This document shows, piece after piece, positions 1-64,000 of a DNA stretch of 64,000 nt. Where the stretch lies: assembly GCA_019359675.1 (NCBI GenBank), contig JAHHGX010000076.1, positions 1 to 64,000 of the forward strand, read 5' to 3'. The stretch is from Calothrix sp. FI2-JRJ7 (lineage in GTDB: Bacteria; Cyanobacteriota; Cyanobacteriia; Cyanobacteriales; Nostocaceae). Both the position numbers and the translations under genes were made by a program. Each line of letters opens with the position of its first letter. Positions within the stretch are counted from its first letter, which is position 1. A model generated the notes under the pieces. It did not search any database, was not told the origin of the DNA, and was given only the letters and a program-made list of their open reading frames with translations.

Positions 1-2
1 TT

Positions 3-113
3 AATAATAAATTGAAGCTACTCAAACGCTGCGGATTTGGGTTCAGAAATTTTAATAATTTTGAAATGCGAGCTTTGCTATTTTGGCATTTTCCCAAAAG
101 TTTAGCCCACTAA
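3..113 (+). mobile_element. IS transposase C-terminal tail (ISL3-like)
   Basis: Frame 3 from the window edge is open until TAA at 111-113. It reads NNKLKLLKRCGFGFRNFNN followed by FEMRALLFWHF. This resembles the C-terminal end of ISL3-type transposases (IKL-KR-x-G-F-NF-x-N-F-x-x-R-x-LL). Only 36 residues are visible, so the family call rests on this short match. The tail overlaps the 5' end of the next open frame, which suggests that the insertion beheaded that gene. Assigning the family properly needs the sequence left of the window. Confidence 0.5.
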
Positions 114-2245
114 CTACGGAAGAACCAGAATTTAGCAATGCTTTATTAGAATTAGAACGAGACAACGGCAAACCAGTTTGGCAAGATTTTAACCCACGTC
201 TTGACATTCGCACTGGTATGGCTAACGAGTATGGCATGGAATTGCAACGTGCTTATCGGCAATTTGAGAACAAAGAGCTACTTTCATATAAGCGCGCGCT
301 GGAAAATTCTTGCAAACAAGTGCAGGCAACATTAACCAATTTCTTAGACAATACCATTAATCGCTATGCGGATGCTAACAGAAGCGGTTTGCACGAAGCG
401 ATTATGTTATTAAATCGATTGACTTATTTATATTTAGAACTGCAAACCGATGAAGCGCGTGACCAATCTCATAATTTAGTCACAGAACTGCGTGCAGCCG
501 AAGCATTTTTTGATACAAAACTACAGGTAACAATCGATAACGAAGCCACTAAAAAGCTGCTTAACGAAGTTCTGTCTTTGAAATTACGACAACAACAATT
601 ACAAGATAACGTAACCGAAGGAAATCATCATGAACTACAGCAACTACAAACAATCTTAGAACAGCTAAGAACAGCCACCGATGAATATCAAAAAGCTGCA
701 AATGCAGAAATTGAATCTGCCAACCAAATTCGCGCTCAAGCACGTAAGCAAGCTCGTGAAGAAGCTGAAGCAGCAATTATTGCCACTCAAAAGCATCTCA
801 CTGCCACTGAAAATCAACTTGAAACAACTACAGATAAACTAACCGAATTATTAGCTGAAGAAAGTCGTTTTCGTAACCAGCATTTAGTTATTTATCCTAT
901 ATTTTTTGCAGTTAGTTTACTAGGCTTGCTAATTCTCCTAGGAATTTTCAACCAATCTATACTGTGGGGATTACTACAAAAAATTGGCGAAAACTTAGTT
1001 AACTGTTTGATTTGGACAGCAGTCGCAATTTTAACATACTTAGGTATTGTTTGGCTGCAATACAGCACCAATATTCGCGACCGAATTCAAAAGACTCAGA
1101 AACAAATTAAACGACTAGAAAGCAATTTGAAAGCAACAGCCGTCGAATTACGTCGCAATTATAACGACCAATTAAAGTTAGAATATGACTTCTATGTCCA
1201 AAACCTTCGTATCGAAACGTTGAATTATTTAATAAAAACAGCTAAACAAAAAGCTGATACTTTACGTCAAACTCTTGATACCTTTTCTCAAATACATACT
1301 TATTTGGTTGAGCAACGTGAGCAAGCTACAACAAAATTTTCCGAAACCAGACTGGCAGTTGTAACAGATAAAGATATTGATGATTATTATCAAAAATTTA
1401 TCGAATCATCACCAACTAAAACATTCATTCATGAATGCGTTAGTCGTTCTCAGTCATGGAAAATGCCCGCGACCTTTCAAAATCAACTTACATCCTTTGC
1501 TCAGAAACAGTTCGAGCAATTGAGTAATTTGTCAATTGGAGAAGTTTTGCTTTCATCAGATTTAATGGCGCCAAATACTGCTCCATTACGTTTAAACCAG
1601 CTGAGTGATAGTGCTAATTTACTACTAAGACTTCAAGATATCGATGCCAACTTAAACCCAACTTCGCAACGCGAGACTACGCTTTGGGTTGGCGCCAAAG
1701 ACAAAGAAGAAATTCTTGGACTTTGCAGTCGTTCATACCGAACTTTGACAGCTTTAGTAGCTGAAGACGAGCAAAAATTGTGCATTTTGACTCGTTCATT
1801 AGGCTTTCCAGCTTATTTTCTCAGTCAAATTGAGTTTTATCGAGACTGCTATGAGCGCACGCAAAGCGAACAAAAAGAGTCAGATGAGCTAGACAATATA
1901 CCTGATTTAATACCAGATGAAATTGGTTCAAATCGGGAGTTGATATTTGCTTATTCTACCTTAATATTAGCAATTGCTTTAAATATAATATCTCAATCTC
2001 AAGGTAAATATAAATTCAAAGGTCAATCACTTGGTGAAGACCGAGAACAAATTGCCTTAGCTTTAGCGACTGAGTTTACCTTTCAAGAGTTATATGAGGA
2101 AATTCGAGAAAGTATAGAAGCGTTTGAGCATGATTTTGTTTACCAAAATGTACAAAAGTTAGGTGATACTTTGGCAAATGAGTTAACTCGTAATGAGCGT
2201 AAAGTATTAGATAATTTGAAGAAGGAGTATAATCCTTTGAATTAG
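83..2245 (+). CDS. Coiled-coil protein with two membrane segments, probably 5'-truncated
   Basis: I do not recognise this family. The protein has a helical, charged N-terminal part with coiled coil at about residues 170-260, rich in Gln, Glu and Ala. Two hydrophobic segments follow at about 268-288 and 303-326, then another coiled coil to about 420. The C-terminal half is soluble and carries no motif I can name. The only upstream start is TTG at 83 with no clear ribosome binding site, and the frame closes at 62-64. The first ATG in frame is at 218, but the residues before it look coding. Together with the transposase tail overlapping the 5' end, this suggests the native start was lost. Membrane anchoring is inferred from hydrophobicity. 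Confidence 0.6.
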   Translation: MAFSQKFSPLTTEEPEFSNALLELERDNGKPVWQDFNPRLDIRTGMANEYGMELQRAYRQFENKELLSYKRALENSCKQVQATLTNFLDNTINRYADANRSGLHEAIMLLNRLTYLYLELQTDEARDQSHNLVTELRAAEAFFDTKLQVTIDNEATKKLLNEVLSLKLRQQQLQDNVTEGNHHELQQLQTILEQLRTATDEYQKAANAEIESANQIRAQARKQAREEAEAAIIATQKHLTATENQLETTTDKLTELLAEESRFRNQHLVIYPIFFAVSLLGLLILLGIFNQSILWGLLQKIGENLVNCLIWTAVAILTYLGIVWLQYSTNIRDRIQKTQKQIKRLESNLKATAVELRRNYNDQLKLEYDFYVQNLRIETLNYLIKTAKQKADTLRQTLDTFSQIHTYLVEQREQATTKFSETRLAVVTDKDIDDYYQKFIESSPTKTFIHECVSRSQSWKMPATFQNQLTSFAQKQFEQLSNLSIGEVLLSSDLMAPNTAPLRLNQLSDSANLLLRLQDIDANLNPTSQRETTLWVGAKDKEEILGLCSRSYRTLTALVAEDEQKLCILTRSLGFPAYFLSQIEFYRDCYERTQSEQKESDELDNIPDLIPDEIGSNRELIFAYSTLILAIALNIISQSQGKYKFKGQSLGEDREQIALALATEFTFQELYEEIRESIEAFEHDFVYQNVQKLGDTLANELTRNERKVLDNLKKEYNPLN

Positions 2246-2257
2246 GGAAAATAAATA

Positions 2258-2281
2258 GGGACGGGCAGGGATGCCCATCCC
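2258..2281. repeat. Intergenic palindrome, GGGACGGGCAGGGATGCCC family
   Basis: The stem is built on GGGCAGGGATGCCC followed by ATCCCACAAG. The same sequence recurs at 20253-20279, in inverted orientation at 10412-10437, and in looser form near 56573-56630. This copy lies between two convergent genes, where it could act as a two-way transcription stop. Confidence 0.75.
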
Positions 2282-2378
2282 ACAAGAATGCAAGAGTGTA
2301 CAATAGTCTGGGAGCAATGCGAAAATATCTTGGATAATGAGAATCTAAGGAACGTTTCTTAGTTGTTCTTTACGATGT

Positions 2379-3242
2379 TTATTTTTGTAATTGTTCAACT
2401 TCTGCCACACTTAAGCCAGTAGTTTGACTAATCGTTTGTACATCTAAAACACCAAGCAGCGAACGTGCAATAGCAAGTGCTTTTTCTTTTGCTCCTTCTT
2501 CTCTACCTTGTTTTCGACCCTTAGCTTCACCGTCCTGTTGCGCTTTTAAAATTGCATTTTTGCTGTCGTGAAGAAACATTTCTCGTTTTTCTAGCACATC
2601 TAGCTCCTTTCTGGTTAATTTACTTTCTCTTGCAACTTCAAACGCATGATTTATTTCTGGAACTTCTTCCATAGTAGGTGGAACAGAGGTGAGTGTGTTT
2701 GCTGCTTTCAGGAAGTACAACCATTTATCTGATAACGTTTCTAATTCGGAAAGTTGTTTGTTGAATTTGGGTAACTCGACGAATACTAGTTCAATATCAT
2801 CGCTATAATCTGTTAAATCTTCTTTTTCTTTTAATCGGTAGCGAGATATAACTTTATTATTTCCTTCAAACATGTCAAAATCAGTAATAGTCAAGGCTAT
2901 CACTGGATTCAATAGTGTATAGTCCTCACCTAGTCTAAGCTGAATTGAAAAGGCTTTGGCTGCATTATATAGCACCCGCTTCTCGAAACCCAACACATTT
3001 AAAACCTGCATCTCAATAATAACGGTTTTATTTCCTGTGATACTTGCTTTTACGTCTAAGTATGAATCTTTCATACCCTTGATGCGTGGCGCCTGATAAG
3101 GGTCAATAATTTCTAAATCTAAAATAACAGGTTTCTCTTGATACAAAATTGCATTCAGAAAACCAATTAGAATATCTTTACTTTGTTTAGAACCAAAGAT
3201 TTTTTTAAAAGCAAAATCAGTTTTAGGATTTATAAAGGTCAC
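2379..3242 (-). CDS. Rpn family PD-(D/E)XK nuclease / transposase-like protein
   Basis: The N-terminal block INPKTDFAFKKIFGSKQSK and the core SYLDVKAS ... VIIEMQVLN match the Rpn/PDDEXK_2 family. These proteins are DNA endonucleases linked to RecA-independent recombination and to phage defence. The D of LDVKA and the E-x-Q of EMQ fit the PD-(D/E)XK active site. The C-terminal part, about residues 215-287, is charged and helical (KAQQDGEAKGRKQGREEGAKEK), as is usual in the family. I chose the GTG at 3242 because GGGAGG at 3249-3255 sits 6 nt upstream; the longer ATG at 3257 would overlap that site. The gene converges with the 720-residue frame and lies beside TA remnants. Confidence 0.8.
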   Translation of the reverse strand: MTFINPKTDFAFKKIFGSKQSKDILIGFLNAILYQEKPVILDLEIIDPYQAPRIKGMKDSYLDVKASITGNKTVIIEMQVLNVLGFEKRVLYNAAKAFSIQLRLGEDYTLLNPVIALTITDFDMFEGNNKVISRYRLKEKEDLTDYSDDIELVFVELPKFNKQLSELETLSDKWLYFLKAANTLTSVPPTMEEVPEINHAFEVARESKLTRKELDVLEKREMFLHDSKNAILKAQQDGEAKGRKQGREEGAKEKALAIARSLLGVLDVQTISQTTGLSVAEVEQLQK

Positions 3243-3315
3243 AATAAACCCTCCCAATTAGTATTCATTTAAGAACAATAGTATCATTTGTATGGGTTAT
3301 TGGCGCCAATAAATT

Positions 3316-3594
3316 TTAGGCAGTTTTCTTATCAGCGTCATTTTGAATATGACGACGTAATATAGAGTTTATAGTTGCTTTGTATTCTCCGCCCTGTGCT
3401 TCAAACCAAGCCATTACATCAGGGTCAAGCTGCACTAAATTCTTTGCTTGAGAGACAGGAATCGTTAACATAGCCTTATTAAAAAATTCATCTGTCAATG
3501 GTGGAATGTCATCATAGTTAATATCATCATCAGACATTGACTCTAATGCTTCCCAATTAGTACGAGAGGTACTCTTCAAATTTTTGTCGTTCAT
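3316..3594 (-). CDS. brnA: BrnA family antitoxin
   Basis: This 92-residue protein has the BrnA layout. A variable acidic N-terminus is followed by a ribbon-helix-helix segment, PVSQAKNLVQLDPDVMAWFE and then GGEYKATINSILRRHI. BrnA binds DNA as a dimer, neutralises the RNase BrnT and autorepresses the operon. The partner directly upstream (3598-3761) is broken, so this is an antitoxin without its own functional toxin here. It could act as a repressor or neutralise a BrnT elsewhere; that is inference. Confidence 0.8.
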   Translation of the reverse strand: MNDKNLKSTSRTNWEALESMSDDDINYDDIPPLTDEFFNKAMLTIPVSQAKNLVQLDPDVMAWFEAQGGEYKATINSILRRHIQNDADKKTA

Positions 3595-3597
3595 ATC

Positions 3598-3761
3598 GAT
3601 TTGCCTGTCTTCACCGTAGTCAAAACGGTCATCTAACTTAGATACTTCAAGCCCGGATAGTTAGCATAGAACCGTCAAACATCTGAGGAACGTCCGCTCT
3701 CGTCAATTTTGTGTTTACGAATGTTTTCGAGGTTTTTGGCTTCGTCCCACTCAAAAACCAT
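3598..3761 (-). pseudogene. brnT: Decayed brnT toxin remnant
   Basis: From ATG at 3761 the reverse strand reads MVFEWDEAKNLENIRKHKID, a standard BrnT N-terminus. The frame then hits TGA. The expected continuation appears in other frames: PQMFDGSMLT, then LDDRFDYGEDRQID running into the brnA start. The C-terminal half of BrnT is missing. At least two frameshifts plus a truncation make this a pseudogene. The DYGEDR block corresponds to the conserved DYGE(E/D)R of the family. Confidence 0.75.
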
Positions 3762-3866
3762 GAAGATTTAGGAAGGTAGTTGCAAGTTTATAGTTATTAT
3801 CGCTCTTGAAGGGTGAATTTGGCGATAAAATATAAATTGACGTACTACTTTTAAATGGCGCCACCT

Positions 3867-4028
3867 ATGACTCGCGCATTTACGGCAATTGTGTATTGGG
3901 AAGAAGATGTTTATGTTGCTAAGTGTCCAGAAGTGGGGACAGCTAGTCAAGGTGAAACGGTTGAGGAAGCAATTGCTAATCTTAAGGAAGCCACCGAACT
4001 TTATTTAGAAGAATTTCCTTTGCGATAG
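3867..4028 (+). CDS. Short HicB-like antitoxin domain protein
   Basis: The 53-residue product reads MTRAFTAIVYWEEDVYVAKC followed by PEVGTASQGETVEEAIANLK. This is the compact HicB-like fold (partial RNase H-like) common in cyanobacteria. HicB normally neutralises the double-stranded-RNA-binding RNase HicA. I see no hicA on either side, so this is a solitary antitoxin or a regulator. An in-frame ATG at 3855 lies 12 nt upstream, but it would add MAPP, which the family lacks. The gene overlaps a spurious reverse-strand frame. Confidence 0.8.
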   Translation: MTRAFTAIVYWEEDVYVAKCPEVGTASQGETVEEAIANLKEATELYLEEFPLR

Positions 4029-4093
4029 CGCAGACTCTTGATTGGCGCCACAATTGAAATGGGTATCTTTCCTAATGTGGAGGGGTTCATCAA

Positions 4094-4201
4094 ATGAAAT
4101 CAAATTTTGAAGCAATGTCTGACAAAGAACTGCTTGAGTACGTTCAATACCATCCAGAAGATAAACAGGCGTTTCACTTTTATATGGATTCTAATAATTG
4201 A
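4094..4201 (+). pseudogene. DUF6887-like protein, truncated at a hairpin repeat
   Basis: The product is MKSNFEAMSDKELLEYVQYH then PEDKQAFHFYMDSNN, 35 residues. The N-terminus matches the small DUF6887 family, which in cyanobacteria is usually longer and paired with a DUF6888 gene. Here the frame stops at TGA inside the first bases of the G-rich hairpin (TGATCCCCCC), so the C-terminus has probably been cut off by arrival of that repeat. The family assignment is from memory of the N-terminal motif. Confidence 0.55.
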
Positions 4202-4541
4202 TCCCCCCAACCCCCCTTGGTAAGCAGGGCTGATTCATTCCCTAAAAAGCTTGAAAAATCAAGGGTTTCGCGCAATTTACAATTGGTTATTTTGCTACAA
4301 AGGCGCCGAGAAAATAGACAATCACACTTATAGTGATGTGTTTAAAAGTCTATTTTCGAGTTCCCTATACTGATGATTTTTCTAGCTAACCATCTTGACA
4401 AATCCTGTTTGAGAGGGAATGAAACAGCCCTGCCTTGGTAAGGGGGGCTTTAAGAGGTTTTTTCTTAGCCCCCTTTCTAGAAAAGGCTTTAAGAGGTTTT
4501 TTCTTAGCCCCCCCCGAACTCGCGGGGGGGTTGGGGGGGAT
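4200..4541. repeat. G-rich hairpin repeat carrying a nested insertion
   Basis: The outer arms are GATCCCCCCAACCCCCCTT on the left and GGGGGGTTGGGGGGGATC on the right. The right side also holds two tandem copies of CTTTAAGAGGTTTTTTCTTA. Simpler forms of the same hairpin occur at 33372-33634, 20209-20236 and 60791-60830. This copy separates a plus-strand gene from tldE on the minus strand. Its two ends lie in the stop codons (TGA of TGATCCCC) of both neighbours. Confidence 0.8.
4224..4433. mobile_element. 210-bp MITE-like element, copy 1
   Basis: The element starts with GCAGGGCTGATTCATTCCCT and ends with AGGGAATGAAACAGCCCTGC. These are inverted repeats of 20 bp with one mismatch. It is flanked by direct repeats CTTGGTAA at 4216-4223 and 4434-4441. 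The duplication could be 8-10 bp, because the element ends and the target share bases. There is no open frame that could encode a transposase, so it must move in trans. A second copy at 33396-33605 looks identical along its whole length. Confidence 0.85.
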
Positions 4542-5887
4542 CATAAAGTATAAGTAAAATTATCTACCAACATTCCCGGCGCCATATTACCCCCTAGTTG
4601 TCGCGAGTCATAAGTGCCCACTTCAGGAATAAATTCTTGGAAATTAGTAAAATCAACTAAATTTTCACCCCAAAATTTATACAGGGTCTCATCAAAACGC
4701 AAATTCTCGATAGGCGCCACAATTTCGCCATTTTCTACCCAAAAGCAAGCATAACGAGTCATTCCGGTAATACGACCAGTAGGTAAGTCACTCCAATTTA
4801 AATAGTGCAAATTAGATACATATAAACCTGTACCTAATTGGGTAAGAATATCATCGAAACTAAGATTTCCAGGACATATTTCTGGGGAACGTAACGACTC
4901 GTTACTATTGGCGCCGTTAGCTACTTTGTCATATTCTTTAGCAGTACGGGAATTTACAAGTGTCGAAGCCAAAGTGCCTTTTTCGATAACGTGTAGTTCA
5001 GGTGCTGCCATTTCACCTAGCTCATTAAATCGTGGTACTAAGCCAAGCTGAAAGTTTTCTTTAAGATTCAATAACGGAGAAAGTTGCTTTTCGCCACGCC
5101 ATAGTAAAGCTAAAGAACTATGTCCCTGTTGAATATCCGCTTCGCTAACTCCACCCCATGACAGCATTGATATTAAATCGGAAACTGCTGCAGGAGCAAA
5201 ATAGGTTCTATATTCTCCTCTTGGTAATTCTTTTACTGGATGCGCGAGCAATTTTAACTGTTTTTTCGCATCCTTTATTTTAGCAATATAACCATTCTCA
5301 TCCCATTTACTGCCTGCGTAAAACCCTTTTACTGCTTGTCCTTCCGAACTAAAAATAGAGTAGTCTAATGTAAACGAATCTGTAACAAACCAGTGTTTTT
5401 GTCCGCAGGAATCAGCATATCCCTTAATAACTATACCACCTGCATAAATACCTGTAAAATCTAATTCCGAAACAGGCGCCAATATAGTTGATACAACAGC
5501 ATCTAATTCTAATAGCTTACCAGTATTAACTTCGCTACTAGTATTATTCCCTGACGGCAAAACCAAATAAGGGTCAATTGGTAAATAAGGTAATTCTTCA
5601 CGCAATTCTAATAAAGCAGCATATGCAGTTTGCCAATCAATTTCCCAATTTCCCGTAAAGGGAAAGTGACGATAGCAAGTGCGCTGATTATCCATTAAAG
5701 TAAGTTGAACATAGCCATCAGCAACACTACCACTTTGGCGAACTTTTGCATTATTAAAACGAGTAAATTGACTGCGCTCACTGCTTAATTTAACAGTGAA
5801 TGCCTCGGTCTCTAATTTCTTAGCTATTAGTGTTTCAACTAACTTATTAAAGCTTGTTTCTAAAGTAGATAGTTCCGATATACTCAT
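4541..5887 (-). CDS. tldE: TldE/PmbA family protein, metalloprotease partner subunit
   Basis: This 448-residue protein matches the PmbA/TldE half of the TldD/TldE protease, which in other bacteria trims peptides such as microcin precursors and CcdA. TldE lacks the HExxxH motif and forms the heterodimer with TldD. Visible family features are the central GVSEADIQQGHSSLALLW region and the C-terminal block LGTGLYVSNLHYLNWSDLPT with GRITGMTRYACFWVENG. tldD lies upstream on the same strand with a palindrome between the two genes. The stop codon is formed from the edge of the G-rich hairpin. The native substrate in cyanobacteria is not shown by the sequence. Confidence 0.88.
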   Translation of the reverse strand: MSISELSTLETSFNKLVETLIAKKLETEAFTVKLSSERSQFTRFNNAKVRQSGSVADGYVQLTLMDNQRTCYRHFPFTGNWEIDWQTAYAALLELREELPYLPIDPYLVLPSGNNTSSEVNTGKLLELDAVVSTILAPVSELDFTGIYAGGIVIKGYADSCGQKHWFVTDSFTLDYSIFSSEGQAVKGFYAGSKWDENGYIAKIKDAKKQLKLLAHPVKELPRGEYRTYFAPAAVSDLISMLSWGGVSEADIQQGHSSLALLWRGEKQLSPLLNLKENFQLGLVPRFNELGEMAAPELHVIEKGTLASTLVNSRTAKEYDKVANGANSNESLRSPEICPGNLSFDDILTQLGTGLYVSNLHYLNWSDLPTGRITGMTRYACFWVENGEIVAPIENLRFDETLYKFWGENLVDFTNFQEFIPEVGTYDSRQLGGNMAPGMLVDNFTYTL

Positions 5888-5905
5888 GGGTTAATTTAAT
5901 TAGGA

Positions 5906-5969
5906 GTAGGGTGCGTGACGCTACCAATAATCTTAAAACGAAGCCAGCCATCCAGTAGCGTCACGCACC
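5906..5969. repeat. GGTGCGTGACGCTAC palindrome, copy 1
   Basis: Arms GGTGCGTGACGCTAC (5910-5924) and its exact complement (5955-5969) enclose a 30-nt loop. It sits between tldD and tldE. Related copies are at 10947-11007, 25371-25460, 30032-30090 and 30113-30171. Confidence 0.85.
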
Positions 5970-5990
5970 GGAGCGAGGCGCAAAGCGAAG

Positions 5991-7433
5991 TTATGTTCCT
6001 CCACCAAACACTTCAACCGAAGCAAACACACAAACAGGAGAACCATGTCCTACCCATATTGCCTGATTTGGTTCACCTTTGCCGCAAAATGGAGTGCCAT
6101 ACATTTCCCAAGTTGGGGCGCCACCTACCTTAACTAAACTTCCCCAAAATTCCGGAGTAGTCGCGCGATAGTTTGGATTACGAAGCGTTTTGGTTAATTT
6201 CCCGTTTTCAATGAGCTTGGCATACTCGCAACCAAACTGGAATTTATAGCGACGGTCGTCTATCGACCAAGAACGGTTCGATTCCATGTAAACGCCATGT
6301 TCGATATCTTTGATAACATCATCAAATGTACCTTCACCCGGTTCCAGATTCAAATTTGCCATGCGGTCAATTGCTGGACGGTTCCATGAACACGCACGCG
6401 CGCAAGCAACACCAGGAATACCTGCTCGTGCTTGACTTTCTAAACTGCCTACACCTCGTTGCAGTACTCCTTCCTTAATTAAATACTCCCGTGTAGCAAC
6501 GGCACCTGTATCATCAAAAGCGTAGCTAGCTATTTCACCTGGAACAGTTGGGTCAAAGGTGATATTCATCAACTTAGAACCATACACCAAATTACCAAAA
6601 TCGCTCTTCTTAACAAAACTACCACCTGCGTAGTTGCGCTCATCCCCCAATATTCTGTCAATTTCTAAAGGATGCCCAACACTTTCATGAATTTGTAACA
6701 TCATTTGGTCAGGCGCCAAAACCAAATTCGTGCGAATATCAGGACACTCTTCGGCTGTGAGTAATTCGATAGCTTCCTCACCAATACGCTGTACACGATG
6801 CCAAAGTCTATCATCTTGGAAACGTTCTAATCCACCTTGATATGTATGTGCTTGCCAACCGTTATTAGTACGCTGTTGAACTACTCCACTATCTTGAGCA
6901 GTTGTACCATAATACGTACTAATAAATAGAAATTTTTGATATACTTCCGAACCGTTACTGCTGACAAACCAAGTTTCTCGGTCGGTAGTTACTACTTCTG
7001 CAACAGTTTGAACTATTTTGTCGCTAACTTTGAGAGTTTTGCAAGTGCGGACAAGTATATCATTGATTTCGCCAGAACCAATTGCATCAAACGGCTGTGT
7101 ATAAGGAGAAACATATTCACCTACCACCTTTGGACGCGCAGTTGTCGCTGCAAATTTATATACCGACCATTGTTGTGCTGAACGAGCTTGTTTATATGCA
7201 GTTTCTGCCGCTAATTGTAAAGCATCATGTTGTAATGAATTTGTTGCAGCATAACCAATACAGCCATCAACTAAAACTTCAACCATTGCTCCAAGAGTGG
7301 TTGATTTGCCGTTGCGCTGTGGTATCCCATCACGAACATTCCGCGTAGCAGATGTATCTTTTACTGCTCTAATCCCAACCCAATCAGCGGCAATATCTAT
7401 ATTGTTTATTGCTTTTGTTAGCTCAATTAACAT
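5991..7433 (-). CDS. tldD: TldD family metalloprotease subunit
   Basis: The 480-residue protein carries the TldD zinc site HESVGH (HExxxH) at about residues 245-250, within LQIHESVGHPLEIDRILGDE. The C-terminal region holds the conserved CGYAK-like block FGCEYAKLIENGKL. It pairs with TldE downstream on the same strand to form an intracellular peptidase. The start ATG (MLIELTKAINNIDI) agrees with family length. Both genes are probably transcribed together, although the palindrome between them could alter the ratio of the products. Confidence 0.9.
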   Translation of the reverse strand: MLIELTKAINNIDIAADWVGIRAVKDTSATRNVRDGIPQRNGKSTTLGAMVEVLVDGCIGYAATNSLQHDALQLAAETAYKQARSAQQWSVYKFAATTARPKVVGEYVSPYTQPFDAIGSGEINDILVRTCKTLKVSDKIVQTVAEVVTTDRETWFVSSNGSEVYQKFLFISTYYGTTAQDSGVVQQRTNNGWQAHTYQGGLERFQDDRLWHRVQRIGEEAIELLTAEECPDIRTNLVLAPDQMMLQIHESVGHPLEIDRILGDERNYAGGSFVKKSDFGNLVYGSKLMNITFDPTVPGEIASYAFDDTGAVATREYLIKEGVLQRGVGSLESQARAGIPGVACARACSWNRPAIDRMANLNLEPGEGTFDDVIKDIEHGVYMESNRSWSIDDRRYKFQFGCEYAKLIENGKLTKTLRNPNYRATTPEFWGSLVKVGGAPTWEMYGTPFCGKGEPNQAIWVGHGSPVCVFASVEVFGGGT

Positions 7434-7536
7434 ATCAATTTATTAATTTAAGTAAATAACTATTTTTGGCACCTACTTACTTCCATAAGTAATAACATAA
7501 GTGCTTTTATCAAAAGTAGCAGAATTTGGCAACGGA

Positions 7537-7597
7537 TTATGAACGGATGTAACGGATAAACTTTCTGTTACATCCGTTACATCCGTTACATCCGATG
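7537..7597. repeat. GGATGTAAC tandem/inverted repeat, copy 1
   Basis: Units of GGATGTAAC occur in both orientations around a short spacer, giving a long imperfect hairpin. On the reverse strand the first TAA of the array is the cysS stop codon. Related arrays starting with TGGCAACGGAT lie at 30532-30593, 39243-39275 and 47408-47438. Confidence 0.75.
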
Positions 7598-9052
7598 CCA
7601 GGTTGTGCCTTCTTTTGTGTCAATTAAGGTGATACCTTGTGCTTGTAGCTCGTTGCGGATGCGGTCGCTTTCGGCAAAGTTTTTGTTTGACCTTGCTTCG
7701 GTACGTTGTTTGATTAATTTATCAATGTCCGCATCAGTTAAACCAGTACTACTGGTTTCGTCAACTTCTAACTTGGCTTCTAAACCAAGAACACCCGCAA
7801 GTGTAACTAATGTATGCCAAGCTATCTGTAGTTCTGCGGTAGGAGTTTCTATTTTACTCCCATGTACTAGTACATTACCTTCACGATTCAACTTTTTCGC
7901 TAGTTCAAAAAGCACAGCCAAGCTACCTGAAAAATTGAGGTCATCATCCCCACATTCTTCAAAGCGTTGAATTAAACTTTTATCAAGTTGATTTCCATCA
8001 TTTGTAAAACCAAGCTTTTCGCCAAACTGTTCGCCAAATAGTAACCCTTCTTTAAGAGTATTCCAACTATTGACGGCGCCTGTAATTGCTTCAGAGGTAA
8101 AATCTAATGGTTTGCGATAATGTCCCTGTAGTACAAAAAATCTAATAGCCATTGGGTCAAGAGGTTGAGGGTACTTCGACCATTTGCCATCTAGCAATTC
8201 GCGTATGGTGGTAAAGTTGCCCAAGGACTTCGACATTTTTTTGCCATCTACAACCACCATGCCATTGTGCATCCAATAGTTTGCCAATGGTTTGTGTGTG
8301 GCGCCTTCTGACTGAGCTATTTCATTTTCGTGGTGCGGAAATACTAAATCTCCACCACCGCTATGAATATCAATTGTTTCACCAAATTGCGCTCGAATCA
8401 TCGCTGAACATTCGATGTGCCATCCTGGGCGCCCTTTACCCCACGGAGAGTCCCAACTTGGTTCACCAGGTTTTGCAGCTTTCCACAACGCAAAATCAAG
8501 CGGATATTGTTTTTTCTGATTTTCTGGGTCTTCTACATCTACCCTACCACTGGCGCCTGCTTGCATTTGTTCGAGGTTGCGTCCTGATAACTTCCCATAA
8601 GTATGGAAACTATGAACTCGGTAGTAAACATCACCACCTGCTGCATAAGCCAAATCTTGCTCTTCAAGATTCTTAATTAAAGCTTCAATTTCTGGAATAT
8701 GTTCGGTTGCACGGGGGTAAAAATCCGCATCCATCACGTTCAAACGGCGGATATCCTCGAAGTAGGCATCGATAAAGCGATTCGATACAGCCTCCATCGT
8801 CGAACCTTGTTCACGCGCACGATTGAGAATTTTATCGTCAATATCAGTAAAATTTTGAATGTAGCGTACTTGATACCCACGCCATTGGAGATAACGACGA
8901 AGTACATCCCAAACGATGTACGAACGCGCATGACCCAAGTGGCAGTAGTCATACACTGTCACTCCGCAGCAATACATTTTTACCAAACCTGGTTCAACAG
9001 TCTCAAAAGGTTCCTGGCGCCGGGTGAGTGTATTGTAAACGGTTAGGGTCAT
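7586..9052 (-). CDS. cysS: Cysteinyl-tRNA synthetase
   Basis: This class I aminoacyl-tRNA synthetase charges tRNA-Cys. The HIGH-type motif HLGH is at residues 38-41 and KMSKS at about 270. Zinc-site residues are visible in MYCCG (C28/C29 region), WHIECSAM and FPHHENE. The 488-residue length is normal. The last residues, TWHRM, and the stop codon come from the start of the GGATGTAAC array, so the native C-terminus may have been shifted slightly. It is divergent from the COG0523 gene. Confidence 0.96.
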   Translation of the reverse strand: MTLTVYNTLTRRQEPFETVEPGLVKMYCCGVTVYDYCHLGHARSYIVWDVLRRYLQWRGYQVRYIQNFTDIDDKILNRAREQGSTMEAVSNRFIDAYFEDIRRLNVMDADFYPRATEHIPEIEALIKNLEEQDLAYAAGGDVYYRVHSFHTYGKLSGRNLEQMQAGASGRVDVEDPENQKKQYPLDFALWKAAKPGEPSWDSPWGKGRPGWHIECSAMIRAQFGETIDIHSGGGDLVFPHHENEIAQSEGATHKPLANYWMHNGMVVVDGKKMSKSLGNFTTIRELLDGKWSKYPQPLDPMAIRFFVLQGHYRKPLDFTSEAITGAVNSWNTLKEGLLFGEQFGEKLGFTNDGNQLDKSLIQRFEECGDDDLNFSGSLAVLFELAKKLNREGNVLVHGSKIETPTAELQIAWHTLVTLAGVLGLEAKLEVDETSSTGLTDADIDKLIKQRTEARSNKNFAESDRIRNELQAQGITLIDTKEGTTWHRM

Positions 9053-9191
9053 AGCGATTTATAGGTCTCAAAAGAATGAGCAATAATATGTTTAGTCATT
9101 AGGACGAAGATGTCCTAGCATCTCTATGCTAATGTTTTCAGTACAATTTAGGCTACACATTTATCTAGATTGAATTTCTTTGTATCACATT

Positions 9192-10349
9192 ATGCAAACG
9201 CTTACCTCTGAATCTCAAACAATGGACGCAGCCAAACAAGGATTACCAGTAACAATTATTACTGGTTTTCTAGGTAGCGGTAAAACAACATTACTTAATC
9301 ACATTTTGACAAATCAGCAGGGTTTGAAGACTGCTGTGTTAGTAAACGAATTTGGCGAAATCGGTATAGATAACGAATTAGTAGTTTCCACCGACGAGAA
9401 CATGGTGGAATTAAGCAACGGTTGTATCTGCTGCACCATTAACAGCGATTTAGTCGATGCTGTCTATAAAGTTCTTGAACGGGAACAGAATATAGACTAT
9501 TTAGTTGTTGAAACAACCGGACTCGCCAACCCACTACCAGTTGCACTAACCTTCCTCGGTACCGAACTACGCGATTTAACTCGCTTAGACTCAATTATTA
9601 CCGTAGTTGACGCAGCAAATTACAGCTTAGATTTATTTAATTCTGAAGCAGCACACAGTCAAATTGCCTACGGTGACGTAATATTACTTAACAAAACCGA
9701 CTTAGTAACAGAAACCGAATTAACAGACTTAGAAAGAAAAATCAACGAAGTCAAAGAAGGCGCCCGTATCATCCGCACCAAAAACTCCCAGGTACCCCTA
9801 GGGTTAATACTCAGTGTCGGTTTATTCGAGTCAGATAAATATTTTGAAGCTGACGACCACGAACACAACCACGACCATCACGACCACGACCATCACGAGC
9901 ATGACCACGACCACTCAGCTTGCGGTCATGATCACGAAAACGACCATCACGAACACGACCACGACCACTCAACCTGCGGTCACGACCACAGTCACGACCA
10001 CCATGACCATGATCACTCCCACCACCTAGAAAACGATGGGTTTACATCAATTTCTTTCCAAAGCGATAAACCCTTCATAATTAGAAAATTCCAATATTTT
10101 CTAGATAACCAACTACCCACAAACGTATTCCGAGCCAAAGGAATAATGTGGTTTGAAGAAAGTCCCAAACGCCATATATTCCACTTATGCGGCAAACGTT
10201 TCACAATGGATGACGACGAATGGAAAGGCGCCAAGAAAAACCAAGTAGTCCTAATAGGTCAAAACCTAGACAAAGAAACACTACTCAAACAAATTGAAAA
10301 CTGCCTAAAAATACCTTCCACCACACGCGGTCAAGGATTCGGTAAATAA
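9192..10349 (+). CDS. COG0523 (CobW/ZNG1-like) GTP-binding metallochaperone, His-rich
   Basis: The product is 385 residues. Walker A GFLGSGKT is at 25-32, the metal-binding CxCC of NGCICCTIN is near residue 77, and NKTD (guanine specificity) is near 175. The C-terminal CobW_C domain ends in MDDDEWKGAKKNQVVLIGQN. Between the domains, at about residues 217-276, lies a stretch dominated by His and Asp with two SxCGHDH units, likely a zinc or other metal reservoir. Family members deliver zinc, cobalt or nickel to client enzymes. I chose ATG at 9192 over the TTG at 9180. I saw no clear Zur operator upstream, so zinc specificity is inference. Confidence 0.9.
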   Translation: MQTLTSESQTMDAAKQGLPVTIITGFLGSGKTTLLNHILTNQQGLKTAVLVNEFGEIGIDNELVVSTDENMVELSNGCICCTINSDLVDAVYKVLEREQNIDYLVVETTGLANPLPVALTFLGTELRDLTRLDSIITVVDAANYSLDLFNSEAAHSQIAYGDVILLNKTDLVTETELTDLERKINEVKEGARIIRTKNSQVPLGLILSVGLFESDKYFEADDHEHNHDHHDHDHHEHDHDHSACGHDHENDHHEHDHDHSTCGHDHSHDHHDHDHSHHLENDGFTSISFQSDKPFIIRKFQYFLDNQLPTNVFRAKGIMWFEESPKRHIFHLCGKRFTMDDDEWKGAKKNQVVLIGQNLDKETLLKQIENCLKIPSTTRGQGFGK

Positions 10350-10365
10350 TGCGCTCGTACTAAGT

Positions 10366-10437
10366 ACTGAGTGCTGAGTGCTGAGTGTTGATAAAATGTA
10401 AGTTAACTCTTGTGGAACGGGCATCCTTGCCCGTCCC
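10366..10437. repeat. TGCTGAG tandem units plus inverted ACGGGCATCC palindrome
   Basis: Several near-copies of GTGCTGA at 10366-10390 are followed by the palindrome ACGGGCATCCTTGCCCGT. The first motif also occurs at 27024-27041, 40164-40180 and 41399. The second is the inverse of the 2258 and 20253 repeats. Confidence 0.65.
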
Positions 10438-10545
10438 TTCTACTAACTATATGAATCAATACCAACTAAAAACTATTACAAAAGAATAAACACCTTTACA
10501 AGTAAAATTTTATATATAAAAGTATATTAGGTTATTTGGATTAAG

Positions 10546-10690
10546 CTCTTACGAATTTACGTGGACACATCTGTAATTGGAGGCTGTTTAGATGTAGAGT
10601 TTGCCACGGAATCACAACGTTTGATAGATTCTGTACGAAAGAATAAAGTTGTAATGCTTATTACGGATGTAATATACGATGAATTTTTTA
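10546..10690 (+). pseudogene. PIN-domain toxin N-terminal fragment
   Basis: The reading IYVDTSVIGGCLDVEFATES then LIDSVRKNKVVMLITDV matches the first strand, helix and acidic residue of PIN ribonucleases (VDTSVIGG). The usual ATG is absent: the codon before RIY is TTA, and GTG at 10561 is the only start. After about 10690 the frame continues into the antisense of an XRE gene, so only a third of the toxin remains. It is treated as a remnant rather than a working gene. Confidence 0.65.
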
Positions 10691-10901
10691 GCGAGCCTAT
10701 CGCATCCATATTGTCAAGCTCAGAAATATTCGCTAAATCGATGCCAAGCTCTTTTTCCAAGTTTTATTGTGGTATTCCTAAAGTGTTTTGTAACTCTATC
10801 AGGGAAATATGAAGTGATACTAATTTAGCACGAGCTTCACTTTTTGCTCTTTGCTCAGGAGTCATTTTTTTTCGTAATTCGCTAAAACGTTTAGTATTCA
10901 T
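10690..10901 (-). pseudogene. XRE-type helix-turn-helix antitoxin remnant
   Basis: From ATG at 10901 the reverse strand reads MNTKRFSELRKKMTPEQRAK and continues to LQNTLGIPQ. A TAA stop (10764-10766) is followed in the same frame by LEKELGIDLANISELDNMD, which is the recognition-helix region of XRE antitoxins. A single nonsense mutation therefore interrupts it. The 3' end is lost at the junction with the PIN fragment. Confidence 0.6.
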
Positions 10902-10946
10902 ATTAATCCTTCATTTAAAAGTAACATCTTATACATCAGGACGTAG

Positions 10947-11007
10947 GGTGCGTGAAAGCTAAAACAAATTTTGCTATAAAGAAAGATTATCATAGCTTTC
11001 ACGCACC
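10947..11007. repeat. GGTGCGTGAAAGCTA palindrome, copy 2
   Basis: A 15-bp arm at 10947-10961 pairs perfectly with 10993-11007. The stem differs from the other copies (GAAAG in place of GACG), but both arms changed together. Confidence 0.85.
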
Positions 11008-11150
11008 ATCTATATATTTTTATCTTGATGCTTCGAGGCGCCTGTTCCCAAGTGTTAACGCATCCTGATATAATAAAATTATATAATTAAGTTAATTTTA
11101 TTAAACGTTATGGAACTATAATAATTTTATCCTCAGAGAGGTATAATTCA

Positions 11151-11345
11151 ATGAGTGAGACGAAATTTGAAAAAGATTTTGATTGTTTAGAATTTAAACA
11201 AAAAGCTCAAGAGGAAGCCTTGGAGAAAATCAAAAACCTTACTCCTAAAGAGCAAATCAACTACTATCGCACCATTGCCGAATCAAGTCCCTTAGGTGAT
11301 TGGTGGAAAAAAGTTAAAAATAAGTCTAGTAGCAATGTTGAATAA
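11151..11345 (+). CDS. Small conserved hydrophilic protein
   Basis: This 64-residue protein is charged and helical: FEKDFDCLEFKQKAQEEALE and a C-terminal SPLGDWWKKVKN. I recall similar small proteins in cyanobacteria beside TA genes but cannot name a family. AGAGAGG upstream at about 9 nt supports the ATG. It sits between TA remnants and TacAT, so an antitoxin or TA-linked role is possible; nothing in it is diagnostic. Confidence 0.6.
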   Translation: MSETKFEKDFDCLEFKQKAQEEALEKIKNLTPKEQINYYRTIAESSPLGDWWKKVKNKSSSNVE

Positions 11346-11675
11346 ATAATTTACCGTCTTCTGAAAGGTAAATTAAAAGGCACCGTTCATAAGACAGAGA
11401 AAAGTATTGTCAGGGGCAAATTGAATTTTTGTCATGGGTAAAATAAATAGCCTAAAAACTTTGATGTTGGGTTACGCTGTCGCTGTACCCAACCTACACT
11501 TTTTTTGATTGCTGTAATATGAGGCGCCTGTTCTTTGAGTGTTCATATAACCTGCCAAATTAAAGCACATTATATTAAGTTATGTTACGAATATTTAAAT
11601 TTTTAGTGTGTGTACATTGCCCGCCAAAGTAAGCTATAGTATTAGATAAGGTAAGCGTAAGAGCGAAAACTAGTT
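11346..11675. other. Intergenic gap without a gene
   Basis: I see no coding potential in these 330 bases. The stretch GAGGCGCCTGTTC ... GTGTT at 11521-11543 resembles 11034-11056 upstream of the preceding small gene, perhaps an old shared promoter region. Confidence 0.5.
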
Positions 11676-11960
11676 ATGTCAGAAGCATCATTCGCTAAGG
11701 ATAGCCGTATTGATTTGAGAGTAACTCAAGAGCAAAAAGAACTGTTAGAACGTGCGGCAAGCCTCAAAGGTATCTCTTTGAGCGCATATACTTTATTCCA
11801 TCTTTTACCTCTTGCAAAGCTTGATATCGATACTCATGAACGGTTAGTTTTGTCTGACAGAGACAGAGATTTATTTCTTTCTGTGATGGAAAACCCACCT
11901 GAGTTAAAAGGGAAACTAAAAGAAGCCATTGACAAGTATAGAGAAGAATATGGTATTTGA
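11676..11960 (+). CDS. tacA: DUF1778 (TacA-like) antitoxin
   Basis: The protein has an N-terminal ribbon-helix-helix (DSRIDLRVTQEQKELLERAA) and a helical toxin-binding tail (LSDRDRDLFLSVMENPPELK). This is the DUF1778 pattern of antitoxins paired with GNAT toxins. It overlaps the downstream GNAT gene by 11 bp, as TacAT pairs usually do. It is expected to bind its own promoter and to neutralise the acetyltransferase. Confidence 0.85.
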   Translation: MSEASFAKDSRIDLRVTQEQKELLERAASLKGISLSAYTLFHLLPLAKLDIDTHERLVLSDRDRDLFLSVMENPPELKGKLKEAIDKYREEYGI

Positions 11961-12471
11961 TGGCAAGACTAAATGGAGCTTTTTACCAATTGATAAAAAG
12001 TTTCTTTTTGAAACTTTTGACTGTGGCTATCCAGTTTTAAATGATTATTTAAAGAAATACGCACGCCAAAATCATAATAAGGGGATAGCCAAGGCTTTTG
12101 TCGCACTTGAGGCATCTGGAAGTTTGAAAATAGACGGTTATTATACAGTCAATGCAAGTGTAATTGAGTACGAATCATTACCAGAATCTATGAATCGGGG
12201 AATTCCAGCCTATCCAGTTCCGGCAATGTTGATTGGGAAATTAGCTGTAGACAATTCAGTTAAAGGGCAAGGGCTAGGAGGAAAATTATTAGCAGATGCG
12301 TTACTTCGTGCCGTTCGGGCTTCACAAGAAATTGCTATATACGCTATCAGAGTTGACGCAATAGATGACCAAGCTAGGCAATTTTATCTCAAGCATGAAT
12401 TTATTTCCTTTACAGATAATGCGCTGTCATTATTTCTACCTATGGAAAGCATACTTAGAACATTTAAATAA
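11950..12471 (+). CDS. tacT: GNAT acetyltransferase toxin (TacT-like)
   Basis: This GNAT-fold protein carries the acetyl-CoA loop VKGQGLGGKLLADAL (Q-x-x-G-x-G/A type) and the upstream strand VPAMLIGKLAVD. TacT toxins acetylate the amino group of charged tRNAs and stop translation. The N-terminal FDCGYPVLNDYLKKYARQ is typical of this group. I chose ATG at 11950, which gives 173 residues and an 11-bp overlap with the antitoxin. The TTG at 11929 would enlarge the overlap. Confidence 0.87.
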   Translation: MVFDGKTKWSFLPIDKKFLFETFDCGYPVLNDYLKKYARQNHNKGIAKAFVALEASGSLKIDGYYTVNASVIEYESLPESMNRGIPAYPVPAMLIGKLAVDNSVKGQGLGGKLLADALLRAVRASQEIAIYAIRVDAIDDQARQFYLKHEFISFTDNALSLFLPMESILRTFK

Positions 12472-12570
12472 AGCATTTTGCCATTCACTCTTTTTCTAAT
12501 AAAAAACTGAGATTCTATTATTACGTTATTTAACGAAGCAAACATGGATAACCATCGCACACCATGCACT

Positions 12571-12866
12571 TTATAAGACATTTGTCTCTAACGTTTGGTG
12601 AAACTGTTCTTCGGTAACATCTTCAAAACGGTCTTGACACATTTGATAAGCTGCATTAGGCATTGCTTACCTTTCGCCTCAACCAACGCCTGAGTATCTT
12701 CCGCATCTTCATCATGCTGATTATAAAAGATAGCTACATCGGCGCCTTCCATTGCATAAGCTATCGCAACCGCGCGACCAATCCCAGAATCGCCACCTGT
12801 AATTAGTGCCACCTTACCCTCTAGCTTATTTGCTGGGCGATAATTAGAAAGGTCAGAATCAGGTTG
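12571..12866 (-). pseudogene. Short-chain dehydrogenase remnant
   Basis: The reverse strand reads [20 protein letters not shown] then [18 protein letters not shown], the TGxxxGIG cofactor site of a YghA/YhdF-type SDR. After [14 protein letters not shown] the sequence jumps to a different frame reading [20 protein letters not shown], the NNA(A) region. About 50 codons between them are missing. It stops at TAA 12573-12571, far short of the catalytic YxxxK. No start codon is evident. Confidence 0.75.
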
Positions 12867-12881
12867 AGGTTTCTAGGATTT

Positions 12882-13217
12882 TTACGTGAGTCCTGTTAAT
12901 GATTCATGTTGAAGATGCTTAATTTCTAAATATTCATTAAATAATTCAAAAAAACGGTCTAACGCTTTACGCTCATCTTCAGAATAAAAAAGAATTATTT
13001 TGTCCCAAGATTGACTATAACTAATATTAAACTTTTCCTGAATCCATGATTGGAATTCAGTAAAATGTTTTTCCTGCTCAGTTTGAGTAATTCCTAATTC
13101 GCGACGAGCAAGAATATAACCAGCGATACAAGAGCGGAGATTACTAATTGCTGGTTTACCCAGATACATAGAAGGTCTTTTTTCAATTTTAGAGATGAGT
13201 TCGTAAAGGTTACTCAT
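12882..13217 (-). CDS. RPxMYLG-motif protein of unknown function
   Basis: The protein is 111 residues with an N-terminal ISKIEKRPSMYLGKPAIS motif. This motif is common in a family of small proteins of unknown role, some found near polymorphic toxin loci. The rest is helical, with QSWDKIILFYSEDERKALDRF. I chose ATG at 13217 because AGGAGA at 13225-13230 lies 8 nt upstream; ATG at 13223 would be too close. The assignment to an immunity-like role is speculation. Confidence 0.6.
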   Translation of the reverse strand: MSNLYELISKIEKRPSMYLGKPAISNLRSCIAGYILARRELGITQTEQEKHFTEFQSWIQEKFNISYSQSWDKIILFYSEDERKALDRFFELFNEYLEIKHLQHESLTGLT

Positions 13218-13245
13218 GTACATATCTCCTATTTAAAATGCAAAT

Positions 13246-13273
13246 GTAGAGACGCGATTTATCGCGTCTCTAC
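13246..13273. repeat. GTAGAGAC hairpin, copy 1
   Basis: GTAGAGACGCGAT at 13246-13258 pairs perfectly with 13261-13273 across a 2-nt loop. It lies just downstream of pilQ. Other members are at 27057, 40182, 51823 and 53262. Confidence 0.8.
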
Positions 13274-13303
13274 ACAATTAAATCAAATTTAACAAATGTT
13301 TCA

Positions 13304-15700
13304 CTACTTTCTTGGTACCTGTAAACCGCGACGTTCGAGCATTTGTCGCACTTCAGGACTTGGGTTGTAGTTGTAACCGTAAGAAGAACGCTCAGAGTCA
13401 TCAAGAACTTGAGGTGTTAATAAAACAATTACCTCGTTACGTGTATTTTCTCGGTTTGTTCTTCTAAACAGTGAACCAAGCAACGGAATGTCGCCCAAAA
13501 TAGGAAGTTTGGAAACAGTTGTTCTATCTTGGTCTTGGATGATACCGCTAAGAATTAAAGTTTGACCATCACGCAAACGAATTACACCAGAAGTAAGCGA
13601 ACGTTCAGACACAAGAACTATTTGCCCTGCACCCGTATTTTGTGATGCAATGGGTGCGCTGACGGCAGGAGCGACCGAGAGGGATACAAAACCGTTATCA
13701 TCAATTCGGTCAACTTTAACGTTTAGTGTTAAACCAACTTTTTGTTTGTCAATTGTTCTCTCAGTTCTAGAACCACCAGGAGTATCAACTATTCTTTCTG
13801 TTATGTTTCCTACTACTTCCTGAGTCAAGTTTACCTGAGCTTGTTGACCTTCCTGAACAATCAAAGTTGGATCAGTTAAAATCTTCGCATTGCGGTTTTG
13901 TACCTGAGCTTGTATCGAAGCAAGAAAACGTTTGGGAAATTGATATAGTGATGGTAATCCAAACTGGGAGGTAGCACGAGTACCTTCAGCAAAAGCAGCC
14001 GTTTGCCTTCCGGTAGTAGGGTCAGTAGTAATAGTAACTGTATCTGGCGTACCAGGTGTAAAGTCTGTTAAACCAGGAGCTGTAGGTGAATTAGTTGTTG
14101 GAGAAATTGGATTAAGGAATGTTGCGTTCCCTGGTATATCAGTTACAACTCGACCATCCTGAAGAACCCTTAAACCTGAACCGCCATTAGGTACTGTAAA
14201 AGTACCATTCGCATCGAGTAATGGTGCAGAACCAGCGTATGGGTTAGCAATTGTTGGTGTACTAGTAAGGCTGTTTCTTGCTTCAGTACTGCTAGCAGGT
14301 CTGGAACCTCCAAAGTTCAAGGATGCGGCGCCACCATCACTTACAAAATAGTTATTGCCTATACCAAAAGAAAAACTGGTGTTAAAGTCTTTAATTCCTG
14401 ATAAGTTAATATCAACTATTTTGACGTTCACTGCTGCTTGGCGCCGTCTTACATCTAACTGACTCAACTGTGCCATTGCTAATTCAACTTGCTTTGGCGT
14501 ACCAATTAAAGTTAGAGAGTTAGTACGTTGGTCTCCTAGTGCTTGCAAACCTCGAAGTAAGGGTGAAGAATATTTAGAGTCTTCTAATGACAAACGTTCA
14601 ACTCTTGTTTCTGTAGTAGTTTGAGTTTGGGTTGTAGCTACACCTTGTCCTACAGGTACTGCACTTACACTGGTAACTTGACGCTCTCTGCTAATGGCAC
14701 TTTCGGCGCCCAAACCAACTAAGAAGTTCAGTGCTACATCGACTGTTACTTGGTTCAGTCGTAAGTTCCGCATTACTGTATCGCGGCTAGAATTTGGCAG
14801 TCTAGGGCCTACGAAGATTGTACGTCCACTGCGGTTTGCTTCTAGTCCGCTTAAGCGTAAAACGTAATTAAATACGTCTTGTACGGGTTCGTTTTGAATG
14901 TCGAGCGATACTTTGAGTCCTTCTCCAGGCGCCGAAGCTGCTTGTTGTCCACCACCTGCTGCGGTTGGGTCTACTGCTGAATATGCCAAGTTCATGTTGG
15001 CAGCGCGCGCAAGTAATGATAGGACTTCACGAACTGGTGCATCGCGTAGTACTAAGCGAGGTACTCGTTCTTGTGTTCCTAAATCAATTACGCTGGGTGA
15101 TGCGTCTATTGCGGAAATAGCAATGTCTCCTACTGGTGGCGCCACTGCACGAGGTAAGAATGGTGGTGCGACGTTGGAAGGTTGACCGGGATCTGTTGTG
15201 GGTGCGGTTTGAGCGTTGCTAATGCCAGCAGGTGGCGCCAGTGGTGCTGTGGGTACTGTGGGAGGTGTTGCTGCTACTGTTCCGTCGCCAGGTGTGAAAC
15301 TGAGGGTTAAACCGTCGCGACTGCGTGCTACTGGTTGGGTGCCTGGAGTTCCATTGCTACCTGTAACTACAACGCGAACGCTGTTGGCATCAAGTTGGTT
15401 AATTGCTACCGAGGCAATACCAGGGGCAGGATTATCTTGACGAAAGTTGTTACCTTCTGGTAAACGTAATTGGGTGTTAATTATGTCGGCTACTAAGGTG
15501 TTGCCGCGTTTGGTTGTAAATACTTGGGCGCGTTCTCCAGAAGATGCTTCTAATACTAGGTTGACTCCTGAATCAACAGGGTTTAGTTTTACGCGGGTTA
15601 CTTGTGTTACTTGCGCGAAAACTGGCTGTGCTGCGAAGATTGCAGCAGTGGCGCCAAGGACGAAAGCACTATTTATATTACCGTGAAGTTTCACGTTCAT
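13304..15700 (-). CDS. pilQ: Type IV pilus secretin PilQ
   Basis: The outer-membrane secretin that lets the type IV pilus exit the cell; needed for motility and DNA uptake. The 798-residue protein has a signal peptide (residues 1-29, ending PVFAQ), an AMIN domain at about 36-135, a Pro/Thr-rich linker, STN/N0-N1 domains at about 200-300, and the secretin core at about 575-775. The core shows VSKLPILGDIPLLGSLFRR, the family signature. It follows pilM-pilN-pilO on the same strand, separated from pilO by 248 bp of repeat-bearing sequence. Confidence 0.95.
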   Translation of the reverse strand: MNVKLHGNINSAFVLGATAAIFAAQPVFAQVTQVTRVKLNPVDSGVNLVLEASSGERAQVFTTKRGNTLVADIINTQLRLPEGNNFRQDNPAPGIASVAINQLDANSVRVVVTGSNGTPGTQPVARSRDGLTLSFTPGDGTVAATPPTVPTAPLAPPAGISNAQTAPTTDPGQPSNVAPPFLPRAVAPPVGDIAISAIDASPSVIDLGTQERVPRLVLRDAPVREVLSLLARAANMNLAYSAVDPTAAGGGQQAASAPGEGLKVSLDIQNEPVQDVFNYVLRLSGLEANRSGRTIFVGPRLPNSSRDTVMRNLRLNQVTVDVALNFLVGLGAESAISRERQVTSVSAVPVGQGVATTQTQTTTETRVERLSLEDSKYSSPLLRGLQALGDQRTNSLTLIGTPKQVELAMAQLSQLDVRRRQAAVNVKIVDINLSGIKDFNTSFSFGIGNNYFVSDGGAASLNFGGSRPASSTEARNSLTSTPTIANPYAGSAPLLDANGTFTVPNGGSGLRVLQDGRVVTDIPGNATFLNPISPTTNSPTAPGLTDFTPGTPDTVTITTDPTTGRQTAAFAEGTRATSQFGLPSLYQFPKRFLASIQAQVQNRNAKILTDPTLIVQEGQQAQVNLTQEVVGNITERIVDTPGGSRTERTIDKQKVGLTLNVKVDRIDDNGFVSLSVAPAVSAPIASQNTGAGQIVLVSERSLTSGVIRLRDGQTLILSGIIQDQDRTTVSKLPILGDIPLLGSLFRRTNRENTRNEVIVLLTPQVLDDSERSSYGYNYNPSPEVRQMLERRGLQVPRK

Positions 15701-15916
15701 TCCTCACTGAAAATAAAGTAAAAGTTTGTTTAGTTTTGTCTAAGTTAGATTTGAATCAAAGTTTCACATTGCTGCAATTGTTTGAATTGAATTGAACCTG
15801 TTCGCGTGTTTTTTTTACGTATATAGAAATAGAGGGACGAACCACAAAGGATGCGAAGGACACAAAGATAAGAAAGATGCTTCGTTCCTCAGCATGACAT
15901 TTTACGACACTCAGCA

Positions 15917-15946
15917 CTCCTAACTCCTAACTCCTAACTCTGCACT
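15917..15946. repeat. CTCCTAA heptamer tandem repeat
   Basis: Tandem CTCCTAA units lie between pilO and pilQ in the 15701-15948 gap. This is the short tandem repeat type typical of filamentous cyanobacteria. A similar array is at 41450-41472. I see no gene in the gap. Confidence 0.7.
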
Positions 15947-15948
15947 CA

Positions 15949-16719
15949 TCACTGTTTTGGTGGTTCTGCTGGTTTTGCTTGCGCTGCTGCTGTTTCTTCG
16001 GGTGTGAGTGGCATTAGCGCTTGTAGCTGGAAATTTGTAGAAATTTGGACTGGGCCAATCATTCGGATTGGTTTTCCTAGTGCGTCGTTAGCTACTTCTT
16101 GGTTGAGTTTTGAGTCGTAGTCTTTAACTAGCAATAATGGCTGTAATCGCTCGATATTGCGAAGAATTGACTGGGTTTGATCGTATGTACCCGTAAACTC
16201 AATGTTTATTTTGCTACGTTTTAATTTGCCGTTGACTAATGGGCCAAAAGTTCCATCGTTAATGATTTCAGTCTTTTGAGCGTCGGGTGTGTATTTCCGC
16301 ATTTTGGCTTTGACGGCGTTTCCTGGTAGCAAATCGTTACCTGATTCTACTAGTCGGTTCAAATCAATTAGCAGTGTGTCTAAGGTGTTTTCGTTGGCAA
16401 ATAAGCCTAATACCTGTGTTTGCTGAACTTTAGCTTGAGCTAGTTCTTTTTTTACACTGTCAATTTGTTTGATGCTGTCTTTTTTCTGCTGAATTTGACC
16501 TTGTAAGTCGGTTTGCTTGGTTTGCTGCTGTTGGAATGTTTCCCAACTTGGTAAAACCATGTTCATAACTACAAAAGCTGCTCCACCAAGTCCTAGCAGC
16601 CCGATTAAGATACCGCCGATTTTTGGTGTAAAAGTTATACCAAAAACGACGGGATACGGAGGGGCGGCTTCTTCAAACCCACCACCACCTTCAAAATCTA
16701 AATCTTCACTATAAGTCAT
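15949..16719 (-). CDS. pilO: Type IV pilus assembly protein PilO
   Basis: An inner-membrane alignment protein of the pilus machine that dimerises with PilN. It has a short cytoplasmic N-terminus, one membrane helix at about residues 33-55 (IGLLGLGGAAFVVMNMVL), a coiled coil at about 60-100, and a ferredoxin-like periplasmic domain. Its ATG overlaps the pilN stop by 4 bp, showing translational coupling. The C-terminus is Ala/Pro-rich. Confidence 0.9.
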   Translation of the reverse strand: MTYSEDLDFEGGGGFEEAAPPYPVVFGITFTPKIGGILIGLLGLGGAAFVVMNMVLPSWETFQQQQTKQTDLQGQIQQKKDSIKQIDSVKKELAQAKVQQTQVLGLFANENTLDTLLIDLNRLVESGNDLLPGNAVKAKMRKYTPDAQKTEIINDGTFGPLVNGKLKRSKINIEFTGTYDQTQSILRNIERLQPLLLVKDYDSKLNQEVANDALGKPIRMIGPVQISTNFQLQALMPLTPEETAAAQAKPAEPPKQ

Positions 16720-17498
16720 CGCTGAAGCGCTCCTGTTTGTTGCAAACTACGAATACGAGCCACTAGTCCAACTGTACCTTTTTGTTCTAATTCGCGCATT
16801 AGTTCGGATGCTGGAACATCACTCAGACTAGATTGGATAGTGTATTTCACTACCTTTGGTAGCTTTGCTCCTTGGGGGAGTCCACCTGGAGGCGCCGGAG
16901 CATCTGTTAACTCGGCGTTTGTGATTCGCACTTCTTTAGCTTTTAAAAATCGCGATTGTTGTAATGTCACTAAGAAATCGTTGACATCAGCAAATGTACG
17001 TGCGAATCCTCCAATTTCGATTGCTCCAGCTTGGCTTGGTTGTGGTTGTCCTGCTGGTGGAGGTGTTGATGCTGCCGCAGGCGCCGCTGCCGCAATATGT
17101 TTGACGTTATCCAACTGTACTGAGGCTGGAATACGTTCTCGAACATCCTGAAGTATGGCAGACCAAGGACGAATTTGGTCGAATACTGTTACCAGAGCTT
17201 GGGTTTCACTCTTAACTTGAGTGATTTCTTGTCTGATTTTATTAATATTCCCAATTTCAGCCTCCAATTTTTGGTTTTCTTGCTCTAATTGGGCAATATT
17301 TTGCTCTAATTGTTCGTTCTGCGATTGCAAAAACCACCAGCCAGTTCCAACTAGTGCCAATGTGAAAGCTGCAACTGCTCCACCAATGTACAAAGGAGTT
17401 AAATCCCCTGGTGACATAGGAGCTTTCTTGATTCTGGTGCCATCATTTTTTGGAGATGGCGCCCGGTCTTTGAGAAAATTAATATCTAAAGTGTACAT
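16716..17498 (-). CDS. pilN: Type IV pilus assembly protein PilN
   Basis: The protein carries the N-terminal PilM-binding motif YTLDINFLKDR (the INLL-type peptide). A membrane helix lies at about residues 36-58, then a coiled coil at about 65-110, then a periplasmic domain with an Ala/Pro-rich insertion near 135-155. It couples cytoplasmic PilM to PilO. The start lies 4 bp after the pilM stop and the end overlaps pilO, so the three genes form a tight operon. Confidence 0.92.
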   Translation of the reverse strand: MYTLDINFLKDRAPSPKNDGTRIKKAPMSPGDLTPLYIGGAVAAFTLALVGTGWWFLQSQNEQLEQNIAQLEQENQKLEAEIGNINKIRQEITQVKSETQALVTVFDQIRPWSAILQDVRERIPASVQLDNVKHIAAAAPAAASTPPPAGQPQPSQAGAIEIGGFARTFADVNDFLVTLQQSRFLKAKEVRITNAELTDAPAPPGGLPQGAKLPKVVKYTIQSSLSDVPASELMRELEQKGTVGLVARIRSLQQTGALQR

Positions 17499-17502
17499 TT
17501 GC

Positions 17503-18609
17503 TTATACCTCCCTCATTCCAAGACCCAGAACTATCCCTAGTCCAGGACGTTGCATTGTTGGGTATTTTTCATCGTCGATAGCAAGAGAATTGGCGCCAA
17601 CTGGGTCGATTTGGGTAGTAGGCAAACTCAAGCGTTGAGTAAAGAACTCATCCATCTGTGCTAGTCCACCACCAGGCCCTGCGAGCAATATTTGCGCCAC
17701 TTCTAGGTTTTCACTTTGATTCAAGTAGAAATCTATCGAACGACGCAATTCATCGGTAAGTTCTCCTAAAACCCTCATCATCGCTGCCATACCAGGGTTA
17801 ACAGCGGTTTGCCCAGTTTTACCACCATCCATTCCACTTGAAGGAATTGTCATCCCTTGTAAGAGTTCCATATCGCGCGATGCTGGTAAATTCATCGCAC
17901 GCGATAACGCCATTTGCATCTGATACGTACCAATTGGTACTGTTCGCGAGAACTGCGGTACACCATTGACAATAATGGCAATTTCCGTGCTGTCGAACTC
18001 AATATCAACTAACACAGCTGCTTCCTGTGGACCAAATTGCCGTAATTGTTCACGAATCGTCCGAATCAGCGCAAAACTGCTTATCTCTAGGACATCGACT
18101 TGTAACCCTGCCTGCTCAAATGTTCTGATATACGTATCAGTCACATCCTTGCGCGTTGCTACAAGTAATACCTGAACTTTTTCAATGCCATCTTCATCGA
18201 CAAAGTAACCAAGTTTCTGATAATCTACATCAGCTTCTTCACGAGGATATGGCAAATACAACCCAGCTTCGTGGTTAAGCACCATTTCTCGCAGTTCTTT
18301 ATCGTCTAACTCTGCTGGCACAGGTATTAGGCGCACAATAGAATCACGACCAGGTACGGCAGTTGCTACTCTAGAAACTTTGATTTTACTTTCGGCAAGT
18401 GCCTGCTGGATAATTTGTGCCATCGCTGGTGGGTCGGCAATTTGACCGTCAACGAAGACACCTTCGGGAACAGGAACCGATGCTAAAGCATCTAGTTTTA
18501 GACCTTGACGCTGTTTGCGAATACGGGCAATATTAACCCGTTGTGGCGCCAGCTCGATGCCCACCCCTTGATTAGATTTCCCAAATGGACTGTTAAAGCG
18601 TTTAAGCAC
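17503..18609 (-). CDS. pilM: Type IV pilus assembly ATPase-like protein PilM
   Basis: A cytoplasmic actin-like protein (FtsA fold) at the base of the pilus. Visible features are the N-terminal VGIELAPQRVNIARI strand pair, the VDIEFDSTEIAIIVNG phosphate-loop region, and ILLAGPGGGLAQMDEFF near the C-terminus. The 368 residues are normal for PilM. It is the first gene of pilMNOQ. Its upstream region is filled with repeats (18671-18785). Confidence 0.92.
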   Translation of the reverse strand: MLKRFNSPFGKSNQGVGIELAPQRVNIARIRKQRQGLKLDALASVPVPEGVFVDGQIADPPAMAQIIQQALAESKIKVSRVATAVPGRDSIVRLIPVPAELDDKELREMVLNHEAGLYLPYPREEADVDYQKLGYFVDEDGIEKVQVLLVATRKDVTDTYIRTFEQAGLQVDVLEISSFALIRTIREQLRQFGPQEAAVLVDIEFDSTEIAIIVNGVPQFSRTVPIGTYQMQMALSRAMNLPASRDMELLQGMTIPSSGMDGGKTGQTAVNPGMAAMMRVLGELTDELRRSIDFYLNQSENLEVAQILLAGPGGGLAQMDEFFTQRLSLPTTQIDPVGANSLAIDDEKYPTMQRPGLGIVLGLGMREV

Positions 18610-18670
18610 AGTTTTGACCGCAGAACTGAAGAACTATGAAATATTTTTATGATTAAAGTACGAACTATCC

Positions 18671-18785
18671 AGAAACCGGGTTTCTTTGTAAGGTCTACAT
18701 AAAAACAAACAATCTCGGAACAGAAACCCGGTTTCTTTGGTTTCTTTGTAGAACAGAAACCCGGTTTCTTTGGTTTCTTTGCTTT
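18671..18785. repeat. AGAAACCCGGTTTCT palindromes, three copies
   Basis: Copies at 18671-18685, 18722-18736 and 18755-18769 are joined by TTTGGTTTCTTTG units. They lie upstream of pilM. Similar palindromes are at 35971-36000, 40236-40302, 42468-42483, 51996-52027 and 52131-52145. A reverse open frame here encodes only the repeat (KKPGF) and is not a gene. Confidence 0.8.
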
Positions 18786-18897
18786 CAAATAATGATTTAG
18801 TTACACATACCCACTTACGAATTAATTTATTTAACCTATAATCACCGCAATTCTGATTCGTCTTTTACCCTTATTAACCCAAAAACCATCTCTTACA

Positions 18898-20202
18898 ATG
18901 ATTCCTGTCCAAAAGTTTAAAAAACTAACAGTGTGTGCCCTACTTGGCTTGTTGACAACCTGGATTGTCAGCTGTAGTACAGGCAACAGTGGTAACACTA
19001 GCAACCAAACCTCAGAAAGCGGCGCCAAAATTGAGTTTTGGACTATGTCGTTGAAACCAAAGTTTAACGACTACTTTCAAAACTTGATTACGAGTTTTGA
19101 ATCGCAAAATCAAGGTATAAAGGTTAATTGGGTAGATATACCTTGGGATGGGATGGAGAACAAAATCTTAACAGCTGTTTCCGCAAAAACGCCACCTGAT
19201 GTGGTGAATCTAAATCCTGGCTTCGCATCGCAATTAGCTGGACGAAACGCTTGGTTAGACTTAGACGCGAAAATTCCTGCTGATGTTCGTTCCTCCTATC
19301 TTCCCAACATATGGAAAGCGAGTACGTTAAACGGCAAGAGTTTCGGTATACCCTGGTACCTCACGACTCGGTTAACCATTTATAACACTGATTTATTAAA
19401 ACAGGCAGAGATAGCAAAAGTGCCCAGTACATATACTGAACTCGCACAAGTTGCTAAACAAATTAAAGACAAAACAGGTAAGTATGCCTTTTTTGTAACA
19501 TTTGTCCCACAAGATTCAGGGGAAGTACTTGAGTCTTTCGTACAAATGGGAGTAAACTTGCTGGATGCATCGAACAAAGCAGCCTTTAACACCCCCCAAG
19601 GCAAAGCAGCATTTCAGTACTGGGTAGACTTGTATAAAAACGGCTTACTTCCCAAAGAAGCACTTACGAAAGGACACCGACACGGCATAAACTTGTACCA
19701 GTCAGGAGAAACAGCAATGTTAACTTCTGGCCCAGAATTTCTTAAAACAATTGCCCAAAATGCGCCTAAAATAGCTCAAGCAAGTTCCATAGCACCTCAA
19801 CTTACAGGTGAAACAGGCAAGAAAAACGTCGCAGTCATGAACGTCGTTATCCCCCGCGACACCAAAAAACCTGACGCAGCAGTAAAATTTGCCCTATATC
19901 TAACCAACGACCAAAACCAATTAGCTTTTGCCAAAGCAGCCAACGTCTTACCCTCAACCGTAAAAGCATTAGCTGACAGCTACTTTAAAGAGGTACCAGC
20001 AAATGCTGAAACCTACGACAAAGCGCGCACTGTCAGTGCCACCCAACTACAACAAGCAGAAGTACTAACACCAACATTAAAGAACTTCAACGTTCTACAA
20101 AAAGCAATCTACGACAATCTCCAAGCAGCAATGCTAGATGAAAAAACCGTAGACCAAGCTATCGCTGATGCCGAAAAAGAATGGAATAGTCAACAAACTT
20201 AA
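18898..20202 (+). CDS. ABC transporter sugar-binding lipoprotein
   Basis: The protein has a family 1 extracellular solute-binding fold (434 residues) with a lipoprotein signal: basic start, hydrophobic core, and lipobox ending at Cys26 (TTWIVSC). The mature part begins IEFWTMSLKP and contains MLTSGPEFLKTIAQN, typical of sugar-binding proteins. It would capture a sugar or oligosaccharide in the periplasm for an ABC importer. No permease or ATPase gene adjoins it, so its partners must lie elsewhere. It is convergent with the MFS gene. Confidence 0.88.
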   Translation: MIPVQKFKKLTVCALLGLLTTWIVSCSTGNSGNTSNQTSESGAKIEFWTMSLKPKFNDYFQNLITSFESQNQGIKVNWVDIPWDGMENKILTAVSAKTPPDVVNLNPGFASQLAGRNAWLDLDAKIPADVRSSYLPNIWKASTLNGKSFGIPWYLTTRLTIYNTDLLKQAEIAKVPSTYTELAQVAKQIKDKTGKYAFFVTFVPQDSGEVLESFVQMGVNLLDASNKAAFNTPQGKAAFQYWVDLYKNGLLPKEALTKGHRHGINLYQSGETAMLTSGPEFLKTIAQNAPKIAQASSIAPQLTGETGKKNVAVMNVVIPRDTKKPDAAVKFALYLTNDQNQLAFAKAANVLPSTVKALADSYFKEVPANAETYDKARTVSATQLQQAEVLTPTLKNFNVLQKAIYDNLQAAMLDEKTVDQAIADAEKEWNSQQT

Positions 20203-20208
20203 AATTGC

Positions 20209-20279
20209 TCCCTCCTTATCAAGGGGGGCTAAAAATTTGCCAAACACAGTGAGGACGGGCAGGGATGCCCATCCCACAA
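20209..20279. repeat. Simple G-rich hairpin plus GACGGGCAGGGATGCCC palindrome
   Basis: CTCCCTCCTTATCAAGGGGGG followed by CTAAAAA is an uninterrupted form of the hairpin that carries the MITE at 4.2 kb and 33.4 kb. It is followed at 20253 by the 2258-type palindrome. It lies between two convergent genes. Confidence 0.7.
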
Positions 20280-20322
20280 GATTTCATAACCTATAGATTA
20301 ATATCTCATCAGATTAAATAAT

Positions 20323-21489
20323 TTATTTCCACCGCATCAACATAACCACAGTAATCAAACTCATCACCAACATCATCACAGCTCCTGCGCCATAAGTTGC
20401 ACTCAAACCAACTTTCAAACTCAAAGGTTGACTAATCAAAGGAGAACAAAATTGTCCCAGAAAAAAGCTAGTCGTCAACCCACCTAAAACTCGTCCCCGC
20501 GCCATCGGAGGTATTATAGAAGTAAGGCAAAAATTCATATTCGGCATCAGCGCTCCAAGCCCCAAACCCGTAATTGCCAACCCACCCATTACAACCGGAA
20601 AACTTTTTGCCAAACTAATAAACCCATATCCAACAGCAATATTTAGAAAAGCGATTGCATAAATACTTAAAAAACTAAAACGTGATTTTATACGTTGATA
20701 AAGTAATGAAGTTACCGCCGAAAAAAACGTGGCAAAAGCAATTGCCAATCCACTCTGAGACGCATTTGCATTCACCAAATCTTTCAGATAAAACGGCAAC
20801 TGCACTGGTATCATATAAAACACTATTTGCGATAAAAATGCCGCAATATAAGTAGTAGCTATTACAGCTATCGGTAACTTTGTTATAATTTCTTCACTTG
20901 TAATATCACCAGAATTATTTTTTATCGGCTCAGGCAATAAAAAAACAACACAGGGAATTAAAATTAAAGCAACTAAATAAATTAAAAACGGCAACCGCCA
21001 ATTAACATCAGCCAAAAAGCCACCAAACGTCAGAAATACAACTCCTCCTAATGCCATAAACGCAGCTTGTAAACCGAGAAACTGTCCTCGTGCGGCGCCT
21101 ACATAATAATCAGCAATTAAAGCAGTAGCTGTCACCATAACTCCTGCCACACTCATCCCTAACAAAGCACGTCCAACTAAAATAAACCCTAAAGAATCTA
21201 ACCACAACCCAGAACTTCCAGCTATACCATATATTGCTAAAGCAACTGTTAATAATGGCTTGCGTCCAAACTTGTCAATTAGTACACCAACAACAGGGGC
21301 GCCAATAGCAATAAATAAAGCAGGCGCCGTTAAAACTAACCTCACAACAAAATCAGCATTATTAACCGATGCAAAAAATTGCCGCATCGCGGGTAATGAT
21401 GGGGCAATAGTGGCGCCTGCCATAACTGTAAGCGTACTAACAAACAGTAAAGTCAAACGAACAGGTAGCGCATTTACTGGTTTATTCAT
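20323..21489 (-). CDS. MFS transporter
   Basis: The 388-residue protein has about 12 hydrophobic helices and the family motif A region GVLIDKFGRKPLLTVAL (G-x-L-x-D-x-x-GRK). A second copy after helix 6 is weak. The pattern resembles drug or metabolite efflux permeases with 12 helices. The substrate cannot be told from sequence. The product lies in the inner membrane. Confidence 0.85.
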   Translation of the reverse strand: MNKPVNALPVRLTLLFVSTLTVMAGATIAPSLPAMRQFFASVNNADFVVRLVLTAPALFIAIGAPVVGVLIDKFGRKPLLTVALAIYGIAGSSGLWLDSLGFILVGRALLGMSVAGVMVTATALIADYYVGAARGQFLGLQAAFMALGGVVFLTFGGFLADVNWRLPFLIYLVALILIPCVVFLLPEPIKNNSGDITSEEIITKLPIAVIATTYIAAFLSQIVFYMIPVQLPFYLKDLVNANASQSGLAIAFATFFSAVTSLLYQRIKSRFSFLSIYAIAFLNIAVGYGFISLAKSFPVVMGGLAITGLGLGALMPNMNFCLTSIIPPMARGRVLGGLTTSFFLGQFCSPLISQPLSLKVGLSATYGAGAVMMLVMSLITVVMLMRWK

Positions 21490-21511
21490 TTTTGGCTATG
21501 CCTTGCGTATC

Positions 21512-21907
21512 CTACGTTGTTTCTGTCATTAAGCTTTGAAATTTAGCTTCATCAAAGTTAATACCCCGACGAGCAAAATACTTTTGAATATTAATTTCAA
21601 CGAACAAATCCTTAAGCTCATCAGCAATTTCTTGGGGTGGATTTCCTGACAATGCAATTGCCATTAAACGCTCTGCTGTATTTATTTCGCCACAATCAAT
21701 GGCTAACGAAGCGGCACTTCTATATAATATCGAACGAGCTGGCTCAACTTCTACATTATTTACTAATAACGAAGCTGCTTCTGTTTCCTTGGCAAAAGCC
21801 TGCCTAAATAATTCTTGACAATTAATTAGATCACCTCTAAGTTTCGCAACCTCTGCCATTTCTGCCAAATCCATTGCCTGTTGATGCAACTGTTGAATCT
21901 GACTCAT
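21512..21907 (-). CDS. Small helical (TPR-like) protein linked to folC
   Basis: A 131-residue, all-helical acidic protein: LHQQAMDLAEMAEVAKLRGD then SAASLAIDCGEINTAERLMA suggest TPR-like helix pairs. I do not recognise a family. Its ATG overlaps the stop of the preceding 180-residue gene by 4 bp, so the two are translationally coupled and probably act together. Confidence 0.65.
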   Translation of the reverse strand: MSQIQQLHQQAMDLAEMAEVAKLRGDLINCQELFRQAFAKETEAASLLVNNVEVEPARSILYRSAASLAIDCGEINTAERLMAIALSGNPPQEIADELKDLFVEINIQKYFARRGINFDEAKFQSLMTETT

Positions 21908-22446
21908 TTTTCCACCACATATGCTAAAGGATTACCAAACTCGACAACCACTATATAAGCTGGGAACTCACCATCGCTTGGGCTGACTTGCTCTACTTTA
22001 AGTTTAACTCTAGTTTTAATTCTGCTATCATCCCCTTTGCGTATACCAGAAACTTCCAAGCGCACAGTTTGCTCGAACGGGATGTCATCGCTGTTTGTTT
22101 TTTTCCCCAACCAGTAATCAAACCCAGTCCCTTTACGGGAACGTTGAATAACTGTACAGTCTGTAAGTTGCTGTATAACCAGGAAAGCTGTCCCATAAGC
22201 CGCTTGCTCTGTTGTATATTCTTTATCATTCCAGCATCGTAGCATTTGGTCTGTAACGTCTTGCCAGTAAAGTTGGAAAGAATCTGTAAAATCTCCTTTA
22301 ATTGTAATTATTACACCCTGACTATGCCCCTGGTCAGTTAGGCAAATTGCACAAGCTTCTGCCAATGTAATACCAAATGCTGGAGTGATAGCAGGTAATC
22401 CCTGTTGGAGGTCAGTTACTACTAATTTTTTAATTGGAGGATTCAT
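21904..22446 (-). CDS. Unknown protein coupled to folC and a helical partner
   Basis: The product is 180 residues. The N-terminal part has LAEACAICLTDQGHSQGVII and a domain with FQLYWQDVTDQMLRCWNDKE; the C-terminal part is beta-rich (QTVRLEVSGIRK then KTRVKLKVEQVS). No known motif is visible. It overlaps folC by 17 bp at its start and the 131-residue gene by 4 bp at its end, giving a three-gene operon. A toxin or effector/chaperone pair is possible, but there is no direct evidence. Confidence 0.6.
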   Translation of the reverse strand: MNPPIKKLVVTDLQQGLPAITPAFGITLAEACAICLTDQGHSQGVIITIKGDFTDSFQLYWQDVTDQMLRCWNDKEYTTEQAAYGTAFLVIQQLTDCTVIQRSRKGTGFDYWLGKKTNSDDIPFEQTVRLEVSGIRKGDDSRIKTRVKLKVEQVSPSDGEFPAYIVVVEFGNPLAYVVEK

Positions 22447-23755
22447 TAAAGTCTTTTGTTCCTAAAAAGTGACCAATTAAATACAGCGAACCGCACAGAA
22501 CTACTAAATCTTTCGGCGCCTTATCTGTAAAATTATCAAAGTCAAAATAATTTAGTTCAGGTAAGGCAAAAGCAGCATTAAGTGCTGATTGTAAATTTGT
22601 ATAAGTTTGGCAACTTTTTAATGGGCAAATTTGATTAGCAAGTTGTGCTAACTCTTCAGGTTTTGCTGAACTATGGTCAGGTACTGGCACTATATATAAT
22701 AGTTCATTCGGTCGTAATAATGCTTTAAATACTTCGTCGTGTTCTTTGGTCGAAAGCATCCCTATTACCCAACTCACTGATTTGAGATTTAGAGAATCTA
22801 TGTAATTACGTAATACTACAGCAGCAGCTGGATTATGGGCGCCATCAAGCAGTAATTTATAGTTTGTGTTGTTGTATTGCCACTGAGTCCACTGCATTCG
22901 ACCCAGCCATTTTGTTTTTGCCATTCCCCGAATAATGGCGCCTTCTGTAATTTGCCAGCCTTGTTTCTGTAAAATTTCTAATGCGGCTAATGCAAGGGCA
23001 GAATTAAATAGCTGAATTTGTCCTGCTAATGCCAAAGGATATTTAATTGGTTTTGACTCAAAGATTGATGAATATTGTCCCCATCCTTCATCTAGTTGCG
23101 AAGCGGGTTGCGGTACATAAGTAGGAGAATCTAGTTTTTGAGCGCGCGTCAGCACTACTTCTTTGGCATCAAGCGGTAATTGTCCCACTACTACAGGACA
23201 ACCAGCTTTGATAATTCCTGCTTTTTCGCGCGCGATGTCAGCAACAGTCGGGCCAAGCTGCTGCCAATGTTCTCTACTTATAGATGTAATTATAGATACC
23301 AATGGTTGAGGACTAACATTAGTCGCATCTAGGCGCCCTCCCAACCCAACTTCAAAAATGGCAATATCAACGTTGGCTTGTGCAAAATATAACCAAGCGG
23401 CTGCGGTAATTACTTCAAACTGTGTGGGTGATTCTTCATTCGGGTCAATTTTGGCTTGTACTTGAAGTATCACACTAGATAAATCTTGCTTTGATATTGG
23501 TTCTTGGTTTAGGGTAATACGCTCTGTCCAATCAACAAGATGAGGAGAAGTATAGCGTCCTGTTCGATAACCTGCTTCTGTAAGAACCGAAGACAGGTAA
23601 GCACAAACTGAACCTTTACCGTTAGTTCCCGCTACGTGAATAAATGGAACTTTTAGGTGAGGATTTCCTAAGTTATTTAAAAGCTTATGTATTCTTTGGA
23701 GTCCTAGATGTACCCCAAAGCGTTGGAATGGTTTGATTATGGCGTCGATGTTCAC
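22430..23755 (-). CDS. folC: Bifunctional folylpolyglutamate/dihydrofolate synthase
   Basis: A Mur-ligase-type enzyme that adds glutamate to dihydropteroate or tetrahydrofolate. It shows the P-loop GTNGKGSVCAYLSS near residue 43, the family signature FEVGLGGRLDATN, and a C-terminal LLDGAHNPAAAVVL block. The 441 residues are normal. It heads an operon with two unknown genes. Confidence 0.94.
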   Translation of the reverse strand: MNIDAIIKPFQRFGVHLGLQRIHKLLNNLGNPHLKVPFIHVAGTNGKGSVCAYLSSVLTEAGYRTGRYTSPHLVDWTERITLNQEPISKQDLSSVILQVQAKIDPNEESPTQFEVITAAAWLYFAQANVDIAIFEVGLGGRLDATNVSPQPLVSIITSISREHWQQLGPTVADIAREKAGIIKAGCPVVVGQLPLDAKEVVLTRAQKLDSPTYVPQPASQLDEGWGQYSSIFESKPIKYPLALAGQIQLFNSALALAALEILQKQGWQITEGAIIRGMAKTKWLGRMQWTQWQYNNTNYKLLLDGAHNPAAAVVLRNYIDSLNLKSVSWVIGMLSTKEHDEVFKALLRPNELLYIVPVPDHSSAKPEELAQLANQICPLKSCQTYTNLQSALNAAFALPELNYFDFDNFTDKAPKDLVVLCGSLYLIGHFLGTKDFNESSN

Positions 23756-23800
23756 AATTTATAATGAATGCCCACAGGCGAAGAACCTGGGGCTTTGATT

Positions 23801-23926
23801 TTATGCTTCTCTGTTCAAAAAGGCTTGAACCTGTCTTAATGCAGCCGCTCCGATGTTGAATGCAGCCCAACCTGCTGCAACTGCGATAGGCGCCAACACT
23901 ACTGCTACACGATAATCGATATCCAT
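23801..23926 (-). CDS. psbY: Photosystem II protein PsbY
   Basis: The 41-residue product reads [20 protein letters not shown] then [20 protein letters not shown], the conserved PsbY sequence. PsbY is a one-helix subunit at the edge of photosystem II near cytochrome b559. The start is supported by GAGGGG about 8 nt upstream. It is shorter than the open-frame cut-off often used, so it is easily missed in annotation. Confidence 0.93.
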
Positions 23927-24040
23927 TATAAAGTCCCCTCTTTTAAGTTAAAGATTTAAGTTTTGTCAATTCTTCTCATTTTATTTTTAGCTAAAATGGT
24001 AAATTTTTCAAATTCTTCCTCGGTTTTATGTAAAGAATAT

Positions 24041-24568
24041 TTACAATTTCCTAAAATCCAGGTCTATTCCTTTACCTGCGTGTACCAAAGCTAACTTTTT
24101 GTAACGTTCGGCGTGTTCGATTAATTCTGCTGCTTCAGAAGAAGAAACCTCACGCACGACTTTTCCGGGAACTCCCATCACGAGTGACTGCGGTGGTACA
24201 TTTTTGGTTACAACAGCACCAGCACCAATAATACTACCCGCTCCGACCCTTACACCATCCAAAACAATGGCGCCAATGCCAATTAAACAGCCCCGCTCAA
24301 TATAAGCTGAGTGAACTACCGCACGATGCCCAACGGTAACATAGTCTTCTAATATCGTTGGCTTTCCTGGGTCACCATGCAAAATGGCTCCGTCCTGAAT
24401 GTTCGTACATTCGCCAATTTCAATTCGCTCGACATCTCCCCGCACTACGGCAGAGTACCAAATGCTCGCACCTGCTTTCACTGTTACAGAACCAATAACC
24501 GAAGCAGTAGGAGCGACGAAAGAAGCTTGAGAAATGTCGCTTAAAGACCAGTAGGAAGATGTTGACAC
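24041..24568 (-). CDS. Gamma-class carbonic anhydrase-like hexapeptide protein
   Basis: A left-handed beta-helix protein of 175 residues: SVIGSVTVKAGASIWYSAVV then RGDVERIEIGECTNIQDGAI. The family includes CcmM N-terminal, YrdA and PaaY-type proteins. Candidate zinc ligands are H in GDPGKPTILEDYVTVGHRAVVH-type positions (VGHRAVVHSA), and H in AILHGDP. Enzyme activity cannot be confirmed from sequence, since many members are inactive or act as thioesterases. Confidence 0.85.
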   Translation of the reverse strand: MSTSSYWSLSDISQASFVAPTASVIGSVTVKAGASIWYSAVVRGDVERIEIGECTNIQDGAILHGDPGKPTILEDYVTVGHRAVVHSAYIERGCLIGIGAIVLDGVRVGAGSIIGAGAVVTKNVPPQSLVMGVPGKVVREVSSSEAAELIEHAERYKKLALVHAGKGIDLDFRKL

Positions 24569-24845
24569 GATAGAATATAGGTAAATTAAGGAACGAAAGT
24601 GCTGATAGCCAAGTGGAAAGAATCAGTTATAAGTATTAGATTATAGTTTTTATTTGTAAATCTAAACTTAAAGCTAAGAACTGACGAACCAAAACCATGA
24701 AATGCTATATGTGTGTTACATTCGCAACTTCTTCCACCCTAGTTCATTACTTTTATATTGGTGATTATGCTTATGTAGTAAGTTAAAAATAGAACTAGTA
24801 TTATTCAATACTGGTGATTAACTGGTGATAAAAAAATATGTTTAA

Positions 24846-25367
24846 ATGCACTTCATGATGAACTCAGCTTTGCAGTACCCAATATTTGGTCCCGAAATTC
24901 AGTGTCCTCATTGCCGTCAAACTATTCCGGCACTGACACTTACTGACACCTATTTGTGCCCTCGACATGGTGCATTTGAAGCCAACCCCAAAACAGGAGA
25001 ACTGATCCATCTCCAGTCAGGACGACACTGGCGCCGATGGAACAACGAATGGTATCGCCAGCACACGCACCCAGATGGAATTCGTTTTGAAATTCATGAA
25101 GCCTTGGACAAACTTTATACACAAGGTTATCGGGCAACGCGAGTTGTTATCGCCCGACGTTATCAGGAATTAATGGGTGGGTATTTAGAGCGAAGTACTC
25201 CCTGGCGTTCTGGACAGTCAGAAGGAGCATCTGCACGACTTTACGGTTTACCCGTAGAGTTCAGCCCCGACCCAGATACTGAACCTTGTTGGGAAGTTAT
25301 TAATTTTGATTTAGAAAAAGAACCAGGAGTCCCTGTTAGGTATCCGTACTTCCGGTTGTTTGAATAA
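24846..25367 (+). CDS. TIGR02652 family cyanobacterial protein
   Basis: The protein begins MNSALQYPIFGPEIQCPHCR, with a zinc-ribbon-like pair CPHC ... CPRHG at about residues 20-42. A conserved WRRWNNEWYRQHTHPDGIRF core follows, and the end is YPYFRLFE. This is the conserved TIGR02652 family of cyanobacteria, whose function is unknown. Three in-frame ATGs occur at 24846, 24855 and 24858; the last fits the family N-terminus best. Confidence 0.8.
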   Translation: MHFMMNSALQYPIFGPEIQCPHCRQTIPALTLTDTYLCPRHGAFEANPKTGELIHLQSGRHWRRWNNEWYRQHTHPDGIRFEIHEALDKLYTQGYRATRVVIARRYQELMGGYLERSTPWRSGQSEGASARLYGLPVEFSPDPDTEPCWEVINFDLEKEPGVPVRYPYFRLFE

Positions 25368-25370
25368 GCT

Positions 25371-25460
25371 GGTGCGTGACGTAAGTGCGTGAGGTAAGGT
25401 GCGTGACGCCACCAGATTATTCGTTTTGTTTCACAATTGTAATAGCGTCACGCACCCTAC
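25371..25460. repeat. GGTGCGTGACGCCAC palindrome, copy 3 (compound)
   Basis: Three partial left arms (25371, 25385, 25398) precede one right arm (TAGCGTCACGCACC at 25443-25456). The pairing 25398 with 25456 has one mismatch. This suggests repeated expansion of one arm. Confidence 0.75.
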
Positions 25461-25465
25461 TTATT

Positions 25466-25909
25466 ATGCATCATGCTTCGATTCGGACGGCAAATATTCA
25501 TCGCGCTATTGCTTTCTACGAGCAGTTGGGCTTTTCTATTGCTGAACGTTTTACTACTGGTTACACATTGGCTTGTTGGATGGAAGGATTAGGTAGCAGA
25601 ATTGAATTAATTCAAATTCCTGAACCAAATCCTGCTCCAGATGCATTTGCAGATGAACACTATGTAGGGTATTATCATCTCTCATTCGATTTAACTGAAT
25701 TGGCGCCTGATTTGCCCAGTTGGTTGGCTTCGTTACAAGAACGCTTTGCTGTACCTTCTCAAAGTTATCCTGATGGACTATTACCATTTAAAATCCTTTT
25801 AGAGCCAACACAGCAGCAAATAGGCAGCAGCATCTACGAAGTTACTTTTATTGCCGATGCAGACGGTTTGCCTTTGGAATTTATTCGTGTTCTTTCAAAA
25901 ATCAACTAG
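25466..25909 (+). CDS. VOC family (glyoxalase-like) protein
   Basis: A 147-residue single-domain vicinal oxygen chelate protein. The first half begins HHASIRTANIHRAIAFYEQL (metal-binding His and the F/Y-YEQLGF helix); the second ends DADGLPLEFIR with the expected Glu. Members include glyoxalase I and dioxygenases; the substrate is unknown. I chose ATG at 25466 because upstream codons fall inside the palindrome. Confidence 0.85.
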   Translation: MHHASIRTANIHRAIAFYEQLGFSIAERFTTGYTLACWMEGLGSRIELIQIPEPNPAPDAFADEHYVGYYHLSFDLTELAPDLPSWLASLQERFAVPSQSYPDGLLPFKILLEPTQQQIGSSIYEVTFIADADGLPLEFIRVLSKIN

Positions 25910-26176
25910 CAGTAAATTTAACTAGATAAAAGTTATAAAAATAACTTAAATTACGTGTTTTCACTGTTATTAAGTTTGTTATTATAATTCTCTTAGATAG
26001 GTGTTAATGCGCTAAATATCGCGATAAACTCGAATTTAACCGTATTTCCTTTGTTTCATCTGTCTGTAGAATAATCTTATATGTAATGTTGCCGAGGCGA
26101 CATAATCTCTCTTTAGGATTATACTATAGTCATAAAAAAATCTGTAGTTGAGTTTACAGATAATATCGTAAGATGC

Positions 26177-29053
26177 ATGTTCGTGTTTTATAAATTATAT
26201 CAGTATCGTTTTCCACTGCTGTTATTAAGTCTTTGGTTGATTGTGGTTGTGCTACTAAACAATTATTCTGTTAGTGGCGAATCAAATGCTGCGTCTAATC
26301 AAATATCTAATCAAGTATATACACGTAAAGAGATAATATCTAACTTTAAAAGTTTAAATATAAATAATTTACAGAAACAATCAATGAATGAAGATGCACG
26401 TAAAATAGTATTAGAAAATGGTCTTACTGTAATAACGAAAGAAGTTCACACCGCTCCAGTCGTAACGGTGCAAGTTTGGTATAAAATTGGTTCCCGAAAC
26501 GAAGAACACGGTGTCAATGGTATTGCTCACCAACTTGAGCATATGATGTTTAAAGGTACTGCTCGGCGCCCAATTCAATTTGGAAGATTATTTAGTACGC
26601 TCGGTAGCGACTCCAACGCTTTTACAAGTTACGACCAAACAGCTTACTACAACACTGTTGAACGTACAAAGTTAAACGCTTTGCTCGAATTAGAAGCAGA
26701 TAGAATGCACAACTCTCTCATTGATGCTCCTGCACTCGCAAGCGAAAAACGAGTCGTCATTTCTGAATTACAAGGTTATGAAAATAATCCCGAATATCGT
26801 CTTAGCCATGCTGTAATGCACGCTGCATTCCCTGACCATCCTTACGGACTATCGGTAGGGGGTACAAAATCTGATGTTGAAAAATTTACAGTTCATAAGG
26901 TTCAAGAGTACTATAATAAATTTTATAGACCAGATAATGCCGTTTTAGTTATTGTTGGTGATTTTCAAACTGAATCAACCATTACTGACGTTAAAAGAAT
27001 ATTTAATAACAGTGCTGAGAAGAAAGTGCTGAGTGCTGAGTATAAAAATGAAATACGTAGAGACCGTATTAACCCGGTCTCTACAGGCCCTATTATTCTA
27101 AAAGAACCAGGCGCCGCATCAATATTGCAAAGTGTTTATCCTCTGCCAGATATAAAACATCCAGATGCACCTGCGTTAGATGTAATGGACTATATTTTGT
27201 CAGATGGTAGAAATTCCAGACTTTATCAAGCGTTGGTTGATTCAGGTATCGCAACTGATGTTGATGCTTCGGTTGCAAGTCTCAAAGACTTTGGTTGGTA
27301 TGAGATTACTGTATTAGCTACTCCCAAGCAAGATTTAAAAAAAATTGATTCAATAGTCACAAAAGTTATTAGTAAATTGGCTGAAGAGGGTGTTGACGAG
27401 TCGGAGTTAAAACGCGCAAAAGCACAGTTTGAGTCTTCTGTAATTTTGGGTAATCGCGATATTACTAGTCAAGCGATGCAGTTGGGTAACGATGAGGTCG
27501 TTACTGGTAATCATCTATTTATGGATAATTACTTGGATGCTGTACGCAAGGTGACAGCAGAGGATGTACAGCGTGTCGCTAAACATTATCTTAGTATTGA
27601 GTCACGAACCTTTGGTTACTTTTTACCTACCCAGGCGCCAGTAAGTACTAAGAATAGTAGTAGCAATAATAAAATTAATTCAAACCAAACTCACGAAAGT
27701 TTTACTTCGTCAAGTGGTGGTGTTTTAGATAAAGCTGATGTGTTGAAATATTTACCCCAGTTTGAGGCGCCGTCAGAGACTTTACAAAGTGTACCAGAAC
27801 TAGTAGTGTTTCCAAATGGCTTAAGAGTATTGATGTTGCCTGATAAAAGCACTCCAACGGTGACACTAAGTGGCTATATTAAAGCAGGCTCAGAATTTGA
27901 CTGCGATAATAAAGCTGGTCTTTCTGAGTTAGTTGCCGATAATTTACTTAGTGGCACTAAAACCAAAGACGTATTAGAACTTGCTAAAGCTTTAGAAGAA
28001 CGTGGAGCTTCTTTAGATTTTAACCCCTCACGCGAAGGTGTACGAATTGAGGGTGATAGCTTGGCAGAAGATTTATCTGTACTGCTTCATACCCTAGCTG
28101 ATGTAATTAAAAATCCGACTTTCCCAAACCGAGAACTCGAATTAAGTCGTAAACATGCTTTGAGTGCCTTAGAACAAGATTTAGATGACCCATCAGAAGT
28201 AGCGAGAAGAACATTTGTACAATCCATTTATCCAAAACCGCATCCGCTGCATAGATTTCCTACAAAACAAAGTTTACGGCGAATTACTCGTAAAGATGTA
28301 ATTGATTTTAAAGCTAAGTATTATCGTCCTGATGCGATGGTTTTGGCTTTAGTTGGAGATTTTAACCCAGCAGAAGTAAAATCACGTCTCAAAGCTGAGT
28401 TAGGTGACTGGTCGGTTGATGGCAAAGCAGAAACATTACTGTATCCAAGTGTATCAATGCCTGATAACGTTATTCGCGTGAATTCGGTGTTGCCAGGTAA
28501 AGCCCAAGCAATTACTTACATGGGTAATACTGCGATAAATCGTAATGACCCACGTTATTATTCTGCGCTGGTTTTAAATCAGATTTTAGGTGGTGATACT
28601 TTATCGAGTCGCTTAGGCGCCGAATTACGTGACCGTCAAGGGTTAACTTACGGTATTTTCAGTAATTTTCTAGCTGGTAAAAACTCTGGCACGTTTTTAA
28701 TCGAAATGCAAACCAGCCCCCAGGACACAGCGAAAGCTATTGCTAGTACACGTCAATTACTTCAAGATATTCACAAGCTTGGTGTAACTGAACAGGAAGT
28801 TGAAACCGCAAAGCGCACGGTAGTTAGTAACTATATTGTGTCTTTAGCAAATCCTGAAGAATTGGTACACCAAATTTTGATGAATCAAGTTTATGGGTTA
28901 GATGTAGAGGAATTACGTAATTTTACCGAAAAAATCAATCAGGTGGGTCTTTCTCAAGTTAACCAAGCTGCACGCGAGTTACTGCATCCAGATAAAATTG
29001 TCGTCGTCACTGCTGGCCCTGCTGTAGCAACGCAAGGTATACAGCCAAATTAA
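26177..29053 (+). CDS. M16 family zinc peptidase, two-domain, membrane-anchored
   Basis: A 958-residue insulinase/processing-peptidase protein. A signal anchor lies at about residues 12-28. The first M16 half carries the inverted zinc site HQLEH at 118-122 and the third ligand Glu at about 197 (VVISELQG). The second half, from about 535, has AGLSELVADNLLSGTKTKD without the HxxEH site, so it is a non-catalytic partner domain, as is usual. It is probably periplasmic. Residues about 283-303 are encoded by intergenic-type repeats. Confidence 0.92.
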   Translation: MFVFYKLYQYRFPLLLLSLWLIVVVLLNNYSVSGESNAASNQISNQVYTRKEIISNFKSLNINNLQKQSMNEDARKIVLENGLTVITKEVHTAPVVTVQVWYKIGSRNEEHGVNGIAHQLEHMMFKGTARRPIQFGRLFSTLGSDSNAFTSYDQTAYYNTVERTKLNALLELEADRMHNSLIDAPALASEKRVVISELQGYENNPEYRLSHAVMHAAFPDHPYGLSVGGTKSDVEKFTVHKVQEYYNKFYRPDNAVLVIVGDFQTESTITDVKRIFNNSAEKKVLSAEYKNEIRRDRINPVSTGPIILKEPGAASILQSVYPLPDIKHPDAPALDVMDYILSDGRNSRLYQALVDSGIATDVDASVASLKDFGWYEITVLATPKQDLKKIDSIVTKVISKLAEEGVDESELKRAKAQFESSVILGNRDITSQAMQLGNDEVVTGNHLFMDNYLDAVRKVTAEDVQRVAKHYLSIESRTFGYFLPTQAPVSTKNSSSNNKINSNQTHESFTSSSGGVLDKADVLKYLPQFEAPSETLQSVPELVVFPNGLRVLMLPDKSTPTVTLSGYIKAGSEFDCDNKAGLSELVADNLLSGTKTKDVLELAKALEERGASLDFNPSREGVRIEGDSLAEDLSVLLHTLADVIKNPTFPNRELELSRKHALSALEQDLDDPSEVARRTFVQSIYPKPHPLHRFPTKQSLRRITRKDVIDFKAKYYRPDAMVLALVGDFNPAEVKSRLKAELGDWSVDGKAETLLYPSVSMPDNVIRVNSVLPGKAQAITYMGNTAINRNDPRYYSALVLNQILGGDTLSSRLGAELRDRQGLTYGIFSNFLAGKNSGTFLIEMQTSPQDTAKAIASTRQLLQDIHKLGVTEQEVETAKRTVVSNYIVSLANPEELVHQILMNQVYGLDVEELRNFTEKINQVGLSQVNQAARELLHPDKIVVVTAGPAVATQGIQPN
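27024..27084. repeat. TGCTGAG units and GTAGAGAC hairpin inside a coding region
   Basis: AAGTGCTGAGTGCTGAGT is followed by the hairpin GTAGAGACCG ... CGGTCTCTAC (27057-27084). The same pair in the same order lies in an intergenic site at 40164-40209. Here it is in frame inside the M16 peptidase, adding about 20 residues (KVLSAEYKNEIRRDRINPVS). Confidence 0.8.
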
Positions 29054-29183
29054 GTAATCTTGCAAGCACACAAAACATTAGAACCCAAAATAAGTTAAGT
29101 TAAGTACAGATGATATTGTTGCTTAACTACAGAATTTTACTGAAAAAGTTTCTGTGGCAAAGAAAAGATAGTTATTGGTAATC

Positions 29184-30008
29184 ATGAACATTTTAAGCAA
29201 TCTGCTTTCTCAACCAGTTAGAACCGCTCCGAAACGCCAACGTCGAGGTATTGAAATTAAATCACCGCGTGAAATTGAGATTATGCGGCAATCTGCCAAA
29301 ATTGTGGCGACTGTACTCAAAGAAATTTCTGAACTGGTAAAACCAGGAATGACGACAGCAGACTTGGATGCTCATGCAGAAAAGCGGATTCGCGAAATGG
29401 GTGCAACCCCCAGTTTCAAGGGTTATCATGGTTTCCCAGCTTCAATTTGTTCGAGTATAAACAATGAAGTTGTACATGGTATTCCTAGCGCCAAAAAAGT
29501 TATTCGTGCTGGAGACGTTTTAAAGGTTGACACAGGCGCCTATTACGAAGGTTATCATGGTGACTCATGTATAACGATTGCAGTTGAAGAAGTAACACCA
29601 CAAGCAGCCAAGTTAATTCGCGTTGCTGAAGAAGCTTTATACAAAGGTATCGAGCAAGTAAAAGCGGGGAAAAGTTTACTTGATTTAGCAGGCGCCATCG
29701 AAGACCATGTAAAAATGAATGGTTTTAGTGTAGTAGAAGATTTTACTGGACATGGAGTTGGACGCAATTTACACGAGGAACCTGCGGTATTTAACTATCG
29801 CACTCGCGAAATGCCCAACGTCAAACTGCGTGCGGGTATGACATTAGCAATAGAACCAATTTTAAATGCCGGTTCTAAAATTACACGTACCTTAGCAGAC
29901 CGTTGGACAGCAGTAACAGTAGATAATTCGCTCTCAGCGCAATTTGAGCATACCGTATTAGTTACTGAAACCGGGTATGAAATTCTAACCGACCGCACCA
30001 ATATATAG
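29184..30008 (+). CDS. map: Methionine aminopeptidase type I
   Basis: Removes the N-terminal Met from new proteins. The pita-bread fold ligands are visible: Asp in [16 protein letters not shown], Asp in GDSCIT, His in [14 protein letters not shown], Glu in AIEPIL, and Glu in [10 protein letters not shown] chose ATG at 29184 (274 residues); the upstream TTG gives a poor start. The N-terminal extension [19 protein letters not shown] is typical of one of the several cyanobacterial paralogues. Confidence 0.93.
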
Positions 30009-30031
30009 AAATCCGGTTTGATGGAATGTAG

Positions 30032-30171
30032 GGTGCGTAACGCTATAACAATATTTCAACGAAGCAAATAATTTTGTAGCGTTACGCACCATAAACATTT
30101 GTTACAATTTCTGGTGCGTGACGCTACGGGTTTTATCGCTACGTTGAAGTTTTTTCGTAGCGTCACGCACC
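30032..30171. repeat. Two adjacent GGTGCGTxACGCTA palindromes, copies 4 and 5
   Basis: Copy 4 pairs 30032-30045 with 30077-30090 (GGTGCGTAACGCTA). Copy 5 pairs 30113-30128 with 30156-30171 (GGTGCGTGACGCTACG). In copy 4 the central G-C pair has become A-T on both arms. They lie between map and the convergent acylphosphatase gene. Confidence 0.85.
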
Positions 30172-30209
30172 CTACATTACGTTCAAAAATCTGCCGAGGA
30201 ATCCTATAT

Positions 30210-30524
30210 CTAAAAGCGCCTAACTTCAAATCCTTGAAAACCTTCAGGCGCCAAATACTCAACTTTAACAGTTTCAACAAGTGCTGCTGGTGGCCCCTCG
30301 TGACACCAGCGAATCATTTGTTCCACAATCTCACGTTTACCTTCAAATACTGCCTCAACACGCTTATCTGGTAAGTTACGTACCCAACCATTAAGCCCTA
30401 ACTGTGTTGCTGTTTCAACTGTTGAGTAACGATAACCAACTCCTTGAACTCGCCCAGAGATATAAATATGAGCGCATATTATGTCTGTTGGTGATGAAGA
30501 ATTTGACATAGGCTGATTTGGCAA
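30210..30524 (-). CDS. acyP: Acylphosphatase
   Basis: The 104-residue protein carries the phosphate loop GRVQGVGYR (catalytic Arg at the end) and the catalytic Asn in GWVRNLPDKRVEAVFEG, both diagnostic. It hydrolyses acyl phosphates such as carbamoyl or acetyl phosphate. A GRVQGVG protein this short is a stand-alone acylphosphatase rather than HypF. Confidence 0.93.
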   Translation of the reverse strand: MPNQPMSNSSSPTDIICAHIYISGRVQGVGYRYSTVETATQLGLNGWVRNLPDKRVEAVFEGKREIVEQMIRWCHEGPPAALVETVKVEYLAPEGFQGFEVRRF

Positions 30525-30531
30525 CGGATAA

Positions 30532-30592
30532 AGCGGATTTAACGGATATATATAATTATCCGTTACATCCGTTGCATCCGTCGCATCCGTTG

Positions 30593-30593
<1 letters not shown>
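30532..30593. repeat. GGCAACGGAT / ATCCGTTACATCCGT array, copy 2
   Basis: A left half with GGCAACGGAT and AACGGATAT is followed by four ATCCGT units with drift (TTACATCCG, TTGCATCCG, TCGCATCCG). It lies between two minus-strand genes. Confidence 0.7.
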
Positions 30594-30907
<314 letters not shown>

Positions 30908-31065
30908 AATATTCCTGTTTTAGTTAAATAAAATTGAAAATTTATTCAGATAAAGCACTATTAATGCAATGCTTCTAAATGTAGTTTGCATCCAAGCCGT
31001 CAATTACAACTCTCCCTTTGGATGTAAATATTTGTGTTTATAATCCTCTAATAAGTTTGAATTGT

Positions 31066-31437
31066 ATGAATGATTTACCACCTCTTAATACCGAAACACT
31101 TTGGGCAATTCTAAATGAAAAAGTCGATGAGACTACTGTTAACCAGTTAGTTTGGTATTACTTAGGCTATAGATACAATGAGGCATCAAGTCGCTGGGAA
31201 CCTACATATGCCGAAGAATGGCGCCAAGATTTTCCAGAACCTCCAGATTTTTTTGATAGTCGTCCCGCAGCAATGAAGCTAACTCGTTCAATTCCTCAAC
31301 AGAATAAACAGTTACTTAAAGAAAAGCTGGGATTCAAAGGTTATAAAATCGGTGAATTTGGACCTAAACAAACACGCAGAGCTACTGCTGCTAATTGGTT
31401 ACTAAGTTACATGGAAATTAATGGTATTCAATATTAA
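31066..31437 (+). CDS. DUF1823 family protein
   Basis: The 123-residue protein MNDLPPLNTETLWAILNEKV continues with VNQLVWYYLGYRYNEASSRW and ends KQTRRATAANWLLSYM. This is the cyanobacterial DUF1823 family; its role is unknown. I chose ATG at 31066, which matches the conserved family start; the earlier frame start lies in non-conserved sequence. Confidence 0.85.
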   Translation: MNDLPPLNTETLWAILNEKVDETTVNQLVWYYLGYRYNEASSRWEPTYAEEWRQDFPEPPDFFDSRPAAMKLTRSIPQQNKQLLKEKLGFKGYKIGEFGPKQTRRATAANWLLSYMEINGIQY

Positions 31438-31712
31438 TCGTGCTGGTTATGAATATTTAAACTTTTTTTACACACCTATACCTTGTTTCTCTCTCTAGAT
31501 AGAGGCAGCCATAATTTAATTCTTTCTACAGCGAGATAGGCAAATCCCCACTCGAAAGCTGAAAATACTATTAATAATTATGGGTAATTAAATAAACATT
31601 CGATTTGCCTATTATTGCTATTTTATTCCCGTTGTTTAACGGTTTAATAGCCAAGTCAGTGTTTATTTATACCCTAGGTTCTCGTTTACAATTATATAAT
31701 AGTATTTCTGTT

Positions 31713-33368
31713 ATGGCATCCATTGAATTTAATCTATTTGCACCTTATAACAAAGGCGCCGCTTTAATTGGTTCGTTTTCAAATTGGGAACCAATTGAGA
31801 TGGAAAAAGGGGATGATGGTTATTTCCGCACAAAAGTAGAATTAAAAGACGGGGAGTATCAATATAAATTTCGGGTTCAGTCAAAGTCTTGGTTCTTTGA
31901 AGAAGACCAATGGGTTGACGTAACCGACCCTTATGCAACAGACATCGATGAGTCTACAGGAGAAGATAACGGTGTCGTCAAAATAAAGGATGGAGAACGA
32001 ATTCTTGATACTTACGTTTGGCAGCACGACGATAAACCATTACCTCCCGACCATGAGTTAGTAATATACGAAATGCATATTGCTGATTTTTCTGGTGGTG
32101 AAGATGACCCAAATCCACGTGGACAGTATAAGCACGCAATAGAGAAGTTAGATTATATTACCGAACTAGGAATTAATGCAATCGAGTTGATGCCAGTTAA
32201 AGAATATCCTGGTGAATATAGCTGGGGTTATAACCCACGCTTCTTTTTTGCTACCGAGTCAAGTTATGGTTCAACAGCAGAATTGAAACGCTTTGTTGAT
32301 GAGTGTCATGCTAGAGGTATTCGGGTAATTCTTGATGGTATTTATAATCACTCAGAAGCAGGGAGTCCTCTAACACAAATCGACCATGATTTTTGGTATC
32401 ATCACGAACCACGTGACCCTGACAACAACTGGGGTCCAGAGTTTAACTATGAGTTTTACGACGAAAAATTAGAGACTTATCCTGCACGTAAGTTTATTGG
32501 GGAAACAGTTAGATATTGGGTTAGTGAGTTTCATCTTGATGGTATTCGTTACGATGCTGCACGGCAAATTGCTAACTATGACTTCATGCATTGGATTGTG
32601 CAAGAAGCTAAAAACGCTGCTGGCGCCAAACCGTTTTATAATATTGCGGAACACATTCCTGAAAGTACCAGTATTACCAATATTGATGGTCCAATGGATG
32701 GTTGCTGGCATGATAGTTTTTATCACTGTATAAAAGAACATGTTTGTGGTGACAAATTTGACTTAGAACAACTCAAAGATGTTATCGACTGTAAGCGTCA
32801 AGGTTTTATGGGCGCCACAAATGTAGTAAATTATCTGAGCAACCACGACCATGACCATTTGATGGTAGAGTTAGGAAATCGTCAGATTTTTGATGAAGAA
32901 GCATTTCGACGAGTTAAGCTAGGTGCCGCACTTTTAATGACTGCTGTCGGTGTACCATTAATATGGATGGGTGAAGAGTTTGGCGAATATAAACCAAAAA
33001 CACCAGATGCATCGAAAATCGATTGGACGCTGCTTAAAAATGATTTAAATCATAGTTTGTTTGAGTATTTTAAGGGCTTGATTAATTTACGTAAAAATAA
33101 TCATGCACTATATACAGAAAATATTGACTTTATCCATGAAAACCCAGAGGCAAAAGTGTTTGCTTTTAGTCGTTGGAACGATGAAGGTTCACGAGTGGTT
33201 GTTGTAACTAATTTCTCTGAAAACTTCCTCGCTGGATACCATGTACCTGGTTTTCCATCTGGTGGCACTTGGCACGAGTGGACAGCTAATTACGAGGTTG
33301 AAGCTGGTGATGATGGAATTATGACCGATTTAGGACCATACGAAGCAAAAGTCTTTGTTTGGCAATAA
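31713..33368 (+). CDS. CBM48-GH13 alpha-amylase family enzyme, paralogue 1
   Basis: A 551-residue enzyme: an N-terminal CBM48-like beta domain (residues 1-95, GAALIGSFSNWEPIEMEKGD) and a GH13 barrel. Catalytic regions are visible: DGIYNH (region I), GIRYDAARQ (nucleophile Asp), NIAEHIP (acid/base Glu) and LSNHDHDH (region IV). It likely acts on alpha-glucan, perhaps by cleaving or rearranging branches; the exact reaction is not clear. I chose ATG at 31713, where similarity to paralogue 2 begins. The two paralogues share most residues through the barrel. Confidence 0.88.
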   Translation: MASIEFNLFAPYNKGAALIGSFSNWEPIEMEKGDDGYFRTKVELKDGEYQYKFRVQSKSWFFEEDQWVDVTDPYATDIDESTGEDNGVVKIKDGERILDTYVWQHDDKPLPPDHELVIYEMHIADFSGGEDDPNPRGQYKHAIEKLDYITELGINAIELMPVKEYPGEYSWGYNPRFFFATESSYGSTAELKRFVDECHARGIRVILDGIYNHSEAGSPLTQIDHDFWYHHEPRDPDNNWGPEFNYEFYDEKLETYPARKFIGETVRYWVSEFHLDGIRYDAARQIANYDFMHWIVQEAKNAAGAKPFYNIAEHIPESTSITNIDGPMDGCWHDSFYHCIKEHVCGDKFDLEQLKDVIDCKRQGFMGATNVVNYLSNHDHDHLMVELGNRQIFDEEAFRRVKLGAALLMTAVGVPLIWMGEEFGEYKPKTPDASKIDWTLLKNDLNHSLFEYFKGLINLRKNNHALYTENIDFIHENPEAKVFAFSRWNDEGSRVVVVTNFSENFLAGYHVPGFPSGGTWHEWTANYEVEAGDDGIMTDLGPYEAKVFVWQ

Positions 33369-33371
33369 ATT

Positions 33372-33634
33372 GATCCCCCCAACCCCCCTTATTAAGCAGG
33401 GCTGATTCATTCCCTAAAAAGCTTGAAAAATCAAGGGTTTCGCGCAATTTACAATTGGTTATTTTGCTACAAAGGCGCCGAGAAAATAGACAATCACACT
33501 TATAGTGATGTGTTTAAAAGTCTATTTTCGAGTTCCCTATACTGATGATTTTTCTAGCTAACCATCTTGACAAATCCTGTTTGAGAGGGAATGAAACAGC
33601 CCTGCCTTATTAAGGGGGGGTAGGGGGGGATCAA
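33372..33634. repeat. G-rich hairpin repeat carrying the second MITE copy
   Basis: Arms GATCCCCCCAACCCCCCTT and GGGGGGTAGGGGGGGATC flank the insertion. It separates GH13 paralogue 1 from the convergent CphA-related gene. Confidence 0.8.
33396..33605. mobile_element. 210-bp MITE-like element, copy 2
   Basis: Same ends and, as far as I can read, the same 210 bases as 4224-4433. Flanking direct repeats are CTTATTAA at 33388-33395 and 33606-33613, different from copy 1 (CTTGGTAA). The differing duplications show two independent insertions into the tip of the same hairpin type. Confidence 0.85.
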
Positions 33635-33636
33635 AT

Positions 33637-35547
33637 TCACACAATAGTACCAATTTCCTTCAAATAAACCCGTGTAAACGGTTCATCTTCTCCTAGCGAA
33701 TACTCTTCAATTAGTCCTTTGCGGTGCAGCATAATACTGTCACCTTTTTTCAGGACTAATGTGGAGCCATCTAAAATATCACGCGATAGCATCATTTCGG
33801 TCTCAGTAGGATTGTCTAAAACAACCATATTGCTACCGTAATAAAACATACCGTCGCGTTCTAAAATCTCTTCGCTGTATTCAACGATGAGTAAATCAAG
33901 CTTGGGATTTCGCAGTAAGCTTTGAACGTTGGTATTGTAATCTGGATTTGAAACTTTTCGCGAACGATTTACAAACACAGCATCTTGACAAACGGCGCCG
34001 ATTGTCCAGTCAGGATGTTGTGAGAGAATATGGTCGATAGTCTCTTGCAAATCATGAATTGAAACTTTATTAAATGTAATAATTGGTATTCTGGCATCAT
34101 CCCTTGAACTAAAGAATGTTTCCAAAATGTGGGAAGGTACATCAACGCTGTCACCTACCGCCGGGTTAAGATGCATCATAACACCAGGCGCCGCATTAAT
34201 TTCTAAAATGGCAAAGTTGCCTTCTTTCCAAGATTTGCCTAAATTTTCAGAAATAACATCAATACCCAAACAAGTTAAACGGAAATGCTGGGCTATATCC
34301 TGCGCCAAGATAATATTATCAGGGTGCATTGTGAGTGTAGCATCAATACTGACTCCTCCGGCTGAAAGATTTGCTACTTTACGTAGGAAAACACGCTTAC
34401 CCTTCTCAATGACAGTAGCTAACGATAACTCTTGTTCTTCTAAGTAAATCTCCATTGCTTCATCGCATTGAATTTTACTCATCGGTGAAGTTGGAGTGTC
34501 ACGACGTACAGGTTTTTGGTTTTCTTTTTGAATCAACTCGTCTATTGTTGAGTAGCCATCACCAATAACCGAAGCAGGACGACGTTCGATAGCTGCGACA
34601 AACCTACCGTTAACACACAATAAGCGAAAATCACTTCCCTTTATACTTTTTTCAACGATTATTCTAGTAGGTTGGTCTTCGGGTATTGCTTTGAGCGCAC
34701 GTTCGTATGCTGCCTCAAGCTCTTTTGGTCCCTGAACATCTGCTGTTACACCAATACCTTTGTGACCTACTACAGGTTTAATCGCAATCGGATAACCAAT
34801 TTCACGCGCAACAGATAGCGCTTCGCGTTCGCTAACTATAATGTCACCTTGGGGAACAGGGAATCCTAAAGTCTTTAAAAACGCTTTGCAGTCGTCTTTA
34901 CGAGTGGTAAAGTCAGAATCTAAATGGCTATCACCATCGAAAGTTGTTGCCACACCTCGAACATGCTTTTTACCAAAACCATATTGCATTAACCCTTCTT
35001 CCCACAGGTAAAAAGCTGGGATACCCTTTTTATAAGCAGTTCGCAGCAAAGCATAAACAGTGGGACCACCGTAAACAGAAGAGCGAAAACGATTTTGCAG
35101 TGTCGTCAACTGTTCTTCAAAAGCGACATCGCTATCTCTGGTAATTGCTTCAAACCAATCCCAAACAAAATAAATCACTCCACGGGTAGTACGTGCGTAT
35201 AGTGATTGAATCGCAATTTTATGGTGATTTCCGTCTTCTCTAATACTCCAACCGTTGACGTGCAAATCCATATCTAGTTTTGCCACTTCAGAAGCTGTAC
35301 GTGCAAACAGATGAGCATGTGAAGAGTATTCTTCGTCACGTAACTCAGGGTAGCGTTCGGATATAGCTTTGACGTAATCTTCCAAAGCAAGGACTTCTTG
35401 AGCGTCAGTCAAAGCAAAATCGAATACAAGTGCCCCTGTCTCCAGATAAGGGTTGGGACCTGCGTAATTGTGAAAGTTGAAAATATCAAAAACATCTGTT
35501 TTACGCGCGTTAACACGAATTGCTTCGGTGGTATTATCTTGAATCAT
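33637..35547 (-). CDS. CphA-related ATP-grasp protein with degenerate Mur-ligase tail
   Basis: This is a 636-residue protein in three parts. Residues 1-200 start with FNFHNYAGPNPYLETGALVF. Residues about 205-475 form an ATP-grasp domain close to cyanophycin synthetase (PIAIKPVVGHKGIGVTADVQ, VIGDGYSTIDELI, ANLSAGGVSID, AILEINAAPG). The last 150 resemble the start of the CphA Mur-ligase domain (GAVCQDAVFVNRSRKV, VEYSEEIL), but the P-loop GTNGKTTT is replaced by TFNKVSIHDL. It probably ligates an amino acid in an ATP-dependent way; the product is unknown. I chose ATG at 35547, with AAGGG upstream, over TTG 35565. cphB lies just beyond. Confidence 0.75.
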   Translation of the reverse strand: MIQDNTTEAIRVNARKTDVFDIFNFHNYAGPNPYLETGALVFDFALTDAQEVLALEDYVKAISERYPELRDEEYSSHAHLFARTASEVAKLDMDLHVNGWSIREDGNHHKIAIQSLYARTTRGVIYFVWDWFEAITRDSDVAFEEQLTTLQNRFRSSVYGGPTVYALLRTAYKKGIPAFYLWEEGLMQYGFGKKHVRGVATTFDGDSHLDSDFTTRKDDCKAFLKTLGFPVPQGDIIVSEREALSVAREIGYPIAIKPVVGHKGIGVTADVQGPKELEAAYERALKAIPEDQPTRIIVEKSIKGSDFRLLCVNGRFVAAIERRPASVIGDGYSTIDELIQKENQKPVRRDTPTSPMSKIQCDEAMEIYLEEQELSLATVIEKGKRVFLRKVANLSAGGVSIDATLTMHPDNIILAQDIAQHFRLTCLGIDVISENLGKSWKEGNFAILEINAAPGVMMHLNPAVGDSVDVPSHILETFFSSRDDARIPIITFNKVSIHDLQETIDHILSQHPDWTIGAVCQDAVFVNRSRKVSNPDYNTNVQSLLRNPKLDLLIVEYSEEILERDGMFYYGSNMVVLDNPTETEMMLSRDILDGSTLVLKKGDSIMLHRKGLIEEYSLGEDEPFTRVYLKEIGTIV

Positions 35548-35726
35548 TGTATAAACCCTTGGCAAAACACCCTTCCTTCACAATAATAACCCGCTTAAAT
35601 TAATGTGAGTATCAAGTTTTTACATCTCTACCGCGTTTGTTAAAAGTTATATCCATTGGGAGGTGTTATTATACACGTATTTCTGTTAAAACTTGGAAAT
35701 AGTACAAAAAAGTTGGGACACAGCGT

Positions 35727-35942
35727 ATGAATGCAACAGAAGCTAGCCTCAGAAATGAAGTCAGACAGCTTGCTGAGGAAGCTTTTCATCGCAAGCTGAT
35801 TTCCGGATATGGTGATGGTCCAGATGTATCGGAGTATCAAATTGTTATTGAGGGAAAACCAAGACATCTGACATTAGAACATGCCAAGTCATTTTTAAAC
35901 GCTTTATTAGAAGGTAATGGGGATGCTGAGGAATTAATGTGA
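35727..35942 (+). CDS. Small acidic protein between CphA-like gene and cphB
   Basis: A 71-residue protein, LRNEVRQLAEEAFHRKLISG then YQIVIEGKPRHLTLEHAKSF. It looks like a conserved cyanobacterial small protein with an alpha-beta pattern; I cannot name a family. There is no strong ribosome binding site. It reads in the same direction as cphB. Confidence 0.55.
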   Translation: MNATEASLRNEVRQLAEEAFHRKLISGYGDGPDVSEYQIVIEGKPRHLTLEHAKSFLNALLEGNGDAEELM

Positions 35943-36173
35943 TAAAATTCATAAAATTTAATTAGATAAGTGAAACCCGGTAATTTAAAACCCGGGTTTC
36001 CTGTTTGTATGAACCTGTTTGTATGAAATTTAATCAAATAATGTGCCGTTGGAATGAGATCAAAATATCATCAATCTGTGACAATGTAATAGTAAGGCGC
36101 CAAAGTGTAGTCGTCAACCAAAGTTTTTAACAACTTTATTAAGCATTATCAATATTTATCAGGAGGCAATGCT

Positions 36174-37028
36174 GTGGCAAACGAAATTCAACGTCAACTA
36201 GTCATTATTGGAGGAGCAGAGGATAAGGAAGGAGATTGTATTATTCTTCGCGAATTTGTGCGGCGTGCTGGAGGTACAAAAGCTAAAATTGTCATTATGA
36301 CCGCAGCTACAGAGTTACCAAGAGAAGTTGGCGAAAATTATATTCGTATTTTTGAACGTCTTGGCGCCGAACAAGCTCGCATTATTGATACTGAAACGCG
36401 CGAAGATGCTTCTTCATCTACTGCATTAAAAGCTGTTGAAGAAGCTACAGGTGTATTTTTCACAGGTGGTGACCAAGCACGTATTACTAGCATTCTTAAA
36501 GATACCGACATTGATGCTGCAATTCATAAACGTTATGCCGAAGGAATAGTAGTAGGAGGAACGAGTGCAGGAGCGGCGGTAATGCCTGATATAATGATTG
36601 TTGAGGGAGACTCAGAAACTAATCCTCGCATCAATATTGTAGACCTTGGCCCCGGTATGGGATTTTTGCCTGGTATTGTAATTGACCAGCACTTCTCACA
36701 ACGCGGTCGTTTAGGGCGCCTAATATCAGCACTTGCCCAACAACCAGCAGTATTAGGTTTTGGTATCGATGAAAATACCGCAATGGTAATAACAGGTGAC
36801 GTAATGGAAGTAGTAGGTGAAGGTGTTATCACCGTAGTGGATGAAAACGAATTAGTCCACAATAACGTAGATGAAGTACTTCGCGATGAACCTCTAGCAT
36901 TTTGCGGCGCCCGTCTTCATATATTACCGCACGGTTATAAATTTGACCTCAAAACTCACAAGCCAATTTTAGATGGTCGTTCTGTCGTAAATAACGAAGG
37001 TAATGAATTAGCTGCCAGTGTAAATTAA
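36174..37028 (+). CDS. cphB: Cyanophycinase
   Basis: Cyanophycinase cleaves the Asp-Arg storage polymer cyanophycin to beta-Asp-Arg dipeptides. The 284-residue serine peptidase (S51 type) shows the nucleophile Ser in GGTSAGAAVM, the N-terminal GGAEDK loop, FFTGGDQARI, and VIDQHFSQRGRLGRL with the catalytic His. The start (GTG at 36174) follows AGGAGGCAATGCT, a strong ribosome binding site. The usual partner cphA1 does not follow; a GH13 gene does. Confidence 0.94.
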   Translation: MANEIQRQLVIIGGAEDKEGDCIILREFVRRAGGTKAKIVIMTAATELPREVGENYIRIFERLGAEQARIIDTETREDASSSTALKAVEEATGVFFTGGDQARITSILKDTDIDAAIHKRYAEGIVVGGTSAGAAVMPDIMIVEGDSETNPRINIVDLGPGMGFLPGIVIDQHFSQRGRLGRLISALAQQPAVLGFGIDENTAMVITGDVMEVVGEGVITVVDENELVHNNVDEVLRDEPLAFCGARLHILPHGYKFDLKTHKPILDGRSVVNNEGNELAASVN

Positions 37029-37070
37029 ATAAATTATAAATACTAAAAAGTTTAGTAGATGCATCAACTG

Positions 37071-37100
37071 GAGAAGTAATTAATTTACTTCTCTTTTTTT
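37071..37100 (+). terminator. Rho-independent terminator after cphB
   Basis: GAGAAGTAA pairs with TTACTTCTC across a short AT loop, followed by a run of seven T. It lies 40-70 bases after the cphB stop. Confidence 0.75.
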
Positions 37101-37229
37101 ATGTAGGTTGGCTGGAGGAACGGAATCCAACATTAATTAACATATTATTAGCACATCTATCGCTAGCAGGAATCGCATTGTAAGCAATTCAACGAATATA
37201 TATAAATATTTACACTCATATTAAGATAC

Positions 37230-38921
37230 ATGGCAAGCTCAATCGAATTCAGTCTTTTCGCTCCTCGCATCAATGGGGCAGCTTTAATTGGGTCTTTTTC
37301 TGAATGGAAAGAAACACCCATGCAAAAAGGAGAAGATGGTTATTTCAGGGTTAAAGTAAATATAGAAGACGGTACTTATCAATATAAATTTCGAGTTCAA
37401 ACCAAAAGTCCAAACTTTAAACCAGATGAATGGATTGATGTTATTGACCCTTACGCTACAGATGTTGATGATGAGCGTACCGTCGGTATAGTAAAAATTA
37501 AAGACGGTGAAAGAATTGTAGATACTTATGTTTGGCAGTACGATGACCAACCGTTACCTGAAAATCATGAGTTAGTAGTATATGAAATGCACGTCGCAGA
37601 TTTTACAGGTGGAGAAGTTGACGAGCATAGACGTGGTAAATATGTAGATGCCATCGAAAAATTAGATTACCTTAAAGAACTTGGTATTAATGCAATTGAG
37701 TTAATGCCAGTAAATGAGTACCCTGGTGATTATAGTTGGGGTTATAAAATACGTCACTTTTTCGCGACTGAATCAAGTTATGGTTCTACAGAAGATTTAA
37801 AACGGTTCATTGATGAGTGTCACAAACGTGGTATTCGTGTATTAATGGATGGAATTTATAACCATACCGATGAAGAATGTCCATTAATGTTAATCGACCG
37901 TAATTACTGGTATTACGAACACATGCACTATCCAGAAGACCCTGATAACTACTGGGGTCCAGAGTTTAATTACAGTAATTACGATGAAAAGTTAGATGTC
38001 AAGCCAGCATGGAAATATGTTGGTGATATCGTAAAATATTGGGTAGAAGAATATCATATAGATGGAATTCGCTATGATGCAGCGCGACAGTTAGCTGACT
38101 TTGAATTTTTGAATTGGTTAGCCACTCAAGCTAAGAAAAATTATACAGTTCAGGGGGCGCCGAAACCGTTTTATAATATTGCCGAACATATTCCTGATAC
38201 AAGTGATGTTACAAAACCAAATGGTCCATTAGATGCGTGCTGGCATGAAAGTTTTCGTTATTTTGCCGTACCTGCTATTTGTGGTGAAGAGTTTGATTTA
38301 GAAAATCTCAAACAAGTGTTAGACCCTAGAAGACAAGGGTATGATAGCACAGTGAACGTCATAAATTATTTGGCAACCCACGACCGAGAACATCTTTTTC
38401 GGGAATTAGGGGATAGAGGCATTTTTGATGAAGCAGCATTTACACGTGCCAAGTTAGCAGCAGTGTTATTAATAACGGCAATGGGTGTGCCAATGCTGTG
38501 GATGGGAGAAGAGTTTGGAGAACACAAGCGTAAGAGTCAAACTGTTACCCAACCCAAAAAGATAGCTTGGGCATTATTAGAACGCCAGGAAAACAAAGAT
38601 TTATTTGAATACTACAAAAAATTGATTCACTTGCGAGTCAATAATCCGGCTTTACAATCTGACAATATCGAATTCTTCCATGAAAATCCTGATGCAAAAG
38701 TACTCGCTTTTGTACGTTGGAATGACCAGGGAGGGCGCCTGGTAGTAATACTCAATTTTTCAGACCAAAACTTTAGCGAGTATAAAATTACTCACTTCCC
38801 CGATGCTGGTACATGGCAAGATTTTATGGAAGATTGCAATGTTGAAGCAAGTTCTGAAGAAAATCAAAATTTTTTAATAACAGAGTTAAAGCCATACGAA
38901 GCAAAAGTTTTCATTAATTAA
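37230..38921 (+). CDS. CBM48-GH13 alpha-amylase family enzyme, paralogue 2
   Basis: A 563-residue paralogue of the 31713 gene with the same layout: N-terminal CBM48-like domain (GAALIGSFSEWKETPMQKGE), then a GH13 barrel with DGIYNH, GIRYDAARQ (nucleophile), NIAEHIP (acid/base) and a C-terminal beta domain. In region IV the Asn of NHD is replaced: LATHDREH. The two paralogues bracket the cyanophycin-type genes. It is expected to act on cytoplasmic alpha-glucan; specificity is unknown. Confidence 0.87.
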   Translation: MASSIEFSLFAPRINGAALIGSFSEWKETPMQKGEDGYFRVKVNIEDGTYQYKFRVQTKSPNFKPDEWIDVIDPYATDVDDERTVGIVKIKDGERIVDTYVWQYDDQPLPENHELVVYEMHVADFTGGEVDEHRRGKYVDAIEKLDYLKELGINAIELMPVNEYPGDYSWGYKIRHFFATESSYGSTEDLKRFIDECHKRGIRVLMDGIYNHTDEECPLMLIDRNYWYYEHMHYPEDPDNYWGPEFNYSNYDEKLDVKPAWKYVGDIVKYWVEEYHIDGIRYDAARQLADFEFLNWLATQAKKNYTVQGAPKPFYNIAEHIPDTSDVTKPNGPLDACWHESFRYFAVPAICGEEFDLENLKQVLDPRRQGYDSTVNVINYLATHDREHLFRELGDRGIFDEAAFTRAKLAAVLLITAMGVPMLWMGEEFGEHKRKSQTVTQPKKIAWALLERQENKDLFEYYKKLIHLRVNNPALQSDNIEFFHENPDAKVLAFVRWNDQGGRLVVILNFSDQNFSEYKITHFPDAGTWQDFMEDCNVEASSEENQNFLITELKPYEAKVFIN

Positions 38922-39383
38922 CTTCGACATCTTGTAGCACAGGGCGGAAAGCCTGTGCAGTGCATAATAACCAGCAGCAATATTTAACTCAAGATTATAT
39001 TAAATAAAATTGCAAATTCACTACTCAAAAATCATTGGTACCGCTTCATACTTACAATGGTACGGCGAATGGTACGAAAAAACGAGTTCGTACCATTTTT
39101 TTCACAGTTTCGTACCAACTTTTAAGGTACGAAACACAAAGATCATGGTACCAATTTAGGCATGGTAAAGCAGAAAAGTACGTTTTTTCGTTGTAACTTA
39201 TGAACAATATACTTGCTGGATGATAAATTTAGGTTAACACCTGGCAACAGATGTGACGGATGTAACGGATAAATTTGTTGTCGGCGCCGATTTTTGGCTT
39301 TGTTTTTCCCGAAGCCAATACATTGTGATAATATTAGAAACTGCTGCATTAGCTAAAAACTGTCAATTTAAAAATATTCAATC
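38922..39383. promoter_or_regulatory. Intergenic region with GGTACGAA hairpins upstream of rpsO
   Basis: GCACAGG ... CCTGTGC forms a hairpin at 38936-38958. At 39039-39165 the motif GGTAC(GAA) or its complement recurs at least seven times. One pair, ATGGTACGAA with TTCGTACCAT, is followed by seven T (39078-39105), a terminator-like shape. A third GGATGTAAC-type array is at 39243-39275. An S15-binding leader is possible nearer rpsO, but I see no clear S15 pseudoknot. Confidence 0.5.
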
Positions 39384-39653
39384 ATGGCTCTGACGCAACA
39401 GCGAAAACAAGAAATCATTACACAGTACCAAGTACACGAAACCGATACTGGGTCTTCTGATGTTCAAGTAGCAATGCTGACAGCACGCATTATGCGTCTA
39501 TCAGAACACTTGCAAGGTAATAAAAAAGACCATTCCTCCCGTCGTGGTTTGTTGAAGTTAATCGGTCAACGCAAGCGCCTTCTATCATATATCATGCAAG
39601 AAGACCGCGAACGTTACCAAGCTTTAATTGCTCGCCTGGGTATCCGTGGATAG
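39384..39653 (+). CDS. rpsO: 30S ribosomal protein S15
   Basis: The 89-residue protein carries the S15 signature blocks [16 protein letters not shown] and [20 protein letters not shown]. It binds 16S rRNA at the three-way junction in the platform. It is probably cotranscribed with the PAM68 gene 18 bp downstream. Confidence 0.97.
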
Positions 39654-39671
39654 AGTATAAAATGAACGCCT

Positions 39672-40157
39672 ATGAGTGCCGAATCAGAACGTAACAACTT
39701 GCCATTTGAACCGAAAAGCAAACCAAAGAAAGCTAACAAAAAAGCAAGTGGACAGAAAGAACAACCTGTTAAACAAGCTGTTGTAAAGCAATCTGAGAAA
39801 AAAGAAAATAGAAAAGCTCCTTATAAAAAAGAGGAGATGGCTATTCCAAAAGTAGTTAGTGACCGAATGGTCAAGCGTGTAGCGGCATTTTCTGGTATTC
39901 CCACATTTTTGGGTATTGCCAGTTTAGTTGTTAGCTACTTGCTTTCTGCATACGCTCATATCAAACTGCCCCCCATCGCGGTTTTGTTGGTCAATATGGG
40001 CTTATTTGGTCTGGGAGTGTTGGGTATTACCTATGGTGTTCTTTCAGCTTCGTGGGACACCGAACAACCTGGAACTTTATTTGGGTTTAGCGAATTTAGT
40101 ACCAACTGGGGACGAATGGTGGAGGGTTGGCGCGCAACTAGGCAAAAAAAGGTGTAA
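39672..40157 (+). CDS. PAM68 family photosystem assembly protein
   Basis: The 161-residue protein has a Lys-rich disordered N-terminus (residues 1-55), then AIPKVVSDRMVKRVAAFSGI, two membrane helices at about 77-97 and 103-125, and SWDTEQPGTLFGFSEFSTNW. This matches PAM68, which helps insert chlorophyll into CP47 during photosystem II assembly. It sits directly after rpsO in the same direction. Confidence 0.88.
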   Translation: MSAESERNNLPFEPKSKPKKANKKASGQKEQPVKQAVVKQSEKKENRKAPYKKEEMAIPKVVSDRMVKRVAAFSGIPTFLGIASLVVSYLLSAYAHIKLPPIAVLLVNMGLFGLGVLGITYGVLSASWDTEQPGTLFGFSEFSTNWGRMVEGWRATRQKKV

Positions 40158-40163
40158 TTACAT

Positions 40164-40302
40164 AGTGCTGAGTGCTGAGTAGTAGAGACGTGATTAATCA
40201 CGTCTCTACAATAATTTTCGATAAATATAAAATCCTAGAAACCGGGTTTCCTCGTTGAAATCTGTTATGACAATGACAATTTTCCGTAGAAACCCGGTTT
40301 CT
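40164..40302. repeat. TGCTGAG units, GTAGAGAC hairpin and AGAAACCCGG palindromes
   Basis: TGCTGAG units (40164-40180) are followed directly by GTAGAGACGTGAT pairing with ATCACGTCTCTAC (40182-40209). Two AGAAACCGGGTTTC-type palindromes follow at 40236-40250 and 40287-40302. The first two are in the same order as inside the M16 gene. Confidence 0.8.
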
Positions 40303-40336
40303 TAGTAAAAAATTTATTAAATCAGGGAAAATAACC

Positions 40337-41395
40337 ATGATTGTAGTTATGAAAATAGGTTCCCCAGAAGCAGAAATAAACCGCATTAATGAGGAACTAA
40401 CGACTTGGGGACTGACACCGGAAAAAATTGTTGGTAAACACAAAATTGTAATTGGTTTGGTTGGTGAAACTGTTGAGTTAGACCCTTTACAAATACAAGA
40501 AGTCAGTCCTTGGATAGAACAGGTGTTGCGGGTTGAGCAACCTTATAAACGTGCGAGTCGGGAATATCGTCACGGTGAGGCATCAGAAGTAATAGTTAAT
40601 ACTCCTGATGGCACCGTTATTATTGGTGAAAATCATCCAATATCGGTAGTTGCGGGGCCTTGTTCGGTTGAAAACGAGGAAATGATTATTGATGTGGCGT
40701 TACGTGTGAAAGCGGCAGGCGCCAAGTTTTTGCGTGGTGGTGCATACAAACCGAGAACATCGCCTTACGCTTTTCAAGGACATGGTGAAAGTGCGCTTGA
40801 ACTTTTGGCAGCAGCGCGTGCAGCGAGTGGGCTGGGAATTATTACTGAAGTGATGGATTCTGCTGACCTAGATAAAATTGTAGAGGTTGCCGATGTTATC
40901 CAAGTCGGCGCCCGTAACATGCAAAATTTTTCTCTGCTCAAAAAAGTTGGCGCCCAACCGAAGCCAGTATTATTGAAGCGAGGAATGGCGGCGACAATTG
41001 AAGATTGGTTGATGGCTGCTGAGTATATATTGGCAGCAGGAAATCCAAACGTAATTTTATGTGAACGTGGTATTCGGACTTTTGACCGTCAATATACCCG
41101 TAACACCCTTGATATATCGGTAGTACCTGTATTACGAAAGCTAACCCACCTGCCAATTATGATAGACCCTAGTCATGGTACAGGCTGGTCAGAATTTGTA
41201 CCTTCAATGGCAATGGCATCAATTGCAGCGGGTACAGATTCGTTAATGATAGAAGTTCACCCTAACCCTAAGAAAGCACTATCTGATGGGCCTCAATCGT
41301 TGACACCTGAAGCTTTCGACAGACTCATGCAAGAATTATCTGTTATTGGTAAAGCTGTTGGACGTTGGCGCCAACCTGTTGCTGCAACAGTCTAA
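40337..41395 (+). CDS. aroF: 3-deoxy-7-phosphoheptulonate synthase (DAHP synthase)
   Basis: The first step of the shikimate pathway, joining erythrose 4-phosphate and phosphoenolpyruvate. The 352-residue protein is of the type I-beta form. It has an N-terminal ferredoxin-like regulatory domain (residues 1-80) and the barrel with VVAGPCSVENEEM, GGAYKPRTSPYAFQG, LLKRGMAATIEDWL, CERGIRTFD and PIMIDPSHGTG. The N-terminal domain suggests feedback control by an aromatic amino acid. tyrA lies 4 kb downstream. Confidence 0.95.
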   Translation: MIVVMKIGSPEAEINRINEELTTWGLTPEKIVGKHKIVIGLVGETVELDPLQIQEVSPWIEQVLRVEQPYKRASREYRHGEASEVIVNTPDGTVIIGENHPISVVAGPCSVENEEMIIDVALRVKAAGAKFLRGGAYKPRTSPYAFQGHGESALELLAAARAASGLGIITEVMDSADLDKIVEVADVIQVGARNMQNFSLLKKVGAQPKPVLLKRGMAATIEDWLMAAEYILAAGNPNVILCERGIRTFDRQYTRNTLDISVVPVLRKLTHLPIMIDPSHGTGWSEFVPSMAMASIAAGTDSLMIEVHPNPKKALSDGPQSLTPEAFDRLMQELSVIGKAVGRWRQPVAATV

Positions 41396-41398
41396 AAA

Positions 41399-41474
41399 AG
41401 TGCTGAGTTGTGAAAAGTTATGAGTTATGAGTTATGAATTGAATTTGTAACTCCTAACTCCTAACTCCTAACTA
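41399..41474. repeat. TTATGAG and CTCCTAA heptamer repeats
   Basis: Tandem TTATGAG units (about 41419-41440) and CTCCTAA units (41450-41472) fill the gap between two convergent genes. The second array is the same as that near pilQ. Confidence 0.7.
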
Positions 41475-41481
41475 ATTATTA

Positions 41482-42369
41482 TCATCTTCTTCTGCTGCCG
41501 AAACCACCGGAACGAGGAACTCTCGCAGGTCTGCCGCTTCCGAAACCACTCGACGGATTTCTTCTTACTGAACTCGAATTACCAGATGGTCGTAAAGTAC
41601 TGCTACCAAAACCGGAACCTGTAGCACGACTACCAGTGTTAACTCGTGGTTGAGTTCTTACTGTTGGGTTATTCGGATAATTTCTTCGTAAGTTGCCTGT
41701 GGTACGGAACGCTGTGCGATTTCTTTCTGCCGCAGGAGGTGCGTTATAACGCGAGCGATAACTCGAAACTGCATCGCCATATGTACGACCGTAACCGCCG
41801 TAACCAGTAATTAAACCACCTGGTTGATACATAGGGGGTACGTAATACTGCGGTCTAAATAACAAGCTGCCAATTGCTTGACCAGCTATTGCACCCGCAA
41901 ACGGCGCCCAGAAACCACTTTGCTGACGAACAACGACAGTCTCTTGCTGTCCAGTTTGAGGATTAACGCGATTTTCGGTAACGTTATGAACGTATTCGAT
42001 TTTGAAATCCTCTGTCATGTATAAAGCAGGTTTGCCATTTTCGACTTTGAGGTAACTCTTCTTACCTTGCTTTATTTCGTCATCGGTCAAGCGTGCCATT
42101 TGTAAATTTTCGGTTCTATATGTTGGTGGTGTGCTGTTCAACAAAAACAGCGTGTACAGACCATCACCATCGTTGTAGCTTGCTTGTTGTACTTCGTATT
42201 GACCGTCTGCAAGGTTTGCCGAAACCTGAGAAACTGAGTTACCACTCTGGTTTCGAGCTTGTGGTGTTACCTGTGAACTAACTTGGTTAGCTCCACCACC
42301 ACAACCTACGGTTGTAACACACAACGACAGCGCCAAAACAACGACTGTAAATTTACGCAAAACTTTCAT
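41482..42369 (-). CDS. Lipoprotein with Gly/Arg/Ser-rich C-terminus
   Basis: The protein starts MKVLRKFTVVVLALSLCVTT with a lipobox ending at VGCGGG (Cys23). A soluble domain follows at about residues 50-140 (NLADGQYEVQQASYNDGDGL). The C-terminal 130 residues are rich in Gly, Ser, Arg and Pro and look disordered (SSTLRPSGNSSSVRRNPSSG). ATG 42369 is chosen for the signal peptide; longer starts would bury it. The function is unknown; it is probably an envelope protein. Confidence 0.65.
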   Translation of the reverse strand: MKVLRKFTVVVLALSLCVTTVGCGGGANQVSSQVTPQARNQSGNSVSQVSANLADGQYEVQQASYNDGDGLYTLFLLNSTPPTYRTENLQMARLTDDEIKQGKKSYLKVENGKPALYMTEDFKIEYVHNVTENRVNPQTGQQETVVVRQQSGFWAPFAGAIAGQAIGSLLFRPQYYVPPMYQPGGLITGYGGYGRTYGDAVSSYRSRYNAPPAAERNRTAFRTTGNLRRNYPNNPTVRTQPRVNTGSRATGSGFGSSTLRPSGNSSSVRRNPSSGFGSGRPARVPRSGGFGSRRR

Positions 42370-42618
42370 GATTACATTCAGGAGCATATTATAGTCATCC
42401 CATTTTGAGCTTAACAAAATTTTACATTCTTTATTCAGTGTGGGCTACCGAACAACGTTTTTAATTTAGAAACCAGGTTTCTCTTTCATTCTAAGAGCAT
42501 GAGTAGCAAAAAGAAGAGGGGGTTGGTTGTAGTATTTTTGCTACCTTTTTCTGGTTAAGGTAAAATTTTGCTGCCTATATCTATATATATAGATTTATAT
42601 AATTGCATAATTTAAAAT

Positions 42619-43294
42619 ATGTTAATTCCTCAATTAGAAAGATTTTTAACGGTAAAGTTAAGTGAAAATAAAAGACAAAATAGAATATATTTATTATTTT
42701 GGTTGATTTTAAGCTTGTGTTTTGCCGCTGTTTATATTGGTTTAGGAATACGGCAAGGTTTTAGTAGTGAGTATGTCATTGGAGATGATGCACGGGAATA
42801 TATATCTTGGATGTATCGTTATTTAAACCCAGAGTTATTCCCTAATGATTTAATTGCCGATTATTTTCAATCTGTTACACCAATTGGATATGGTGGAATT
42901 TATCGGTTGATGATGAGTTTAGGCGTTAATGCAATTGTACTGAGTAAAATTTTACCAATTGTATTAGGGTTAACTACGAAAGTATTATGCTCAGTTTAGT
43001 CAACGTATGAATGACTTGATTAATGCTCAATATAGTCAAGATATTAGCCAGGTGGTTAATTTTACAGATAAATACCGTGTTAAATATTGGCTTTTAGAGC
43101 GTAATGCTTTTGAGCCTGAATATATAAGTAAAAATACTTGGATTCAGCAGTATCAACCTGCTGCAAAAATAGCTGATTCTAAGCTTTTACAAGCAAGTGA
43201 TTTTGTTTTGCCTAAGTTGATAAAGTCTTGTAGTGTGGTTGAAAGTGGGAATTTGTTTTTGCTGGGGGCTGAGTGTATAAAAAAAGCTAGGTAG
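42619..43294 (+). pseudogene. Multi-membrane protein gene with internal deletion
   Basis: The first part (42619-42999) encodes a membrane protein N-terminus: a helix at about residues 25-45 and the motif YVIGDDAREYISWMYRYLNP. The second part (43007-43294) encodes a soluble tail, VNFTDKYRVKYWLLERNAFE. At the junction (about 42980) the second frame is already open (YYAQFSQRMNDL), so the two pieces are joined out of frame after loss of the middle. The original was probably a large polytopic protein of glycosyltransferase type; this is inferred from the layout. Confidence 0.6.
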
Positions 43295-43312
43295 GGTGGG
43301 CAATGCCCACCT
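43294..43312. repeat. GGTGGGCAATGCCCACC hairpin
   Basis: A short perfect stem between the broken membrane gene and a convergent DUF1517 gene, followed by a T-rich stretch. It could stop transcription. Confidence 0.55.
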
Positions 43313-43320
43313 TACGGTTT

Positions 43321-43902
43321 TTAGAGGGGAATTAGTTCGGGGTAATGTTGTAACAGTTGGTCGTTGGTAAGTTCATCACCGAACTGTGCGGGTGAGAAGT
43401 GTACTTGTGCGGCGCGGATTTTATTTTTGTAATGTAAGCTAATTAATGCTTTTAAACCTTCTTTTAATGCTTGGATATTGGATAAGTCGGTTTCAAGTTG
43501 AGGTACTTCTCCCTCAAAAGCAGCTGTTAGCATGACAACAACGTTGCGGGTAGCAGGCGCCGATAATGGTTCGTTGGTATTTGGCGAAGTATAATCAGGT
43601 TCACTTAGGTAGCGTTGAGCAGAGTCTGTAAATAGTTCGTTGACAAAATCTCCTGCTTCCCCTTCACTCCAAAATACATCACCTTCGTTAGCTGCGGATG
43701 TCCAATATTCATCGTATTGCAGCAAACTCTCGCAAACCCTTACTAGTCCTTCACTTACTGTTTGCATGTCGCCCTCGTTTTGCAAAACGAAGCGCGCGAC
43801 ATCGTTTAATGTACCTAATATTGGCGCCACTTCTGACCCAGCTAAATGTATAAACAAGCGGCAAACTACATAACGAGTCTTGCCCAGCATTCGGTTGAAC
43901 AT
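43321..43902 (-). CDS. DUF1517 family protein
   Basis: The protein (193 residues) ends with AAQVHFSPAQFGDELTNDQL then LQHYPELIPL and contains NVVVMLTAAFEGEVPQLETD. This fits the DUF1517 family shared by cyanobacteria and plastids. The family's role is unclear. I chose ATG 43902 with AGGAG at 43909-43913; the ATG at 43917 lacks a site. It follows the pentapeptide gene on the same strand by 22 bp. Confidence 0.75.
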   Translation of the reverse strand: MFNRMLGKTRYVVCRLFIHLAGSEVAPILGTLNDVARFVLQNEGDMQTVSEGLVRVCESLLQYDEYWTSAANEGDVFWSEGEAGDFVNELFTDSAQRYLSEPDYTSPNTNEPLSAPATRNVVVMLTAAFEGEVPQLETDLSNIQALKEGLKALISLHYKNKIRAAQVHFSPAQFGDELTNDQLLQHYPELIPL

Positions 43903-43924
43903 AAATACTCCTTTCAAAAACTAT

Positions 43925-45490
43925 CTATAGACCTATATAGTGAAACCCTTTAACAAAATCAATAACTGTATTTACAGAGAATGGTATAAATTTTACAGCT
44001 TCGTCATATTTATCATCATAGACAGCATCGCTAACATCAGAACGATTAATTAGACGCTTGCCAAAATTAGGGTGTTCATGAACTATAAGATTTTGCGAAC
44101 TCGAATTTGTTAAAATCACTTGTGTTGGCGCCTGAAAGAAAGAGAGGCGCTGTGTTAGTGCAAGAATATTCTTGACCTGTTTAATTGTATCAGCTTGGTG
44201 AAGTGCTTCTTCTAGCTGTTGATTAAAAGTTTGAATACGATGGAATGGAATGGAGGCATCGTTGGATGTATCATCACTCTTCATCATCTCGACTACAGAA
44301 ATTAGATTTCGCTGGGTACTTTTGGCATCTTGAAAGGGCAAAATTGCAATACAGGCTGTAGGTAATAACAATTCATCGCTATCTATTCGGAATGTAAAAA
44401 CTGTTCGGCGTCTACTATTTTCTACGCTTGGTGGTTGTTTTAGCTTTAAATACTGCTGGGCAATTTGGAAGTAAGCTCCCGATATGGCAAAGTTTGCTTC
44501 ATGGTCAAGTGGTTTATCAACGATAATGCTAATCGTTGGCGAAGTGGCGTTAAAAAAATCACGTGACCCTTCGGGAGTGAAATATTGAATTATCGAAGAG
44601 TCTCCAGTTGGACTTAAATCAATCCACTCGCAAATTATGCCATCTGTCTTTAATCCAAATCGAGTCGTAGCATAAAGTTTAGCGCCTGTCAATGTTGCAC
44701 CCGTTAAATCAGCGCTTACCCATTCGGCTTTAATTAATTTCGCGCTCGTTAAATTGGCATGAACTAAACTGGCGCCTGTTAAATTGGCGTTACTGAGATT
44801 AGCATTATTCAGGTTTGCACCACTTAATTTTGCACCGCTTAAATCTGCCCAACTTAAGTCTGTATCGGATAAATCTACCCAACGGAGGTTGGCGCCGCTA
44901 AGGCAGGCACCACTAAGATTTGCTCGACTGAGGTTAGCTTGCCGAAGTTCAGCATCACGAAGATTGGCGCCACTTAAGTCGGTGCGACATAAATCACTAT
45001 TAATTAGATTTACTTGTTCTAAATTCGCTCCTGTTAAAAAACCACCTCTAAGACAAACATCACTCATATTTGCTCGACTGAGGTTTGCTTGTCGCAATGT
45101 TGCTTCGCGGAGGTCAGCATTTTTGAGATTCGCTTGCACTAGGTCGGCATGGCTGAGATTCGCGCGAATTAATTCGGTACGAATTAGCGAAGCTTTGCAA
45201 AGTATGGCATGACTGAGGTCAGCGCGAATTAGATTTGCAACATTAAGGCTAGCACCTTTAAGGTCAGCACCCATTAAATGGGCGCCACTAAGTCTCGCAA
45301 CATTTAATTTGGCGTACCTCAAATTCGCGGTATTAAGATTGGCGCCTGATAGATTAACGACACTTAAGTTTGCTTGGCTCAAGTTGACACCGTTGAGCTT
45401 TGCACCGCTTAAGTTTGCTTCGCCGAGGTCAACACCGCTAAAGTCTCGCACCCCCATCGCATATTTTTCTAGGAACTCCTCTGCCTTCAT
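43925..45490 (-). CDS. Pentapeptide repeat protein with a C-terminal domain
   Basis: Residues about 15-290 are almost pure A(D/N)LxX repeats (LSGANLNTANLRYAKLNVAR), which fold as a right-handed quadrilateral beta-helix. Residues about 300-521 form a separate domain with SIIVDKPLDHEANFAISGAY and TCIAILPFQDAKSTQRNLIS; I do not recognise it. It probably acts as a scaffold or protein-binding surface. It reads into the DUF1517 gene, so an operon is likely. Confidence 0.88.
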   Translation of the reverse strand: MKAEEFLEKYAMGVRDFSGVDLGEANLSGAKLNGVNLSQANLSVVNLSGANLNTANLRYAKLNVARLSGAHLMGADLKGASLNVANLIRADLSHAILCKASLIRTELIRANLSHADLVQANLKNADLREATLRQANLSRANMSDVCLRGGFLTGANLEQVNLINSDLCRTDLSGANLRDAELRQANLSRANLSGACLSGANLRWVDLSDTDLSWADLSGAKLSGANLNNANLSNANLTGASLVHANLTSAKLIKAEWVSADLTGATLTGAKLYATTRFGLKTDGIICEWIDLSPTGDSSIIQYFTPEGSRDFFNATSPTISIIVDKPLDHEANFAISGAYFQIAQQYLKLKQPPSVENSRRRTVFTFRIDSDELLLPTACIAILPFQDAKSTQRNLISVVEMMKSDDTSNDASIPFHRIQTFNQQLEEALHQADTIKQVKNILALTQRLSFFQAPTQVILTNSSSQNLIVHEHPNFGKRLINRSDVSDAVYDDKYDEAVKFIPFSVNTVIDFVKGFHYIGL

Positions 45491-45534
45491 TCGCGCTACC
45501 CTTAAATTGCCAACTTACTTTTTTTTTATAACTT

Positions 45535-46371
45535 GTGAATATCGGTATATTAGGACTTGGATTAATTGGTGGCTCCTTGGGTTTAGATTTACGAGCTTGC
45601 GGACATCATGTAATTGGTGTGTCGCGACGTGCTTCAACTTGTCAGACAGCAGTTGCCATCGGTTGTGTTGACTCTTCGTCAGTTGACATTGATGTACTTG
45701 GCGCCGCAGAGGTGGTATTTATATGTACGCCTCTTGGACTTATTGTGCCCAGTATTGAGCAATTGATAACGGTATTACCAAAATCGACTGTTTTAACGGA
45801 TGTCGGCTCAGTAAAAACACCGATAGTTGAAGCAGCATCACCACTATGGTCTAATTTCGTTGGTGGTCATCCAATGGCAGGAACGGCTGATAGTGGTATT
45901 GAAGCAGCCTTAAAAAATTTATTCGTACAAAGACCATACGTATTGACACCAACATCTGCAACACCTGCGTCAGCTGTTGAGGTAGTATCCGAATTAGTAA
46001 AACAATTAAAATCCAATATTTACTACTGCGCTCCAGAACAGCACGACCGAGCGGTCAGTTGGATTTCTCATTTACCTGTAATGGTAAGTGCTTCATTAAT
46101 AGCGTCATGCATGGGAGAAACAGATAATCAAGTTTTACAGCTAGCGCAAAACTTAGCGAGTTCTGGTTTTAAAGATACAAGTCGTGTTGGTGGCGGTAAT
46201 CCAGAATTAGGCGTAATGATGGCAAAATATAATCGTGAAGCTTTATTAACATCAATGCATCAATATCGCCACAAGTTTGATGAAATTATTAATTTAATTG
46301 AGCAAGAAAATTGGGAGAGCTTAGAAAATATATTAAAGTCTAATCAACAGAGGCGCCCAGACTTTTTGTAA
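45535..46371 (+). CDS. tyrA: Prephenate/arogenate dehydrogenase
   Basis: The 278-residue protein begins with the dinucleotide site MNIGILGLGLIGGSLGLDLR and continues with VFICTPLGLIVPSIEQL and GGHPMAGTADSGIEAA. It makes tyrosine from arogenate or prephenate. It has no ACT domain and no chorismate mutase fusion. The start is GTG at 45535. Its last 39 bases are repeated at 47358-47396 beyond a TA cassette. Confidence 0.93.
   Translation: MNIGILGLGLIGGSLGLDLRACGHHVIGVSRRASTCQTAVAIGCVDSSSVDIDVLGAAEVVFICTPLGLIVPSIEQLITVLPKSTVLTDVGSVKTPIVEAASPLWSNFVGGHPMAGTADSGIEAALKNLFVQRPYVLTPTSATPASAVEVVSELVKQLKSNIYYCAPEQHDRAVSWISHLPVMVSASLIASCMGETDNQVLQLAQNLASSGFKDTSRVGGGNPELGVMMAKYNREALLTSMHQYRHKFDEIINLIEQENWESLENILKSNQQRRPDFL
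46333..46371. repeat. Direct repeat, left copy (tyrA 3' end)
   Basis: TTAAAGTCTAATCAA, a 5-base variable part, then GCGCCCAGACTTTTTGTAA. The right copy is at 47358-47396 and matches 35 of 39 bases. Confidence 0.8.
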
Positions 46372-46443
46372 CAGAATGTTTTGAAAGTCTTGCTAGTGCT
46401 ATTACTGCGATTTAGCATTATCACTGTCTACTAATAATTTCAA

Positions 46444-46710
46444 TCAACTTTTATCTTTATAAATTTCACTACGATGTCCAACTTCTACTACTTTTACTAC
46501 TAAAACATTATCAAAAATATTATATATAACGCGATAATCGCCTACTTTAATTCTATAAGCATTTTCTTCACCTTTCAGCTTATTAACCCCATTTGGTCGC
46601 GGTTCTATAGCTAATTCATCTATTTTAAGTTGTATGCGGTCTTGCAAATCATCAGATAGTTTGCTAAACATTTTTCTAGCACCCTTGGTAAATTTAATTT
46701 CGTAAGTCAC
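46444..46710 (-). CDS. RelE/ParE family toxin
   Basis: The 88-residue protein has the RelE fold pattern: YEIKFTKGARKMFSKLSDDL, LKGEENAYRIKVGDYRVIYN, and VVKVVEVGHRSEIYK. RelE toxins cleave mRNA in the ribosome; ParE types target gyrase. The GDYRVIY and GHRxxIY motifs favour RelE. It overlaps the upstream antitoxin gene by 4 bp. Confidence 0.9.
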   Translation of the reverse strand: MTYEIKFTKGARKMFSKLSDDLQDRIQLKIDELAIEPRPNGVNKLKGEENAYRIKVGDYRVIYNIFDNVLVVKVVEVGHRSEIYKDKS

Positions 46711-46943
46711 GCTACATCCTTTCTTCTTTCATTCGCAATTTCTTTTTTAATATCTTCCCAAGCGAAAGTAAGATTATCCGCATCACTTTTAGTAGCGTGA
46801 TAAGCTTTTAAATCATCTTCATCTTCTTCCGCTTCTATTCGTTTCAATAGAGCGTAAATCTCATCTAAAGTACTGTCATAAGCTTGATGTAACAATACGT
46901 TAATATCTTTAATCAACATCTCTCTTTGGTGTTCAGTTTTCAT
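46707..46943 (-). CDS. Antitoxin of the RelE-type module
   Basis: A 78-residue acidic, helical protein (LHQAYDSTLDEIYALLKRIE then EAEEDEDDLKAYHATKSDAD). It resembles the small acidic cognate antitoxins of RelE in cyanobacteria. It lacks an obvious DNA-binding domain, which the next gene may supply. Coupled to the toxin by ATGA overlap. Confidence 0.78.
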   Translation of the reverse strand: MKTEHQREMLIKDINVLLHQAYDSTLDEIYALLKRIEAEEDEDDLKAYHATKSDADNLTFAWEDIKKEIANERRKDVA

Positions 46944-46949
46944 TTTTAT

Positions 46950-47189
46950 TCATCCTTTATATTTACTAGATTTTCTGTCACCACCTCTATTCTCTCCTAA
47001 TTTCTCTTCCTCTTGAGATATCAAACCCATAGTCTTTAAGGAATCAAATAGGTATAATTCTAGCCATCTGTTCGCACTAATACCTTGATTATGTGCCGCT
47101 TTCTGTACAGCTTCTATAACCAAGTCATCTATACGGTAAGATACAGCTTTTCTCTTACGTTCTAGCATTACATTTAACAAACCTCTCAT
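46950..47189 (-). CDS. Ribbon-helix-helix (CopG-like) protein
   Basis: The core AVSYRIDDLVIEAVQKAAHN followed by GISANRWLELYLFDSLKTMG is an RHH DNA-binding domain. The tail is basic (GGDRKSSKYKG). It lies 6 bp upstream of the antitoxin gene on the same strand, so it is probably the operon repressor of a three-gene TA module. Starts at 47189 or 47168 are both possible. Confidence 0.75.
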   Translation of the reverse strand: MRGLLNVMLERKRKAVSYRIDDLVIEAVQKAAHNQGISANRWLELYLFDSLKTMGLISQEEEKLGENRGGDRKSSKYKG

Positions 47190-47357
47190 ATTGACTTTAA
47201 AATAATACTATCTCAGATGTCATCGATTGTATAAACGATTGTAATCAATTGCAATACTTTTGGCATGAGTTAAACTTATCAAAATATAAATTAAATATAG
47301 GCTATAGGAATAATCAAAGTCTTGCAATTGATTGAGGTTTGATTTATAAGGATAAAT

Positions 47358-47396
47358 TTAAAGTCTAATCAAGTTTGGCGCCCAGACTTTTTGTAA
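47358..47396. repeat. Direct repeat, right copy of tyrA 3' end
   Basis: Matches 46333-46371, including the stop codon TAA of tyrA and the GGCGCC, with a changed 5-base centre (GTTTG in place of CAGAG). The interval contains only the TA cassette. Confidence 0.8.
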
Positions 47397-47407
47397 ATAT
47401 TAAGACG

Positions 47408-47438
47408 CTGGCAACGGATGAGCGCGGATGTAACGGAT
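47408..47438. repeat. GGCAACGGAT / GGATGTAAC array, copy 4
   Basis: A short member of the family at 7537, 30532 and 39243, upstream of the Uma2 gene. Confidence 0.65.
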
Positions 47439-47496
47439 GGGGGGATATAAATTGTAAAATGAGATAAAGCACGCTTTGTGAATAGAGGTTAGAGAA

Positions 47497-48084
47497 ATGG
47501 TGTTACAAACTGAAAAACGTTATTATACTCTAGAGGAATATTTAGAGCTTGAAGAACAAGCAGAATATAGAAGTGAATACCTTGATGGAGAAATGATACC
47601 AATGACTGGGGGCACTACCAATCATAATAAGATTGCTGGTAATTTTTATAAAAAGTTTCCTCTTGGAATCAATGACCAAAATTATGAGACTTATATTAGT
47701 GATGTCAAAGTATGGATACCTCGTTACGGTCTATCCACTTACCCGGATGTCATGGTTATTAAAGGGCAACCTGTATATAAAGGTACTGGTACAGCAACTC
47801 TTACTAACCCGTCAATTATTGTAGAAGTTTTGTCTAACTCTACAAAAAACTATGATAGAACCGATAAGTTTAAATACTACCGTTCCATTCCTGAGTTTGA
47901 GGAGTATATTTTGATTGACCAATATAGTTACTCTATTGAACAGTATACAAAAAGATCTCCAGGAAAATGGTTATTTAAAGAATACGAAGGGGAAGATGCA
48001 ATTTTAGAGCTTGAGTCTGTAGAATTTGAAATTAGCTTTAAAGATATTTACACACGGATTGATTTTAATTTGGTTGAAGAATGA
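47497..48084 (+). CDS. Uma2 family (DUF820) putative nuclease
   Basis: The 195-residue protein starts YYTLEEYLELEEQAEYRSEY and shows the PD-(D/E)XK core DVKVWIPRYGLSTYPDVMVI ... SIIVEVLSNSTKNYDRTDK and ...EYILIDQY. Candidate active-site residues are Asp in YPDVMV and Glu-x-Leu in VEVLS. Uma2 proteins are abundant in cyanobacteria; they are nuclease-like but their role is not established. Confidence 0.9.
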   Translation: MVLQTEKRYYTLEEYLELEEQAEYRSEYLDGEMIPMTGGTTNHNKIAGNFYKKFPLGINDQNYETYISDVKVWIPRYGLSTYPDVMVIKGQPVYKGTGTATLTNPSIIVEVLSNSTKNYDRTDKFKYYRSIPEFEEYILIDQYSYSIEQYTKRSPGKWLFKEYEGEDAILELESVEFEISFKDIYTRIDFNLVEE

Positions 48085-48099
48085 TTAATTAGTTAATTG

Positions 48100-50241
48100 T
48101 TATTGTGATGGTGGAATTCTAATAATAAATGTTGTGCCTTCACCCGGCGTCGAAAGGCATTGTATAGAACCATTATGTTTTTGGGTAATTATTTGATGAC
48201 AAATAGATAAACCCATACCTGTACCTTTACCGACTGGTTTAGTAGTAAAAAAAGGGTCGAATATTTTAGCTAGTGCTTCTTTAGGGATTCCAATTCCGTT
48301 ATCAGAAATGCAAATAGCTATATTATTATCGTTTGTAAGTTCAGTGGCGATGTATATTGTCGGTTTATTATTTATTAAGTTGTTTACAAGTGATGCGTTG
48401 GTAATTAAAGATTTATCAAATGCATCGATTGCGTTAGTTAAAAGATTCAAAAATACTTGATTTAACTGTCCTGCATAACATTGAATTAAAGGTAAATCAC
48501 CGTATTCTTTAACTACTTCAATATGAAGACGATTGTTTTGTTTGAAACGATGCTCTAATATCATTAAAGAACTATCAATACCTTCGTGTATATTAACTTT
48601 TTTATACTCTGCTTCGTCCATTCGGGAAAAATTACGCAGGGAAAGGACTATTTTTTTAATACGGTCTGCCCCAATTTTGATAGATTGAAGTAATTTGGGC
48701 AAGTCCTCCATTATATATTCTAATTCGGTAGTTTCAATTTGAGGTATACTTTGATTATCTATATTTGAATGATTGAAATTTTCTTGATAAGCGGCAATTA
48801 AGTTAAATAAATATTGAACATATTCACGCGCAGGTTCAATATTTCCATATATAAAACTAATCGGGTTATTGATTTCATGTGCAATTCCTGCTACGAGTTG
48901 TCCTAAAGATGACATTTTCTCATTATGAATAAATTGGGTTTGTGTACGCTGTATTTCTTGAAGCGCATTTGCTAATTCTTGTGATTGCTGCTTTATTTTC
49001 TCTTGCGCTAGTTTTTGCTCGGTAATATCAATAAATATGCCATTATGCAATACATGTCTAGATTTTTCTCCAACTGGTTCAGATTGACAGTAAATCCACT
49101 TTTGCTTACCAGAACGAGTGATAATGCGAAATTCAGAAACCCAAGGTGCATGTTGATGTACAGCAGAGTTTATAGAAAATATTAGTGAAGTAAAATCTTC
49201 TGGATGAATCAAAGGCAAAATAGGATTACTTCCTTCTGTAAGCTCTGATTCATCTAACTCAAATATCATTTGAGCTTTAGAGCTTAAATAATTAAAATGT
49301 GATTCTCCAGTTTTTAAGTCAAACTCATGCTGATAAATTGTTCCAGGTACTAAGCTATTGATATTAATCAGACGCTGTTCTCGTTCTCTCAATGCTATTT
49401 CTGCTTGCTTATGTTCGCTAATATCACGCACAACTGCTAAAAGGTGAGGTTTTCCACTATAAATACACCTACTAGCGTTAACTTCCACATCAAAATTACT
49501 ACCGTCTTTACGTATATCAACAGCTTGACACCTATAATCATTCCCATTTCTAACAGTTTCGATAAATTGCTCAAATATATGCTGGGAGTCAGGATGAATG
49601 TATGCTGTTGGTGGTAATTGGATAAATTCGTCGTATGAATAACCGTGCATTTTACAAGTTGCAGGATTAACTTCTACTAAGTTTGCTGTTTCCATATCGA
49701 AAATTAATATTCCGTCGGTGACAGCTTCAAAAATATTACGGTATTCTATAGCTTTCTTTTCTAGTGCTTTTTTCGTTGCCATCTCGACTGTGACATCACG
49801 TGAAATACCCACAGTCATGATGACATCGCCCTGAGCGTTGCGTACAGCAGATTTTGTGGTATTCAAGACACGAACTTTTCTATCATGTCTTAACGCGCGT
49901 TCTTTGGGAATAACTAAAGTTTGTCCTGTTTCAAAAACATACTGGTCGTCTTTTATGTATTTTTGCGTATGTTCGGGTTCATCAAAAGGTATATCAGTAA
50001 TACCTTGTAACTCTTCCTTGGTCATGCCATAAAATTCACAAAATGCTTTATTCGCCCATATAATTTGTGAATCGGCGCCTTTAATTAGAACCAAGTCATT
50101 GATAGCATCTAATATTTGATGATATGTACTTTCTGTCTGGCGTAGTGCTGCTTCTAACTGCGTTTGCTGCCTTGAGGCAGTTTCTAGCTCAGAAATGCGC
50201 GCTTGCAAAGTATTTAATTCATGAAGCAGTTCGGTAGACAT
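48100..50241 (-). CDS. Multi-PAS sensor histidine kinase
   Basis: A 713-residue soluble kinase without membrane helices. It has a short coiled coil (residues 1-30), three PAS/PAC domains (about 30-150, 165-285, 295-415), a HisKA region with phospho-accepting His near 455 (LVAGIAHEINNPISFIYG), and a HATPase domain (NLLTNAIDAFDKS, ISDNGIGIPKEA, KGTGMGLSICHQI). No response regulator adjoins it. The PAS domains may bind a cofactor or small ligand; none is diagnostic. Confidence 0.92.
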   Translation of the reverse strand: MSTELLHELNTLQARISELETASRQQTQLEAALRQTESTYHQILDAINDLVLIKGADSQIIWANKAFCEFYGMTKEELQGITDIPFDEPEHTQKYIKDDQYVFETGQTLVIPKERALRHDRKVRVLNTTKSAVRNAQGDVIMTVGISRDVTVEMATKKALEKKAIEYRNIFEAVTDGILIFDMETANLVEVNPATCKMHGYSYDEFIQLPPTAYIHPDSQHIFEQFIETVRNGNDYRCQAVDIRKDGSNFDVEVNASRCIYSGKPHLLAVVRDISEHKQAEIALREREQRLININSLVPGTIYQHEFDLKTGESHFNYLSSKAQMIFELDESELTEGSNPILPLIHPEDFTSLIFSINSAVHQHAPWVSEFRIITRSGKQKWIYCQSEPVGEKSRHVLHNGIFIDITEQKLAQEKIKQQSQELANALQEIQRTQTQFIHNEKMSSLGQLVAGIAHEINNPISFIYGNIEPAREYVQYLFNLIAAYQENFNHSNIDNQSIPQIETTELEYIMEDLPKLLQSIKIGADRIKKIVLSLRNFSRMDEAEYKKVNIHEGIDSSLMILEHRFKQNNRLHIEVVKEYGDLPLIQCYAGQLNQVFLNLLTNAIDAFDKSLITNASLVNNLINNKPTIYIATELTNDNNIAICISDNGIGIPKEALAKIFDPFFTTKPVGKGTGMGLSICHQIITQKHNGSIQCLSTPGEGTTFIIRIPPSQ

Positions 50242-50529
50242 AATAGCACACTCAAATATTTTTTTGCTATGAAAGCTTATTTATAGAGTGCCCAGGTTTT
50301 AAGCAAAATACACATAAAAGCGTAAATCTTCATTGATAAAGCTGGATGGGGGACGGAAAACTTCCTTTGTTTCAAATAATGAAACGACATGGGGACTTGG
50401 GCAAAGTATGGCTTAAGGTAGAAGCTAATATACGTATCACCGTTCATACAGTCTTAATACCCGTGCAACAAAAGCTTCACAACGAGTATCTAGATTGGAA
50501 GTACTTCTAAAATATATCGCTTACACCAA

Positions 50530-51786
50530 ATGTTAAACAAAAAACCAAACGACCAATATAGTAACGATAGTAACGAATCAAATAATCAAACTCTCAACTC
50601 CAAGGGTCATCGACTCTGGGGAAGAGCTATTGTTAATCTATCCCTGGTATTAGTCGGGTCAGGTATGACGCTCGCAGGTGGTTATATTGCTGGAAACCAA
50701 CAAAAAGATGCATCGAACCTTGTTGTTGGGTCGGTGAAAGCTGCTTCTGCACCTCGACAGGAGGGGAATTTTGTAACCAACGTTGTGAACAAAGTTGGAC
50801 CTGCGGTTGTGAGGATAGATTCTTCGCGTACCGTCAAAGCTTCGTTACCTGATGAATTCAATGACCCGTTTTTCCGTCGCTTTTTTGGCGCCCAAGGGCA
50901 AATTCCTCAGCAGAAGCGAGTCGAGCGCGGTACAGGTTCAGGGTTTATACTCAGTGCAGATGGTCGCATTTTGACGAATGCTCACGTAATTGACGGCGCC
51001 GATACAGTAAAGGTAACCCTAAAAGACGGTCGTAGTTTTCAAGGTAAAGTTATTGGTAAAGACGAATTAACTGATGTTGCGGTTGTTAAAATTCAGGCAA
51101 ACAACTTACCAACGGTAACAATTGGAAATTCCGACCAACTCCAACCTGGTGAATCAGCTATTGCCATTGGTAATCCGCTTGGTTTAGATAATACAGTGAC
51201 TACAGGGGTGATTAGTGCTACTGGTCGTAGTAGTAATTCAATTGGCGCCCAAGATAAGCGTGTTAGTTACATTCAAACCGATGCAGCAATTAACCCAGGT
51301 AACTCAGGTGGTCCATTGCTCAACTCTAAGGGTGAAGTTGTTGGGATGAATACCGCTATTATTCAAGGAGCGCAAGGTTTAGGATTTGCAATTCCAATTG
51401 CCACAGCACAGCGTATCTCGAACCAATTAATTGCAACAGGTAAAGTTCAACATCCTTACTTGGGTATTCAAATGCAAGCTTTAAGCCCAGAGTTGAAAGA
51501 AAATATTAACTCTGACCCAAATAGTGGTTTAAATGTTGACAGCGATAAAGGTGTTTTGATTCGTCGGGTAGTTCCCAACTCTCCCGCAGCACAAGCAGGA
51601 ATTCGTGCAGGTGACATTATTGAAAAACTCAATGGTCAACCTGTCGCTGATGCTGACAGCGTTCAAAAAGCTGTCGAAGATAGCAAAATCGGCGCCGATT
51701 TACGTATGGATGTACGTCGCAACGGTCAAAATGTAGTTATTTCTGTTCGTCCTGGAGCTTTCCCAACTCAAGCACAACCACAATAG
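50530..51786 (+). CDS. HtrA/Deg-family serine protease (Hho type)
   Basis: The 418-residue protein has an N-terminal membrane anchor or signal (about 34-56), a trypsin-like domain with catalytic His at about 151 (LTNAHVIDGAD), Asp at about 181 (ELTDVAVVK) and Ser at about 259 (NPGNSGGPL), and one C-terminal PDZ domain (GVLIRRVVPNSPAAQAGIRA). It degrades misfolded envelope proteins. Cyanobacteria have three such paralogues (HtrA, HhoA, HhoB); I cannot say which this is. Confidence 0.93.
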   Translation: MLNKKPNDQYSNDSNESNNQTLNSKGHRLWGRAIVNLSLVLVGSGMTLAGGYIAGNQQKDASNLVVGSVKAASAPRQEGNFVTNVVNKVGPAVVRIDSSRTVKASLPDEFNDPFFRRFFGAQGQIPQQKRVERGTGSGFILSADGRILTNAHVIDGADTVKVTLKDGRSFQGKVIGKDELTDVAVVKIQANNLPTVTIGNSDQLQPGESAIAIGNPLGLDNTVTTGVISATGRSSNSIGAQDKRVSYIQTDAAINPGNSGGPLLNSKGEVVGMNTAIIQGAQGLGFAIPIATAQRISNQLIATGKVQHPYLGIQMQALSPELKENINSDPNSGLNVDSDKGVLIRRVVPNSPAAQAGIRAGDIIEKLNGQPVADADSVQKAVEDSKIGADLRMDVRRNGQNVVISVRPGAFPTQAQPQ

Positions 51787-52301
51787 CAATTACCTACGGT
51801 ACACTCCGTGAACGCAATGATATAGAGACGTTACATGTAACATCTCTACATCATTGTAATTTTAAATACGCTCAAACTCTAGAATAGCTGAACATGTCTA
51901 GGTGAATGAGATAAGTAAATCTCATAATTGACATTAGTTTTTTATTGTCAAGTAGTCTTGCTAAATTTTTACAAAAATTCTAATATCTTAACAAAAGAAA
52001 CCCGGTTGCTGTCAGAAACCGGGTTTTTAAGGTTTTAAGTTGTAAATACAATAAAAGCTTTATTGATTATTAAGTTTTCTCCCAATCACCTCGATTTAGT
52101 CAAATAATCGAGGTTTTTTATCTATTTCAAAGAAACCGGGTTTCTAGGATTCAGAAGTGCTATCTATCGCAAAATTTTATTTTTTAAGGGAAATAAATCT
52201 AACCTTAATACAGCAATACTAATAGGGCTACAAATGATATTAAACCGATGGTGTGTAAGAAGACGGGGCAAAATCTGAAAGGGAGTGTAAAGGGGAAATT
52301 G
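51787..52301. other. Repeat-rich intergenic gap after the HtrA gene
   Basis: No gene is seen. It holds a GTAGAGAC-type hairpin (51823-51848), AGAAACCCGG palindromes (51996-52027, 52131-52145), and CCTCGATTTA pairing with TAATCGAGG followed by TTTTTTA (52088-52118), a terminator-like hairpin. Confidence 0.6.
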
Positions 52302-52577
52302 TTAATTCAGGTATAGTGACAAGCTTAAGGCAAGAACGGCGCCTGCGACAGGAATAGCAGTACCAAACTCTAATCTACGCTTTTTGAGAATCTCAAGCAC
52401 AGAGATTGGAATGATGAGGGGCCACAGAATAGTGGTGATACAGCACATAACGAAAAATAAGAAAGTGTCTTCTACAGACGAACTGGGATGACGCAACGCA
52501 AATATTATCCAATTAAAGAAAAAGCAGAAGGTCACTAGCACATAACTAATAACCATAATCAGTTCAGTTTTGTTCAC
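52302..52577 (-). CDS. Small membrane protein of unknown function
   Basis: A 91-residue protein with three hydrophobic segments (about 8-28, 40-60 and 74-90). It starts MNKTELIMVISYVLVTFCFF. AAGGAGAGT lies upstream. I do not recognise a family. It stands alone, with large gaps on both sides. Confidence 0.6.
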   Translation of the reverse strand: MNKTELIMVISYVLVTFCFFFNWIIFALRHPSSSVEDTFLFFVMCCITTILWPLIIPISVLEILKKRRLEFGTAIPVAGAVLALSLSLYLN

Positions 52578-53410
52578 AGTGGACTCTCCTTAATATCGTG
52601 GTATTGACATCAAACAAAGGCGAAATTAGCTGTATTGAACATATACGCGCTTATTGAATAGATGTTAGTTGAATTCTTGAGACTAATAAATCAGTACATT
52701 CACTTATTTTTAAATCACTATACATCAATCCACAATTATACTTGTTGACTTATTTGTACTTCACTAACCTTTTGTCTAAAATTTACAAGACCAAAGTGTA
52801 AATATCATCATCTGGTTAGTTTTGGATAATAATCCGTCAAATTCTTACTTAACAAGACTTATATTGCCCAAATACCTCATATTAGCTTTATATTTAATTT
52901 CAAATCACCTGTATAATTTGTATTATTTTTTTTCACAAAAAATAGTAATAATATGTACTTACTGAATACTCTCTTCGTAATTAAAGAGACTAGACAGGAT
53001 AAAAATAATAGTTATAATCGCATCCTGACGAGTTATTAAAAATATTTTTTTCCTTGTCGGAAATTATTAGTAGTGCTTATAGATGCAGTGTGCTGTTGCC
53101 TTGGTTATAAATTGCACAGTATAAAAAATACTATCAAGCAATTAGCTTGATAGTATTATACAAAATCAATCATATGTCCAAGTTCTTACCGAGCTTGAAA
53201 AAGGTTTGTAATAATGAATGCTAATACCGTTTCTCGATGAAGATGCGCTTTATCCCTGACTGTAGAGATTGACATGTCAATCTCTACGGGATTTATTTGG
53301 CGCAACTTTATGCAGAATTGGTATAACTATAGATTTTTTGTATTGAAAATGAACGAAGCAAGGTTACTCAGGTAATGCAGTTGAGTTGACGGACTTAAAA
53401 AGGCGCCAGT
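52578..53410. other. 833-bp AT-rich gap
   Basis: I find no convincing gene in any frame. It contains a perfect 12-bp hairpin (ATACTATCAAGC at 53128-53139 with its complement at 53145-53156) and a GTAGAGATTGAC hairpin at 53262-53287. A non-coding RNA is possible but not shown. Confidence 0.5.
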
Positions 53411-53512
53411 TTAATCGTGATAGTTTTCGTGGGGAAATAAGTAGGCAAGGGCGGCCCAACCAGATACAGTCAGTAGGCTAACTAAAAATGCAGCTAAGAA
53501 CAAAGTGAACAT
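53411..53512 (-). CDS. Possible 33-residue single-helix membrane protein
   Basis: The reverse strand encodes MFTLFLAAFLVSLLTVSGWA then ALAYLFPHENYHD, one hydrophobic helix with a short polar end. The size and pattern are like the small subunits of photosynthetic complexes, but it does not match any I know (not PetL, PetN, PsbM, PsbX or PsaM). The upstream site is weak. It could be a spurious frame. Confidence 0.4.
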   Translation of the reverse strand: MFTLFLAAFLVSLLTVSGWAALAYLFPHENYHD

Positions 53513-53670
53513 ACGATTAGCCAAATAGATTAGGTAATGGGTAATTAGTGCCAAGCTTTGGTTTTATCTTTAAATTTTTTTTAGCACTATATTCCCAAGC
53601 TACCAATCAGATATGACATCGCTATGGCCACCCTATGTCAATAGCTTGTAGATAAGATGGTTGAAGATAC

Positions 53671-54777
53671 TTAATATGCTGGAAGTAAAGAAAAGCGAAA
53701 TGTGGTGCCAATGCCTAATTCGCTCTCAACTTCGATTTTACCGCCTTGTAATTCAACTAAGCGACGGGTAATAGCAAGCCCAATACCTGTTCCTCCTGAG
53801 TTACGGTTACGTGATTTATCCGCACGCCAAAAGCGTTCAAACACATGGGGTAGGTCTTCGGTTGCAATTCCTACTCCTGTGTCTACCACTGCAATCCAGA
53901 GTTGTTCATCAAACCATGTACGTATAGAAATTGAACCGTTACAAGTATAACGAATGGCATTACCAATTAAGTTGATTAATATTTGTTCGGTGCGGTCGAT
54001 GTCAGCGAGTACAAGCGGTATTGATGGCGAAGACTCTAAAAGTAAAACTGGGCCATCTTCGAGTAGCTGGTCTTTGAATCTTTGTACGAGTGATTCAAGT
54101 AACGGGTATAAATCAACTGGTTTGATATTAGTTGGTAGATAACCTGCTTCTGCTTTTGAAAGTTCTTGCAAATCGTTAACTAATCTTTCGAGGCGCCTGG
54201 TTTCTTTAATCAACTGCTGGTAAACTTGCTGTTGTTCATCGATACGTCCATCAGCAAGTTCTTCTAAGTATCCACGTACTACTGTGAGTGGGGTTCTAAG
54301 TTCGTGGGTCATATCGCTAACTAAATCACGGCGCCGAACCTCAACATCTTGGATACTAGCAGCCATACGATTAAAACTACTTCCCAAACGTTTAAATTCA
54401 GGAATATCTGACAGGGGTAGTCGCGCATTAAATTGTCCAGCAGCGAATTTTTGGGTGATAGACTCGATTTCGGTTAGCTGCTGCATTATTCGTAAAGAAA
54501 CCCAATAACTCAATCCTCCAGCAGCACTGGCGCCAACTAGTACTGACCAAAGAGTGCTGCTTCGCCAAGCAGAATCAAAGGAATGTACCAATTCAGACCG
54601 GATATCGTCTATATCAGTTCCTTGTCTCTGTAACGTTTCAAGATGCTGACTAAAAAAGTGTGGTGATGAAATTTTACTAATTATCACATAACTTAATACC
54701 CCAACTATCATGACTACAAAGTGCGAGAAAAACAGACGCGATGCTAATGGCAAAGATTTTCGCTTACGCACTTTCAT
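53671..54777 (-). CDS. Membrane-bound sensor histidine kinase
   Basis: The 368-residue protein has two membrane helices (about 17-37 and 57-76) around a short periplasmic loop, a HAMP domain (about 80-140), HisKA with His near 158 (DMTHELRTPLTVVRGYLEEL), and a HATPase domain (LINLIGNAIRYT, VVDTGVGIATEDLPHVFERF, GGTGIGLAITRRLVELQGG). It follows an OmpR-type regulator gene by 41 bp on the same strand, making a classical two-component pair (BaeS-like layout). The signal is unknown. Confidence 0.92.
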   Translation of the reverse strand: MKVRKRKSLPLASRLFFSHFVVMIVGVLSYVIISKISSPHFFSQHLETLQRQGTDIDDIRSELVHSFDSAWRSSTLWSVLVGASAAGGLSYWVSLRIMQQLTEIESITQKFAAGQFNARLPLSDIPEFKRLGSSFNRMAASIQDVEVRRRDLVSDMTHELRTPLTVVRGYLEELADGRIDEQQQVYQQLIKETRRLERLVNDLQELSKAEAGYLPTNIKPVDLYPLLESLVQRFKDQLLEDGPVLLLESSPSIPLVLADIDRTEQILINLIGNAIRYTCNGSISIRTWFDEQLWIAVVDTGVGIATEDLPHVFERFWRADKSRNRNSGGTGIGLAITRRLVELQGGKIEVESELGIGTTFRFSLLPAY

Positions 54778-54818
54778 TATTTTTTAATGTTTAATGTTTA
54801 ATTTTTAGGGTAAAAATT

Positions 54819-55526
54819 TTAAGGTGCGGTATCTTCAAATTTATATCCAACTCCAACAACAGTTTTGATGAAAGTTGGATTTGCAGGGTCTGGTTCGATT
54901 TTCTTTCGCAAGCGTGCTACATGAGTATCTACAACTCGCTCATCTCCAAAGAAATTATCGCCCCAAAGCTTATCAATTAATTGACTACGGTTCCAAACGC
55001 GACCAGGGTTACTGAGGAAAGTACTTAAAAGATTAAACTCTAAAGTCGTTAAATCTAGTTCTTCAACTGGTTTTGAGCCAAGCAAACGATTAGCGGTGCG
55101 TTGCTCTAAATCAACTAAAAAATGATTAGTGCGGTGTTCTTGTCGCTGTACAGAAGAGCGCATACTACGACGTAATAGCGCCCTGACACGTGCTACAAGT
55201 TCTCTAGGGCTGAATGGTTTTGCCATGTAATCGTCGGCGCCTGTAGAAAGGCCAATTACACGGTCAATTTCTTCTGCCTTAGCAGTCAATATCATTATGT
55301 ATGGGTCTTTGGCGCCGGGTTTTTGGCGAATACGCGCGCAAACCTCAAGTCCATCGAGTCGAGGAATCATTAAATCCAGAATAATTAAATCGGGTGGAAG
55401 TTCTGTAAACATTCTTAACGCGGTTACGCCATCGCGACTGACACGACAAGAAAATCCTTCTTTTTCGAGAGTCAGCTGGATTAACTGAGCAATTTCTGCT
55501 TCGTCTTCAACAATTAAAATATCCAT
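54819..55526 (-). CDS. OmpR/PhoB family response regulator
   Basis: The 235-residue protein has a receiver domain with phospho-acceptor Asp51 (LIILDLMIPRLDG), acidic pocket VEDE at 6-9, Thr in ILTAKAEE and Lys in YMAKPFSPREL. The C-terminal winged helix holds LTTLEFNLLSTFLSNPGRVW and RVVDTHVARLRKKIEPDPAN. It is the first gene of a regulator-kinase operon. Confidence 0.94.
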   Translation of the reverse strand: MDILIVEDEAEIAQLIQLTLEKEGFSCRVSRDGVTALRMFTELPPDLIILDLMIPRLDGLEVCARIRQKPGAKDPYIMILTAKAEEIDRVIGLSTGADDYMAKPFSPRELVARVRALLRRSMRSSVQRQEHRTNHFLVDLEQRTANRLLGSKPVEELDLTTLEFNLLSTFLSNPGRVWNRSQLIDKLWGDNFFGDERVVDTHVARLRKKIEPDPANPTFIKTVVGVGYKFEDTAP

Positions 55527-55767
55527 TCAAGTTTAAAGCAATTCTGTACAAGGCAGCGTCTTAAATCGCGGTTTCATTGTAATCCATAAATTTCAAATAG
55601 TTGTGTATTAAAACCAATTTTTGTTTTCTCTTGAAGATTATGTAGATATATTGCGAAAATTTAAAGATTTTAAGTTTTTTATGGTCTAGATAAGAAATCG
55701 CGGTTAGCTTTGAAGAAAGAAATTTTGACTCACAAAAATTTTGTTATTTGTTACCTAGTATACACTT

Positions 55768-55923
55768 ATGAATTCTTGTCCCTGTTGTTCTGACAGACTT
55801 TTGCGACACGTCCGAAAGACTGAAATTTACTGGTTCTGTCGTAACTGTCGCCAAGTTATGCCTGTACTAATCTGGAAAAAACACGCATCTTCACTCGAAT
55901 CTGTAAAAACTATAACCAGCTAG
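55768..55923 (+). CDS. Small zinc-ribbon protein
   Basis: The 51-residue protein MNSCPCCSDRLLRHVRKTEI continues YWFCRNCRQVMPVL. Two CxxC pairs (CPCC and CRNC) form a rubredoxin-like zinc knuckle. I recall very similar small proteins in many cyanobacteria, of unknown role. It is too short for usual gene finders. The start ATG follows AT-rich sequence without a strong site. Confidence 0.75.
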   Translation: MNSCPCCSDRLLRHVRKTEIYWFCRNCRQVMPVLIWKKHASSLESVKTITS

Positions 55924-55932
55924 TCACTTAAT

Positions 55933-56568
55933 TTAAGATGCTTCGCTTTCTAAAACAGCTTTGGCTTTGAGAAGTTGCTGACGGTGTTCGTCGCTAAGAG
56001 TTGGGTATTCCAAGTCGAGTTGTTTGAGCTTGCTACAAATAATATCGGCAACTGCAAGACGTGCAAACCACTTGTGATTACTTGGGATAATATGCCAAGG
56101 CGCCCAGTCAGTACTAGTATGATTGAATACGTCCACGTAAGCTTCCATATAATCGTCCCAATATGCGCGTTCTTCAACGTCACTCATAGAAAACTTCCAA
56201 TTTTTTTCAGGCAATTCAATTCGCCGCAAAAACCGCCTTTTTTGTTCAGATTTTGATATATTTAGAAAAAATTTGAGAATAACAGTACCATTGTTTGTCA
56301 AGTATTTTTCATAATTATTAATATCATCAAATCGCTGTTTCCATATTTTTTTACCTGGTGAATGAGGCAAACGCTCGTTTAGCAGAATATGAGGATGAAC
56401 ACGAGCAATTAGTACTTCTTCGTAATACGAACGATTAAAAATACCAATTCGACCGCGTTCGGGTAGAGCCTTTGTACTGCGCCATAAAAAATCATGGTCT
56501 AATTCTTCTGTACTTGGAGACTTAAAGCTGTAAACTTGACACCCTTGAGGATTAATTCCTGACATCAC
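55933..56568 (-). pseudogene. ppk2: Polyphosphate kinase 2 family, N-terminus missing
   Basis: Residues MSGINPQGCQVYSFKSPSTE and EELDHDFLWRSTKALPERGR are the middle of PPK2, followed by the Walker B-type block IGIFNRSYYEEVLIARVHP. The family normally has about 85 further N-terminal residues with the Walker A GxDAAGKD; here a GGGACGGGC-type repeat replaces them just upstream of 56568. Without Walker A the product should not bind nucleotide. GTG and ATG start the remaining frame, so a short protein could still be made. Confidence 0.8.
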
Positions 56569-56572
56569 ATGG

Positions 56573-56636
56573 CGAGGACGCCCGTCCCTATATATTATTA
56601 ACAGGGCGGGGCAAGAGAAAGCCCACCCACAAGATT
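56573..56636. repeat. GGACGCCCGTCCC / GGGCGGGGC palindromic repeat
   Basis: A drifted member of the 2258-type family (GCCCGTCCC ... CCCACAAG). It abuts the broken 5' end of ppk2. Confidence 0.6.
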
Positions 56637-56665
56637 ATCTATCTTACAAGGATGGTTAATTATGT

Positions 56666-57193
56666 TTAGATTACGTTTGCTACTGTTGCGTATTTGGTAG
56701 CTAAATCAGCTGGCGCCATTGTTTCGTATGGTTCAAATGGTTGGTGAATCCACGGATTGTCAGCTAGGTAGTCAACGTAGTAATCTGGTTCAATTACTGA
56801 GCAGGCTTTATACCAAAGTACTGCGGTACGAATATCTTCGATTTGAGTTGCGCTATATTGTTTAAGCCAAGGGATGGTTTCTTTGAGGGTAACGCCAGAG
56901 TCTACTAAATCGTCAACTAGTAGAATCCGCGAGCCTAGGGTATCGGTTGTCATTGCTAAATGTTGGGAAAAGATTAAGTTCCCCCTTTCTTGCTTGCCCG
57001 CGCCGCTGTAAGATGATGTAGCGAAAATTGCGAGGGGCTTGTCGTAAATGCGTGAGAGAATATCTCCAACTCGCAGTCCTCCGCGTGCTAGACAAATAAT
57101 TTGGTTGAATTCCCAGCCAGACTGATAAATCTTAGCCGCGAGTAGTTCGATTTTTTGGTGGTAATCTGACCAAGAAACGTAAAGGTCTGGCAT
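56666..57193 (-). CDS. Phosphoribosyltransferase
   Basis: The 175-residue protein carries the PRPP-binding motif ILLVDDLVDSGVTL and the N-terminal IICLARGGLRVGDILSR. The layout resembles xanthine/hypoxanthine-type (Gpt-like) enzymes. It salvages a purine base; the exact base is not clear. I chose ATG 57193 (MPDLYVSWSDY), since MF before it adds nothing conserved. Confidence 0.87.
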   Translation of the reverse strand: MPDLYVSWSDYHQKIELLAAKIYQSGWEFNQIICLARGGLRVGDILSRIYDKPLAIFATSSYSGAGKQERGNLIFSQHLAMTTDTLGSRILLVDDLVDSGVTLKETIPWLKQYSATQIEDIRTAVLWYKACSVIEPDYYVDYLADNPWIHQPFEPYETMAPADLATKYATVANVI

Positions 57194-57263
57194 AAACAAC
57201 CTGGTGATAGCTAATAATACTAATTGTCGAGCTTTGACTATCTTATTATGAGTGCGAAGATTT

Positions 57264-58709
57264 ATGAAGGATTCTGATTTAGATTATATGAAGAGCAAGG
57301 CTAGTAAGAAACTCAATTTTAGTACTAAGCTAGCTTACGGGGCCGGAGATTTGGGTCCAGCGATTACTGCGAATATCTCGGTTTTTTTCTTACTGGTTTT
57401 TTTTACTAACGTTGCGGGTATTCCGGCAGGGATGGCTGGCAGTATTTTGATGATAGGAAAAATTTGGGATGCTATAAACGACCCGTTTGTTGGATATTTG
57501 ACGGATAAGACGAAATCAAAGCGTTGGGGGCGCCGTTTACCTTGGCTGCTTTATGGTGCAATTCCGTTTGGAATATTTTTCTTTCTACAATGGATAGTAC
57601 CACGCTTTGGTAGTGGTGAGAATAATACTTGGGGTTTGTTTTGGTACTATGTGGCAATAGGGATATGTTCGCAGGTGTTTTACACGGTTGTGAATTTGCC
57701 ATATACAGCGATGACACCCGAACTGACTCAAGATTATGATGAGCGCACAGGCTTAAATAGTTATCGATTTGCGTTTTCGATTGGCGGTAGTATTTTCTCG
57801 CTAATATTGGCAAGAATTATTTTTGGCGCCGTTCCTGACCGTCAGCAGCAGTATCTTGTTTTAGCAGCGATATGTGGAGTGATTTCTGTAGCTTCTTTAT
57901 ATTGGTGTGTTTTTGGGACGCGCGAACGGGTTTTGGCTTTTGAAGCAAAGCGTATTCAAACCGAAGAAGAATCTGCTTTTTCAATAAAAGAGCAGCTAAC
58001 AGCAGTTTTTACTAATGTTCCTTTTTTATATGTAATTGGTATATATCTTTTTTCCTGGCTTGCCGTGCAAATCACTGCTAGCATTATTCCCTATTTCGTT
58101 GTTGAGTGTATGCGTTTAAAAGAGTCTGATGTACCAACGGTAATGATAGGGGTACAGGGTACTGCCTTACTAATGTTATTTGTATGGAGTGCTTTGAGTA
58201 AGCGTGTTGGTAAAAAAATCGTTTACTTTTCGGGAATGGCTTTGTGGATATTAGCAGCAGCAGGACTATATTTTTTACAGCCTGGTCAAATTGGGTTAAT
58301 GTACGTTTTGGCTGTAATGGCAGGGTTTGGTGTTTCCACAGCATATCTCGTTCCCTGGTCGATGATTCCTGATGTGATTGAACTTGATGAACTTCAAACG
58401 GGACAACGACGTGAGGGAATTTTCTATGGTTTTATGGTGCTGCTACAAAAATTTGGGTTAGCATTTGGTTTATTTGTTGTTGGTTTGTCACTCGAAGCGT
58501 CTGGTTTTAAAGCAGCAACTGCTGGAAGTGGCGCCTTACCAGTTCAACCAGAGTCAGCACTTCAAGCTATACGCATCGCGGTTGGTCCTCTACCATTGGT
58601 TTCATTGATTTTAGGTTTGGTTTTAACTTACTTCTACCCCATTACGCGCGAAATGCACGCCGAAATATTATTAAAGTTAAAACAGCGTCAAGAAGCAAAA
58701 GAGAATTAA
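57264..58709 (+). CDS. GPH family sugar:cation symporter
   Basis: The protein (481 residues) has about 12 membrane helices and the glycoside-pentoside-hexuronide signature near helix 2-3 (IWDAINDPFVGYLTDKTKSK RWGRR). The middle loop carries charged residues (EAKRIQTEEE). It probably imports a sugar or related solute with Na+ or H+. I prefer ATG 57264 over the GTG at 57252. It is followed 3 bp later by a methyltransferase gene. Confidence 0.87.
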   Translation: MKDSDLDYMKSKASKKLNFSTKLAYGAGDLGPAITANISVFFLLVFFTNVAGIPAGMAGSILMIGKIWDAINDPFVGYLTDKTKSKRWGRRLPWLLYGAIPFGIFFFLQWIVPRFGSGENNTWGLFWYYVAIGICSQVFYTVVNLPYTAMTPELTQDYDERTGLNSYRFAFSIGGSIFSLILARIIFGAVPDRQQQYLVLAAICGVISVASLYWCVFGTRERVLAFEAKRIQTEEESAFSIKEQLTAVFTNVPFLYVIGIYLFSWLAVQITASIIPYFVVECMRLKESDVPTVMIGVQGTALLMLFVWSALSKRVGKKIVYFSGMALWILAAAGLYFLQPGQIGLMYVLAVMAGFGVSTAYLVPWSMIPDVIELDELQTGQRREGIFYGFMVLLQKFGLAFGLFVVGLSLEASGFKAATAGSGALPVQPESALQAIRIAVGPLPLVSLILGLVLTYFYPITREMHAEILLKLKQRQEAKEN

Positions 58710-58712
58710 AAT

Positions 58713-59309
58713 ATGTCAAACCCAGAATATTGGGAACAAAAGTACCAAGAGCAAAATACTCGTTGGGATATTGGACAAGCGGCACCACCTTTTGTTAGTC
58801 TTTTATCTTCAGGTTCGGCGCCTTTACCTGGGCGTATAGCAGTACTAGGATGCGGACGTGGGTATGATGCGGTACTATTTGCCAAACATGGTTTTGAAGT
58901 GATTGGGTTTGACTTTGCGACTTCCGCAATTGTGGAAGCGGAAAAACTCGCGAAGTCAGCAAATTGTGACATTAAGTTTTTACAGCGTGATATTTTTGAT
59001 TTACCTAAAGATTTTATAGGTTATTTTGACTATATTCTTGAACATACTTGTTTTTGTGCGATTGATATAGAACGGCGCCTTTCTTATGTAGAAGTTGCAA
59101 GTTCCATACTTAAACCACATGGTCAAGTAATTGGGTTATTTTTTACACATAATCGTCCTGGTGGCCCTCCATTTGGCGCCACTCCAGAGGAAATAAGGGA
59201 ATATTTCCAGGATAATTTTAAGATTCATTATTTAAATCCAGTTGCGAACTCAGTCCCATCGCGTCAAGGAGAAGAGCATTTAGGGCTATTTGAGTTAATC
59301 GGTAAGTGA
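58713..59309 (+). CDS. SAM-dependent methyltransferase (TPMT-like)
   Basis: A 198-residue class I methyltransferase: WDIGQAAPPFVSLLSSG matches the thiopurine methyltransferase-like start (W-D-x-G-x-x-x-P), motif I is AVLGCGRGYDAVLFAKHG, and motif II region VIGFDFATSAI. The family methylates thiols, halides or tellurite in different organisms. It is closely linked to the GPH transporter. Confidence 0.88.
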   Translation: MSNPEYWEQKYQEQNTRWDIGQAAPPFVSLLSSGSAPLPGRIAVLGCGRGYDAVLFAKHGFEVIGFDFATSAIVEAEKLAKSANCDIKFLQRDIFDLPKDFIGYFDYILEHTCFCAIDIERRLSYVEVASSILKPHGQVIGLFFTHNRPGGPPFGATPEEIREYFQDNFKIHYLNPVANSVPSRQGEEHLGLFELIGK

Positions 59310-59436
59310 CGGTTATCTCTCTACTGGAAGCGGAAAAATACACCTTTCCTGACATGGAGCAAATTGCAATAATACTTAATATTCTAGAATACTAGAATCA
59401 TAAATATTAAGTAGCAAAAGCGCTCTCATACAATAG

Positions 59437-60123
59437 ATGGCTACTCCCAGTTTAGACGAACTATCTGCCCAGCTAGAAAGTTCTAGCTTACGTGACCGCA
59501 TGGTTGCCCTTGCAAATTTGCGCGATGTTTCTGCTGAGGAAGCAGTACCCTTGATTAAGAAGGTGTTGAATGATGAATCGCTGCAAATTCGAGCGATGGC
59601 AGTTTTTGCACTTGGTATCAAGCAAACTGCTGAATCGTATCCAATTTTGGTGAATATCGTTGAAAACGACCCTGACTATAGTATTCGCGCTGATGCGGCA
59701 GGCGCCTTGGGATACTTAGAAGACAAACGCGCGTTTGAAGTGTTGGTACGGGTGTTTTATGAAGAGACTAATTGGTTAGTGAGATTTAGCGCTGCGGTAG
59801 CATTGGGTAATTTAAAAGACCCACGGGCACGTGAAACATTAATTAGCGCGTTAGATGGGCCAGAAGTAGTATTGCAACAAGCGGCAATTGCTGCGCTTGG
59901 TGAAATTAAAGATGTAAGTGCAGTAGATGAAATACTTCGCTTTGCTCAAGCTGAAGATTGGTTAGTGCGTCAACGACTAGCAGAAGCTTTAGGAAATCTT
60001 CCTAGCCCAAAAAGCGTTTCAGCATTAAAATATCTTGAAAAAGACAGTCATTATCACGTTTCTGAGTCTGCTAAAATTTCTTTAAAACGCCTAGAAGAAG
60101 CAGGTTATCAAGGAAGAGTGTAA
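59437..60123 (+). CDS. HEAT-repeat protein, NblB / PBS lyase type
   Basis: Six or seven HEAT-like repeats of about 31 residues (LVRFSAAVALGNLKDPRARE, VLQQAAIAALGEIKDVSAVD). This matches the PBS-lyase HEAT-like group, including NblB, which takes part in phycobilisome turnover. It precedes the CpcS gene, which supports a phycobilisome link. I saw no catalytic motif, so it may act as an adaptor. Confidence 0.85.
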   Translation: MATPSLDELSAQLESSSLRDRMVALANLRDVSAEEAVPLIKKVLNDESLQIRAMAVFALGIKQTAESYPILVNIVENDPDYSIRADAAGALGYLEDKRAFEVLVRVFYEETNWLVRFSAAVALGNLKDPRARETLISALDGPEVVLQQAAIAALGEIKDVSAVDEILRFAQAEDWLVRQRLAEALGNLPSPKSVSALKYLEKDSHYHVSESAKISLKRLEEAGYQGRV

Positions 60124-60237
60124 ATATGCCCCGTTGTAAGCACTTCAGTGCTTTCCCCATAAGGACTGAAGTTTTTACTACTAAAGTCCTTAATGCGAAC
60201 GAAATACGAACATGATTTAATTAGAGCGTCATCAACA

Positions 60238-60789
60238 ATGAATATTCAAGACTTTTTTGAATTAAGTGCCGGAAAATGGTTTGCCCATCGTACTGTTCAG
60301 GACTTAGGCGCCAATAAAGCAAACGAAGCTAAATCAGAAATTGTTATAGAAAAATTACCAGCAACTCACCCTGATGTAGTGAAACTTTGCGAAGTTTTGC
60401 AGGTAAACTCCAATTCCTCTGTTGTTGCAGCTAAGGTTAATTGGAATGATACAACTAAACTAAATCAAAAAAACGTAGGTACAACAGTTTTAGTTTTAGT
60501 CCCTGGCAATAGTCCTGATGAAGGTAAATTATTACGTCAGGTTAGCAACGAAGATAAACCATCGCTAGGTCAATATAAATTAGGTGAAGATGAAGCATTA
60601 TCGCTATCGTTTGAATCTGGCACAACTTCTTATGAAGAACGTTTGTGGTTTGCCAGCGATAATCTAAGAATGCGCGTTAATGTCATTAAGCAAGCAGGTG
60701 GTGTAAATACTACTTCTTTCACTACCGAAATACGTATGGGTGTTCCTCCTGCTAAAGAATCTCAAGCTGCAAGTTCAACATCTAGTTAA
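60238..60789 (+). CDS. cpcS: CpcS/CpeS-type phycobiliprotein lyase
   Basis: The 183-residue lipocalin-fold protein starts MNIQDFFELSAGKWFAHRTV and ends SFTTEIRMGVPPAKES, with YEERLWFASDNLRMRVNVIK in between. CpcS/CpeS lyases attach phycocyanobilin to Cys82-type sites on phycobiliproteins. I chose ATG 60238; the earlier frame start is non-conserved. It follows the HEAT protein on the same strand. Confidence 0.88.
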   Translation: MNIQDFFELSAGKWFAHRTVQDLGANKANEAKSEIVIEKLPATHPDVVKLCEVLQVNSNSSVVAAKVNWNDTTKLNQKNVGTTVLVLVPGNSPDEGKLLRQVSNEDKPSLGQYKLGEDEALSLSFESGTTSYEERLWFASDNLRMRVNVIKQAGGVNTTSFTTEIRMGVPPAKESQAASSTSS

Positions 60790-60790
60790 A

Positions 60791-60830
60791 GATGATCCCC
60801 CCAACCCCCTTTACTAAGGGGGGCTAAAAA
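60791..60830. repeat. Uninterrupted G-rich hairpin
   Basis: GATCCCCCCAACCCCCTTTA then CTAAGGGGGG. This is the empty form of the site that carries the MITE at 4.2 and 33.4 kb. It lies between convergent cpcS and a DUF4058 gene. Confidence 0.75.
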
Positions 60831-60845
60831 TATCTTTATTTCCCC

Positions 60846-61625
60846 TTACCTTAAACCTTGCTGTTGCAACAAATTCGCTGCCCAAACTGCATCAGTTTTA
60901 GATAATTTCGGCGCCGGGTCGCTAGTATAATCTATTGCTAGATAAAAACCTGCTCTGTCATAGATTTGATTTATTAATAATTGTAAATCTAATAAAGGTT
61001 CATTATCACCCATGCGTAAAGGTAATGGAAATTTAGGAATAGCTTCTTGGAGTTCAAAAGGGTATAATTCAGCTTTAGGACGGTAATTACTACGACTAAC
61101 TAAAATGCGATAGCTACTAGGAATCTCTTTACCACTTATTGGCATTGGTTTTCCACTTCTTAACAAGTCAATCTCAACAAGATGAGTTGCACTACCTAAG
61201 ATTTTCTGACGTTTGTTTTCATATGCATTTCGTCCTTCTTTAGAAAGTTTATTTTTTGGTGAAAGAAGCTCAATAACAGTAATCACCTCACCAGTTCCTA
61301 CTTCCCTAACTTCTAAATATCCCTCCATTACTTCTTCAGGTATAGGAATATTTACATTTATAGGTTTATTTAACGGTTCAGCAACTGCTACATTTAAGTT
61401 TGTATCAGTATCAGATTTTGAGTTAATTACTAAAACGTCTGGAATCCCTACTGATAAAGATTCTTCATTTACTTGATAAACTCGCTTTTCAATGGCAACT
61501 CGATATTTAGGTAGTACTTGTGGGGAAATAGCATCAGAGATTGCCACTACTAAACGGCTGTGAACTTCTGGCCACAAGTCACTATTCTCAAGATAAGGAT
61601 TCATTCCAGGGAATGGAGAAACCAT
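60846..61625 (-). CDS. DUF4058 family protein, copy 1
   Basis: A 259-residue protein starting MVSPFPGMNPYLENSDLWPE. Conserved blocks are VEIDLLRSGKPMPI, YRILVSRSNYRPKAELYPFE and VITVIELLSPKNK. The last, I-E-x-L-S-P-x-N-K, resembles a PD-(D/E)XK-type core, but catalysis is not shown. DUF4058 proteins are common in cyanobacteria; the function is unknown. It is the most diverged of three tandem copies. Confidence 0.88.
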   Translation of the reverse strand: MVSPFPGMNPYLENSDLWPEVHSRLVVAISDAISPQVLPKYRVAIEKRVYQVNEESLSVGIPDVLVINSKSDTDTNLNVAVAEPLNKPINVNIPIPEEVMEGYLEVREVGTGEVITVIELLSPKNKLSKEGRNAYENKRQKILGSATHLVEIDLLRSGKPMPISGKEIPSSYRILVSRSNYRPKAELYPFELQEAIPKFPLPLRMGDNEPLLDLQLLINQIYDRAGFYLAIDYTSDPAPKLSKTDAVWAANLLQQQGLR

Positions 61626-61667
61626 AAGTCTTTATTTTAAATTTTTCTTAAATCAATTGTAATTTAA

Positions 61668-62456
61668 TCAGCGTAATCCTTGCTGCCGTAATAAATTATC
61701 TGCCCAAGTTTCATCTGCCTCAGATAATTCAGGTACTGCCTTGCGTGTATAATCTATTGCCATGTCTAAACCTGCTCGGTCATAAACTTCTTGTATTAAA
61801 GTTTGTAAATCTAGCAATGGTTCGGTATCACCTTGACGTAAAGGTAAAGAAAAAGTTGGTATTGGTTCAGTTAGTTCAAACGGGTATAATTCAGCTTTAG
61901 GACGGTAATTGCTACGACTTACCAAAATTCGGTAGCTACTGTTGATAAATCTACCTACTATTGGCATCGGTTTTCCACCTCGTAACAAGTCAATTTCGAC
62001 AAGATGAGTTTCGCTACTTAATACTTTTTGACGTTTGGTTTCGTAAGATTTTCGTCCATCTCCCGCGCGCTTGTTCTTTGGAGAGAGAATTTCTATTGTT
62101 GTCACAACTTCACCTGTTTCAACTTCTCGTACTTCTAGATACCCTTCTCTTTCTTCCTCTGGCATTGGAATTGTTACAGTTACGGGTTTAGCTTCCGGTG
62201 AAGCAACTGCTACAGCCAAAGCACGTGGGTCATTAGAATCAGTTTTGGAACGTGCTACAGACACATCCGGTATTCCAACTAAAACTGTTTCTTCTCCAAC
62301 CGTTTGATAGACACGCTTTTCTATAGCTACCCGATATTTAGGACGTAGATGAGGAACTAAGCTATAAGCCATGAGTGCAATTAACCCGTGATGGACTTCT
62401 GCCCAAAGGTCAGGGTTTTCGAGGTAGGGATTCATTCCCGGAAATGGAGAAAGCAT
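61668..62456 (-). CDS. DUF4058 family protein, copy 2
   Basis: A 262-residue copy (MLSPFPGMNPYLENPDLWAE), nearly identical to copy 3 in most blocks and differing mainly at residues about 80-95 and near the N-terminus. It shares its upstream and downstream sequence with copy 3, showing a recent tandem duplication. Confidence 0.9.
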   Translation of the reverse strand: MLSPFPGMNPYLENPDLWAEVHHGLIALMAYSLVPHLRPKYRVAIEKRVYQTVGEETVLVGIPDVSVARSKTDSNDPRALAVAVASPEAKPVTVTIPMPEEEREGYLEVREVETGEVVTTIEILSPKNKRAGDGRKSYETKRQKVLSSETHLVEIDLLRGGKPMPIVGRFINSSYRILVSRSNYRPKAELYPFELTEPIPTFSLPLRQGDTEPLLDLQTLIQEVYDRAGLDMAIDYTRKAVPELSEADETWADNLLRQQGLR

Positions 62457-62528
62457 ATGGTTACGCTGGATGAACGATATAAAATCACAGGCGCCATTTA
62501 AAATAATCGTAGCAGTTCTACTAAAATC

Positions 62529-62672
62529 TTAAAGACCCAACAGTCGTACAAATATGTTTGGTAACGGCAATACGATAAGTATTAGTAAAGCTATTGACAC
62601 AATTCCTAAAATATCGCGTTGATTATTAAGTTCAGTTACATCATTCAACGTAAAAATAAGGTACAGTTCGGT
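62529..62672 (-). pseudogene. Duplicated 3' fragment of the site-2 protease gene
   Basis: Sequence from 62529 matches the end of the M50 gene (63607 onward): TTAAAGACCCAACAGTCGTA against TTAAAGACCCAAAAGTCGTA, and so on for about 130 bases. It breaks off near 62650-62672. It was carried along with the DUF4058 duplication. Confidence 0.85.
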
Positions 62673-62745
62673 CTTTTTTTCTTAATAATCGTGCATGTGC
62701 AAGATATAAGTTAAGCAATGTTTTCTTAAATCAATTGTAATTTAA

Positions 62746-63534
62746 TCAGCGCAAACCTTGCTGGCGCAATAAATTATCTGCCCAAGTTTCATCAGCATCA
62801 GATAATTCAGGTATTGGCTTACGTGTATAATCTATCCTCATATCTAAACCTGCTCGGTGATAAAGCTCTTGTATTAAAGTTTGTAAATCTAATAATGGTT
62901 CGGTATCACCTTGACGTAAAGGTAAAGAAAAAGCTGGTATTGGTTCGGTTAGTTCAAACGGGTATAATTCAGCTTTAGGACGGTAATTGCTACGACTTAC
63001 CAAAATTCGGTAGCTACTGTTAATAAATCTACCCACCATTGGCATCGGTTTTCCACTTCGTAGCAAGTCAATTTCTACAAGATGAGTTTCGCTACTTAAT
63101 ACTTTTTGACGTTTGGTTTCGTAAGATTTTCGTCCATCTCCCGCGCGCTTGTTCTTTGGAGAGAGAATTTCTATTGTTGTTACAACTTCTGTTGTTTCAA
63201 CTTCTCGTACTTCCAAATACCCTTCTTTTTCTTCCTCTGGCATTGGAATTGTTACAGTTACAGGTAATCGTGGAGGTGAAGCTACTGCTACGGTCGAAGT
63301 AACTGGGTCATTAGAGTCAGTTTTGGAACGTCCCACAGACACATCTGGTATTCCGACTAAAACTGTTTCTTCTCCAGTAGTTTGATAAACACGCTTTTCT
63401 ATAGCCACGAGGTATTTAGGACGCAATTGAGGAACTAATTCATCAGCAATGAGTGTGATTAACCGATGATGGACTTCTGCCCAAAGGTCGGGGTTTTCTA
63501 GGTAGGGATTCATTCCCGGAAATGGAGAAAGCAT
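62746..63534 (-). CDS. DUF4058 family protein, copy 3
   Basis: A 262-residue member starting MLSPFPGMNPYLENPDLWAE, with VEIDLLRSGKPMPMVGRFIN and TTIEILSPKNKRAGDGRKSY. It lies directly downstream of the intact M50 gene on the same strand. It is probably the parent or sister of copy 2. Confidence 0.9.
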   Translation of the reverse strand: MLSPFPGMNPYLENPDLWAEVHHRLITLIADELVPQLRPKYLVAIEKRVYQTTGEETVLVGIPDVSVGRSKTDSNDPVTSTVAVASPPRLPVTVTIPMPEEEKEGYLEVREVETTEVVTTIEILSPKNKRAGDGRKSYETKRQKVLSSETHLVEIDLLRSGKPMPMVGRFINSSYRILVSRSNYRPKAELYPFELTEPIPAFSLPLRQGDTEPLLDLQTLIQELYHRAGLDMRIDYTRKPIPELSDADETWADNLLRQQGLR

Positions 63535-63606
63535 ATGAGTGGGTAAATAAAGAATGTTATTTTGACAGGCGCCATTTAAAACAATCGTACCAGCTTTACT
63601 AAATTC

Positions 63607-64000
63607 TTAAAGACCCAAAAGTCGTACAAAGATGTTTGGTAACGGCAAGACGATAAGTATTAGTAAAGCTATTGAAAGAATTCCTAAAATATCGCGTTGG
63701 TTATTAAGCTCTGTTACATCATTTAATGCTGGCTCGTCAATTAAAGGTACAAATATCAAAATGATTGCCCACAGTAAAAATCCTGGTTGTACCAATGCCA
63801 GTAATAACAGTAAGAAACGCGCGATTTGACCAATAATAATGGCGTTTTTTTGTCCAAACATGGCGTGGATAATATGACCACCATCAAGTTGACCTACTGG
63901 TACTAAATTTAATGCTGTTACTACTAAACCTAATAACCCAGCAAATGCAACTGGATGTAAATCGATAGCTGTTTTGGTAATTAATTGACTGCCTAAGACT
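63607..64000 (-). CDS. Site-2 protease family (M50) membrane metalloprotease, 3' part
   Basis: The frame enters from the right edge. Visible are ALNLVPVGQLDGGHIIHAMF, the N-x-x-P-x-x-x-LDGG motif that carries the third zinc ligand of M50, and three hydrophobic segments ending LVLPLPNIFVRLLGL. The HExxH motif would lie beyond the window. It cleaves membrane-bound substrates. The 5' part is not in the window. Confidence 0.85.
   Translation of the reverse strand, partial: VLGSQLITKTAIDLHPVAFAGLLGLVVTALNLVPVGQLDGGHIIHAMFGQKNAIIIGQIARFLLLLLALVQPGFLLWAIILIFVPLIDEPALNDVTELNNQRDILGILSIALLILIVLPLPNIFVRLLGL

What the first reader, a model, noticed from the sequence alone, without database searches (positions are those of the whole stretch)
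1..64000. GGCGCC is massively over-represented, as if it replaces HIP1
By eye I count about 112 GGCGCC sites, spread over genes and gaps, roughly one per 570 bp. From the AT-rich composition (my estimate, about 39% GC) only 3-4 are expected. Most cyanobacteria instead iterate GCGATCGC (HIP1), and I saw none. Sites occur in all reading frames. Long stretches lack it (1-1566, 47400-50070). This could be a lineage-specific highly iterated palindrome.
Basis: seen in the sequence. Interest (0 to 1): 0.75.

Follow-up and report, generated by a model that had tools for sequence, protein, structure and literature searches.

The report
Genus-wide GGCGCC palindrome replacing HIP1
One small group of filament-forming cyanobacteria has scattered the six-letter DNA word GGCGCC about every 580 letters in place of the word its relatives use; the sites are kept over evolution, are probably methylated, and decay mainly at the methylated letter.

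Summary
The count is exact: 112 GGCGCC in the window (3.7 expected by composition, 16 by a third-order Markov model) and 14,889 in the 8.66 Mb genome against 8 for the reversed control CCGCGG. HIP1 is nearly absent (31). The reading is right but the motif is published: Elhai 2015 (PMC4390886) described GGCGCC as an alternate HIP in Calothrix PCC 7103. New here: (1) it marks a whole genus (7 of 7 genomes, 1,150-1,719 per Mb; the other 210 family genomes reach at most 111), against the published view that alternate HIPs are sporadic; (2) a probable GRCGYC C5-methyltransferase without its endonuclease is in 7 of 7, while an m5C methyltransferase found in 202 of 210 other family genomes (probably the HIP1 enzyme) was not found in these 7; (3) sites are conserved (67% at 19% divergence, controls 20%); (4) they decay mostly by C-to-T at the central C, and that decayed fraction stays near 10% at every divergence, so decay is quickly undone. 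Whether selection or biased repair restores the sites is open.

The parts
1567..63573. 112 GGCGCC sites (first 1567-1572, last 63568-63573), one per about 570 bp, in genes and gaps; full list of start positions printed
   Evidence: 108 of 112 align to at least one of six congeners, 102 to at least three; of these 102, 34 are GGCGCC in every aligned congener
4910..59706 (.). 24 sites that are GGCGCC in all of at least five aligned congeners: 4910, 6117, 10227, 25030, 29691, 32811, 33994, 34187, 36715, 36906, 40718, 40949, 41903, 44966, 45341, 50074, 50887, 51244, 52338, 56712, 57529, 58530, 59074, 59701
58781..58786 (.). decayed site: GGCACC here, GGCGCC in all five aligned congeners (C to T at the central C of the other strand)
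40610..40615 (.). flip-flop column: GGCACC here, GGTGCC in G062, GGCGCC in G060, G061 and G065, other words in G063 and G064: hits on both strands in different genomes
14327..14332 (.). GGCGCC private to this genome (AGAACC, CGAACC, TGCGCC or AGCACC in the six aligned congeners)
14928..14933 (.). GGCGCC private to this genome (GGTCCA, GGTCCC, GGCCCA or TTGCCT in the six aligned congeners)

Best explanation
GGCGCC is the genus-wide alternate HIP of the clade of Dulcicalothrix desertica PCC 7102 and Calothrix PCC 7103. It is most likely methylated as GGm5CGCC on both strands by a GRCGYC-specific C5-methyltransferase of the M.BsaHI/HindV kind that the genus ancestor already had and that has no endonuclease partner here. 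It took over when the clade lost the HIP1 methyltransferase and its GATC/CGATCG sites. Like GmCGATCGC it gives a G-m5C step on both strands. The sites are kept up actively: changes at the four outer bases and transversions at the two central ones are strongly suppressed, also at mostly synonymous positions; only C-to-T at the presumed methylated C leaks through, and those decayed sites are soon restored. I commit to selection on the methylated palindrome, as a mark read by a DNA-processing system (repair, recombination or chromosome handling), as the likeliest keeper. Shown: abundance, clade, gene content, conservation, decay spectrum. Inferred: methylation in vivo, the enzyme's specificity, the order of events, the keeper, the job.
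For: Abundance and clade. Methyltransferase in 7 of 7, monophyletic (100/99 support), at one conserved place beside a RuBisCO-like gene in 6 of 7. Homologues at 57-71% identity usually lie next to an RE_HindVP endonuclease in other genera (coordinates), a family that the BsaHI paper links to GRCGYC. RE_HindVP is in 43 of 210 other family genomes (fragments included), 0 of 7 here; its carriers have a median of 0.74 GGCGCC per Mb against 5.1 in genomes with neither gene, p = 7e-7, which supports the site assignment. The m5C methyltransferase common to HIP1 genomes: 202 of 210, 0 of 7 in the genus (cross-check). Decay: 62 of 82 one-base differences between two congeners are GGTGCC or GGCACC. Decayed fraction T/(W+T) 0.101, 0.099, 0.106 at mean divergence 0.06, 0.14, 0.19; control 0.104, 0.265, 0.409. 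Conservation 0.84, 0.76, 0.67 against 0.67, 0.33, 0.20. Non-central third codon positions, four close congeners: 31 of 699 changed against 282 of 2,102. Intergenic words kept, same congeners: 39 of 47 against 87 of 159.
Against: No methylation data for any of these strains were seen. The methyltransferase is not sufficient: 16 family genomes have it without the endonuclease gene and have at most 43 GGCGCC per Mb (some are fragments), and 8 family genomes in which the presumed HIP1 methyltransferase was not found still have 2,878-7,016 HIP1. In a simple fixation model, selection strong enough to restore GGTGCC so fast should also block its loss; both together need either young, still segregating losses or repair-driven restoration. 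On end branches counted losses (39) far exceed counted gains (2) in 52 kb of columns. Flanking bases are not slower-evolving. In the two distant congeners intergenic sites are hardly better kept than controls (6 of 12 against 15 of 38). The recognition-residue rule of the BsaHI paper fits only by one way of counting.
Confidence: 0.7

Rival explanations
1. Methylation-coupled biased repair (molecular drive), as in Elhai's G-meC-directed mismatch-repair ratchet: mutations that create a G-m5C step are kept, one-off sequences are turned into GGCGCC, and the abundance is a by-product without function.
For: Losses and restorations at the central C are both fast, which selection alone explains poorly. 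Decayed states in one column look independent: 11 pairs alike, 9 opposite. One-off words such as AGCGCC, CGCGCC and GCCGCC are scarcer than in HIP1 relatives (small counts, and those relatives' loci are a biased sample). M.BsaHI methylates the central C, which the model needs and Elhai listed as unknown. Divergence is somewhat higher more than 800 bp from a site (weak).
Against: A second methyltransferase copy, suggested by Elhai as perhaps critical, was not found in G060 and G064. Vsr, the known T:G repair family of this type, was not found in 7 of 7. Repair at the C cannot by itself explain suppressed change at the other positions.
Confidence: 0.33
2. The excess reflects composition, codon use (Gly-Ala) or another coding effect.
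For: 319 of 586 sites in ORFs read GGC-GCC.
Against: O/E about 20 or more in the 384 kb sample; reversed word 8 in the genome; sites also in the other frames and between genes; better kept than controls at third codon positions and, in close congeners, between genes; 0 sites in 150 kb of HIP1 Nostocales loci of 37.7% G+C.
Confidence: 0.02
3. A restriction-related effect: the words around GGCGCC are avoided because of present or past GRCGYC, GATC and GGCC restriction, and GGCGCC is a tolerated remnant.
For: GATC, GGCC, RCCGGY and GACGTC are strongly depleted; GRCGYC endonuclease carriers elsewhere in the family avoid GGCGCC.
Against: Avoidance cannot push one word 20-fold above expectation; GGCGCC is itself a GRCGYC site; no RE_HindVP gene found in the genus.
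Confidence: 0.04
4. A DNA-uptake or self-recognition tag for transformation or conjugation within the genus.
For: High, fairly even density, conservation, samples from smaller contigs about as dense as the chromosome. Loss of m5CGATCG methylation halved conjugation in Synechocystis (PMC6604393, passages including the abstract).
Against: No uptake data; known uptake tags (recalled) are neither palindromic nor methylation-linked; density outside ORFs is lower than inside.
Confidence: 0.15

Closest known systems
GGCGCC alternate HIP of Calothrix PCC 7103 and D253 (Elhai 2015, PMC4390886; seen: abstract, passages, sections 9, 13, 19, 21 and part 1 of 2 of section 18)
   Same: Same word, same density class, HIP1 and GATC/CGATCG sites lost, GRCGYC methyltransferase present; PCC 7103 is G061 here
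   Different: Shown here to be genus-wide rather than sporadic; second methyltransferase copy not found in two of seven; site conservation, C-to-T footprint and rapid restoration not reported in the parts seen
HIP1 (GCGATCGC) of most cyanobacteria
   Same: GC-rich palindrome at about one per kb, G-m5C on both strands (first C of HIP1 is m5C in Synechocystis 6803, passages of PMC6604393), methyltransferases that act on it
   Different: Other word, other methyltransferase; in the few HIP1 pairs at hand 0 of 9 one-off states are C-to-T at that C, against 62 of 82 for GGCGCC
M.BsaHI / HindV GRCGYC methyltransferases (Neely & Roberts 2008, PMC2413257; parts 1 and 2 of 4 seen)
   Same: Similar length, nearest solved relative M.HaeIII, gene next to RE_HindVP in other genera
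Very-short-patch (Vsr) repair skew around E. coli Dcm sites (recalled)
   Same: m5C deamination and T:G restoration shaping word abundance
   Different: No Vsr match in the genus; bases other than the methylated C are also protected

Membership tests
Highly iterated palindrome (alternate HIP, Elhai 2015) | GC-rich palindrome grossly over-represented, about 1,000-2,000 per Mb | tested here: met
   1,719 per Mb in this genome, 1,150-1,701 in the six congeners (their genome sizes are rounded)
Highly iterated palindrome (alternate HIP, Elhai 2015) | Found only where HIP1 is low or absent | tested here: met
   HIP1 31-163 per genome in 7 of 7
Highly iterated palindrome (alternate HIP, Elhai 2015) | A methyltransferase able to modify the word is present | tested here: inconclusive
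   probable GRCGYC-type gene in 7 of 7 by homology and gene neighbours elsewhere; activity not tested
Highly iterated palindrome (alternate HIP, Elhai 2015) | Alternate HIPs occur sporadically, not in clades (stated by Elhai, not a definition) | tested here: not met
   7 of 7 genomes of one genus; the other 210 family genomes have at most 111 per Mb
GRCGYC C5-methyltransferase (M.BsaHI/HindV) | C5-methyltransferase, closest among solved structures to M.HaeIII | tested here: met
   PF00145 match; best PDB match M.HaeIII
GRCGYC C5-methyltransferase (M.BsaHI/HindV) | Homologues paired with an RE_HindVP endonuclease | tested here: met
   coordinates: adjacent in most genomes that have both genes; not in this genus
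GRCGYC C5-methyltransferase (M.BsaHI/HindV) | Arg eleven and Gly/Ala nine residues before the TL motif | tested here: inconclusive
   29 of 29 homologues fit if the residues in between are counted (T-12 Arg, T-10 Gly/Ala); counted literally, T-9 is Ile or Val
GRCGYC C5-methyltransferase (M.BsaHI/HindV) | Methylates the central C of GRCGYC | not testable with these tools
   only the C-to-T footprint at that base speaks for it
GRCGYC restriction-modification system | RE_HindVP endonuclease gene | tested here: not met
   0 of 7 in the genus; 43 of 210 in the rest of the family, fragments included, 42 over the cut-off
Vsr very-short-patch repair | Vsr endonuclease gene (PF03852) | tested here: not met
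   0 of 7; 1 of 217 in the family
CGATCG (DmtC-type) HIP1 methyltransferase | Ortholog of the m5C enzyme common to HIP1 genomes | tested here: not met
   0 of 7, 202 of 210 elsewhere (at most 8 candidates per genome were scored there, but the fetched m5C proteins of the genus also give only partial 39-45% matches); that this protein is the CGATCG enzyme is inferred

The most novel reading that the evidence does not exclude
The genus carries a methylation-coupled, sequence-writing process: GGm5CGCC decays by deamination, but GGTGCC and other near misses are rewritten to GGCGCC far faster than neutral mutation allows, by a repair route that is not Vsr. HIPs would then be the visible product of a bacterial DNA-repair drive, and this genus a natural switch experiment from HIP1 to a second word.
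Probability: 0.3. Interest if true: 0.85.

Novelty: new member of a known kind. Interest (0 to 1): 0.55.

Why it matters
What HIP1 is for is an old open question. A whole genus that replaced HIP1 with another, probably methylated, palindrome and kept it through 19% sequence divergence shows that the job or process is not tied to one word and suggests that G-m5C on both strands is the common element. The decay-and-restore signature gives a direct test between selection and biased repair in named strains (PCC 7102, PCC 7103, PCC 7716).

Tried and rejected
Composition or coding bias: rejected. Long empty stretches as foreign DNA: not needed; their number is as expected and one site was lost in situ. 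Two methyltransferase copies as a requirement: not supported; further-branch copies were seen in G000, G061, G063 and G065 (one of six on a chromosome-size contig) and a truncated one in G062, none in G060 and G064 (one 33-position PF00145 fragment of G064 was not fetched). Vsr: not found. A mutation-rate gradient around sites: flat to 800 bp. Partner gene beside the methyltransferase: the conserved neighbours are a RuBisCO-like gene, a glycosyl-hydrolase-like gene and a 153-aa gene without Pfam match. Majority-rule gain and loss counts in three genomes (39 losses, 8 gains, 10 ambiguous) were judged biased and not used. HIP1 comparison: too few sites in loci already held (213 HIP1; 72 aligned pairs alike, 9 one-off, 58 farther apart); the attempt to get more failed. 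Defence-family scan of genes near the second-branch methyltransferases: nothing but a weak BrxP/DndC match in one neighbour. Paper searches for HIP1, GGCGCC, Calothrix, Dulcicalothrix and GRCGYC listed no paper on GGCGCC as an iterated palindrome other than Elhai 2015; only open-licence PMC papers are held, and one search was swamped by the word palindrome (8 of 36,291 listed).
Full report
OBSERVATION. In 384 kb of the same genome there are 683 (O/E 20-32), and GGCGCC is the most over-represented hexamer. The whole genome (8.66 Mb, 91 contigs) has 14,889, against 8 of the reversed word CCGCGG, and 31 HIP1. Sites lie in all frames and between genes. They are a little more evenly spaced than chance: 4.1% of gaps under 50 bp against 8.6% expected, variance/mean 0.77 in 2 kb bins.

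WHO CARRIES IT. In the family (217 genomes) 7 of 7 genomes of this genus have 7,475-20,380 GGCGCC; the other 210 have at most 1,053 (111 per Mb). HIP1 is 31-163 per genome in the genus; in the other 210 it is about 1,100-8,800 except in G182 (30), G194 (535), G191 (574) and G184 (990). A class-wide sample (388 genomes, this one included) has other high raw counts, mostly where the reversed word is frequent too; read by eye, the largest excess over the reversed word outside the genus is G448 (1,169 against 25). The window's genome is a seventh, unnamed one.

WHAT WAS KNOWN. Elhai 2015 (abstract, passages, sections 9, 13, 19, 21 and part 1 of 2 of section 18) described GGCGCC as an alternate HIP in Calothrix PCC 7103 and D253, noted two GRCGYC methyltransferases there, GATC depletion and a broken CGATCG methyltransferase gene, and proposed a ratchet by G-meC-directed mismatch repair. 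He argued that exceptional HIPs are sporadic and not in clades, and that a second methyltransferase may have been critical.

METHYLTRANSFERASES. All seven genomes carry a C5-methyltransferase of one branch ('0a': 79-99% identity). In G062 the full-length copy lies on a 16.8 kb contig with integrase-, DnaB- and DpdA-like genes, and a 97% identical piece lies at another contig's end. In the other six the gene lies beside a RuBisCO-like gene and, downstream, a GHL10/SLH gene (in G000 only a 172-aa ORF matches the latter). The branch is monophyletic with 100/99 support. Other branches (0b, 0c, 0d; about 60% identity) occur in G000, G061, G063 and G065. Neely & Roberts 2008 (parts 1 and 2 of 4; [quoted passage not shown] 29 of 29 homologues examined, 12 from the genus, fit if the residues in between are counted, not if the rule is read literally, so I treat this mark as inconclusive. 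Firmer is the neighbourhood: in other genera the homologue usually lies next to an RE_HindVP endonuclease (coordinates). That family is found in 43 of 210 other family genomes, fragments included, and in 0 of 7 here. Its carriers have a median of 0.74 GGCGCC per Mb (n = 43), genomes with neither gene 5.1 (n = 151; p = 7e-7), genomes with the methyltransferase alone 8.5 (n = 16, some fragments; maximum 43). The orphan enzyme alone therefore does not make a HIP. An m5C methyltransferase present in 5 of 5 HIP1 genomes examined is in 202 of 210 family genomes outside the genus and was found in 0 of 7 inside (only the best 8 candidates per genome are scored there, but the fetched m5C proteins of the genus also give only partial 39-45% matches). 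It is probably the DmtC/CGATCG enzyme (inferred). The 8 other genomes in which it was not found still have HIP1, so its loss alone does not remove HIP1 at once.

SITE CONSERVATION. Syntenic stretches of the six congeners were aligned (44, 51, 56). Five genomes form a near-star at 5-7% divergence; G063 is at about 14% and G064 at 18-20%. GGCGCC is kept in 0.84, 0.76 and 0.67 of comparisons at mean divergence 0.06, 0.14 and 0.19, GC-rich control words with central CG in 0.67, 0.33 and 0.20. Non-central third codon positions changed in 31 of 699 against 282 of 2,102 (four close congeners) and in 37 of 222 against 260 of 713 (two distant ones); intergenic words are kept in 39 of 47 against 87 of 159 (close) but 6 of 12 against 15 of 38 (distant, no clear difference). 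Flanking bases evolve at the normal rate to 800 bp; farther out divergence is somewhat higher (0.074 at 800-1,600 bp, 0.095 beyond, against 0.061 for shifted sites), on few bases.

DECAY AND RESTORATION. Between G060 and G061 (219 kb) 334 sites are shared and 112 are on one side only; of 82 one-base differences 62 are GGTGCC (32) or GGCACC (30). Transitions at the two central bases run near the control rate, other changes several-fold below. If such decay simply accumulated, the decayed fraction would rise with divergence; it does not: T/(W+T) is 0.101, 0.099, 0.106 (far/near 0.57-1.72, column bootstrap), while controls go 0.104, 0.265, 0.409 (far/near 3.2-4.9). 32 of 42 GGTGCC and 30 of 44 GGCACC are GGCGCC in the partner genome; in nine control contexts the like figure is 0-12%. 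When two genomes are decayed in one column the states are about as often opposite (9) as alike (11), as independent events would be. From the counts, non-synonymous over synonymous central transitions per opportunity are 0.24 at GGCGCC (16/699, 50/515) and 0.04 at controls (65/15,486, 779/7,790): the decayed states look young. Among five-way columns, end branches show 39 losses (32 central) and 2 gains (columns with more than two states are not counted); columns fixed in the five but absent from the outgroups show older gains by varied routes. This is the footprint expected of m5C deamination at the central C with prompt removal of the product.

MECHANISM. Methylation by the orphan GRCGYC-type enzyme, decay by deamination and active upkeep follow from the data with moderate to good confidence (0.70; I lowered it from 0.72 on rechecking the residue rule). 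The keeper is open. Selection explains the protection of all positions. Biased repair explains better why losses and restorations are both fast. Vsr was not found. Elhai's ratchet remains possible; two of his side arguments (sporadic occurrence, a needed second copy) are not borne out, and one gap he named (the methylated base of GRCGYC enzymes) is closed by the 2008 paper in favour of his model. HIP1 in Synechocystis is also methylated as G-m5C (PMC6604393, passages), so both words would put that step on both strands.

LIMITS. No methylation data; ORFs were called mechanically; the alignments cover one syntenic region of at most 260 kb (seven genomes) or 469 kb (two genomes); genome sizes of relatives are rounded by the tool; the HIP1 comparison is too small.

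Noticed in passing
window 1-64000 and 320 kb more of G000: Strong avoidance of GATC (O/E 0.10), GGCC (0.13) and RCCGGY (0.15), and zero counts in 384 kb of several six-base palindromes (CCATGG, CCGCGG, GAGCTC, GTCGAC and others).
   Followed up: partly
G194 (genus g49 of the family): Few HIP1 (535 in 10.7 Mb) although it has the presumed HIP1 methyltransferase; GGCGCC 326 against 9 reversed. It may have another alternate HIP.
   Followed up: no
G448 and G561 (other families of the class): Moderate GGCGCC excess over the reversed word (1,169 against 25; 3,074 against 165).
   Followed up: no
L126 / L099 (G062:C60, 16.8 kb): Contig with integrase-, DnaB- and DpdA-like genes that carries two GRCGYC-type methyltransferase genes, one of them truncated: perhaps a phage or plasmid protecting its DNA.
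   Followed up: partly
L097 (G000:C38:5000-16000) and L068 (G063:C3:330000-337400): Stretches around second-branch methyltransferases have about twice the usual GGCGCC density (3,636 and 3,378 per Mb) and hold pentapeptide-repeat genes.
   Followed up: no
window 33368-33619 and 4196-4447: A repeat of about 250 bp shared by these two places (98%) and found at other places in this and related genomes.
   Followed up: no
window 83-2245 (+): Large ORF (720 aa) with no Pfam family over the cut-off, only a weak DUF4407 match.
   Followed up: no
window 14327 and 14928: Two GGCGCC sites private to this genome, each several substitutions away from the congeners' words, both in the secretin-like gene 13304-15700.
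   Followed up: partly
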